Of a DNA stretch of 35,555 nt, positions 1 through 35,555 are shown piece by piece (the stretch's first letter is position 1; each line of letters starts with the position of its first letter). A program made the position numbers and the translations under genes. The notes below the pieces were generated by a model. It was given only the letters and a program-made list of their open reading frames with translations. It had not been told where the DNA came from and made no database searches. Location of the stretch: assembly GCA_005799265.1 (NCBI GenBank), contig SYHD01000075.1, positions 1 through 35,555 of the forward strand, written 5' to 3'. This DNA is from Planctomycetia bacterium (GTDB lineage Bacteria; Planctomycetota; Planctomycetia; Gemmatales; Gemmataceae).

Positions 1-1091
1 GCGCGATGGTCGGGGCGCCGTTCGCGAACTTGCTCATGGGGATCTTCAAGAGCGATACGTCCGTCGGCGTCTGGCAGACATTCCTCGTTCTCGGCGTGAT
101 CTACATCATCGCCATGACACTCGGTGCTCTCGGCTATCGGGTGCCGCCGACGGGATGGTCGCCGAATGCAGCAAACCGTAGTCAGCAAGCGGCGGGCAGC
201 GAACCGCAACAATCCATAAGCGTTGAGTTTGGCCGGTACGTGCCGGTGACACGGGTCCATCGCACGCCGCAGTTCTGGCTGGCCTGGGGAGTGCTGTGCT
301 TGAATGTGTCCGCGGGAATCGGTGTGCTCGGCATGGCGTCGCCGATGATCCAGGAAATGTTCGGCGGCCGGCTCATCGGCATCGAGACACCGCTCGACGG
401 CCTCACGCCAACGCAGAAGGAGCGCGTCGCAGCGATCGGCGCCGCCTTTGCCGCCCTCTTGTCGCTATTCAATATTCTCGGCCGGATCGCCTGGGCGTCG
501 TTCTCCGACTACGCCGGGCGTAATGCCACCTACGCGATTTTCTTTCTGTTCGGCGCATGCCTTTACGCATTGATCCCGTGGACCGGCCAGACGAAGAACG
601 TCGTCCTGTTTGTCACGGTCTGCTGCGTGATCTTGACGATGTACGGCGGCGGCTTCGCTGCTATTCCCGCATACCTGGCGGACCTGTTCGGCCCACGACA
701 CATCTCGGCGATTCACGGCCAACTATTGACGGCTTGGTCGGTCGCCGGCATTCTCGGTCCGGTTGCCGTCAATTACATGCGCGACTGGCAGCGCGCGCGC
801 GGCCTGCCGGCTTCCGAAGCGTATGATGCGACCATGTATTTGCTGGCCGGGGCCTTGCTCGTCGGCCTCGCCTGTAACTTGCTGATCCGACCCGTCGACT
901 CCAGCCATTTCGAGAAAATCGAGGAGCCGGACGCGCAACGAACTGTCGTCACGGCGACTTCGGTCGTTCCGGTGACGCTGGCCGGGAACGGTCAGAATTG
1001 GCTCGTGATCTTGGCCTGGACGGCCGTGGGCGTCCCCATGCTATGGGGGATGTGGAACACGCTGAACACGGCCAGGGCATTTTTCGACTGA
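1..1091 (+). CDS. MFS transporter, OFA (oxalate/formate antiporter-like) family, C-terminal part
   Basis: This is the C-terminal part of a 12-helix major facilitator protein whose N-terminus lies before the window. The frame is open back to base 3, so the ATG at 6 is probably internal. Hydrophobic helices are visible near the start and then from about residue 90 onward. The stretch RTPQFWLAWGVLCLNVSAGIG, after a hydrophilic central loop, resembles the start of the second half of OFA-family carriers. These exchange small carboxylates such as oxalate and formate across the inner membrane. Glycine-rich helices follow, with FSDYAGR as the usual inter-helix loop motif. The substrate cannot be read from this part. 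The last helix ends near the C-terminus. No partner gene follows; the next gene has its own upstream region. Confidence 0.8.
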   Translation, partial: AMVGAPFANLLMGIFKSDTSVGVWQTFLVLGVIYIIAMTLGALGYRVPPTGWSPNAANRSQQAAGSEPQQSISVEFGRYVPVTRVHRTPQFWLAWGVLCLNVSAGIGVLGMASPMIQEMFGGRLIGIETPLDGLTPTQKERVAAIGAAFAALLSLFNILGRIAWASFSDYAGRNATYAIFFLFGACLYALIPWTGQTKNVVLFVTVCCVILTMYGGGFAAIPAYLADLFGPRHISAIHGQLLTAWSVAGILGPVAVNYMRDWQRARGLPASEAYDATMYLLAGALLVGLACNLLIRPVDSSHFEKIEEPDAQRTVVTATSVVPVTLAGNGQNWLVILAWTAVGVPMLWGMWNTLNTARAFFD

Positions 1092-1115
1092 CGATTCGCG
1101 TTAGATGTCGGGGAC

Positions 1116-1163
1116 AGAAAAATCGATGGTGCCCGAATCGATCATCTCAGGGTCGATTTTTCT
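1116..1163. repeat. Inverted repeat downstream of the MFS gene
   Basis: Perfect 11-bp arms AGAAAAATCGA (1116-1126) and TCGATTTTTCT (1153-1163) flank a 26-base loop, 24 bases after the MFS stop codon. Partial pairing continues outside the arms (GGACA at 1112 and TGTCC at 1173). The T-rich right arm could support transcription termination, but the loop is long for an intrinsic terminator. It may instead be a decayed REP-like element. Confidence 0.4.
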
Positions 1164-1190
1164 TGCGATTCGTGTCCGCTCGGTTAGAAT
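1163..1190 (+). promoter_or_regulatory. Possible sigma70-type promoter for the dihaem protein gene
   Basis: TTGCGA (1163-1168) and TAGAAT (1185-1190) are separated by 16 bases. A start near 1197 would give a leader of about 64 bases before the ATG at 1261. The -35 box matches the consensus at four of six positions and overlaps the preceding inverted repeat by one base. This is pattern matching only. Confidence 0.35.
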
Positions 1191-1260
1191 CAATCTTCAT
1201 ACCTACCGAACGAGATTCTAATTCGTTCCATCTGTGTGATCGTCACAAAGAGGACTCTCC

Positions 1261-4200
1261 ATGCAACGCCTTCGCTGGATCGCTTTCGCGTTCGTCGTCG
1301 CTTCACTTGCCTGGCTGCCGGCCCTGGGACAGCAGAAAAAAGAAGAGTTGTTCCTTGACCCCATCGACGTCAAGGCCCCGCACATCTCGACCGACAAATC
1401 GGTCAAGTACGATTACGACATCGTCTATGTTCGTACGCCGCGCAAGGGGGACAAAGCGAGCAGTCGCTGGACCGAGATAGCGCATCCGACGATCATGGAC
1501 GCACAGGGCGATCTGATGCTCCTGCATCCTGACGGCAAGGAAGAGGTCCTCGTCGAAGGCGGCGCCGACGGCTCCGTGACCGATCCCTACGTCTCCTTCG
1601 ATGGGCAGTGGGTCTTCTACTCGCACCTCAAGGGGCTGAAAGGAACCAGCCAACACGGGCAGCCGCCGTTTCAAGGCGCCGACATCTTCAAGATCAACGT
1701 CAAGACGAAGAAGATCGTTCAGCTCACGCATCAAGAATGGACGCCGAACACCGGAGCCGCGAAATGGGCGACCACGATGCGCAAGGGGGAGAAGGACACG
1801 ACCTGGTTGAATTATGGTGCGCTCAACATGGGCCCCTGCCCTCTTCCCGGCGGCAAGGTGATCTTTACCTCGAACCGCAACGCCTTCAAGCCGCCGCGGC
1901 ATCCGTCGCCGTGCCTGCAACTTTTCACCATGGACGACGACGGCAAGAACGTCGAGATGATCGGCCATCTCAACATCGGCATGGCGCTGCACCCCGTCAT
2001 CCTCAAAGACGGCCGGGTGATCTTCAGCTCGCTCGAATCGCAGGGGTTGAGGTCGGGCATTCTCTGGGGCCTCTGGCAGATCAATCCCGACGGCACGAAC
2101 TGGGGCCCGGTCCTCAGCGCGCTCTTGCCGGGCGAAGGGGCGCCGAACGCGTTCCACTTCCAGTCGCAGATTTCCGACGAATCGATCATCGCCGAGGAGT
2201 ATTACAATCAGAACAACAGCGGCTTCGGCGGCTATTACAAGATTCCGCCGCAAGTGCCTGAGAAGTACACCAGTTTCGGCCCCGGCTGGACTGGCGACCC
2301 ACGCAATCCGCCCCTGCGCAACGGGCGATTCGCCAACGGTCGCGGCAAGTACTCGCGGCTGCCGTTCAGCCCGTACGGCATCGAATCGTTCACCCGTTTC
2401 GCGAACTTCGGCGAAGGCCCGGCCGACCCGGCCGTCCGCACCGACAAGGATTCGCCGGCCGTAGGTAAAGTTACCCATCCGTCCGGGGCGCCCGACAATC
2501 ACCTGTTGACCTGCTACACGCCCGGCCCCGCCAACCATCAGTATGCCCATTACCCGATGCCCGACGGCGGCCTCTATCTCATCAAGGACGGCAAGGCCAT
2601 CGACGAACCCGCGCAGATGCGGCTCATCAAGAACGATCCCAATTACAACGAGCAATGGCCGCGCGCCGTCGTCCCGTACAAGCGCATCTTCGGCGTCGAT
2701 CAACCAAGGCAGCTAACGCCGCTCGCCAACGACGGCAAGCTGTCCAAGCACTTGCCGGAAGGGACGCCGTACGGACTCGTCGGCACGTCGAGCTTCTACA
2801 AGCGTGAAAGCTACCCCGGCGGCGCGGTCCCGCCTGGCAGCGTCACCGCGAGTTACGCCGGCAAGAAGGTCGGCGGCTACGAGGGACTCGATCCGTTCAA
2901 CACCTCGGAGAACGGCGCATCGATGAACTGGGTCAACCAGGGATCCGACGCGGGCCGCTACTCGAACGACGACATTCACGCCGTCCGCATCCTCGTCATG
3001 GAGCCGACGACCGATCGTCAACAGGGTTACAAATCGGGCCGGCGCTTCTTTAGCCACGCCCAGGAACGCCTGCGCGTGCTCGGCGAGATTCCGCTGCGTC
3101 ATTTCGTCCAAAGCCCAGGGACGGCTGTCCCTGGGCTATCGCAACCGCTCGATCCCGACAACAATCCCGACACGAGTTTCCTCGCCAAGATCCCCGCCGA
3201 CGTCGCGTTCACGTTCCAGACACTCGATAAGCACGGCATGGTTCTCAATATGGCCCAGACGTGGCATCAGGTGCGTTCCGGCGAAATCCGCAACGACTGC
3301 GGCGGCTGCCACGCCCACAGCCAGCAGCCGACGCGGTTCGAAAAAACCGCAGCCGCCAAGCTCGACTATCAGGTGTTCGATCTGACCACGAAGACGCCCC
3401 TCTTGACGACGAAGGCGAAGGACGAATCCAAGCGTCAGTGGGACGCCAAAAACGAGACTGGCCTGCGTTACGAGACGAGCGTCAAGAACGTCGAATACCA
3501 TCGCGACATCAAGCCGCTGCTCGACCGTAGTTGCGTCGCGTGCCACACGACGAACGGCGGGCGTGAGCCCGCTGGTAAGCTCGTCCTCGACGACGACAAG
3601 ATCATGCAAGTCCCGAATCGCCCGAGCGTTCCCGGCACCTACTATCGCCTCGCCATGGATAGCCCGGCCAAGTTCGGCTACAAGCCGGTCATCCCCGCCC
3701 AGCAATGGCGGCAAACGAATGCATCGCGCTACATCCGCGAGTTCCAGTCACGCCGCAGCCTGCTAACGTGGAAGCTCTACGGCCAACGCCTCGACGGCTG
3801 GTCGAACGACGACTTCCCAACGGAAACGATCCCCGGCGACCCCAACACGCTGATGCAAAAGGGCAATGCTATCGCCAACACGCCGCAGAATCGCAACTTG
3901 GCTGACCTCGATTACATCGGCCCGATGTGCCCGCCGCCGGGAGGCAAGGTCCCAGCGTTGACGGATGAAGAGAAGCTCACCTTCGTCCGCTGGATCGATC
4001 TCGGCTGCCCGATCGATCTCGACTACGATCCTGCTGCGCCGCAAGCGAGGGGCCACGGCTGGATGCTCGACGACAACCGCCCGACGCTGACTTTGACCGA
4101 ACCGCGGCCAAACGCAAATGCGCCGCTGACGCGCATCCTCGTCGGCATGCACGATTACTACACCGGCCTCGACGCGGCGGCGTTCACCGTTACAGCCGAC

Positions 4201-4389
4201 TTCGCGATTGACGGCGTCAAACCCGGCGATAACCTGGCGTCCAAGTTCAAGCCCGCGAGCCAGGGCGTCATGGAGTACCGCTTCGCGCAGCCGCTGACGA
4301 TGCTCACAGTCGGCACGCTCACGGTGTCGGTGCGCGATCGCGAGGGCAACGTGACGCGCATCACACGCTCGATCTCAGTCAAGAAGTGA
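1261..4389 (+). CDS. Secreted beta-propeller / dihaem cytochrome c protein, hydrazine synthase alpha (HzsA)-like
   Basis: This is a 1042-residue exported protein. A signal peptide covers residues 1-23 (hydrophobic core, then ALGQ), and AGAGGA at 1249-1254 supports the start. Residues about 80-330 carry TolB/PD40-type propeller blades, with repeats such as SFDGQWVFYS, GGKVIFTSNR and DGRVIFSS. Two covalent haem motifs follow: CGGCH (C680, C683, H684) and CVACH (C758, C761, H762). The C-terminus looks like an Ig-type beta domain. Propeller plus c-haems in this order is the architecture of the HzsA-related family widespread in planctomycetes. In anammox bacteria HzsA is the catalytic subunit of hydrazine synthase, but most relatives lie in non-anammox genomes with unknown function. 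No HzsB/C partners are visible, so anammox chemistry is not implied; a periplasmic redox role is inferred. An in-frame palindrome interrupts residues 618-626. Confidence 0.75.
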   Translation: MQRLRWIAFAFVVASLAWLPALGQQKKEELFLDPIDVKAPHISTDKSVKYDYDIVYVRTPRKGDKASSRWTEIAHPTIMDAQGDLMLLHPDGKEEVLVEGGADGSVTDPYVSFDGQWVFYSHLKGLKGTSQHGQPPFQGADIFKINVKTKKIVQLTHQEWTPNTGAAKWATTMRKGEKDTTWLNYGALNMGPCPLPGGKVIFTSNRNAFKPPRHPSPCLQLFTMDDDGKNVEMIGHLNIGMALHPVILKDGRVIFSSLESQGLRSGILWGLWQINPDGTNWGPVLSALLPGEGAPNAFHFQSQISDESIIAEEYYNQNNSGFGGYYKIPPQVPEKYTSFGPGWTGDPRNPPLRNGRFANGRGKYSRLPFSPYGIESFTRFANFGEGPADPAVRTDKDSPAVGKVTHPSGAPDNHLLTCYTPGPANHQYAHYPMPDGGLYLIKDGKAIDEPAQMRLIKNDPNYNEQWPRAVVPYKRIFGVDQPRQLTPLANDGKLSKHLPEGTPYGLVGTSSFYKRESYPGGAVPPGSVTASYAGKKVGGYEGLDPFNTSENGASMNWVNQGSDAGRYSNDDIHAVRILVMEPTTDRQQGYKSGRRFFSHAQERLRVLGEIPLRHFVQSPGTAVPGLSQPLDPDNNPDTSFLAKIPADVAFTFQTLDKHGMVLNMAQTWHQVRSGEIRNDCGGCHAHSQQPTRFEKTAAAKLDYQVFDLTTKTPLLTTKAKDESKRQWDAKNETGLRYETSVKNVEYHRDIKPLLDRSCVACHTTNGGREPAGKLVLDDDKIMQVPNRPSVPGTYYRLAMDSPAKFGYKPVIPAQQWRQTNASRYIREFQSRRSLLTWKLYGQRLDGWSNDDFPTETIPGDPNTLMQKGNAIANTPQNRNLADLDYIGPMCPPPGGKVPALTDEEKLTFVRWIDLGCPIDLDYDPAAPQARGHGWMLDDNRPTLTLTEPRPNANAPLTRILVGMHDYYTGLDAAAFTVTADFAIDGVKPGDNLASKFKPASQGVMEYRFAQPLTMLTVGTLTVSVRDREGNVTRITRSISVKK
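3112..3137 (+). repeat. Perfect palindrome in frame within the HzsA-like gene
   Basis: The arms AGCCCAGGGAC (3112-3122) and GTCCCTGGGCT (3127-3137) pair perfectly around a GGCT loop. The element starts exactly on a codon boundary and encodes SPGTAVPGL (residues 618-626), between the propeller region and the haem region. A shorter stem, GCGGGC/GCCCGC (3557-3562 and 3567-3572), lies just after the second haem motif and may be a related but weaker case. Confidence 0.7.
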
Positions 4390-4398
4390 GCCATCGTT

Positions 4399-4431
4399 CG
4401 TTTAGCGTTCGCGCCGCGCGAACGCTAAACG
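4399..4431. repeat. CGTTTAGCG-type inverted repeat, copy 1
   Basis: Perfect 15-bp arms (4399-4413 and 4417-4431) surround a CCG loop. The outer ends read CGTTTAGCG and CGCTAAACG, shared with the elements at 10736 and 31145. It lies 10 bases past the stop of the HzsA-like gene and 30 bases before the xdhC start. There is no T-run after it, so it is not a classical intrinsic terminator. Confidence 0.8.
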
Positions 4432-4460
4432 GAATCCGGCGAAACGTATATCATGACAGC

Positions 4461-5543
4461 ATGCGTGAATTGCTTGCCGAACTGAATCGCACCATCGCCG
4501 GCGGCCGGCCGTGCGTCTATTGCTCCGTCGTCGAGACGCGCGGCTCCACGCCGCAGAAGGCCGGCGCCGCCATGCTCGTTTTCCCCGACGGACGCCAGGT
4601 CGGCACCCTCGGCGGCGGCTGCGTCGAGGCCGAGGTCAAACGGCAAGCGCTCGGCACCCTCTCCAGCGACGGCGCGACAAAGACGGATGTGCTGACGTTC
4701 TGCCTCGACGACAACTACGGCTGGGACGACGGCCTGATCTGCGGCGGCCGCATGAGCATTTTAGCCGACCCGATCAACGCCGCGTCCCTACGGTTGCGTG
4801 CCTACTATCAGCACTTCCATCACCTCGTCGAAACCGGCGCCGGCTGCACCGAAGCCGTCGTCATTGCGCCCGAATCCGCGCCGATCGGCAGCCGCTATCT
4901 CTTCGATGTCGCGGGCACGTTGATCGACCAGCTCGGCGATGCGCCGCTCCCCGAGGTCGTGCGTCAAGGGCTGATCCCGCTAACGAAACGGCCCAAGCCC
5001 TGGCATCAGAATGGCGTCGCCTATTTGCCGGTGTTGCCGCGCGTCACGCTTCTGATCGTCGGCGGCGGACACGTCGGCCAGGCGGTGGCGAAGCTCGGCA
5101 GCGACGTCGATTTCGACATCTGGGTCCTCGACGACCGCGCCGCCTACGCCAATGCCACGCGCTTCCCGTCCGCATCCCGCCATCTCGTCGGCGACATCGG
5201 CCAATCGCTGAGCGGCCTCGCGACCGAAATCACGTCGGCAGTCTACGCTCTCATCATCACGCGCGGCCACGCCCACGACGAAGAAGCCCTCTTCCACCTG
5301 GCGACCACCAATGCGGGCTACGTCGGCATGATCGGCAGCAAACGCAAAATCAAGCTCATCTACGAAGACCTGCGCGCGCGCGGCATCCCGCCTGCCGCCC
5401 TGGAAAAGGTGCACGCCCCGCTCGGCTTCCACATCGGCTCGCAGACCGTCCCCGAAATCGCCGTCAGCATCGTCGCCGAACTCATTGCCTGCCGCAACCT
5501 CGGCGCGACGATCCCGGCGGCCCGGCTCCACGTGAAACTCTGA
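4461..5543 (+). CDS. xdhC: XdhC/CoxI-family molybdoenzyme maturation protein
   Basis: This is a 360-residue protein with the two-part XdhC layout. The N-terminal XdhC/CoxI domain has ETRGSTPQKAG near residue 25 and GGGCVEAEV near residue 51. The C-terminal NAD-binding Rossmann domain has IVGGGHVGQA near residue 200 and GMIGSKRK near residue 289. XdhC proteins bind molybdenum cofactor, promote its sulfuration and deliver it to xanthine dehydrogenase-type enzymes in the cytoplasm. The ATG at 4461 is chosen because the family starts close to MRELLAEL; the open frame before it runs through the inverted repeat at 4399-4431 and has no family similarity. No strong ribosome-binding site is seen. No molybdoenzyme gene lies in the window, so its client must be elsewhere. 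Confidence 0.9.
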   Translation: MRELLAELNRTIAGGRPCVYCSVVETRGSTPQKAGAAMLVFPDGRQVGTLGGGCVEAEVKRQALGTLSSDGATKTDVLTFCLDDNYGWDDGLICGGRMSILADPINAASLRLRAYYQHFHHLVETGAGCTEAVVIAPESAPIGSRYLFDVAGTLIDQLGDAPLPEVVRQGLIPLTKRPKPWHQNGVAYLPVLPRVTLLIVGGGHVGQAVAKLGSDVDFDIWVLDDRAAYANATRFPSASRHLVGDIGQSLSGLATEITSAVYALIITRGHAHDEEALFHLATTNAGYVGMIGSKRKIKLIYEDLRARGIPPAALEKVHAPLGFHIGSQTVPEIAVSIVAELIACRNLGATIPAARLHVKL

Positions 5544-5644
5544 TGCGGCGGCGCTGAGCTTGCAAACGGCTACCGCCTCTCCCGCGCATCTGTACAATTT
5601 CTCTCGGCGAACAATTATCGACTCATTCAAAGGAAGCTCTCGTC

Positions 5645-6709
5645 ATGCGCAAGATCCAGATCGGCAACTCCGCGGAAAACGTCGTCGAACGGGCCGACTA
5701 TCCGCCTGAACGCATCAAGGCGATCCTGGGCGGCGAAACCGTCGCCGTCCTCGGCTATGGCGTCCAGGGCCGCGGGCAATCGCTCAACATGAAAGACAAC
5801 GGCGTCAACGTCGTCATCGGCCTGCGCGATCAGAAAGGCAAAGGCTGGGACCTCGCGCAGCAGGACGGCTGGGTCCCCGGCAAGACGCTCCTCTCGCTCG
5901 AAGAAGCGACCACGCGCGGCTCTATTATCCAGTACCTCCTCTCCGACGCCGGTCAAAAAGATCAATGGCCCAAGCTCAAGCCGCTGCTCACCGCCGGCAA
6001 GGCGCTGTACTTTTCGCACGGCTTTAGCATCGTCTACAAGGAGCAGACCGGCGTCATTCCCCCCAAGGACATCGACGTGGTCCTGGTCGCGCCCAAAGGA
6101 TCCGGAACTACGGTTCGCCGACTGTTCCTCGAAGGCAAGGGCATCAACGCCAGCTACGCCATCCATCAGGACGCGACCGGCAAAGCCCTCGATCGCTGTC
6201 TCGCCACGGGCATCGCCATCGGCTCCGGTTATATGTTCGAGACGACCTTTCAAAAGGAAGTCTTCTCGGACCTCACCGGCGAACGCGGCGTCCTCATGGG
6301 CGCGATCTACGGCCTGTGGCTCGCCCAGTATGAAGTGCTGCGCGAGCACGGCCATTCGCCGTCGGAAGCGTTCAACGAGACTGTCGAGGAGGCGACGCAA
6401 TCGCTCTATCCTTTAATCGCGGAAAATGGCATGGACTGGATGTACGCCAACTGCTCGACAACGGCGCAGCGCGGCGCCCTCGACTGGTTCAAGAAATTCC
6501 GCGACGCGACCAAGCCGACCTTCGAGAAGCTGTACCAGAGCGTCGCCAGCGGCGAGGAGACGAAACGCGTGCTCGACGTGAATAGCAAGCCCGACTATCG
6601 CGAGCAGCTCGAAAAGGAGCTGCGCGAAGTCGCCGCCAGCGAGTTGTGGCAAGCGGGCACGGTGGTGCGCTCGCTACGGCCGGAACGGGCGGCGAAGTCG
6701 AAGGGGTGA
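5645..6709 (+). CDS. ilvC: Ketol-acid reductoisomerase
   Basis: This is a 354-residue enzyme of valine, leucine and isoleucine synthesis. It converts 2-acetolactate or 2-aceto-2-hydroxybutyrate to the dihydroxy acid using NADPH and Mg2+ in the cytoplasm. The nucleotide-binding loop GYGVQGRGQ is at residues 37-45. APKGSGTTVRRLF follows mid-protein, and the metal-site helices (GERGVLMG, NETVEEATQSLYPLI) lie in the C-terminal domain. AAAGGAA upstream supports the ATG at 5645. TACAAT near 5593 could be a -10 box, but no -35 box is clear. From memory, the wording of many segments (GWVPGK, LYFSHGFS, ILVAPKGSG-like, GHSPSEAFNETVEEATQSLY, SKPDYREQLEKEL) is closer to fungal mitochondrial Ilv5 than to common short bacterial IlvC. 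No other branched-chain amino-acid genes are adjacent. Confidence 0.95.
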   Translation: MRKIQIGNSAENVVERADYPPERIKAILGGETVAVLGYGVQGRGQSLNMKDNGVNVVIGLRDQKGKGWDLAQQDGWVPGKTLLSLEEATTRGSIIQYLLSDAGQKDQWPKLKPLLTAGKALYFSHGFSIVYKEQTGVIPPKDIDVVLVAPKGSGTTVRRLFLEGKGINASYAIHQDATGKALDRCLATGIAIGSGYMFETTFQKEVFSDLTGERGVLMGAIYGLWLAQYEVLREHGHSPSEAFNETVEEATQSLYPLIAENGMDWMYANCSTTAQRGALDWFKKFRDATKPTFEKLYQSVASGEETKRVLDVNSKPDYREQLEKELREVAASELWQAGTVVRSLRPERAAKSKG

Positions 6710-6746
6710 ACGATTGCAGAGTGCAGATTTAGAATGCAGGTGAAGA

Positions 6747-7001
6747 ATGCCCCAAGTCTTGATGACGGATGAGGCGTTCGACCAATTCGACGCGCTGCCG
6801 AAGAAAATCAAGGAGCGTGTTCGGAAACTGACCAAACGCCTGGAATCTTGGCCAGTCGTTAGCGGCGTCAAAGCCCTCTCGGGTAAACTGGCCGGCTGGT
6901 ATCGGATTCGGACCGGCGATTATCGGGTACGCTTTCGCGTCGATGGCGAGATGATCACAATCGACAAGATCGGCCATCGAAAGGACATTTATGAGGACTA
7001 A
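6747..7001 (+). CDS. RelE/ParE-family toxin of a type II toxin-antitoxin pair
   Basis: This is an 84-residue basic protein with the RelE/ParE fold pattern. Two N-terminal helices (EAFDQFDALPKKIKERVRKL) are followed by beta strands containing GWYRIRTGDYRVRFRV and a short tail, IGHRKDIYE. The GxYRIRxGDYRvrf segment is characteristic of RelE-type mRNA interferases and ParE-type toxins; the sequence alone does not separate ribosome-dependent cleavage from gyrase poisoning. AGGTG about 8 bases upstream supports the start. It overlaps the antitoxin gene by 11 bases, toxin first, as in HigBA-type operons. The short leader (6715-6742) contains TGCAGA-type repeated words like those in simple repeats of other planctomycete and cyanobacterial genomes. 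Confidence 0.85.
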   Translation: MPQVLMTDEAFDQFDALPKKIKERVRKLTKRLESWPVVSGVKALSGKLAGWYRIRTGDYRVRFRVDGEMITIDKIGHRKDIYED

Positions 7002-7350
7002 ATCTCCGCAGCCGCAGTACCTCACAATCGCCGGCAAGCGCGTAGTTGTTTTGGAAATGGACGATTACGAACAATTGGCCCAAAAAGCCGACGTGTGGGA
7101 ACCGCCCATGCCCGAGCGCGACGCCGACGGCAAATATCCAGCATTGAAAGCGATGGCCGTCTCGTTGGCGCGTGATATCCTTCGCTCGCGCCGACGCCTG
7201 GGCATGTCGCAAAATGAACTCGCCCGGCGCGCTCGGATTTCTCGACAGACCCTCGGCCGCATTGAGCGGGCAACTAGTAAGCCCAATACGAAGGTCATCG
7301 ACAGAATCGATCAGGCGCTGAAGCAAGCCGAAGCCGCAAGCAAAGGATGA
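6991..7350 (+). CDS. Antitoxin with C-terminal XRE-type helix-turn-helix
   Basis: This is a 119-residue protein that starts inside the toxin gene (11-base overlap), implying translational coupling. Residues about 65-110 form an XRE/Cro helix-turn-helix, RRRLGMSQNELARRARIS followed by RQTLGRIE, which would bind the operon's own promoter. The N-terminal 30 residues (YLTIAGKRVVVLEMDDYEQL) look like the beta-strand/helix start of Phd/YefM-type antitoxins. The protein may therefore combine a Phd-like N-terminus with an XRE DNA-binding C-terminus. Neutralisation of the 6747-7001 toxin and autorepression are inferred from the family and the operon. The antitoxin's own start has no strong ribosome-binding site, consistent with coupling. 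Confidence 0.85.
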   Translation: MRTKSPQPQYLTIAGKRVVVLEMDDYEQLAQKADVWEPPMPERDADGKYPALKAMAVSLARDILRSRRRLGMSQNELARRARISRQTLGRIERATSKPNTKVIDRIDQALKQAEAASKG

Positions 7351-7447
7351 TTGCAAACGGCAAATCACTCGCGGTAGAATCAACTCCGTCAAACCCTGGG
7401 ATGATCGCCGCGATTCCCAGAGGCTCCTCGCGTGCGGAGTTCCCCCA

Positions 7448-9307
7448 ATGCACTTCACCCGTCTTTGCGCGACATTCATCCTGCTCGGCAGCTCGGCAGG
7501 CGCGCAGCCGCCGAGCCAATCTCCCAAGAAAATAGAGCATCTCATCGCCGAGGCCCATCAGCGCATGGGGCAACGTGTCGAAACCAAGAACTTCCATGAA
7601 AAAATGCTGTTCGCGAAGTTCTTGCGCTTGCTTGAAAAGGAGCTTTCAAAGGATACGAAATTCTCGATTCACTTTGAGCGCGAGGCGTTCGGCAAGGACG
7701 TGGACAGGATACTGAGCGAGGAAATCGCACTCCCGGAATTCCCGGCGCGAATGAATGCCTTCATCGCGCTGCGGCTGGCTCTTGCGCAGACCCACGCAGG
7801 CAAACACCTAATCGAGTTCACGGCGCGGCCCGGCACGCTTGTCATCACGACGCGCGATCGAGCACTGTTCACCGTGACTTACGAGATCGGCGACTTGCTC
7901 AAGCACACCAGCTACCTCGATGAGACTATTCGCAACGGGAAGCTGCTCGGCGGCGTCTTTTTTCTGCTCGGCCCCAACCCGACCGATCCCGAGGTGCGCG
8001 CCGACCCGGCCAAACCCGAGGAATGGATCGTCCAGCATGTCATGGCGTGCGGCAGCCCGGATCGTTCCCGCTGGCGCGACGGCAAGCCGCCAAGCACCTT
8101 GCAAGTCGTCAACGGCACCAAGCTCATCGTCCACACGGCCCCGAGCGTTCATGAAGAAATCAGTCAGCTCTTGGCGATGATGCGAAGACTCTTCGATGTT
8201 GCCGTGGTCATGTCCGCCAAGGTCTATGAGCTCGATCACAAGGAATACGCCTCCCAATTCGCCGCCAGTTTCGTTGCTTCCAAGGACAAGTCGGCTCGCC
8301 GGCTTGTATCCACCGTCACGAACGCGCAATGGAAACTATTGCAGTCGCGCAAGCCGATCCTCGAAAGCGATCCCGACAAGCTGCGGCCCAATGCCCGCGC
8401 CGCTTTTCTCGCGCGCAAGAATGTTTACCAATATCAAGCCAGGCCAGGCGATGCCAATCCCACGCTCGCCTTCGAGGGATTTTTCTTTTCGGTCCGGCCT
8501 ATCATCAGTCCGGACCGGCGCTGTCTGCGGCTCGAGCTGTTCCACGAAGTCGAACAACTCGTCAAGCTAACGAAAGGCACGATGATCGAGCTGAAAACCG
8601 GCAAGGAGCTGCCTATCGAGTTGCCGAATGTGCGCAAGAGCACCGCATCCGGCACGATCGAAATCCATGACGGCCAGCCGATTCTGCTGGCAATCGACTA
8701 TCGGCCGAAAGACAAGGTATGGCTGGTTGTCGCCGAACCGCGCATTTACATCGAAGTAGAGGAAGAACAGTTACGCAAGGGCTCGATCAAACGCATGCCG
8801 CCGGCGGATGAGAAACCCGCGCCGTCCGAACCACCAGAGCCGCCGCCGGTGCATGAGAAGCCACCGCCGCCGCCCATGCCATTGCCCGATGAGGAAGATG
8901 TGAAACAGATCCTTCAGGCGGTGATCGAGAGCGTGCTGACCGATCCTGAAATCAAGGACTTCCGCGATTTTTATGGTGTGCCGGGGGACAACAAGTTTGC
9001 CCTGGTCAGCGGGCGGCATTTCGATTGGCCGAAAAAGTTTCGCCCCGCGATTGCGGGCATGATTCAAGAACAATCCACGGATTCGAACCGCTGTCCTGGA
9101 TTTCGCCCGAGGCTCATGGGCATTCGCATCGATGGCTTGGACTTGAAGGCGCTCAAAGCCGGCGCGAAAGAAGTCGACGTCGGAATTGCCGTCGAGAATG
9201 TGGGCGGGGCTTTTCCCAACGGAGTTATCGGCGGAGGTCGCGTGTCTTTTGTTGCGCATCGCGACGGGACGCAGTGGAAAGCAAAATGGACGCAGATCGA
9301 AGACTAA
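7448..9307 (+). CDS. Secreted protein of unknown function with a secretin-like segment and proline-rich linker
   Basis: This is a 619-residue protein. The signal peptide is residues 1-20 (LCATFILLGSSAGAQ), and GGAG seven bases upstream supports the ATG at 7448. Residues about 200-250 read LQVVNGTKLIVHTAPSVHEE and then a helix with paired leucines. This resembles the N-domains of secretin-family proteins, where a short beta strand is followed by 'PsVHeeI..LL..lr', a pattern common in planctomycete secreted proteins. A proline/glutamate-rich linker spans about residues 450-480. The C-terminal 120 residues form a separate domain (SGRHFDWPKKFRP to the end), beta-rich and ending in WKAKWTQIED. No membrane-spanning secretin barrel is apparent, so a role in secretion is not claimed. 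The gene appears monocistronic; a terminator lies 94 bases downstream. Confidence 0.6.
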   Translation: MHFTRLCATFILLGSSAGAQPPSQSPKKIEHLIAEAHQRMGQRVETKNFHEKMLFAKFLRLLEKELSKDTKFSIHFEREAFGKDVDRILSEEIALPEFPARMNAFIALRLALAQTHAGKHLIEFTARPGTLVITTRDRALFTVTYEIGDLLKHTSYLDETIRNGKLLGGVFFLLGPNPTDPEVRADPAKPEEWIVQHVMACGSPDRSRWRDGKPPSTLQVVNGTKLIVHTAPSVHEEISQLLAMMRRLFDVAVVMSAKVYELDHKEYASQFAASFVASKDKSARRLVSTVTNAQWKLLQSRKPILESDPDKLRPNARAAFLARKNVYQYQARPGDANPTLAFEGFFFSVRPIISPDRRCLRLELFHEVEQLVKLTKGTMIELKTGKELPIELPNVRKSTASGTIEIHDGQPILLAIDYRPKDKVWLVVAEPRIYIEVEEEQLRKGSIKRMPPADEKPAPSEPPEPPPVHEKPPPPPMPLPDEEDVKQILQAVIESVLTDPEIKDFRDFYGVPGDNKFALVSGRHFDWPKKFRPAIAGMIQEQSTDSNRCPGFRPRLMGIRIDGLDLKALKAGAKEVDVGIAVENVGGAFPNGVIGGGRVSFVAHRDGTQWKAKWTQIED

Positions 9308-9337
9308 GAGAAATTTGTAATATTTGCAAAAATCCTC

Positions 9338-9366
9338 TTGACGCCCGAATGCTCTTGGGTTATGTT
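9338..9366 (+). promoter_or_regulatory. Sigma70-type promoter in the intergenic region
   Basis: TTGACG (9338-9343) and TATGTT (9361-9366) are separated by exactly 17 bases and preceded by an A/T-rich stretch. Transcription would start near 9373. The only thing between it and the strong terminator at 9401-9438 is about 30 bases, so it appears to drive a very short RNA. Alternatively it drives the downstream gene at 9622 with the terminator acting as an attenuator. Confidence 0.45.
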
Positions 9367-9372
9367 CAGCCA

Positions 9373-9438
9373 GTTCGATTCGGCCTCTTCTCTGTTCCGG
9401 CCCCACAGTTTCGCTTCTCGCGGACTGTGGGGTTTTTT
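9373..9438 (+). ncRNA. Candidate small RNA of about 66 nt
   Basis: The segment lies between a well-spaced promoter (9338-9366) and an intrinsic terminator (9401-9438), with no open reading frame of note. It would consist of a roughly 28-nt pyrimidine-rich single-stranded 5' part (TTCGGCCTCTTCTCTGTTCC) and the terminator stem. That layout fits a trans-acting small RNA or a transcription attenuator for the gene at 9622. No known RNA family was recognised. The 5' end is estimated from promoter spacing. Confidence 0.3.
9401..9438 (+). terminator. Rho-independent terminator
   Basis: CCCCACAGT (9401-9409) pairs perfectly with ACTGTGGGG (9424-9432) and is followed directly by six T (9433-9438). It lies 94 bases past the stop of the gene ending at 9307, so it could also end that transcript. 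It is the clearest intrinsic terminator in the window. Confidence 0.8.
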
Positions 9439-9621
9439 CACCGCTTTATCTGCCCGCATGGGTTCTCGAGTCGTTTTTTTTTCGCAACGCCTTTTGCATA
9501 AAGACGTTACGTATAACATTGCTCGGTCGCCGGCGTTTTCGTATTTTTCGGGTTCGGAACGCGGATATAATTAAAAAACCTTTCGGGGCGGTTGGATGGA
9601 TTCTGGTCAAGGAGCTTTGCC

Positions 9622-10026
9622 ATGTTGTCGCAAGAATCGATTCGCGAATTGAAATACTCGTGGCTGCCCAACGTCACGGATATCGGGCTGGATCGGCTCA
9701 TTGACCTTCTGGAGAAGGGGAGCCCGCTCCTCATTCATGGCAGCTTCACACGCAGTGTGCCGATGGGCTGCTTGGCTACGCATATCGCCTGGAACCATCC
9801 GCGCACGGCAAAACAGACGCTCGACGCGGGCATCTGCTGGCTCAACCACGTGGCCGGCCTCAACCCGGCCACGTCGCACGTCATCCGCGAGTGGGACCGC
9901 TCGGCTGAATGCGATTACGAAATTCGCTGCGCGCTGGCAGATATCTTCAAGGCCGAGCGTAGATCCCGCTTGCAGCTGAATACCAAGGTTGTAGGTAATC
10001 GTCTCGATGATCTGGTGGCCGTCTGA
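9622..10026 (+). CDS. Unknown 134-residue cytoplasmic protein
   Basis: I do not recognise this protein. It is 134 residues with no signal peptide or membrane segment. It is predicted mostly helical, with tryptophan and histidine residues in the middle (SVPMGCLATHIAWNHPRT, then AGICWLNHVAGLNPATSHV). AAGGAG at 9609-9614 is seven bases before the ATG at 9622, so this start is preferred over the upstream in-frame ATG at 9592. A perfect TATAAT at 9566-9571 may be its -10 box, without a clear -35 box. The normal codon pattern, good ribosome-binding site and non-overlapping position support a real gene. A methyltransferase gene follows 59 bases later on the same strand, so the two may be co-transcribed. 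Confidence 0.6.
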   Translation: MLSQESIRELKYSWLPNVTDIGLDRLIDLLEKGSPLLIHGSFTRSVPMGCLATHIAWNHPRTAKQTLDAGICWLNHVAGLNPATSHVIREWDRSAECDYEIRCALADIFKAERRSRLQLNTKVVGNRLDDLVAV

Positions 10027-10035
10027 GCTTGAGCC

Positions 10036-10059
10036 AAGGGCAAAGTAAAAAGTGAGGGC
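10036..10059. repeat. Degenerate solo copy of the AAAAAGT-type repeat
   Basis: AAGGGCAAAGTAAAAAGTGA and the next bases resemble the reverse complement of the right half of the hairpin at 11555-11618 (consensus words AAAGTAAAAAG and AAAAAGTGAAGG). It lies between the 9622 and 10086 genes and shows no strong hairpin by itself. Confidence 0.35.
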
Positions 10060-10085
10060 ATGCTTTTTTCCTTTCTGGAATTGCC

Positions 10086-10742
10086 ATGCTTGAGCGCGTT
10101 CTCGAACCGGAAGTGATGGATTCCGCGGAGGAAGCCCGCGATTACGATGCGATGGACCATTCGCACGTCAATCAGCTGTTCGTCAGCGACCTTCTCCAGC
10201 TGCGGAGCGAAATCAACAACGCTCTCGACGTCGGTTCCGGCACCGCGCAAATCCCGATCGAGTTGTGCCGACGGCATCCGACGGCGCACGTCATCGCCAT
10301 CGACATGGCGGAGCATATGCTGCGCGTCGGGCAGGCGAATCTTGAGCGGGAGAAGCTGACAGATCGCATCGAGCTGCGGCTATGCGACGCCAAACGCATG
10401 CCGTTCGCGGATCGCACTTTCGACGTCGTCATGTCGAACAGCATCGCACATCATATCCCGGAGCCGTTCGCCGTCTTCGCCGAGATGGCGCGCTTCGTTA
10501 AGCCTGGCGGCGTGATCTTCGTGCGCGATCTATTGCGGCCCAGCGATGATTCGGCCCTGCGCGGCTTCGTGCAGAAATATGCCCACGACGCCAATGCTCA
10601 TCAGCAGAAGATGTTCGGCGATTCGCTGCACGCGGCCCTGACGCTGGAGGAGGTGCGGGCACTGGTGACGCGCCTGGGCTTCGACGGCATGACCGTGAAG
10701 CAGACGAGCGATCGACACTGGACTTGGACCGCATTCGTTTAG
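10086..10742 (+). CDS. Class I SAM-dependent methyltransferase (UbiE/Methyltransf_11-like)
   Basis: This is a 218-residue cytoplasmic protein with the canonical Rossmann methyltransferase motifs. Motif I is LDVGSGTAQIPIEL (about residues 53-66), the acidic strand end is IAIDMAEHML (about 75-84), motif II/III is CDAKRMPFADRTFDVVMSNS, and VKPGGVIFVRDL is in the C-terminal half. The family transfers methyl groups from S-adenosylmethionine to small molecules or lipids; the substrate here cannot be told. An N-terminal helix (DYDAMDHSHVNQLFV) may cap the active site. The last two codons and the TAG stop lie inside the inverted repeat 10736-10786, so the repeat supplies the natural end of the gene. 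The ATG at 10086 has only a weak GGA-type ribosome-binding site. Confidence 0.85.
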   Translation: MLERVLEPEVMDSAEEARDYDAMDHSHVNQLFVSDLLQLRSEINNALDVGSGTAQIPIELCRRHPTAHVIAIDMAEHMLRVGQANLEREKLTDRIELRLCDAKRMPFADRTFDVVMSNSIAHHIPEPFAVFAEMARFVKPGGVIFVRDLLRPSDDSALRGFVQKYAHDANAHQQKMFGDSLHAALTLEEVRALVTRLGFDGMTVKQTSDRHWTWTAFV

Positions 10743-10786
10743 CGCTTGTAGGGCAGCACCGGGCGCTGCCCTACAAGCGCTAAACG
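10736..10786. repeat. CGTTTAGCG-type inverted repeat, copy 2, with extended inner stem
   Basis: Perfect 22-bp arms (10736-10757 and 10765-10786) enclose a 7-base loop. The outer ends CGTTTAGCG/CGCTAAACG match copies 1 and 3; the inner stem TGTAGGGCAGC/GCTGCCCTACA is unique to this copy. It contains the stop codon of the methyltransferase. It ends one base before the AGGA ribosome-binding site (10787-10790) of the next gene, so it fills nearly the whole gap between the two genes. Confidence 0.9.
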
Positions 10787-10797
10787 AGGATCTGAAA

Positions 10798-11550
10798 ATG
10801 CACACGCTCGAACAGTTCGGCCATTTCACTTACTTCGCGCTGACAACTCTCTCCGCGGCGCTTTTGGCATGGCGACGCCCCGCCGAACTCCTTCGCCAGC
10901 TCTACCTCTGCCTTTATGGCTCACTCCCTTTGGGCTTCGTTGCCGGCCTGGCGCTCGGCTTCGTTGTCTGGATCCATCTGCACGGCGCCGTCGATCCGCT
11001 GATGCGCGGCAAAGTGCCTGAGTTCATCGCGATCGGCGTAGTCCTCGAATTCGCTCCCTTGGGCGCGGGTCTGATCCTGGCGGGTCGATCCGGCGCCAGT
11101 CTCGGCGCCGAGCTAGGCTCGATGCGAATTTCCGAGCAGATCGACGCCCTCGAATCGCTCGGAATCTCTCCTCTGAAGCAACTCGTTGCGCCACGCGTCC
11201 TGGCCGCCATGCTCGCCTTGCCGCTCTTGACTATTCTCATGGCGTACATTGCGATTTGCTCAAGCTACTGCGCGGAGTATCTTGGCGGCGTCATGTCGTT
11301 GACGGAATATCAAAACGCCGTATGGCGCGGCCTGGCGGGCGACAGGATGCTGATCAAGATCATCCTCTCGACGCTCAAGACCGTTGTCTTCGGCTATTTG
11401 GTCGCGACGACGGGATGCTACTTCGGCATGAAGGCGACCGGCGGCACCGAAGGCATCGGGGTTGCGGCCACGCGCGGCGTCGTGGTGTCGATCCTTCTCG
11501 TGCTGATCGCGAATGTGTTTCTGGTGAAGTTGATCGAGATGGCGAGTTGA
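10798..11550 (+). CDS. MlaE-family ABC transporter permease
   Basis: This is a 250-residue integral membrane protein of the MlaE/permease family, the inner-membrane channel subunit of lipid-transport ABC systems such as Mla. The characteristic core is APLGAGLILAGRSGASLGAE followed by LGSMRISEQIDALESLGISP, the cytoplasmic coupling helix that contacts the ATPase. About five to six hydrophobic helices flank it, and the C-terminus TGGTEGIGVAATRGVVVSIL is also typical. AGGA lies seven bases upstream of the ATG. Neither an MlaF-type ATPase nor an MlaD-type MCE protein follows; the next gene is convergent. The permease therefore appears orphaned or is served by subunits encoded elsewhere. A phospholipid-transport role is inferred from the family. 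Confidence 0.85.
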   Translation: MHTLEQFGHFTYFALTTLSAALLAWRRPAELLRQLYLCLYGSLPLGFVAGLALGFVVWIHLHGAVDPLMRGKVPEFIAIGVVLEFAPLGAGLILAGRSGASLGAELGSMRISEQIDALESLGISPLKQLVAPRVLAAMLALPLLTILMAYIAICSSYCAEYLGGVMSLTEYQNAVWRGLAGDRMLIKIILSTLKTVVFGYLVATTGCYFGMKATGGTEGIGVAATRGVVVSILLVLIANVFLVKLIEMAS

Positions 11551-11554
11551 GCCC

Positions 11555-11618
11555 AGGAAAAAGTAAAAAGGCAAGAATCACGCCTTCACTTTTTCCTTTT
11601 GCCTTTTTACTTTTTCCT
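11555..11618. repeat. Long A/T-rich inverted repeat between convergent genes (possible bidirectional terminator)
   Basis: Perfect 20-bp arms, AGGAAAAAGTAAAAAGGCAA (11555-11574) and its complement (11599-11618), enclose a 24-base loop. The right side contains an internal repetition (CACTTTTTCCTTTTGCCTTTTTACTTTTTCC). It starts four bases after the mlaE-like stop and its last base is the first base of the minus-strand DUF1501 stop codon. T-runs on both strands suit termination in both directions, but the repeat words also recur at 10036, which suggests a dispersed element. Confidence 0.7.
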
Positions 11619-12967
11619 TAGCGTAAGATCCCGTCAATCACGCTCCCCGTGCTCAACGGCAACGGCCGATTGAGCGCGTCGCGCACCTCGGTATGTGGAT
11701 CGATCCCCAAAAGATGAAACATCGTTGCCGACAGGTCTTCGGGGCGCACCGGATCGCGCGACGGATACGCCCCGACGCGATCGCTGACGCCGTGCACGTA
11801 GCCGCCCTTGACGCCGCCGCCCGCCATCAGCACGGTGTAGCATTGCGGCCAATGGTCGCGGCCGGCGATATTGTTGATGCGCGGGCTACGTCCGAATTCG
11901 CCCGCCCAGACGACCAGCGTATCGTCCAAGAGGCCGCGTACGTGCAGGTCTTCGATTAAAGTCGGCAGCGTCCAGTCGGTGATCGGCAGCAAGTAGTCGT
12001 TGAGGATGGGATACATCGGCACGCTGTTGAACCCGTGCGTGTCCCAGCCGCCGGAGACGATCGACTGCCCGCCAATCGTTGCCGCGAAGTACACCGTCAC
12101 GAACTTGACGCCGACTTCGACGAGCCGACGCGCCAGCAAGCAGCCTTGCCCGTAGGTGGTGCGGCCATAGCGTTCGCGCATGGCCAACGGTTCGCTCGAC
12201 AGGTCGAACGCTCGACGAAAACGGGGGCTCGTCAACATTGTGTGCGCGCGTTGATAGTGGGCGTCGATGCCGCGCGCGCGGCCGGAGATGTCGAGGATCT
12301 CCGTCGAGCGGTCGATCAAATCCATCATCGCGCGGCGATTGTTCAGTCGCTCGGCCGTGATGCCGGCGGGGAGGCTCAACTCCGGCAAACGGAAATCGTC
12401 GCCATTCGGATCTTGCTGAATGAAGAACGGATCGTAAGTCTGCCCAAGGAAACTCGCGTGCTGCCCCGGCGTGATCGAGCCGTCCGAGATGACGTGCGGA
12501 TACGACACGAATGTGGGCGTGCCGGTTTCCGCCGGCGCAAAGCGATCGACGACCGAACCGTACGCGGGAAATAACTCGCGCGAATCGCGCAGCCGTTGAT
12601 CGTCGGTCGGCGGCGCGTAGCCGGTGAGGCTGTAGTAGCCCGCCGAGTTGTGATTGCGCATCTCATGGCGCACGGAGCGTACGAGCGTCACCTTGTCCAT
12701 GTGCGGCGCCATGCGCGGCAGCATCTCGCAAATCTGGATGCCCGGCGCCGACGTCTGCATGGGCCGATAGATGCCGCGAAACTCAGGCGGCGTCCCCGGC
12801 TTCATGTCGAAGGAATCGAGGTGGCTCGGCCCGCCATATTGATGGAGGAAGATGACCGACTTGACGCGTGCGCGGCGCGCCGGCTTCGCTTCGAGGAGTG
12901 GAGCGAGCTGCGCGCCTAGAACGCCGGCGGCGCCGATTTGCAGCAGGGTGCGGCGAGTCATGTGCAT
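11618..12967 (-). CDS. Tat-exported DUF1501 protein
   Basis: This is a 449-residue protein of the DUF1501 family, abundant in planctomycetes and related to the alkaline phosphatase/sulfatase fold. The N-terminus MHMTRRTLLQIGAAGVLGAQ is a twin-arginine signal, so the protein is exported folded. Family segments include VIFLHQYGGPSHLDSFDMKP near residue 40, the TLVRSVRHEMRNHNSAGYYS stretch, VSGGWDTHGFN, and VVWAGEFGRSPRIN with GRDHWPQCYT toward the C-terminus. These carry the conserved Asp, His and Gly residues expected to bind metal. The start at 12967 is chosen over an upstream in-frame ATG because GGAG is nine bases before it and the Tat motif begins there. DUF1501 genes usually follow DUF1549/DUF1553 cytochrome genes; none is adjacent here. 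The molecular function is unknown. Confidence 0.9.
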   Translation of the reverse strand: MHMTRRTLLQIGAAGVLGAQLAPLLEAKPARRARVKSVIFLHQYGGPSHLDSFDMKPGTPPEFRGIYRPMQTSAPGIQICEMLPRMAPHMDKVTLVRSVRHEMRNHNSAGYYSLTGYAPPTDDQRLRDSRELFPAYGSVVDRFAPAETGTPTFVSYPHVISDGSITPGQHASFLGQTYDPFFIQQDPNGDDFRLPELSLPAGITAERLNNRRAMMDLIDRSTEILDISGRARGIDAHYQRAHTMLTSPRFRRAFDLSSEPLAMRERYGRTTYGQGCLLARRLVEVGVKFVTVYFAATIGGQSIVSGGWDTHGFNSVPMYPILNDYLLPITDWTLPTLIEDLHVRGLLDDTLVVWAGEFGRSPRINNIAGRDHWPQCYTVLMAGGGVKGGYVHGVSDRVGAYPSRDPVRPEDLSATMFHLLGIDPHTEVRDALNRPLPLSTGSVIDGILR

Positions 12968-13028
12968 TGTCGTAATCTCCGATTTCTCCCGTGCCCATTG
13001 TATCACTGTCTCGTTTCGCTGCCCGGCG

Positions 13029-13160
13029 TTAAGTCGCTTTTTTCTTGAGGATCCAAAGAATCTGACCCTTGTCGCTGAGGTCCTTCGGCCAATCCTCCGT
13101 GGTCTTGAAAGAAATCGTCAAAGTACTCCCGTCAACGGCATAGCGTCCGCCGCAGCACTC
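13029..13160 (-). pseudogene. C-terminal remnant of an unidentified gene
   Basis: The minus strand has an open frame of about 44 codons with no start codon. It ends GRYAVDGSTLTISFKTTEDW, then a lysine-rich end ILWILKKKAT and TAA. The amphipathic pattern and the natural-looking terminus suggest a real protein tail. The frame stops making sense just where CGTTTAGCG (13160-13168), a half-site of the dispersed inverted repeat, begins. The gene may have lost its 5' part at that point. The family was not recognised. Confidence 0.4.
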
Positions 13161-13218
13161 GTTTAGCGCGCAGCCTTAGCCCTCATGTTTACGCTGTTGT
13201 GCAGAGTATTACTCTGTT

Positions 13219-14337
13219 TCAGTCGAATGCCACAGGCTGCCCGTCGCGTGGCAAGAGGAGGCGACTCCAGGTGTCCTGCGAAACAGACCCCTGGACCGCA
13301 CGAACACTGCCGTCCATGACGGCAACATTCATGGTGATGTGTGGCGTCTGTGCCTGCCAGCGGGAACATGCCGTGGTCAATGGTCTGACCTGAAACAGGA
13401 AGGTATTAGGCATGCCGTACGAGAAGTTGTAGGATCCCGACGGAAGCAAACTGGTGGGCGGCGCGGAAGCGGGAACTGTAACGTTGGGCAGGCTGGAGGT
13501 GAGGCCAAAATTGTGATTGTTGGCCGAGTGCAAGGCAATTCGCGCCAGACCATTGCACATCGCATAGCCTTCGGCGAGAAAGATGGTGTTGGACAGCCCA
13601 TCGCTAACGCGCGGGAACGAAGACGCAGGAGCATAGTATCCCAGGTTGTTCGTAATCCAGGAAGGAGCCCCGCTGTCATACGTTGACGTGCCATCGCCTA
13701 AGCTGTCGGCCATGACGTTGTAGTTGGCCAGGTAGTTCGTGCCGCCCCAGCCGCTAACGAGACCGCCCGACCCGAGGCTGGGATCGCTCGGGCAGTGTGT
13801 CACGGCAAAAATTGTTTGCCGGACGCTGGGTTCCCAGATGCCATGGTTTGAAGCGGTGCCGCCCGTGGAGGTCGAGCCGCCGCTGGAGTAGGAATAAGTG
13901 ATTCCATTGATGACGACGGTACTCGTAGTGACGGGGGAGGGTGTGGATGTGGCGCCGATCGTCACTGCGACGTTGTAGCCGGAGGCCTTGATCTCGTCTT
14001 CGATTTGGCTGAAGAGCGGTCCTTGATCGAGGAACGGCAACAGGAATACGAACCAGCCGCCGCGGACAAGACTACTCGTGGAACTCGACCAGGTAGGGCC
14101 GCTGGAAGGGTAAACGCCATAGTAAGGCGGCATGCTTTTGTGCGCGCCGTGGAAACTATGCAAGGCTAGCACCTGCTGCTTGAGATTATTCTGGCACTGC
14201 ATGCGCGCGGCCGAGTCCCGCACCTTCTGCACGGCCGGCACCAGAATCGCGAGGAGAATCGCAATGATGGCGATGACGACCAGAAGCTCCAGCAGCGTGA
14301 AGCCTGTGAAGCGGTGAGCCTGCGAATTTCGGCGCAA
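13219..14337 (-). CDS. DUF1559 protein with type II secretion-like prepilin N-terminus
   Basis: This is a 372-residue protein. Near the N-terminus it has the prepilin-type segment [20 protein letters not shown], with cleavage expected before Phe and an anchoring helix. [20 protein letters not shown] follows, the hallmark of DUF1559 proteins, which occur in dozens of copies per planctomycete genome. The C-terminus ends with the family's [16 protein letters not shown] motif. The start is a TTG (14335-14337): GGAGGT lies six bases upstream. The in-frame ATG at 14430 overlaps the -10 box of a near-consensus promoter, so it cannot be in the transcript. The role of the family is unknown; cell-surface or pseudopilin-like location is inferred. 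The middle of the protein is rich in Ser, Thr and Gly. Confidence 0.9.
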
Positions 14338-14428
14338 GTCAAGACCTCCACAATGACGGGCGTAAGGATCGTCCGGAAATGGCAAATGGACAACCCAACG
14401 GCGAAGAATTTCTTGTTCACCTTTTTTC

Positions 14429-14457
14429 ATTCTAATTCGAGGCGATGCCCGTGTCAA
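14429..14457 (-). promoter_or_regulatory. Near-consensus sigma70 promoter for the DUF1559 gene
   Basis: On the minus strand, TTGACA (14452-14457, perfect) and TAGAAT (14429-14434) are separated by 17 bases. The transcript would start near 14422, giving a leader of about 85 bases to the TTG start at 14337. It is one of the two best promoter matches in the window. The rest of the gap up to the threonine dehydrogenase start (14458-14645) shows no further gene or clear signal. Confidence 0.65.
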
Positions 14458-14645
14458 CCACGATCCATGCCGCCGTATTCATGCTGAGTGATGCGACGCT
14501 CCGCATCGCATCGGCTACGGGTATCTTTGCCAAAGACTGATCACGCCAAAAATGGGCGTCGGACATAAATTGCGCCGCCAATTCGGCGCTTGCGGTTCTC
14601 GACGCGGCAAGTACGATGGACACGTATCCCGCTGCGAGGATTGCC

Positions 14646-15752
14646 ATGACTACCATGAAAGCGCTCGTCAAGAAAAAGCCCGAAGTCGGCGTTTGGCTCG
14701 AAGACGTGCCGACGCCGAACATCGGCATCAATGATGTTCTCATCAAAGTCCTGCGCACCGGCATCTGCGGGACCGATCTGCACATCTACAAGTGGGACGC
14801 CTGGGCCCAGAAGACCATCCCCGTGCCGCTCGTCATCGGGCATGAGTTTGTCGGCGCGATCGTCGAGGTCGGCTCCAACGTCAAGGACTTTCACGCCGGC
14901 GAGATCGTCTCCGGCGAAGGCCACGTCGTGTGCGGGCGGTGCCGAAACTGTTTGGCCGGCCGTCGGCATCTTTGTAAAGACACGCAAGGCGTCGGCGTCA
15001 ATCGCCCGGGCGCGTTCGCGGAGTATATCGCCCTGCCTTACTCCAACGTCTGGGTGCACGAGAGCAAGGATGAAGGCAGAAGGATGAAGGATGAAAATGG
15101 CGCCGCTTCCTCCTTCAGCCTTCAGCCTTCCGCCTTGAGACGCGACATCCAATCGATTTTCGATCCCTACGGCAATGCAGTCCACACGGCGCTCTCGTTC
15201 GACCTCCTCGGCGAGGACGTGCTCATCACCGGCGCCGGGCCCATCGGCTGCATGGCGGCGGCCATCGTCAAGCACGCCGGGGCACGTCACGTCGTCGTCA
15301 CCGACATGAACCCTTATCGCCTCGAGCTCGCCAAGAAGCTCGGCGCCACCCGCGTCGTCGATGTCCGCTCCGAGACCATCAAGGACGTGCAGAAATCGCT
15401 CGGCATGAAGGAAGGTTTCGACGTCGGCCTGGAGATGTCCGGCAACGGCAACGCCTTCCGCGACATGCTCGCCAACATGGCCCACGGCGGAAAAATAGCG
15501 ATCCTCGGCATCCCCGACCGCGAGATCGCCATCGACTGGAACCTCGTCATCTTCAACATGCTCACGCTCAAAGGCATCTATGGCCGCGAGATGTACGAGA
15601 CGTGGTATTACATGACGGTACTGCTGCAATCGGGCCTCGACATCAGCCCGATCGTGACACACCGCTACGGCTGGCAGGACTACCAGAAGGGATTCGACGC
15701 AATGTTGTCGGGCAACTGCGGCAAGGTGGTGCTGACGTGGGCGGAGGGGTGA
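14646..15752 (+). CDS. tdh: L-threonine 3-dehydrogenase
   Basis: This is a 368-residue zinc-dependent dehydrogenase of the medium-chain family. It oxidises L-threonine to 2-amino-3-oxobutyrate with NAD+ in threonine catabolism. The catalytic zinc ligand is C41 in [10 protein letters not shown], with H66/E67 in GHEFVG. The structural zinc cysteines are C96, C99, C102 and C110. The Rossmann motif is GAGPIG. Sequence identity to the E. coli enzyme is evident by eye ([39 protein letters not shown]). The E. coli enzyme has 341 residues; the extra length lies almost wholly in residues 141-165, encoded by an inserted inverted repeat just before [19 protein letters not shown] five bases upstream supports the ATG at 14646. 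A partner 2-amino-3-ketobutyrate ligase is not adjacent. Confidence 0.92.
15066..15136 (+). repeat. In-frame heptad-repeat hairpin inside tdh
   Basis: The left side is built of 7-base units (AAGGATG, AAGGCAG, AAGGATG, AAGGATG). The right side is an imperfect complement (CTTCCTC, CTTCAGC, CTTCAGC, CTTCCGC, CTT), with about five mismatches in 30 positions. It encodes residues 141-165, ending [10 protein letters not shown], where E. coli Tdh has only a few residues. Heptad elements encoding HPSAF- or QPSAL-type peptides are known to me as dispersed repeats in planctomycete genomes. Confidence 0.75.
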
Positions 15753-15824
15753 GCCTTTGGGTTCGGCCCGGCTGATGCAATTGACATTTTTTATGAACGC
15801 TTCCTCGCATGGCCAACGTAAGTA

Positions 15825-15833
15825 TGGTATAAG
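15825..15833 (+). promoter_or_regulatory. Possible extended -10 promoter for the second DUF1559 gene
   Basis: TGGTATAAG (15825-15833) fits an extended -10 element (TGnTATAAT) about 50 bases before the DUF1559 start. No good -35 box lies at the usual distance; the perfect TTGACA at 15781 is too far upstream. Confidence 0.35.
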
Positions 15834-15883
15834 AACTGCTCCCGCCAAGCTTGCTGCGACCGCGCGTCGCGTCGGAGAATGTC

Positions 15884-16768
15884 ATGAGCCGGTTTAGGCG
15901 CAAGGCTTTCACGTTGATCGAACTGCTCGTGGTGATTGCGATAATTGCCATCTTGATCGCCATTTTAGTCCCGGCGGTGCAAAGAGTGCGCGTGGCGGCG
16001 GCGCGGACGCAGTGCCAGAACAATCTCAAGCAGGTGGGCCTGGCGCTGCACACCTACCATGACACCAACAAGCTGTTTCCCGCGGCATTCAAGAATGTCG
16101 GCCTGAATCCCGGTTGGGGTTGGGCTACCATGCTTTTGCCCGCCGTCGAGCAATTGGTCTTGTACGAGGCGTTGGCGCCCGAAAGCACCGTGTTCGGCGG
16201 GGGCGCGCCGTTTGCTTCGCCGCCGACCCCGTTGATGCAGACCCCGTTGAGTGTGTTCCGCTGCCCAGCCGACGGCGGCAGCGAGCTCAACACCGCGCGC
16301 GATAATTACGCGATTTCCAACTACCGAGCCACCGCGGGCCCAAACCTTACTCCACAAGTTGCTCCCGGCGTCTACTCTTTCCAAACGGACTGGGATTACG
16401 GCGGAATCATGTTCCAAAACAGCCGGATCACGACCACACTGGTCATTGACGGGACATCCAACACGGTCATCGTTGGGGAATGCATCTTCGATCCGGGATC
16501 AGGAAAAAACGCAACCATCTGGACTGGCATGCGCGGGCTCAACGGCGGCATCTGGCTCAGCGACACCATGTGGTGGATCGACGCCCAGGCAGCGACCATC
16601 AATGGCACGGCGGTTCAATCGTTCAGCAGCCGGCACCTGGGGCGAGCCTTTTTTCTGTTCGGTGACGGCACAGTCCGTTTCGTGTCTCAGAACGTTGATC
16701 CGAGCATCATCATGTTCATTACCGGACGCGATGACTCAGTCCTTGTTGATTTCACCAGCTTTAATTGA
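15884..16768 (+). CDS. DUF1559 protein with type II secretion-like prepilin N-terminus
   Basis: This 294-residue protein opens with MSRFRRKAFTLIELL and then VVIAIIAIL, a prepilin-type signal cleaved before Phe9, followed by the DUF1559 signature ([20 protein letters not shown]). The C-terminal half has the family's SSRHLGRAFFLFGDGTVRFV motif. GGAG six bases upstream supports the ATG at 15884. It is shorter than the paralogue at 13219-14337 and the two differ widely in the middle, so they are not a recent duplication. A small lipoprotein gene follows 40 bases later on the same strand, a pairing often seen for DUF1559 genes in planctomycetes. Extracytoplasmic, membrane-anchored location is expected; the function is unknown. 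Confidence 0.92.
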   Translation: MSRFRRKAFTLIELLVVIAIIAILIAILVPAVQRVRVAAARTQCQNNLKQVGLALHTYHDTNKLFPAAFKNVGLNPGWGWATMLLPAVEQLVLYEALAPESTVFGGGAPFASPPTPLMQTPLSVFRCPADGGSELNTARDNYAISNYRATAGPNLTPQVAPGVYSFQTDWDYGGIMFQNSRITTTLVIDGTSNTVIVGECIFDPGSGKNATIWTGMRGLNGGIWLSDTMWWIDAQAATINGTAVQSFSSRHLGRAFFLFGDGTVRFVSQNVDPSIIMFITGRDDSVLVDFTSFN

Positions 16769-16808
16769 TGCCCATGGTGCGCACCGACATTTTGCGAGGT
16801 GGACCTTA

Positions 16809-16994
16809 ATGTACGCGAACCTTCGCGTCGTGTTTGTGCTTCTTGTGGCGCTCTCGTTGCTGAACGGCTGCGGCCGAAATCGGGGCAACGAAGGGAACGC
16901 AGACGATCCCGCAAATGCTGTCAAGGATGTTTCCCCAGCGGACCTGGACAAGATCAACTCCGAGTTGCCGCCCGGCCAAGCCATTGCCCGCTGA
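16809..16994 (+). CDS. Small lipoprotein downstream of DUF1559
   Basis: This is a 61-residue protein with a lipoprotein signal: MYANLRVVFVLLVALSLLNG then Cys21 (lipobox LLNGC). The mature part is about 40 residues, hydrophilic and disordered-looking (Asn/Asp rich), and ends in a short helix (SPADLDKINSELPPGQ). GAGGTGGA upstream supports the ATG. It lies 40 bases after the DUF1559 stop and is probably co-transcribed with it. Small lipoproteins of this kind commonly accompany DUF1559 genes in planctomycetes, so a shared surface function is inferred. The longer open frames that overlap it run through the DUF1559 gene and are not real. Confidence 0.75.
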   Translation: MYANLRVVFVLLVALSLLNGCGRNRGNEGNADDPANAVKDVSPADLDKINSELPPGQAIAR

Positions 16995-17131
16995 CGAACA
17001 CGAGTAAACGCCGGCGCCGTCTCGCCGCGCTTGCCGACCGATCTTGCCGGCTTGCCAAGCGAATTGTATGTCATCTGCCAATCTTCTCGTGCCGGTGTTT
17101 TTATTACCGCACGTTTACACGGAGGCCCGTC

Positions 17132-19456
17132 ATGCGCAATTTCGCGTCGCTCTTCGGTGTTTTGCTGATCGCGCCGTTAGCGTTTGGCCAGGCTTTGCCC
17201 GGAACGAAACTGCTCGAAGGCAAGGACGACTTAGCCAAGGTCATGGTCGAAGGCATCGATCGTTATCTCACCAAGCAGACCGATCTCGCCGTCAAGGATC
17301 GCGCCAAGCACTGGAAGCCCGATTTCTCCTCCGCGAAGGCGTTCGATCAATCCGTGCAGCCGAATCGCGAACGCTTTCGCAGGATGATCGGCGTCATCGA
17401 TGAGCGCATCGTCCCGGTGACGATGACGAAGATCGCGACCGTCGAGCAAGCGTCGCTCGTCGCCGACACGCCGCACTACAAGGTGTTCGCGGTGCGCTGG
17501 TCCGTGCTGCCCGGCATGAACGGCGAGGGCTTGCTGCTGGAGCCAACTGGCAAACCGAAAGCCTGCGCCGTCGCGATCCCCGACGCCGACTGGACGCCGG
17601 AGCAATTGATCGGCGTTTCACCAGGCGTGCCGAAGGACGGGCAGTTCGCGCGCCGGCTGGCCGAGGACGGCTATCGCGTCATCGTGCCGACGCTCATCAA
17701 TCGCAAGGACGATTATTCCGGCAGCCCGCGCCTCGGCATCTTCACCAATCAGCCGCACCGCGAGTTCGTCTATCGCATGTCGTATCAAATGGGCCGACAC
17801 GTCATCGGCTACGAAGTGCAAAAAGTGCTCGCCGCCGTGGATTGGCTCGCGAAGCCCCCTCACCCCCGGCCCCTCTCCCCCGGAGGGGAGAGGGGGGAAA
17901 TGCCCATCGAAGTCTGGGGCTACGGCGAAGGCGGCCTGATCGCGCTCTATTCTGCCGCCATCGACACGCGCATCAAGAACACGTACGTCTCGGGCTACGT
18001 CAACAATCGCAACGAGCTGCACAGGGAGCCGATTTATCGCAACGTCTTCGGCTTGCTGCGCGAGTTCGGCGACGCGGAATTGATGATGCTCGCCGGCGCG
18101 CCGAATAACGAACGCAAGGTCAACGTCGAGTACGCGAAGGAGCCGAACATCGCTGGTCCACCGACGCCGAAGAAGGGACGACGCGGCGGCGCGGCCCCCG
18201 GCATGCTTAACTTCACCGATCCGAAGACGGCGTTTCTCGAATACGAACGCTTTCGCAAGCTGTCAAGCTTCGGCGGCCGACATGCGACGACGCTCGAAGC
18301 CGCTCCATTCACCGATCTGATGGACCCACCGATCGACGCCGACAGCCTCAAACGCGCCAAACTGCGCGAGGAACGTGTGACAACGCCGAAAGAGCTGCGC
18401 CTCGCTTACGAACCCGAGGCACGGCAAAAACGCCAGTTCGACGAGGCCGTCCATTTCACGCAAAACCTGCTCGGGCCTTCAGCGGCGAAACGGCAGGCCA
18501 ACGTCTGGTCGAAGCTCAACACCTCGTCGCTCGATGCGCTCAAGAAATCGCAGGAACCGCTGCGGCAACAGTTCCACGAGAACATCATCGGCAAGCTGCC
18601 TGAAGCGAAGACGCCCATGAATCCACGCACGCGGCTCATCTACGAGACGCCCAAGTGGAAGGGCTACGAGGTCGTGCTCGATCTCAACGAGGACGTGATC
18701 TGCTACGGCATCTTGCTCGTGCCCAACGACATCAAGAAGGGAGAGAAGCGGCCCGTCGTCGTCTGTCAACACGGGCTCGAAGGCCGGCCGACCGATGTGT
18801 GCGATCCGAAGACGAAGACGAAGTACTACCACTCGTTCGGCGCCCAGCTCGCCGATCGCGGCTTCGTCGTGTTCGCGCCGCAGAACCCGTACATCTTCCA
18901 GAATCAATTCCGCCAGCTCGTCCGCAAGGGCAATCCGCTCGGCCTATCGCTGTATTCGTTCATCGTCGCCCAGCACGAGAAGATCATCGATTTTCTGGTC
19001 ACGCTCGAATTCGTCGATCCCGCCCGCATCGCCTACTACGGCCTCTCCTACGGCGGCAAGGTCGCCATGCGCATCCCGGCGCTCGTGCTGCGTTATTGCT
19101 TGTCGATCTGCTCCGGCGATTTCAACGAATGGATCTGGAAGAACATCACGCTCGACTGGCAGGGCAGCTACATGTTCACCGGGGAATACGAGATGTACGA
19201 GTTCGACCTCGGCAACACCTTCAACTACGCGGAGATGGCAGCGTTAATCGCGCCCAGGCCGTTCATGGTCGAACGCGGCCACTCCGACGGCGTCGGCCTC
19301 GACGAATACGTCGCCTTCGAGTACGCCAAGGTGCGCCGCTTCTACGCGCAAGCCGGCATCGCCGACCGCACCGAGATCGAGTTCTTCGTCGGCGGCCACG
19401 TCATCCAGGGCCAGGGGACGTTCGCATTTCTGCAGCGGCATCTGAACTGGAAATGA
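17132..19456 (+). CDS. Secreted two-module alpha/beta hydrolase (dienelactone hydrolase / acetyl xylan esterase-like)
   Basis: This is a 774-residue exported protein. The signal peptide is residues 1-20 (FGVLLIAPLAFGQ), and GGAGG six bases upstream fixes the ATG at 17132. The C-terminal module (about residues 480-774) has an intact nucleophile elbow GLSYGG with S639, an acid-loop region around ERGHSDGVGLDEY, and a likely catalytic histidine at 756 (GGHVIQGQG). This fits dienelactone-hydrolase/acetyl-xylan-esterase type enzymes acting on ester bonds of polysaccharides. The N-terminal module (about 130-330) has the same layout, but its elbow reads GYGEGG (263-268) with Gly where Ser should be, so it is probably inactive. 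A palindrome encoding PPHPRPLSPGGERG (242-255) sits in the loop before that elbow. The substrate is unknown. Confidence 0.8.
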   Translation: MRNFASLFGVLLIAPLAFGQALPGTKLLEGKDDLAKVMVEGIDRYLTKQTDLAVKDRAKHWKPDFSSAKAFDQSVQPNRERFRRMIGVIDERIVPVTMTKIATVEQASLVADTPHYKVFAVRWSVLPGMNGEGLLLEPTGKPKACAVAIPDADWTPEQLIGVSPGVPKDGQFARRLAEDGYRVIVPTLINRKDDYSGSPRLGIFTNQPHREFVYRMSYQMGRHVIGYEVQKVLAAVDWLAKPPHPRPLSPGGERGEMPIEVWGYGEGGLIALYSAAIDTRIKNTYVSGYVNNRNELHREPIYRNVFGLLREFGDAELMMLAGAPNNERKVNVEYAKEPNIAGPPTPKKGRRGGAAPGMLNFTDPKTAFLEYERFRKLSSFGGRHATTLEAAPFTDLMDPPIDADSLKRAKLREERVTTPKELRLAYEPEARQKRQFDEAVHFTQNLLGPSAAKRQANVWSKLNTSSLDALKKSQEPLRQQFHENIIGKLPEAKTPMNPRTRLIYETPKWKGYEVVLDLNEDVICYGILLVPNDIKKGEKRPVVVCQHGLEGRPTDVCDPKTKTKYYHSFGAQLADRGFVVFAPQNPYIFQNQFRQLVRKGNPLGLSLYSFIVAQHEKIIDFLVTLEFVDPARIAYYGLSYGGKVAMRIPALVLRYCLSICSGDFNEWIWKNITLDWQGSYMFTGEYEMYEFDLGNTFNYAEMAALIAPRPFMVERGHSDGVGLDEYVAFEYAKVRRFYAQAGIADRTEIEFFVGGHVIQGQGTFAFLQRHLNWK
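17855..17897 (+). repeat. In-frame REP-like palindrome inside the two-module hydrolase gene
   Basis: The core arms CCCCTCTCCCC (17870-17880) and GGGGAGAGGGG (17885-17895) pair perfectly around CGGA. A C-rich flank (CCCCCTCACCCCCGGC) extends it on the left. Read in frame it gives PPHPRPLSPGGERG. This is the peptide encoded by a dispersed palindrome seen in many unrelated bacterial genomes. A related element lies outside genes at 32724-32757. Confidence 0.8.
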
Positions 19457-19608
19457 ATAGCGGGTTTGACTGGTTTCACGACGCTACTCGACACTTACCA
19501 TTGGCCACGATTTTTGTACAAAGGGAATAAGAACGAGACGTTTCCTCGATTGCGGATAATCGCCGGAACGGGCTCGGAGATGTTCAGCACTATTTTAGGG
19601 AGTCGACC

Positions 19609-20046
19609 ATGTTGAAGCACTATGCTCTGCTTGTCACCTTCTTCCTGACCCCGGCGCTGGGCCTGGCCCAGGATAACCCCACGGTGGCAAAGATCACTCA
19701 GTTCATCAAGACCAAGATGAACGCCGACGTCAAACCAAAGGAATTGCCCAACAAATGGGTGACATGGGAGACGCCCGATGACCATTTCAACATCTTTTAT
19801 CGGCCGGCGGACGCCAGCATTATCTTTGAATACCCCTTTGCGAATCTGAAGGCCGCGGTGGATAAGGCCAATGAATGGAATCGAGATCATGCCACGCTGT
19901 CCCACGCCGTCGTTGTGAAAGATCAGGTCATGCTGGAGGCCATTATCAGCGTGCGCGGCGGAGCGACCGAAGGTTACATTGGAAGGTTCTACGATCGGTT
20001 GCAAGCCGAGCGATTGAAGTTCGTCAAATTCTGTTCGGATAAATAA
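19609..20046 (+). CDS. Secreted YbjN-like protein
   Basis: This is a 145-residue protein with a signal peptide (residues 1-21, TFFLTPALGLAQ) and an AGGGAG ribosome-binding site nine bases before the ATG. The mature part follows the YbjN/CesT-like alpha-beta pattern. A helix (TVAKITQFIKTKM) is followed by strands (WETPDDHFNIFYRP, ASIIFEYPF), a helix (LKAAVDKANEWNRDH), strands (HAVVVKDQVMLEAIISVRGG) and a final helix. YbjN proteins are poorly understood and bind partner proteins in some cases; most are cytoplasmic, so export is notable. The assignment is by pattern only, not by a search. It follows the hydrolase gene by 150 bases on the same strand and ends shortly before a strong palindrome at 20063-20091. 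Confidence 0.55.
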   Translation: MLKHYALLVTFFLTPALGLAQDNPTVAKITQFIKTKMNADVKPKELPNKWVTWETPDDHFNIFYRPADASIIFEYPFANLKAAVDKANEWNRDHATLSHAVVVKDQVMLEAIISVRGGATEGYIGRFYDRLQAERLKFVKFCSDK

Positions 20047-20062
20047 ACTCATCCGCGCGAGC

Positions 20063-20091
20063 CTGGTTCCCAAACGGAGTTTGGGAACCAG
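20063..20091. repeat. Perfect palindrome of the GGTTCCCAAAC type
   Basis: CTGGTTCCCAAA (20063-20074) pairs perfectly with TTTGGGAACCAG (20080-20091) around CGGAG. The sequence matches a highly iterated palindrome that I recall from planctomycete and cyanobacterial genomes. It lies between the YbjN-like gene and the amidohydrolase remnant, converging from both sides, and could end transcription, although it lacks a T-run. Confidence 0.75.
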
Positions 20092-20094
20092 AGG

Positions 20095-20157
20095 TCAATT
20101 CTTGCGCACAAACACGACTTGGCCTCCCACCATTGTCGTCAGCACGCGCGTCTCCGG
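20095..20157 (-). pseudogene. C-terminal remnant of an amidohydrolase gene
   Basis: Directly after the stop of the triple solute-binding gene, and in the same frame, the minus strand reads PETRVLTTMVGGQVVFVRKN and TGA. The phrase VLTTMVGG-x-VVF is the typical last strand pair of metal-dependent amidohydrolases (YtcJ/imidazolonepropionase-like). Only the last 20 codons survive. The upstream body is replaced by the solute-binding gene, which indicates a deletion or recombination boundary at about 20157. Confidence 0.6.
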
Positions 20158-22524
20158 TCACTCGTCCTTCTTGTTTGGCGGAACGTAAGGGACATGCCAG
20201 CGTGCGAACACTTTGGCCAGTTCACCCGTTTGGGCCAGTTCCGCCATGGCCTCGTTGAGGGCCGCGAGCAAGTCGGCATCGGCCTTGCGAACGACGGCAC
20301 AGATCGGAAAGCGGTCCACCTTCGCTCCGTCGTGAAGCTTGAGCTTGCCCGGCCATTTTTGCTCGGCCAGCCACTGGCTGCGTGCCGAGATCACATAGCC
20401 GGCCTTCACCTCGTTCTTGGCGACCGCCTCAAGGATAGTGTCCAGACTGGGATAAGACTTCAGCACGGTCGCCTCGGGAAGGCCACGCACAATGATCCCT
20501 TGTTCCACGGCCAACGGCTCCTTACCGAGACACTCCACGGTCGGCGGCTCTGTGGCGTCGTTCCGCGCCACCAAGCGGTAACTCGTCAGGTAATAGGGCC
20601 TGGAATAGAGCACGCGGTTGGCGAAGCGATCATCGGGCATGACCCCCAGCATCACGTCGCAGAGTTTTTTCGTTGCCAATCTTGAGGGATAAGAATCGTG
20701 CTGTGAATAACCCCAGTAGATTTTCAACGCGACTCCCAATTTTTTCGCCAGCAGTCCGGCGAGTTCATAATCCAGCCCGGCCGGCGTGGGATGCGCCGTC
20801 GAGAAAGGCAGGTTGTTGTGATCGAGTCCGACGACGAGCGTTCCCGCGGAGCGAATGCGTTCAAGGCCGGCGTAGGGATTCTTGGAGGTTAACACTTTCT
20901 GCATCTGCGGTTCCAGGCCGCGCTCAACCACGGGATGCCGGACGACGTCAGAAGTCTCCTTGTCTCCTTGTCTCCCTGCCTCCTTGCCTTTGGCTTTCTC
21001 CGGGAACGGCACAAAGTAAGGCATCTGGTAGCGGGCCAGGGCCTTCTGGACCGTGCCGTCCTTGATGAGCTTGGCGAGGGCCGCATCGACGTGGCGTTTG
21101 AGTTCGTCATCGCCATGGCGCATGGCGATCGCGATGTTCCAGTGGTCCTCCGGCACATAATCGGGCACCAACTCCACGGCGAAATCGGGCGAGGTATGGA
21201 CCAGCCAGGCGACGTTGGCCCACAGATACGCGTAGTCGATGGTGCTGTCATGCAGGCCCTTGAGCACCGCCAGTTGATTGCGGTACAGCGTGCGCAAGTA
21301 GCCGCGCTGGCGGAGCGAATAGTCGGCGATCGACCCGGCCTCCGTGCCCAGCCGCCGCGCCTTGTCGCCCTTCAATTCCGCCAGGGCCTTGACACGCGGG
21401 CCTTTCTTGCGCACAAGCAGCACATAGCCGGTGCCGTAATACGGTTGCGAGAAGAGCAGTTTGCCCGCAAGGTCGTCATCGTCCTCGACGGCGTTGTCGT
21501 CGATGGGGGTGCCGAAGGCCAGGTCGCTCTCACGCTCGACGAGTTTCCCGATGGCCGTGGCGCGCTGGACGTCGAGCCAGTCGATGCGCAGTTTGACGCC
21601 CATCTCCTTGGCCAGAGCGTGCAATAATTCGACGTCGAAACCAGGCCGATCCCCCTTGGCGCTGGAATAGGGCAAATTGGCGGGATCCATGCTGACCACC
21701 ATCACGCCGCGTTCTTGAATGCGTTTCCAGGTGTTGAAGGAGGTCGTCTTGCGTCCGGCGCCTGTAAATGGCGGACGGTAGACCACGCCGTGCGCGGCGT
21801 AGACCTTGCGGATTTGTCCAGATTCCGCCAGCTCGGCGAGGGCCTTGTTGATCTCCACCACCAGCCCGGCGTCCTTGGCCCGGACCGCCATGGCCATGTT
21901 CCAGTGCTCGCGCGGCACATAGTCCTTGACCAACTCCAGTTTGAGTTTGGGATGGTGATGAAGATGCCAGGAGGCAAAATCGGCGTCGACAAAGCCGGCG
22001 TCCAGGTTTTCTTTATGAAACTGGTCGAGGAGCTCTTCGCGCGTCTTGAACTGGCCGACCTTGTAGTCAATTTCCGAGAGCGCCACCGTGCCGACCACGA
22101 CGCCGACGCGTTTGCCTCGCAAATCCGCCAAGGAGCCGATGCCCTTGGCATCTTTGGCGATCACCAGCCCAAACTGGCTGCCGGCGTAGGGCACGCTCCA
22201 GGCGATGTCCTTGGCGCCGTCGGGGTCGTGGGGATGGCCGAGGATGATGTCGCAGCGGTTCTCGCGCAGGCACTTCCGCGAACACGCCGGGCTGGCGCAC
22301 CAGTGTACTTCCAGCGGGCGTCCGAGGCTCTTGCTGATCAGCTCCGCCAGTGCCAGGTCTAACCCTTGCGGCTTCCCGTCCGTGGTTTTGCCGGTGCGCG
22401 GCATGGCCGCAGCTTCGGCGCAGACGATGAGGGGTTTCGGTTTTTCCTGGGCGTACACAGATTGCGGAACGCAAGCGAGGGCTACCAACATATATGCCCA
22501 GATTGTTTTTCTTGACGATGTCAT
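20158..22524 (-). CDS. Triple-domain XoxJ/MxaJ-like periplasmic solute-binding protein
   Basis: This is a 788-residue exported protein with a signal peptide (about residues 1-25, LVALACVPQSVYAQ). Three family 3 solute-binding domains lie in tandem, at about 33-255, 270-505 and 557-785. Each begins with a strand and ligand loop (LIVCAEAAAMP, VVSMDPANLPYS, VVGLDHNNLPFS). Each contains a 'CD/SD-hinge' (RCDIILG, ESDLAFG, LCDVMLG) and ends in a HWN/FPI strand and helix. The 'NNLPFS' form matches the subfamily associated with quinoprotein dehydrogenases (MxaJ/XoxJ), thought to help PQQ alcohol dehydrogenases mature or work in the periplasm. The PQQ dehydrogenase gene lies upstream on the same strand. 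GGAGGA nine bases before the ATG at 22524 fixes the start. Domain 1 has an extra Cys cluster (WCASPACSRKCLRENRC). An 8-base repeat lies in the linker between domains 2 and 3. Confidence 0.85.
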   Translation of the reverse strand: MTSSRKTIWAYMLVALACVPQSVYAQEKPKPLIVCAEAAAMPRTGKTTDGKPQGLDLALAELISKSLGRPLEVHWCASPACSRKCLRENRCDIILGHPHDPDGAKDIAWSVPYAGSQFGLVIAKDAKGIGSLADLRGKRVGVVVGTVALSEIDYKVGQFKTREELLDQFHKENLDAGFVDADFASWHLHHHPKLKLELVKDYVPREHWNMAMAVRAKDAGLVVEINKALAELAESGQIRKVYAAHGVVYRPPFTGAGRKTTSFNTWKRIQERGVMVVSMDPANLPYSSAKGDRPGFDVELLHALAKEMGVKLRIDWLDVQRATAIGKLVERESDLAFGTPIDDNAVEDDDDLAGKLLFSQPYYGTGYVLLVRKKGPRVKALAELKGDKARRLGTEAGSIADYSLRQRGYLRTLYRNQLAVLKGLHDSTIDYAYLWANVAWLVHTSPDFAVELVPDYVPEDHWNIAIAMRHGDDELKRHVDAALAKLIKDGTVQKALARYQMPYFVPFPEKAKGKEAGRQGDKETSDVVRHPVVERGLEPQMQKVLTSKNPYAGLERIRSAGTLVVGLDHNNLPFSTAHPTPAGLDYELAGLLAKKLGVALKIYWGYSQHDSYPSRLATKKLCDVMLGVMPDDRFANRVLYSRPYYLTSYRLVARNDATEPPTVECLGKEPLAVEQGIIVRGLPEATVLKSYPSLDTILEAVAKNEVKAGYVISARSQWLAEQKWPGKLKLHDGAKVDRFPICAVVRKADADLLAALNEAMAELAQTGELAKVFARWHVPYVPPNKKDE
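20954..20985 (-). repeat. Four 8-base units in frame in the domain linker of the triple XoxJ-like gene
   Basis: On the plus strand the units are GTCTCCTT, GTCTCCTT, GTCTCCCT and GCCTCCTT. On the coding strand they give KEAGRQGDKETS (about residues 514-525), between solute-binding domains 2 and 3. The QGDKET peptide is the product of a dispersed simple repeat that I recall from cyanobacterial and planctomycete proteins. Confidence 0.75.
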
Positions 22525-22682
22525 TGGGCTTACTCCTCCGAGATAAACTTGGGGCAGGGAACCATCAAGAAACCAAGCCGCCAGACGACTGCATTCACAT
22601 TCCGAACCCACATCAAGGACGTGATGCCTTGGGAAGCCGCAATGGCGGCCCGGCCAAGCGCAACGCTTTGGTCGGCGATTTG

Positions 22683-23132
22683 TCAAACAGTCGCTGGATC
22701 GATAACCACGACGCCTGGCCCAAATGCAGCCATGCGACCGAAATGCGCCAGGTTGAATGTCAGCAGGTGGGGCACTGCATGCACATGGCAAACCGCGATT
22801 ATTCGTGCGTCGTGAACTTGCTTGCCGATTATCCCGAGCGCGCTCACCAGCGCCTTCCACGCGGCGAAAATGTCCGGTGTCTCTGCCAGGATCGCGAATT
22901 TTGCCTCAAACGTCGCTGCGTGTGTCTCGGCGTCCACGATCGACAGCCCCGCGCCATTTGCAGATTTCGGCCGGGTAGCCACGTTTCGGAATTCGATGAG
23001 AACCTGCGGCGTGATGTGCAGAACCTCGCTGCGCCGGTGCAGTTCCAGTACAGCCCGAGCGGCAACAGGGTGCTGTGCATCATTGGCGTTTGCCAGCCGC
23101 ACCAAGATGCTTGTATCGAGGAGGATCGCCAT
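22683..23132 (-). CDS. VapC-type PIN-domain toxin
   Basis: This is a 149-residue PIN-domain protein. It opens MAILLDTSILVRLANAND, with the first metal-binding Asp at residue 5. TPQVLIEFRNVATRP holds the conserved Glu, and GKQVHDARIIAVCH holds the third acidic residue. The C-terminal strand HLLTFNLAHFGR takes the usual 'LLTfN..dF' position. PIN toxins are Mg2+-dependent ribonucleases that cut tRNA or rRNA when freed from the antitoxin. Its ATG overlaps the antitoxin's TAA by one base (TAATG), so the two are translationally coupled. The pair sits between a decayed and an intact copy of the XoxJ-like gene, suggesting it arrived as a module. Confidence 0.85.
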   Translation of the reverse strand: MAILLDTSILVRLANANDAQHPVAARAVLELHRRSEVLHITPQVLIEFRNVATRPKSANGAGLSIVDAETHAATFEAKFAILAETPDIFAAWKALVSALGIIGKQVHDARIIAVCHVHAVPHLLTFNLAHFGRMAAFGPGVVVIDPATV

Positions 23133-23359
23133 TAATCGTAAAGCTCCTCGCGGGTCAAGGCGGCATCGGGGAGAGAAACTCCCCATGGTCTGGCTGACTC
23201 AAGCAGCCCACGCTCCCACTCGTCGCGCGGCTCAGGCAGTGCGGCGGCCAGCAAACACTCCCTCAGAACGCGAAGCGCCAATTCCTCGGGGCCGAGTCCT
23301 TGGCGATTGGCCTGTTCTTTCAACACAGCCTCCAGCTTAGGGTCGAGAGTGACAACCAT
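23132..23359 (-). CDS. VapB-type antitoxin
   Basis: This is a 75-residue protein starting MVVTLDPKLEAVLKEQANRQ. A ribbon-helix-helix-like N-terminus (LGPEELALRVLRECL) would bind DNA and dimerise. The acidic C-terminal tail (PEPRDEWERGLLESARPWG, ending LTREELYD) would wrap the toxin. The ATG at 23359 is chosen because the longer upstream frame reads into the XoxJ remnant and carries no similarity. The stop overlaps the start of the PIN toxin gene by one base. Autoregulation is expected for the family; no operator was identified. The short interval to the remnant (23360-23394) must hold the promoter. Confidence 0.8.
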   Translation of the reverse strand: MVVTLDPKLEAVLKEQANRQGLGPEELALRVLRECLLAAALPEPRDEWERGLLESARPWGVSLPDAALTREELYD

Positions 23360-23394
23360 TGCTATTGCCTCCACATCTGAGCGTCTCCCATATC

Positions 23395-23505
23395 CTATCC
23401 CTTCCTGCGCCGCGCAGTCGGTTTTTCCTGGGCGTTCACGGTTTGAGAAACGCCAGCGAAGGCCAGCAGCACAAGTGCCCAGGTTGCTTTCCTTGACGAT
23501 GTCAT
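23395..23505 (-). pseudogene. 5' remnant of a second XoxJ-like gene
   Basis: GGAGGAGTAAGCCCAATGAC precedes a 36-codon frame beginning MTSSRKATWALVLLAFAGVS and running to AQEKP. It closely matches the leader of the intact XoxJ-like gene (MTSSRKTIWAYMLVALACVP, also reaching AQEKP) at both protein and DNA level, including the ribosome-binding site. After AQEKP the match ends and the frame stops at TARRRKG. It lies six bases downstream of the PQQ dehydrogenase stop, where the functional partner gene would be expected. It is a truncated duplicate separated from the intact copy by the VapBC module. Confidence 0.8.
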
Positions 23506-23510
23506 TGGGC

Positions 23511-25385
23511 TTACTCCTCCTTCGGCAGCGCAAACACAAACACCGTATTCCCCCGACGCGCATTGCGCAGCCACGGCGCCCCGTCGCCGGCGAATCCCGC
23601 CACCCAGCCGCCCCAGCCGACGCACACGGCGATGTACTGCCGGCCTTCCAGCGTGTACGTCACCGGCGACGCGTGGTGGCCGGAGCCGCACTGGAAGTTC
23701 CACAGGATCTTGCCGTCATCGGCGTCGTAGGCGGTGAAGAAGCCCTCGGCATCGCCCGTGAAGACCAGGCCGCCGCCGGTCGCCAGAACGCCCGCGACCA
23801 TCGGCGAACGCGTGGCCACCTCCCATTTCGACTTGCCGGTTTTCACGTCGATGGCCTTGAACGAGCCAGACGCCTGGTTGTCGATCAGCGTCAAGGAGCT
23901 GCCCCAGTACGGTTGTCCCTTGATGAAAAACGCCTTGCCGGAGGTGAACTTGGCGCAGTTGTTGATCACCGGCACATAGGCCAACTCGGTGCCCGGATGA
24001 TAGGCCATGGGGTTCCATTCCTTGCCGCCGGCGGCGCCGGGACAGACGCGGACGCCTTTCTCCGAGGGCATCGCCTTGGGATTGACGAAGGGTCGCCCCG
24101 TGATCGCATCGAGACCATCCACGCCCTTGGTGCGGTCGGTCCAGGTCACTTCGCAAAAGGGTTTGCCATAGATGAACTTGCCGTTCGTCCGATCCAGGCA
24201 ATAGAAGTAGCCGTTGCGATGCGCTTGCACAATGGCTTTGACTTTCTTGCCGTCCTTGTTGAAATCGACGAGCACGGGTTCATTGACGCCGTCGTAGTCC
24301 CAGACATCATGGGGACTGGCCTGGAAGTGCCATTTGTAGGTTCCGTCGTCGGGGTTGAGGGCCAGAATGCTGACGGTGTAGAGGTTGTCCCCCTTGCGAA
24401 CTTCGCCGTTGAAGTCGGGGGAGGGATTGCCGACGCCCCAGTAAAGCGTGTTGAGTTCGGGATCGAAGGTGCCGGTGACCCAGGCCGAACCGCCGCCGGT
24501 CAGCCACGATTTGCCTTCCCAGGTTTTCAGGGCTTTCTTGGCGTGCTCTTCCTGGTCCTTGGGACTGGGGACGGTGTAGAAACGCCAATCGCGTTTGCCC
24601 GTCTTGGCGTCGTAGGCGTCGATGAAGCCGCGAATGCCGTACTCGGCCCCGCTGATGCCCATGATCACCTTGCCCTTGACGATCAGCGGCGCGACCGTGG
24701 CGCTGTACGCCAGCTTGTAGATATCCTTGACCTCTTTGCCGTTGTCGTCTTCAATCGTGATCGCCTTGTCCCAAACTTCTTCGCCGGTGTTGCGATCGAG
24801 GCAGACGATATGGGCGTCGAGCGTGCACATGTAAAGCCGATCGCCGTAAGCGGCCAGGCCGCGGTTGACGGCATCGCAGCAGAGCGCCAGATTTTCCGGC
24901 AACGATTTCTGGTAGTGCCAGATTTGCGAGCCGGTCTTGCAATCGACCGCATAGACATGGTTCCACGGCGTGGTGATGTACATGATGCCGTCAATAATCA
25001 GCGGCGAACATTCGAAGCCGTCTAGCACGCCGGTCTGGAAGGTCCAGACGGGAAGCAGTCGCTTGACGTTTTTTTTGTTGATCTGATCGAGTGGGCTGTA
25101 GCGTTGGGCATCGTAGGTCCGGCCATACATCAGCCAGTTGGCGGTGTTGCTGGCGGCGTTCAACAGATGCTTGTCGTTGACGCTGCCGACGAGTTCCGCA
25201 ATCTTCTTGCCGCCGACCAGGGCAATCTGCTGATTGCCTGAGCCGGCGGTTCTGGCCTTCGCTTTTTGGCCCTTGGAATCCTGCTCACGTGCGGACGGTT
25301 TGCCAGGCTCGCTGTAGCCAGGCAGCAGAACGGCGGCCATCAGCATCGATCCGAAAACGGCCATGGAGAAATAGGACGCCTTCAT
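23511..25385 (-). CDS. PQQ-dependent alcohol dehydrogenase, lanthanide-type (XoxF/PedH-like)
   Basis: This is a 624-residue periplasmic quinoprotein with an eight-bladed propeller and an N-terminal signal (MAVFGSMLMAAVLLPG). AAGGAGA before the ATG at 25385 supports the start. Family landmarks are W-motif blades such as DCKTGSQIWHYQ, the adjacent cysteines C169-C170 (ALCCDAVNRG) that form the vicinal disulfide beneath PQQ, the metal ligand Glu248 in SGAEYG, and Asn320 in GNPSPDFN. The catalytic Asp363 is in WDYDGVNE. The second Asp two places on (D365) is the residue that marks lanthanide-dependent enzymes over calcium ones. It would oxidise methanol or another alcohol to the aldehyde, passing electrons to a cytochrome c. 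No XoxG-type cytochrome is adjacent; a XoxJ-like gene follows. The substrate is not determinable from sequence. Confidence 0.92.
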   Translation of the reverse strand: MKASYFSMAVFGSMLMAAVLLPGYSEPGKPSAREQDSKGQKAKARTAGSGNQQIALVGGKKIAELVGSVNDKHLLNAASNTANWLMYGRTYDAQRYSPLDQINKKNVKRLLPVWTFQTGVLDGFECSPLIIDGIMYITTPWNHVYAVDCKTGSQIWHYQKSLPENLALCCDAVNRGLAAYGDRLYMCTLDAHIVCLDRNTGEEVWDKAITIEDDNGKEVKDIYKLAYSATVAPLIVKGKVIMGISGAEYGIRGFIDAYDAKTGKRDWRFYTVPSPKDQEEHAKKALKTWEGKSWLTGGGSAWVTGTFDPELNTLYWGVGNPSPDFNGEVRKGDNLYTVSILALNPDDGTYKWHFQASPHDVWDYDGVNEPVLVDFNKDGKKVKAIVQAHRNGYFYCLDRTNGKFIYGKPFCEVTWTDRTKGVDGLDAITGRPFVNPKAMPSEKGVRVCPGAAGGKEWNPMAYHPGTELAYVPVINNCAKFTSGKAFFIKGQPYWGSSLTLIDNQASGSFKAIDVKTGKSKWEVATRSPMVAGVLATGGGLVFTGDAEGFFTAYDADDGKILWNFQCGSGHHASPVTYTLEGRQYIAVCVGWGGWVAGFAGDGAPWLRNARRGNTVFVFALPKEE

Positions 25386-25448
25386 GTTGCCGGTCTCCTT
25401 CCGAAAAAAAACGGGCGTGCAAGCTTTTTCCAAAACTAAATCACGATC

Positions 25449-25476
25449 AGTATAAGCGGTGTCTGTGCCCGGTCAA
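25449..25476 (-). promoter_or_regulatory. Sigma70-type promoter for the PQQ dehydrogenase gene
   Basis: On the minus strand TTGACC (25471-25476) and TATACT (25449-25454) are separated by 16 bases. A start near 25442 would leave a leader of about 57 bases before the ATG at 25385. It is divergent from the promoter at 25541. Confidence 0.5.
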
Positions 25477-25540
25477 GAAATTATTTATTCCCTGTCTCAC
25501 CACGGTGGGAAGTCGGTGGGAACAACCGGCAAGATTGCTC

Positions 25541-25569
25541 TTGACAGACAAACGTATTCCACTTATTAG
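25541..25569 (+). promoter_or_regulatory. Sigma70-type promoter for the secreted Ig-like protein gene
   Basis: A perfect TTGACA (25541-25546) is followed after 17 bases by TATTAG (25564-25569). The transcript would begin near 25576, about 95 bases before the ATG at 25670. Together with the minus-strand promoter it makes a divergent control region of under 130 bases. Confidence 0.55.
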
Positions 25570-25669
25570 CCCCCCCTCTTCCACGAGATCAAAGAATTGC
25601 TTCGGCCAGCGGACCATCCGGGGGAAACGGTGGGCCGTCGGCGCGACTTGCAAAATGAGGAGAAGCGAG

Positions 25670-27262
25670 ATGAACTGGGCAAATACCCTGCGTCGTTGGA
25701 CCATGAAAAGCATCCACGCGGCCATGCTCGGCTCAGCCTTGCTCGGCGCCGCGTGCGTGGCGTACGCTCAACCGCCGGGCACGGTGGCGGCCAGATTGCC
25801 CAAGCAGTATTTCACGAAAAATCAAGCTTTCGACCTCCCCGTGGACGTTGGGGTGGACTTCCGCGTCACCTTGAGAGAGATTCGGCTCTACGTGAAGACG
25901 CCCACGAGCGGCTGGAAGCTGGCGGAAAGCCTGCCGGCGCATACGACGCGCTTTAGCTTGAAAGTGACGCAAGATGGTGAATACTGGTACAGACTCGCCA
26001 CCGTCGACCGTATGGGGCGCATGACGCCGAACGAAGCGGCCATGGCGAACGAGCCGCCCGATCAGCGCGTCGTGGTTGACACGACATTGCCCGTGATCCT
26101 GGTACAGCCCACGACGACGGGGGCGAATGAATTCAGCCTGCGTTGTACGATTCATGACGCCAATCCCGACCTCGCCGCACTCAAGGCGGTTTGCAAGACG
26201 GAATTCGGCGACATTCCCCTTGAGGAGGCGCCCAATCAGCCCGGCGTTTTCGTCGTCAAGGGTGCCGAGCCGCGGCGTTTTCCGGTGGTGATCAGCGCCA
26301 AGGATCTCGCCGGCAACGTCGCCGTCAAGGATGTGAATATCCGCGCAATGATCGGCATCGGCGCAGCGGTGAACGACCCCAAAGGCCCCCCGGACATCTC
26401 ACAAACGGTCATGCGTCCGGAAACGAAAGACCCGGTTAATCTGCCGACGCCGCGCTTTGACCCGCCCATCACCAAGCTCGAAACGCAACCCGGCCCGCAG
26501 CGGGACTTTCTGCTGCCTCGCGTGGACGTGCCGCCTCCCGCGTCCGATCCATTCATAACGAAGCCGCCGACCATCGATGAGGGACCGATAAAGGTACCCG
26601 CTGTGCCGACAGGTTTGGGCATGCGCCCCGCTGGTACGCTGCAGTTGATCAACACCACCCACGCCTCCGTTGACTACCGCATCGATCAGGTCGGCGCCTC
26701 GGGCGTCGGCAAGGTCGAAACCTACATGACGCCCGACAACGGCCAATCCTGGCATCGCGTCGGCGAAAACACCGGCAAGGCCAGCCCCGCCAACATCAAT
26801 CTGCCCGGCGACGGCGTCTACGGCATCCGCATCGTCGTCACCAACGGCAACGGCTTCGGCGGCCGCGCGCCAGTCCGCGGCGACATGCCCCAATGCACGA
26901 TCGAAGTCGATTCCACCAGCCCGTTCGTCCAGATGCGCCCCGTCGAAGTGATTGCCAGCACGGGACAGATCGAACTGCGCTGGAACGCGCAAGACAAGAA
27001 CCTCGGCAACGAACCAATCTCGCTTTCCTACCGCACGCACACGGACGGTCCGTGGTTAGAGATCGCCAGGAAGGTGAAGAACGACGGCGTTTATCGCTGG
27101 ACCATCCCACGCGACCTCGGGCCGCAGGTCTTCTTCAGGGTTGAAGTGACCGACCAGGCCGGCAACCTCGCCCAAGACGTCTCGCGCCAGCCCGTGGTCA
27201 TCGACGTGACCGAACCCCGCGCCACCGTCGTCGGCGTCACCGGCAGCTCCGCCCCGCGCTGA
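25670..27262 (+). CDS. Secreted Ig-like protein of unknown function
   Basis: This is a 530-residue protein. GAGGAGA six bases upstream makes the ATG at 25670 the best start, and a signal peptide follows (MLGSALLGAACVAYAQ, ending near residue 39). The N-terminal 180 residues look like two Ig/fibronectin-like beta domains (FRVTLREIRLYVKTPTSGWK, then VILVQPTTTGANEFSLRCTI). A proline-rich segment of about 80 residues follows (FDPPITKLETQPGP to PSDPFITKPP-like text). The C-terminal half has two more beta domains with YRIDQVGASGVGKVETYMT and LRWNAQDKNLGNEPISLSYR. No catalytic motif is visible, so a structural or adhesion role is inferred. It is transcribed divergently from the PQQ dehydrogenase locus, which may be coincidental. 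Confidence 0.65.
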   Translation: MNWANTLRRWTMKSIHAAMLGSALLGAACVAYAQPPGTVAARLPKQYFTKNQAFDLPVDVGVDFRVTLREIRLYVKTPTSGWKLAESLPAHTTRFSLKVTQDGEYWYRLATVDRMGRMTPNEAAMANEPPDQRVVVDTTLPVILVQPTTTGANEFSLRCTIHDANPDLAALKAVCKTEFGDIPLEEAPNQPGVFVVKGAEPRRFPVVISAKDLAGNVAVKDVNIRAMIGIGAAVNDPKGPPDISQTVMRPETKDPVNLPTPRFDPPITKLETQPGPQRDFLLPRVDVPPPASDPFITKPPTIDEGPIKVPAVPTGLGMRPAGTLQLINTTHASVDYRIDQVGASGVGKVETYMTPDNGQSWHRVGENTGKASPANINLPGDGVYGIRIVVTNGNGFGGRAPVRGDMPQCTIEVDSTSPFVQMRPVEVIASTGQIELRWNAQDKNLGNEPISLSYRTHTDGPWLEIARKVKNDGVYRWTIPRDLGPQVFFRVEVTDQAGNLAQDVSRQPVVIDVTEPRATVVGVTGSSAPR

Positions 27263-27278
27263 AACTTCCTTAATGACG

Positions 27279-27326
27279 CTTGCGGCTTGGCGTTCGCGTG
27301 GCCCCGCGCGATCGCCAAGCCGCAAG
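27279..27326. repeat. Inverted repeat between convergent genes
   Basis: CTTGCGGCTTGGCG (27279-27292) pairs perfectly with CGCCAAGCCGCAAG (27313-27326). Pairing continues inward to 20 bp with one mismatch (TTCGCG against CGCGAT), leaving an 8-base loop. It occupies most of the 70 bases between the ends of the Ig-like gene and the isomerase-like gene. It lacks T-runs, so it may be a Rho-independent-like barrier or a dispersed repeat. Confidence 0.75.
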
Positions 27327-27332
27327 TCCGTT

Positions 27333-28265
27333 TCACCGCCTTCGCACCTCGGCCTTCGTGAACGCCGGCGCCACGTTTTCATAACAGCGCCGTGCCGCCG
27401 CAAGCGGATCGTAGCTCTTCTGTCCCGACACCTGCCCGCTCACTTCCACGCATACGCAACCGCGATAATTCGCCTCACGAATGGCGCGTAACAAGGCCGG
27501 ATAATCGACGCCGCCGTCGCCCGGCAGCGCGAACATCGGTCGGCCATCGACCACCCGCGTGTCCTTGATGTGCACAAAGCGCGTGTGCGGCAACAATTGC
27601 TTGACGGTGTCAGCGATCGTCAGCTCCCGATGCTGGAAATGGCTGTAATCGTAAGCGAGCTTGATCCACGGGCTTTTCACTTGCTCCATTAGCCAGAGCG
27701 CGTGTGCCGGCAGGTTCATCGCGTTAAAGCGATGCGGCTTGACCGCGAGGATGGTCTTGTGCTTCTCCGCCAAGCGCGCCCAATCACCGAGTCGATCCGC
27801 GAATTGGCGGCGCAGCTTGTCCCAATCGTTTACGCCGCCGCCCAGAATCGTCTCGAGCACGGGCGGCGATTCTGGAGAAAGCTCGACTCCAAAATCGAGC
27901 GCCGCTTGCAAGCGCGTGAGGTGATCGCGATGCGTTTGCTCGTTACCGTTGAGCGGAAGATTCTCCATCAAGCCCGCCAGACCCAGACGCAAAGTCCGCA
28001 GCCGTTCGCGCAGCCGCCGGCGTTCGTCCTTGGCGAGACGCTTCGGCTCCGCGTGATAGCCAGGCATCAGTGCGAGTTCAACGGCGTCATAGCCGATCTT
28101 CGCGCACGCTTCGAGGGCGGCGTCGAGAGTGAGCGTGCGCATGCCGTAGAGGCTGAACGCGAACGGAATGATCTGAGGCGGCTTGTCCCCCTGCCCGGAC
28201 GCAACCGCGACGGCAATCGAACTGGCGACGGCCTGTGTGAAAAATGTCCGACGTGTCGTTTTCAT
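27333..28265 (-). CDS. Tat-exported sugar phosphate isomerase/epimerase-like TIM barrel protein
   Basis: This is a 310-residue protein. The N-terminus MKTTRRTFFTQAVASSIAVA is a twin-arginine signal, and AGAGGA upstream supports the ATG. The body is a xylose-isomerase-like (AP endonuclease 2 fold) barrel. FSLYGMRTLTLDAALEACAK and IGYDAVELALMPGYH open it. Strand ends with KPHRFNAMN, LAYDYSHFQHRE, RFVHIKDTRV and CVCVEVSG carry the His, Asp and Glu residues that usually bind a divalent metal. Exported members of this family are common in planctomycetes and are thought to act on sugars in the periplasm. The exact reaction is unknown. It converges on the Ig-like gene and is divergent from the MNT/HEPN pair. 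Confidence 0.85.
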   Translation of the reverse strand: MKTTRRTFFTQAVASSIAVAVASGQGDKPPQIIPFAFSLYGMRTLTLDAALEACAKIGYDAVELALMPGYHAEPKRLAKDERRRLRERLRTLRLGLAGLMENLPLNGNEQTHRDHLTRLQAALDFGVELSPESPPVLETILGGGVNDWDKLRRQFADRLGDWARLAEKHKTILAVKPHRFNAMNLPAHALWLMEQVKSPWIKLAYDYSHFQHRELTIADTVKQLLPHTRFVHIKDTRVVDGRPMFALPGDGGVDYPALLRAIREANYRGCVCVEVSGQVSGQKSYDPLAAARRCYENVAPAFTKAEVRRR

Positions 28266-28308
28266 GAAATCCTCTCAATAGCTCGGCGTTCCTACCTATG
28301 ATAATGGC

Positions 28309-28728
28309 ATGCAACCTATTTTGCAAAACGAGACGCCTCGTTACGCTTCCCCCAACATACCGATGGCGGCGATTCGCCGCTACGCGCGCCTCGTTGCCGA
28401 GAAATTTCGTCCCCAGCGCATCATCCTGTTCGGCTCCTACGCCTACGGCAAACCGCACAAGGACAGCGATGTCGACCTGCTAGTCGTGATGCCGGCGCGA
28501 AACCAGATTGACCAGGCGATCAAGATCCAACTTGCCGTTGATGCGCCCTTTCCGCTGGACTTGATCGTCCGAACGCCCCATAATCTGCGCTGGCGTCTGA
28601 AGGAGGGCGATTGGTTCCTGCGCGAAATTGTGACGCACGGCAAGGTTCTCTATGAAAAAACTGACCGCCACTTGGGTAAAAAAGGCCGAAGACGATTTCA
28701 AGACGGCGCGAAAGCTCATGCGCGGTAA
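28309..28728 (+). CDS. MNT-type minimal nucleotidyltransferase (antitoxin of a HEPN/MNT pair)
   Basis: This is a 139-residue protein of the polymerase-beta nucleotidyltransferase superfamily. It has the signature FGSYAYGKPHKDSDVDLLVV at residues 41-60, including the two metal-binding Asp residues (D54 and D56). LDLIVRTP later gives the third acidic strand. In HEPN/MNT systems the MNT protein inactivates the HEPN ribonuclease by adding AMP to it. The gene overlaps the HEPN gene by 77 bases, which is long. Related proteins usually end near GKVLYE, so the last 20 or so residues (TDRHLGKKGRRRFQDG and after) look like a read-through extension into the next gene. The start at 28309 lacks a clear ribosome-binding site; an ATG at 28363 is an alternative. 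Confidence 0.85.
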   Translation: MQPILQNETPRYASPNIPMAAIRRYARLVAEKFRPQRIILFGSYAYGKPHKDSDVDLLVVMPARNQIDQAIKIQLAVDAPFPLDLIVRTPHNLRWRLKEGDWFLREIVTHGKVLYEKTDRHLGKKGRRRFQDGAKAHAR

Positions 28729-29050
28729 CATTCAGCTTTATGACCAGCTCTGCTTCCATTGTCAACAATCAGCTGAGAAATACTTGAAGGCGTTGTTTCA
28801 GGAATTCGGTCTGCCGATTTCACGCACACACGATCTGCACGTCCTGCTCAAAGCACTCCCGCCGCATCTTCTGTTTGCTGGACTGGGGCGAGGCGCAGTG
28901 TTCTTGAGGCAGTTTGCAGTTGCCACGCGATATCCCGGTGACGACGCAACGCGAGGTCAGTCGCGCGCGGCCATGCGTTGGGCGCGCCGGTTCCGTGATT
29001 TCGCACGGACCGTTCTCGGCATTCCGCAGGGACGAAAGCGAAGCAAATAA
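28652..29050 (+). CDS. HEPN-domain toxin
   Basis: This is a 132-residue all-helical HEPN protein. KKLTATWVKKAEDDFKTARK opens it, LYDQLCFHCQQSAEKYLKAL forms the central helix pair, and SRTHDLHVLLKALPP follows. The FAVATRYPGDD segment is typical of HEPN proteins partnered with MNT nucleotidyltransferases. HEPN toxins cut RNA, often tRNA, through an R-x4-6-H motif. The classical motif is not obvious here, so activity is uncertain. The basic C-terminus (ARRFRDFARTVLG, then RKRSK) is longer than I would expect. It begins inside the MNT gene in another frame and is probably translationally coupled to it. Together they form a type VII-like toxin-antitoxin module. Confidence 0.82.
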   Translation: MKKLTATWVKKAEDDFKTARKLMRGNIQLYDQLCFHCQQSAEKYLKALFQEFGLPISRTHDLHVLLKALPPHLLFAGLGRGAVFLRQFAVATRYPGDDATRGQSRAAMRWARRFRDFARTVLGIPQGRKRSK

Positions 29051-29094
29051 GTCCGTCTCTTTCTTACGCCATCGATTTCCATCAAGGGGTGCTC

Positions 29095-31134
29095 ATGATC
29101 CGCCGCATCTGCTTTCTCGCGACCCTCCCGCTCCTCGCCGCGTTCGTATACGCCGACGGGCCGCAGGACAACCTCGTCGACAAGGTGCGTCCCGTGCCGC
29201 CACCGGGGATCAAGATTGCCGAAGCCGACTATGCCGAGCTGAAGAAGGGCGTCGTCGCGCTGGGCAACGAGGTCGCCGACCTGCGCAAGAGCCTCGCGAA
29301 GAAGCCGGCCCTGCTGGAACTGTTGCCGGACGTGCAGATCTATTACAACGCCGTCTATTATGCGCTGCGTTACGACGAGTTCCACGCGCCGGGCGAGGTC
29401 GCCGTCGCCAGGAAGCTCTTACAGCAAGGCCGCGAGCGCGCCAAGAATTTGCGCGAGGGCCAAGCCCCCTGGAGCACGGCGACCGGCCTCATAGTGCGCG
29501 GCTATCAATCGAAGATCGACGGCTCGGTGCAGCCGTACGGCCTGGTTGTCCCCCCATCGTACAAGGCGGGCTCGGTGCATCATCGGCTCGATCTCTGGTG
29601 GCACGGCCGCGGCGAGAAGCTGTCGGAGTTGAACTTCATCGAAGGCCGCTCGAAGGATCCCGGGCAGTTCACGCCGGCCAATGCGTTCGTCCTGCATCCG
29701 TATGGCCGCTACTGCAACGCCAACCACTTCGCCGGCGAGATCGACACCTTCGAGGCGATCGAGCATTGCCGCAAGCATTATCCGATCGACGTCAACCGCA
29801 TCGTCGCGCGCGGCTTCTCGATGGGCGGGGCGGCGTGCTGGAACTACGCCGTCCACTATCCGGGCCTGTGGGCGGCCGCGGCGCCGGGAGCGGGCTTCTC
29901 AGAGACGCCCGATTTCCTGCGCGTCTTTCAAGGTGAGACGATCACGCCCAACGCCTGGCAGAAGAAGCTGCTGCACTGGTACGACTGCACCGACTGGGCC
30001 GGCAATCTCTATAACTGCCCGACCGTCGCCTACAGCGGCGAACTCGACAAACAAAAGCAAGCCGCCGACATCATGGCCGAGGCGATGAAGAAGGAAGGTC
30101 TGAGCCTCGTGCACATCATCGGCCCGAAGACGGGGCACTCGTATCATCCGGATGCCAAAGTCGAGATCAATCGCCGTATCGATTCGATTGTCGCCAAGGG
30201 GCGCGATCCGCTGCCGCGGAAAATCCGCTTCACCACGTACACACTGCGCTACAACGCGATGCGCTGGGTAACCGTAGACGAATTGCAAGAGCACTGGACG
30301 AAGGCATCCATTTTCGCGGAAATCCTCAATGAACGCGAGGTGAGAGTTCATGGCACGAATGTCAACGCATTCACGCTGGCGATCCCTCCGGGACACTGCC
30401 CACTTGAGCAAACCCCGCGCGTGAACATCGCCCATCCCGGCATTGGACGCCCTGACGAAGTCGAAGGAGCACCCGTTCAATCCGATCGTTCCTGGATCAG
30501 CCACTTTCGCAAGATCGACGGCAAATGGCAACTCGTCGACAAGGCCGACGACAGCGCTCTCCGCAAACGCCACGGGCTGCAAGGCCCGATCGACGACGCC
30601 TTCATGGACCGCTTCATCATGGTCCGGCAAACACCGAAGCGGCCGATCAACGATCGCGCCAAGGTTTACAATTGGATCGACAAGGAAATGGAACACGCCG
30701 TCGATCACTGGCGCAAGCAATTCCGCGGCGAGCTTAAGGTCATCGACGCGGAGGATGTCGACGAGAAGCTGATCGCGAATTCCAATCTCATACTCTGGGG
30801 CGATTGGAGCAGCAACGCGCTGATCGCCAAAATTGCCGACAAGCTGCCGATTCGCTGGGACGCCAAGGAAGTGCGCGTCGGCCAGCAGACGTACGGCGCC
30901 GGCAATCATATCCCGGTGCTGATCTATCCGAACCCGCTCAATCCGAAGAAGTACGTCGTGCTCAACAGCGGCTTCACGTTCCGCGAGTACGACTATCTCA
31001 ACAACGCCCGGCAAATCCCGCGCTTGCCGGACTGGGCCATCCTCGACATCGATCAGCCGCGCACCTCGCAGCGTCCCGCAGGCATCGCGGACGCGGGCTT
31101 CTTCGGCGAACGCTGGGAAGTTCTAGGGAAGTAA
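29095..31134 (+). CDS. Secreted alpha/beta hydrolase (prolyl oligopeptidase/esterase-like)
   Basis: This is a 679-residue exported protein. The signal peptide is residues 1-20 (ICFLATLPLLAAFVYA), and AAGGGG before the ATG at 29095 supports the start over the GTG at 29089. Residues 30-110 are helical. Residues about 130-370 form the alpha/beta hydrolase domain with the nucleophile elbow GFSMGGA (S242) and a likely catalytic His in TGHSYHPDA. The C-terminal 300 residues are beta-rich (FTTYTLRYNAMRWVTVDELQ) and then contain a second alpha/beta segment ending YVVLNSGFTFREYDYL, a layout seen in large planctomycete hydrolases. The substrate is probably an ester or peptide in the periplasm. A CGTTTAGCG-type repeat follows 10 bases after the stop. 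Confidence 0.8.
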   Translation: MIRRICFLATLPLLAAFVYADGPQDNLVDKVRPVPPPGIKIAEADYAELKKGVVALGNEVADLRKSLAKKPALLELLPDVQIYYNAVYYALRYDEFHAPGEVAVARKLLQQGRERAKNLREGQAPWSTATGLIVRGYQSKIDGSVQPYGLVVPPSYKAGSVHHRLDLWWHGRGEKLSELNFIEGRSKDPGQFTPANAFVLHPYGRYCNANHFAGEIDTFEAIEHCRKHYPIDVNRIVARGFSMGGAACWNYAVHYPGLWAAAAPGAGFSETPDFLRVFQGETITPNAWQKKLLHWYDCTDWAGNLYNCPTVAYSGELDKQKQAADIMAEAMKKEGLSLVHIIGPKTGHSYHPDAKVEINRRIDSIVAKGRDPLPRKIRFTTYTLRYNAMRWVTVDELQEHWTKASIFAEILNEREVRVHGTNVNAFTLAIPPGHCPLEQTPRVNIAHPGIGRPDEVEGAPVQSDRSWISHFRKIDGKWQLVDKADDSALRKRHGLQGPIDDAFMDRFIMVRQTPKRPINDRAKVYNWIDKEMEHAVDHWRKQFRGELKVIDAEDVDEKLIANSNLILWGDWSSNALIAKIADKLPIRWDAKEVRVGQQTYGAGNHIPVLIYPNPLNPKKYVVLNSGFTFREYDYLNNARQIPRLPDWAILDIDQPRTSQRPAGIADAGFFGERWEVLGK

Positions 31135-31144
31135 CGACTGTATT

Positions 31145-31182
31145 CGTTTAGCGCTCGTGCGGCGCCACGCGAGCGCTATACG
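31145..31182. repeat. CGTTTAGCG-type inverted repeat, copy 3
   Basis: CGTTTAGCGCTCG (31145-31157) pairs with CGAGCGCTATACG (31170-31182) with one mismatch. The middle, TGCGGCGCCACG, pairs only partly. As in copy 1, it sits 10 bases after a stop codon and just ahead of the next gene. A half-site occurs at 13160. Confidence 0.75.
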
Positions 31183-31204
31183 GGACCATGCCGGATCCGC
31201 ATCC

Positions 31205-31546
31205 ATGAGCGAACCCCAAGGTTTTTTCCAACGCCGACCTTTGCGTCGCGCCTTGTACAACTGGCTCGAACGGCATCAGCACCCGTTCAATCGCGGCATC
31301 CATTTCCTCGGCATCCCTCTGGCGTTTGCGGGTGTCATTCTCTTGCTCGCCTGGTGGGACGAGTGGTACTGGGGCCTCGCCGCCTTCGTCATCGGCTACG
31401 TTCTGCAATGGCTCGGGCATCTCGTCGAGGGCAACGACCTCGGCGAATGGGCGGGAATCAAGCGTCTTCTCGGCTGGCCCTACGTCTCCATCGCGCCGCG
31501 CTATCAACAATCGACCCAGACGGAGTCGAAGAAACCTACCGCATGA
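31205..31546 (+). CDS. DUF962 / Mpo1-like membrane protein
   Basis: This is a 113-residue protein with the DUF962 signature. RHQHPFNRGIHFLGIPLAFA comes first, then a second hydrophobic helix, then LQWLGHLVEGNDLGEWAG. The family includes yeast Mpo1, an iron-dependent enzyme that shortens 2-hydroxy fatty acids by alpha-oxidation. The conserved His residues (HP-NR-IHF and GH-VEGN) are present here, so a similar reaction is possible but unproven. Two membrane helices are visible. The ATG at 31205 lacks a strong ribosome-binding site, but the family's start fits. It may be co-transcribed with the hydrolase upstream across the repeat at 31145. Confidence 0.85.
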   Translation: MSEPQGFFQRRPLRRALYNWLERHQHPFNRGIHFLGIPLAFAGVILLLAWWDEWYWGLAAFVIGYVLQWLGHLVEGNDLGEWAGIKRLLGWPYVSIAPRYQQSTQTESKKPTA

Positions 31547-31602
31547 ACGCGAACTCCGGCCGCTCGCCTTAGCCCGGATTATTCACTGAGGAAAAACAAA
31601 TC

Positions 31603-31660
31603 GGCCTCTGTGTACGTCTAACTTGTTTGAAGAGACAAGGAAACGACGCACACGGAGGCC
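31603..31660. repeat. Inverted repeat, probable insertion-sequence end
   Basis: GGCCTCTGTGTACGTC (31603-31618) pairs with GACGCACACGGAGGCC (31645-31660) with two mismatches, and a smaller stem CTTGT/ACAAG lies inside. It is close to AGCCCGGATTATTCA (31571), which resembles terminal repeats of IS1380-like elements as I remember them. It looks like an end fragment of a lost element; no transposase of that type remains. Confidence 0.4.
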
Positions 31661-31712
31661 TATCGTGAGGATACTGACTTTGATTTCTTCGCCGATCTGG
31701 GATTCCCACCAC

Positions 31713-32044
31713 AATAGAAATGTCCGGTGTTTCTCCAAAATAGAAATGTCCGGTTTCGGTCATTTCGGTTTCTTCGTTCGCCACGGATGATCCGGCGGGG
31801 CGATAGGGCTCCTTCTTGTCCGGGTCGGAGCATTCACCACCTGGGCATCTCCCAGAGCGATCTCGTGGTGCTTGAGGTAGTGCCCGTCGAACCAAATCCG
31901 CAATCCTCCGTTCCGGCGCTCCTGCAGCACCACCTTGCCGCCGCGCAAGCCCGGGTACGCCGGCGGCTCGATCTCTGAAACAGCCGGTGCAGCCAACGCA
32001 CCGTTTAGTCGTTCGGCAGCGTGCGTTCGGGAATCAACGTCTGG
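31713..32044 (-). mobile_element. Remnant of an ISNCY/IS481-like insertion sequence (3' end of the transposase gene)
   Basis: The minus strand is open from 32044 to the TGA at 31760-31762. It reads PPAYPGLRGGKVVLQERRNG, GLRIWFDGHYLKHHEIALGD and finally PPDHPWRTKKPK. The end PDHPWR and the 'LRIWF.GHYL' stretch are typical of the last domain of ISNCY/IS481-like transposases. Just beyond the stop, AATAGAAATGTCCGGT occurs twice (31713-31728 and 31739-31754), matching the type of terminal sequence of such elements. The catalytic part is missing, so the element is dead. Confidence 0.55.
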
Positions 32045-32235
32045 TCAGTGAGAATGTAGCGGAAATGCCCTATCGTTCGGTTGCCTGAAAAAACACCTAT
32101 CGCCTGATCGTCGTGCGCAAGAATCCGAGCATCGAAAGGCAACAATCATGACCGGCGATCGAATGGGTGTCTACGATTGAAAAGAACTCCAAATGATCGA
32201 GCGTGCATCCTGTCGCGGCTCGCGAAGTTGTTTCA
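32045..32235. other. Intergenic stretch with no supportable gene
   Basis: Nothing clear is seen here. On the minus strand a 40-odd codon frame without a start ends in GHFRYILTDQTLIPERTLPN and then Asp and TAA (near 32009). It overlaps the insertion-sequence relic in another frame, so at most one of the two was coding. It may be another fragment of a lost gene. Confidence 0.3.
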
Positions 32236-32610
32236 TCACGGCCGATAAATGAGCTGCGTTGTGTAGCCGCGCGGGCGGAGGATGCCGCGGCCGTAGGTGG
32301 TGCGCGCCTCGTAGTGGCTGGACGGCTGCACGAGTACGGTCGTGGGAGCCGCATAGGTGACAGCCGGCACGGCATAGACGGTTGTCGATGGGTAGAACGA
32401 TAGAGTCGTACCGTATTTCGAGCTGTACGCCGTGACCGTGGGCGGACCGGGCGTCACGTAATACGTAGGGGGCGGCGGCAACACGACCACGGTCGGCGGC
32501 GTCGTATAAAGGCGACCGTTCGGGATAACGATCGGTTGCGCCTGCGCCCCACTGGGCAACAAGACGCAACCAAGCAGGGCCACTGCCATGAAAGTCGGAA
32601 AGCGTCGCAT
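32236..32610 (-). CDS. Small secreted proline/tyrosine-rich protein
   Basis: This is a 124-residue exported protein. The signal peptide is residues 1-24 (FMAVALLGCVLLPSGAQA), and AAGGAA lies upstream of the ATG. The mature chain is low-complexity and beta-prone, rich in Pro, Thr, Tyr and Val (YTTPPTVVVLPPPPTYYVTP, then STTVYAVPAVTYAAPTTVLV). It ends with RTTYGRGILRPRGYTTQLIY. Such chains are common in planctomycete secretomes and may be cell-wall or matrix components, which is only inferred. A good minus-strand promoter (32665-32693) supports expression. It stands alone, between insertion-sequence relics and the divergent sulfatase gene. Confidence 0.65.
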   Translation of the reverse strand: MRRFPTFMAVALLGCVLLPSGAQAQPIVIPNGRLYTTPPTVVVLPPPPTYYVTPGPPTVTAYSSKYGTTLSFYPSTTVYAVPAVTYAAPTTVLVQPSSHYEARTTYGRGILRPRGYTTQLIYRP

Positions 32611-32664
32611 GGGGTGTTTTCCTTCCGAGCAAAATCGCCGGACTCTGGCATCAGGAGTGTTTGG

Positions 32665-32693
32665 ATTATGTCAGACGTTGGATCGATGATCAA
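32665..32693 (-). promoter_or_regulatory. Possible promoter for the small secreted protein gene
   Basis: On the minus strand TTGATC (32688-32693) and CATAAT (32665-32670) are separated by 17 bases. The leader to the ATG at 32610 would be about 48 bases. Confidence 0.4.
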
Positions 32694-32699
32694 GGGGAC

Positions 32700-32757
32700 T
32701 TGTCGGTTTCGACAACATGACCTCCCCTCTCTCCCTGAATAATACAGGGGAGAGGGG
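32700..32757. repeat. Two adjacent hairpins upstream of the sulfatase gene
   Basis: TTGTCG (32700-32705) pairs with CGACAA (32710-32715). CCCCTCTCTCCCTG (32724-32737) pairs with CAGGGGAGAGGGG (32745-32757) apart from one extra base. The second hairpin belongs to the same CCCCTCTC/GAGAGGGG type as the in-frame element at 17870-17895. It lies about 115 bases before the sulfatase start. Confidence 0.65.
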
Positions 32758-32872
32758 GGAACGGTTGCTCCCCTCCAAGGCCTTCGAAATGGTTGTGATT
32801 CTTCGTGCAATTCTCGTCGCTGCCGCATACACTCCTTCAACAAGCATCTCCATTTTTCGTGGGAGGCCGATC

Positions 32873-34363
32873 ATGAAAGCGCTCGCGTTTTTCCTCACGG
32901 CGGTGGTGTTCATTCTGCCGACGCCGGTCTGTGCCCAGGCCAAGAAGAAGAACGTCCTGTTCATCATCGCCGACGATCTCAACAATCGCCTGGGCTGCTA
33001 TGGTGATGCTCTCGCCAAGTCGCCGAACCTCGATCGGCTCGCGAAAAAGGGGATGGCGTTTAACCGCGCGTACTGCCAGTTCCCCTTGTGCAATCCGAGC
33101 CGGGCGTCGTTCATGACCGGACGCCGGCCGGACGGGACCAGGGTTCACGAGAACGCGACGCACTTCCGTCAGAACATTCCCGACACCGTCACCATGGCCC
33201 AGCTCTTTCGCAACGCCGGCTACTTTGTCATGCGCATCGGCAAGATCTACCACTATGGCGTCCCCGGTCAGATCGGCACCAGCGGGCTGGACGACGAAAA
33301 ATCGTGGGAGAAGTTCTACAACCCGATCGGCCGCGACAAGAAGGAAGAGGATCTCTTGACAAACTATACGCCGAAGAAGACCGGTCTCGGCGCCGCCCTC
33401 GCCTGGCACGCATCCGAAAGTGGAGACGACGTCCACACCGACGGCATCGGCGCGACCGAGGCGATCAAGGTGCTCGAACAGAAGCGCGATCGTCCGTTCT
33501 TCCTTGCCGTCGGCTTCTATCGCCCGCACGTGCCATGGATCGCGCCGAAGAAGCATTTCGAGCAATTCCCGCTCGACAAGTTCAAGCTGCCGGTCGAGCC
33601 CGCCAAGATCCGCGCTGGCGTTCCCCCGGCGGCGTTTGGGATCAATCCGCCGAATTATGGGCTGAAGGACGAGGATTGCCGCAACTCGATCCGCGCCTAT
33701 TATGCGTCGGTCGCCTACCTGGACTCCCAGGTCGGCCGGCTGCTCGACGCGCTGGATCGGCACAACCTGTGGGAGGACACCATCGTCGTCTTCATCGGCG
33801 ATCACGGCTGGCTTCTGGGCGAGCACGGCTGCTGGCAGAAGATGCACCTCTTCGAGGAATCCGCCCGCGTGCCGATGATCATCGCCGCCCCGAACAGCAA
33901 GGCGCCCGGCAAGTCGTGCGATCGCGTTGCCGAGTTGATCGACATCTATCCGACCGTCGCCGAGCTGTGCGGCGTCAAGCTGGCGCATCCGCTGGACGGC
34001 AAGAGCATGAAGCACCTGCTCGATGATCCGACTTTGCCATTCAAGAAAGGCGCGTACACGCAGGTGACGCGCGGCGCTCCCAAAAAGGGCGGTTTCATGG
34101 GCTACAGCGTGCGCACCGAGCGCTGGCGTTACAACGAGTGGGATGAAGGCAAGAAGGGCGTCGAGCTTTACGACCACCTGAACGACCCCAAGGAACACAA
34201 GAACCTGGCAATCGACGACAAGTATGCCAAGGTCATCAACGAATTGAAGACGCTTCTGCGCGAGCCGAGGCAAGCGCGGCCCGCCGATTCAGGCGCGTTG
34301 TTCATGGAACGATCTGATTTCGCGACGTTGCCGCCGAGGACGCAATTGAGGGCACGCGACTGA
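32873..34363 (+). CDS. Secreted sulfatase, iduronate-2-sulfatase-like
   Basis: This is a 496-residue exported type I sulfatase. The signal peptide is residues 1-22 (FFLTAVVFILPTPVCAQ), and GGGAGG six bases before the ATG at 32873 fixes the start. FIIADDLNNRLGCYG supplies the metal-binding Asp pair (D34, D35). The active-site motif CNPSR begins at C73, which a formylglycine-generating enzyme converts to formylglycine. RRPDGTRVHENATHF, RIGKIYHYGVPG, and FFLAVGFYRPHVPW followed by FIGDHGWLLGEHGCWQK closely follow human and bacterial iduronate-2-sulfatases. It would remove sulfate esters from sulfated polysaccharides in the periplasm; the true substrate is unknown. The stop overlaps the next gene's ATG by one base (TGATG), indicating coupling. 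Confidence 0.93.
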   Translation: MKALAFFLTAVVFILPTPVCAQAKKKNVLFIIADDLNNRLGCYGDALAKSPNLDRLAKKGMAFNRAYCQFPLCNPSRASFMTGRRPDGTRVHENATHFRQNIPDTVTMAQLFRNAGYFVMRIGKIYHYGVPGQIGTSGLDDEKSWEKFYNPIGRDKKEEDLLTNYTPKKTGLGAALAWHASESGDDVHTDGIGATEAIKVLEQKRDRPFFLAVGFYRPHVPWIAPKKHFEQFPLDKFKLPVEPAKIRAGVPPAAFGINPPNYGLKDEDCRNSIRAYYASVAYLDSQVGRLLDALDRHNLWEDTIVVFIGDHGWLLGEHGCWQKMHLFEESARVPMIIAAPNSKAPGKSCDRVAELIDIYPTVAELCGVKLAHPLDGKSMKHLLDDPTLPFKKGAYTQVTRGAPKKGGFMGYSVRTERWRYNEWDEGKKGVELYDHLNDPKEHKNLAIDDKYAKVINELKTLLREPRQARPADSGALFMERSDFATLPPRTQLRARD

Positions 34364-34914
34364 TGGGCATCGGCACTCTGCGCATAGCCCTGGTCGTACT
34401 CGCCGGCGGCATCGTTGTCTTCTGGCTCCTCTTCGCGCTGCTCGGGTCGCGCAAACGTGACGGGCAAAACGCCATCGTCGTCCTGCGCTACGGCTCGGTG
34501 CTGCAAATGGCGGCGTTGGTGTTCGCGCTGGCGCCGCCGAGCCTGATGGCGTGCAGCGTCTGGCTGCGGCCGTTGGAAAACGAGATGCGCTTGCTCACGC
34601 TCGGCGCGTCTTTTCTGGCGACCAGCGTCATCGGCGGGCTTCTCTTGATCGAAGTCGTCCGCGGCCAGATCGTCGTCAACGAGGAAGGATTGACGCGATT
34701 CTCGCCGTGGACTGGACAGGCGACGCTGCGTTGGGCTGACGTCGAGAGCGTGCGCTATTCGGCTGTCAACCGCTGGTTCGTCCTGCGCGGCTCGAATGCG
34801 TCGATTCGAGTCTCGCGGCATCTCAAGGGCATGCACACATTCGCCGAAACGGTCAAGCGAAAAGTCGCTACCGAGCGCTTGTCGGCGGTAGCGGAAGTGC
34901 TCAACACAGTGTAA
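34363..34914 (+). CDS. Membrane protein with a bacterial PH-like domain
   Basis: This is a 183-residue protein with three to four hydrophobic segments in the first 100 residues (ALVVLAGGIVVFWLLFALLG, then VLQMAALVFALAPPSLMAC and LLTLGASFLATSVIGGLLLI). A soluble domain follows, with IVVNEEGLTRFSPWTGQATL, then RWADVESVRYSAVNRWFVLR and SNASIRVSRHLKGM. That pattern is the bacterial PH domain found in YdbT-like membrane proteins: a turn 'G..r.sPwtg...i.W.dI..v', then strands and a final helix. The start overlaps the sulfatase stop by one base, so expression is coupled. Whether it works with the sulfatase is unknown; such domains may sense or organise membranes. Confidence 0.7.
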   Translation: MGIGTLRIALVVLAGGIVVFWLLFALLGSRKRDGQNAIVVLRYGSVLQMAALVFALAPPSLMACSVWLRPLENEMRLLTLGASFLATSVIGGLLLIEVVRGQIVVNEEGLTRFSPWTGQATLRWADVESVRYSAVNRWFVLRGSNASIRVSRHLKGMHTFAETVKRKVATERLSAVAEVLNTV

Positions 34915-34990
34915 TCAGGCTTGCAATCGCCGACGTCTTTGCACGCGACCAGTCAAGACATCGACGATTCGACAGGAGCAATTGCTCCAG

Positions 34991-35555
34991 TTAGGCAACG
35001 TCCGTCTTGCGATCAAGAGCCGCACGTACCGCAGTAGTGAGTGTGTCGGGGACGAAGGGCTTGAAGATACAATCGACCTCACCTGTTCCGATGCCGTGGC
35101 GGATTAGCCTGCTATCCGTGTAACCGGACATGAAGAGGACTTTGGTTCTCGGACGCTTGTTCGTGATAGCCTGAGCCAGGCATGGCCCACCCATGTGCGG
35201 CATGACGACATCCGTCAGAAGCAGATCAATGTTGTCTGAATGCCCTTCGATCATATGGATCGCTTCGGCGCCGTCTTGGGCTTCCAGCACCGTGAAACCG
35301 CGTGCTTCGAGGATCTGGCGGGTCATCTTGCGAACACCGTCTTCATCTTCCACCAATAAAATCGTCTCGGTACCTCGTGGGACCGCCGCTAGTGGCGGCC
35401 TCGCCTCGACGGGACTCGTGTCTTCGAATCGTCGGAAGAATATCGAGAACAATGTGCCTTTGCCAGGCGCCGACTCGACTTCAATGTGACCGCCGGACTG
35501 CTTGACGATGCCATACACCGTAGCCAGCCCCAGGCCAGTCCCCTTTCCCTGCTCC
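34991..35555 (-). CDS. Hybrid sensor histidine kinase, C-terminal part (ATPase end plus receiver domain)
   Basis: The gene enters from the right edge of the window; the frame is open to 35555. The first residues in view are [20 protein letters not shown], the G2 box of the histidine-kinase ATP-binding domain. The domain ends [17 protein letters not shown]. After a short linker comes a receiver domain: [20 protein letters not shown] with the acidic pair, the phospho-acceptor Asp in [13 protein letters not shown], the Thr/Ser position in VLFMSGYTD, and the Lys in FKPF. The kinase can thus pass phosphate to its own receiver domain. This architecture is typical of PAS-containing hybrid kinases in planctomycetes and delta-proteobacteria. 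Sensor domains are outside the window, so the signal is unknown. Confidence 0.9.

Follow-up and report, generated by a model that had tools for sequence, protein, structure and literature searches.

The window, that is, the whole 35.6-kb stretch of DNA analysed here, belongs to a Gemmataceae genome assembly of 6.47 Mb in 372 contigs (87% complete). Four of its protein genes carry unrelated short repeats in frame, which we call PAL, HEP, CTC and the octamer array (Table 1). All four had been reported in a preliminary description made from the sequence alone; each was confirmed in the window sequence, its position matching the one first given exactly or to a few bases, and a home-made gene caller based on codon usage identified all four hosts as open, coding-like genes. 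When the repeats were folded against dinucleotide shuffles, PAL (z −5.9) and HEP (z −4.1) formed strong hairpins, and the window copy of CTC, which is C/G-rich, gave no significant hairpin (z −0.9). The encoded peptides had been described as hydrophilic, which holds for HEP but not for PAL, whose peptide (SPGTAVPGLS) is Pro/Gly-rich and uncharged. In-gene copies of PAL, HEP and CTC together numbered 3 in the window versus 3 (PAL 2, HEP 1, CTC 0) in a 243-kb sample of the same genome that was picked by contig number and is otherwise unselected. The window is thus richer than the genome average, and part of the impression it makes is due to a lucky window.

Table 1. Positions in the window of the in-gene repeats, their host genes and hairpins at gene 3' ends.
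Feature	Position	Strand	Basis
PAL palindrome (AAAGCCCAGGGACGGCYGTCCCTGGGCTTT family), 30 nt, read QSPGTAVPGLS	3110..3139		
PAL host: HZS_alpha-domain protein (HzsA-like), one among several paralogues	1261..4389	+	Pfam
HEP inverted heptamers (GAAGGNN facing CCTTCNN units), 73 nt, 25 residues	15065..15137		
HEP host: L-threonine 3-dehydrogenase (tdh)	14646..15752	+	Pfam
CTC hairpin, 43 nt, read PPHPRPLSPGGERGE	17855..17897		
CTC host: two-module alpha/beta-hydrolase-like protein	17132..19456	+	weak DLH match (Pfam)
Octamer array TCTCCTTG, between solute-binding modules 2 and 3	20954..20986		
Octamer host: triple SBP_bac_3-module gene	20158..22458	-	Pfam
CGTTTAGCG-class hairpin, intergenic, 9 nt after stop codon	4399..4431		
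TCGTTTAGCG hairpin overlapping stop of gene ending at 10742	10735..10787		
CGTTTAGCG hairpin, 10 nt after gene ending at 31134	31145..31182		

A search of the source genome with the PAL 24-mer, allowing up to 3 mismatches, returned 30 forward and 29 reverse matches, among them about 7 copies with imperfect arms. The paired-arm pattern gave 26 matches. Two of these (L010 and L089) are different hairpins in intergenic DNA; the other 24 have a common core with point variants, 19 of them reading exactly GCCCAGGGAC-NNNN-GTCCCTGGGC, and the copy at L088 has a longer hairpin loop. All 24 intact-arm copies lie within called genes (the roughly 7 imperfect-arm copies being outside this count), an outcome with a chance of 0.015 under random placement at a coding fraction of 0.84. 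PAL contains no stop codon in any of the six frames. When the reading frames of 47 genic copies (24 from the source genome and 23 from relatives) were compared, 30 encoded SPGTAVPG, 16 KAQGRPSLG and 1 KPRDGRPWA, a bias with a binomial p of 1.8e-7 under independence of the copies, an assumption that a few orthologous pairs violate. This bias suggests that selection acts on the encoded peptide; target choice could produce it instead.

When 21 PAL host genes were scanned, 19 had a Pfam match and two (L003 and L084) had none; L014 and L082 were outside the scan. The hosts include a class I tRNA synthetase (Ile/Leu/Met/Val group), which we take to be of the IleRS type from its domain layout, an SRP54/FtsY-type GTPase, an E1/transketolase protein, an aldehyde dehydrogenase, a class III aminotransferase and a tricorn-like peptidase, along with four DUF1501 and three clear DUF7133 proteins, among others. 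These hosts bear on the idea that the repeats are artefacts of assembly or gene calling. The assembly is of the metagenome type, with the contig number and completeness given above, the gene caller is home-made, and one frameshift described below (L276) is possibly a sequencing error, but an artefact is extremely improbable: the IleRS-type gene carries the same PAL both in the source genome and in an independent assembly, Baikal-deep-G160 (G012; L185), the complete genome of Limnoglobus roseus has 4 genic and 11 non-genic copies among the 15 examined, and nearly all scanned hosts have a Pfam match. For PAL, this explanation is refuted.

HEP produced 73 matches in the source genome, corresponding to 33 sites, of which 10 are in genes, 12 outside, 6 between close genes and 5 overlapping a gene end. 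Its copies are often inverted pairs in which GAAGGATG/GAAGGCGG units recur. CTC produced 181 matches; the 63 sites classified, namely those in the loci retrieved, comprise 29 in genes, 27 outside, 5 between genes and 2 overlapping a gene end. The octamer yielded 3 matches with up to 3 mismatches, two being the window array itself and the third a single other place with 3 mismatches. Reversed control patterns gave 0 matches in the genome scans for the repeats. Multi-copy repeat classes, as proposed in the preliminary description, were thus borne out by genome search for PAL, HEP and CTC and are refuted for the octamer, which was rejected as a dispersed family; its array is an unexplained simple sequence that is essentially single-copy. 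The triple SBP_bac_3 fusion gene that holds it has a close orthologue in 0 of 12 relatives.

Plain simple-sequence expansion, in which slippage and local duplication would lengthen dispensable loops with no dispersed element involved, fits the octamer array and the tandem part of HEP, and loops and linkers tolerate changes in length. As an account of the whole set it is quite unlikely, because PAL is non-tandem and near-identical at 24 places in the source genome and occurs in other planctomycete genomes as well, CTC recurs throughout the genome, and HEP is so often an inverted pair of recurring units. For PAL and CTC, expansion is already refuted.

The loop that carries HEP in Tdh was read in 18 orthologues. 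In the window the insert follows NVWVHE. The same loop holds an octamer inverted repeat in two genomes of the genus (G008 and G010) and a GAGTGGCG repeat in a third (G007), all in frame; a C/G-rich insert, also in frame, is found in G016 from another genus. The fold z values of these inserts were −4.1 for the window, −2.6 for G008, −3.8 for G010, −2.8 for G007 and −1.7 for G016. The loop is empty and native in three congeners (G009, G011 and G012) and in ten more distant orthologues. Empty alleles of the genus read PNIP or AKIP there; these four native residues are missing from the filled alleles of the window, G007, G008 and G010, which represent three classes. The window peptide, which the preliminary description had taken for an insertion, is accordingly absent from distant orthologues, and the solved enzymes 5kia and 2d8a (PDB) are likewise without it.

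In an AlphaFold model of the window Tdh, of modest quality (mean pLDDT 68.7, 18 sequences), the insert at residues 140–162 had a pLDDT below 50 and no helix or strand; stretches 93–109, 113–121, 172–184 and 296–320 scored below 50 likewise, so that the model gives weak support. Branches within the genus were not resolved in a Tdh tree, and a single gain followed by losses or swaps is thus indistinguishable from several gains. Strict patterns did not re-find the octamer of G008 or the repeat of G007 in 200 and 149 kb, respectively, of their own genomes, which leaves the family status of these two unproven.

A second loop, in the HzsA-like proteins, showed a comparable variety. Its native form of 4–5 residues is present in 13 of 27 aligned rows. 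Within the source genome, three members, including the window gene, have PAL there and a fourth has HEP; other inserts or longer loops occur in G007, G008, G010, G012 and G014. Orthologues of the window gene itself have a 4-residue native loop in G012, G008 and G010 (83–84% identical) and 9 residues in G007. When four of the other inserts were folded, two were strong hairpins (L274, z −7.6; L273, −4.0) and two were not (L269, −1.3; L280, +0.1). The AlphaFold model of the window protein (75.8) puts most of the PAL peptide, residues 618–627, in a loop flanked on either side by a two-residue bridge. HZS_alpha proteins are multi-member in the genus, with 8 matches in the source genome, some of which are pieces of one gene, and 3–9 in each same-genus genome.

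The hydrolase loop is occupied by CTC in the window and, at the same position, by a CTC-type copy in G008; G009 has a different hairpin there (z −4.9), and the loop is shorter in most of the remaining 16 rows. Orthologue pairs with different classes were also found elsewhere: PAL in L087 versus a CTC-like insert in L379 (90% identical), and CTC in L070 versus PAL in L196 (77–79% identical). In a further pair (82% identical), the second PAL of L001 stands against a sequence in L207 that resembles half of another hairpin. Among 90 genic sites, with pairs whose insertion point fell outside the aligned stretch excluded, insertion points were at most 8 columns apart in 25 of 78 homologous pairs versus 2.7 expected if uniform, and different-class insertion points in 12 of 41 versus 1.5 expected, pairs within a family not being independent. 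A homologue spanning the site was available for 41 of 63 host genes of the source genome (the 22 without one were dropped); for 34 of these 41, at least one homologue had no more than 4 extra residues, by a crude measure in which distant homologues count as well. The filled Tdh and HzsA-like sites have lost native residues, and no clean insertion with target duplication was seen there. That the same loops hold different repeat classes in sister species goes beyond what the preliminary description saw in a single window.

A repeat was counted as lying in a gene when an open frame runs through its site. Since this label requires an open frame, breaks were sought separately with an independent score for each flank; sites close to the end of a locus were set aside (PAL 1, HEP 1, CTC 5). 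The two flanks share a single open coding frame at 15 of 23 PAL, 6 of 33 HEP and 16 of 63 CTC sites; the remaining PAL sites comprise one with differing frames (L084), five with one coding flank, one with neither and the one near an end. This scoring gave six candidate gene breaks, 5 at HEP and 1 at CTC, and Pfam searches of both flanking genes revealed no split gene at any of them. Four have different Pfam families on each side (nuoC/nuoD, CinA/dioxygenase, PfkB/class I tRNA synthetase, and WD40/HlyD, where the HlyD score is below the cutoff), and two have a Pfam match on one flank only.

Two PAL copies near the gene end at L084, where the flank frames differ, may break a frame. PAL lies at the end of similar-looking genes at L084:1463-2086 (two copies) and at L197:4741-5316 of Limnoglobus roseus (one copy), and EGAWVWDFR precedes it in both. 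In an HzsA-like paralogue of G008 (L276:3063-3127), the frame shifts directly after a hairpin insert of the SPDRKGG type, a shift that could stem from a sequencing error; G008 also has a further fragmentary HzsA-like copy with a stop (G008:C246). The shift at L276 and the possible break at L084 indicate that frame keeping is not universal. For HEP, full-length copies outside called genes have a mean of 0.67 of 6 frames open (n=9), and each of the seven full-length genic copies has one or two open frames.

Genes are not enriched in hairpins as such. In the 243-kb sample of the source genome, 4 perfect hairpins were observed in genes versus 1–9 in five codon shuffles, and the corresponding values were 6 versus 2–6 in G012, 0 versus 0–3 in G009, 3 versus 1–3 in G013 and 3 versus 1–3 in G039. 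PAL makes up 2 of the 4 in the source genome and 3 of the 6 in G012, the longest included. The mechanism proposed in the preliminary description, one that inserts repeats without breaking frames, is not needed: PAL is 30 nt long and open in all frames, selection can explain the rest, the L276 insert sits at a frameshift, and in-gene perfect hairpins as a whole do not exceed the codon-shuffle null.

A wider form of that proposal is that a frame-aware machinery puts hairpins into coding sites or exchanges them there, or that new elements home to old hairpins (palindrome swapping). It would account for different classes at one orthologue position, for the four native residues missing from filled Tdh alleles and for intact-arm PAL being exclusively genic in the source genome. 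Loop tolerance combined with selection predicts the same pattern, however, and the length of PAL and its six open frames keep the frame automatically, while the frameshifted L276 and the absence of overall in-gene hairpin enrichment count against a machinery; we regard it as unlikely. A frame-aware insertion machine is not supported by these data and, given the properties of PAL and selection, is not needed. It is also conceivable that the hairpins, which are stable in messages, are taken out or bypassed, in the RNA or during translation, and that the peptide is never made; skipped elements are known in some mitochondria. This is very improbable here, because the Tdh, hydrolase and HzsA-like inserts compared (except L276) keep the frame and are free of stops, which would be needless if they were skipped, and because the near avoidance of one PAL frame (1 of 47) suggests that the peptide is visible to selection.

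When the genome_contigs collection was scanned for exact PAL, 61 of 61 stretches hit were from planctomycetes. The core pattern occurred in 9 of 102 genomes of the order, with 47 copies in G012, 19 in the source genome, 17 in Limnoglobus and 1–4 in each of the other six. In the loci retrieved from relatives, 23 of 65 copies are genic and 42 non-genic, and 33 of the latter are no more than 60 nt from a gene 3' end according to the gene calls made here. In several of the relatives' copies the arms vary on both sides with pairing kept. The ratio of genic to non-genic copies is 24/0 (intact arms) in the source genome versus 18/22 in Baikal-deep-G160 (40 examined; Fisher, 1.6e-6). Compared like for like with the exact 28-mer, it is 11/0 versus 18/22 (p 0.001), and the comparison with Limnoglobus roseus gave p 0.0002. 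A model of residence at 3' ends does not predict the lack of non-genic intact-arm copies in the source genome. The hairpin at 4399–4431, behind a stop codon, occupies the usual hairpin place in this genome, and the longest hairpins of the genus are intergenic.

The most probable explanation, which we hold with fair confidence, is that the repeats are dispersed hairpin elements of several unrelated families whose genic copies survive mainly as stop-free, frame-keeping loop inserts. PAL, HEP and CTC are multi-copy, and PAL prefers gene 3' ends in relatives; several families of short palindromic elements would have dispersed in this Gemmataceae lineage, with a usual position in relatives a few bases after a stop codon, and their copies probably move or get copied. 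Some copies would have entered genes, where they are found in frame, and those that survived would mostly be the ones with an open frame and a whole number of codons, placed in loops and replacing a few native loop residues. PAL, 30 nt long and without a stop in six frames, would be pre-adapted to this. Such inserts are presumably translated into the protein. Selection, rather than target choice, probably made the pattern. The same loop would be hit repeatedly because few loops tolerate such inserts, and repeated hits would leave sister species with different classes, or none, at a homologous site, as in the empty and differently filled sites observed. Tolerated loop insertion is the best-supported reading because in-gene hairpins are not enriched, the longest hairpins are intergenic, native residues are lost, the frame is broken at L276 and none of the families was linked to a transposase or other mover.

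A bolder reading, which we consider rather unlikely, is that Gemmataceae loops are exchange sites at which later families replace the resident hairpin by a hairpin-directed process. Filled Tdh alleles without the four native residues are what swapping after one ancestral fill predicts. If this were so, orthologues would cycle through unrelated in-frame cassettes and each species would keep its own set of loop peptides.

Protein-coding palindromes are best known from Rickettsia, where reduced genomes complicate interpretation (PMC2229807, PMC10969869); titles cited in PMC2229807 also refer to palindromes of Wolbachia and Methanocaldococcus. No report of in-frame palindromes in Gemmataceae was found by title or abstract in the open-licence literature. 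The comparison with Rickettsia palindromic elements (RPE) made in the preliminary description is apt. Like RPE, the present elements are palindromic and multi-copy, with several classes per genome, and are found both between genes and, in frame, within unrelated conserved genes. For the Rickettsia guanylate kinase, PMC2229807 describes a comparison of activity and stability, in E. coli, of the enzyme with its insert and without it. PAL, HEP and CTC are multi-copy and in frame in unrelated genes, unlike the octamer; PAL and HEP also fold into hairpins, the window copy of CTC not significantly. They differ in length, RPE being given as 105–146 bp (PMC2229807) or ~150 bp (PMC10969869) against 30 nt for PAL and 43 and 73 nt for the window copies of CTC and HEP, and in that different classes occupy the same loop in sister species. 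The exact scan, made with PAL alone, found planctomycetes only, and an exact match is blind to distant relation. The elements thus work like RPE but by length are not members of them.

REP elements of the GTAG and CGTC superfamilies are described as short palindromes mostly next to gene 3' ends, with some in ORFs, and as occurring in some Planctomycetes (PMC3733652). Of the non-genic PAL copies in relatives, 33 of 42 are close to a gene 3' end, against 0 of the 24 intact-arm copies in the source genome; the PAL consensus has no GTAG or CGTC end tag, and no common end tag was seen in the 26 PAL-pattern sites. By end tag, PAL is not a GTAG/CGTC REP. Different REPs near the same recB site in two Xanthomonas species, as given in PMC3733652, are the nearest precedent found for same-site insertion. 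HEP, for its part, has seven-base units. Cyanobacterial STRR are short tandem heptanucleotide repeats that also consist of seven-base units, but HEP often consists of two heptamer arrays in inverted orientation that make up a single hairpin.

An RPE-like phenomenon is thereby described in planctomycetes with genomes of ~6 Mb or more, not of the reduced Rickettsia type, with hosts that include IleRS-type, SRP54/FtsY-type and threonine dehydrogenase genes. Sister species in which one loop is empty or holds one class or another offer replicate comparisons, from which it may be learned how repeat DNA gives rise to new protein segments and which loops accept them. Annotators should be warned that the peptides SPGTAVPGL, KDEGGRMKDE..SSFILHPS and PHPRPLSPGG are repeat-derived.

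Several further repeats were observed, mostly outside genes. The CGTTTAGCG...CGCTAAACG hairpin class, found at or just after stop codons at three places in the window (4399-4431, 10735-10787 and 31145-31182), is common in the genus; its half-sites were 1 genic and 11 non-genic in the sample of the source genome and 4 and 19 in G012. GCTTGCGGC designates another repeat class. An intergenic inverted repeat at 11555-11619 consists of CTTTTTC heptamers (AGGAAAAAGTAAAAAGGCAA facing its complement), a layout that recalls HEP. Non-genic perfect hairpins (L309-L368) numbered 578–997 per Mb in G009, the source genome and G012 versus 193–196 in G013 and G039, a density ~3–5 times higher in the genus of the window.
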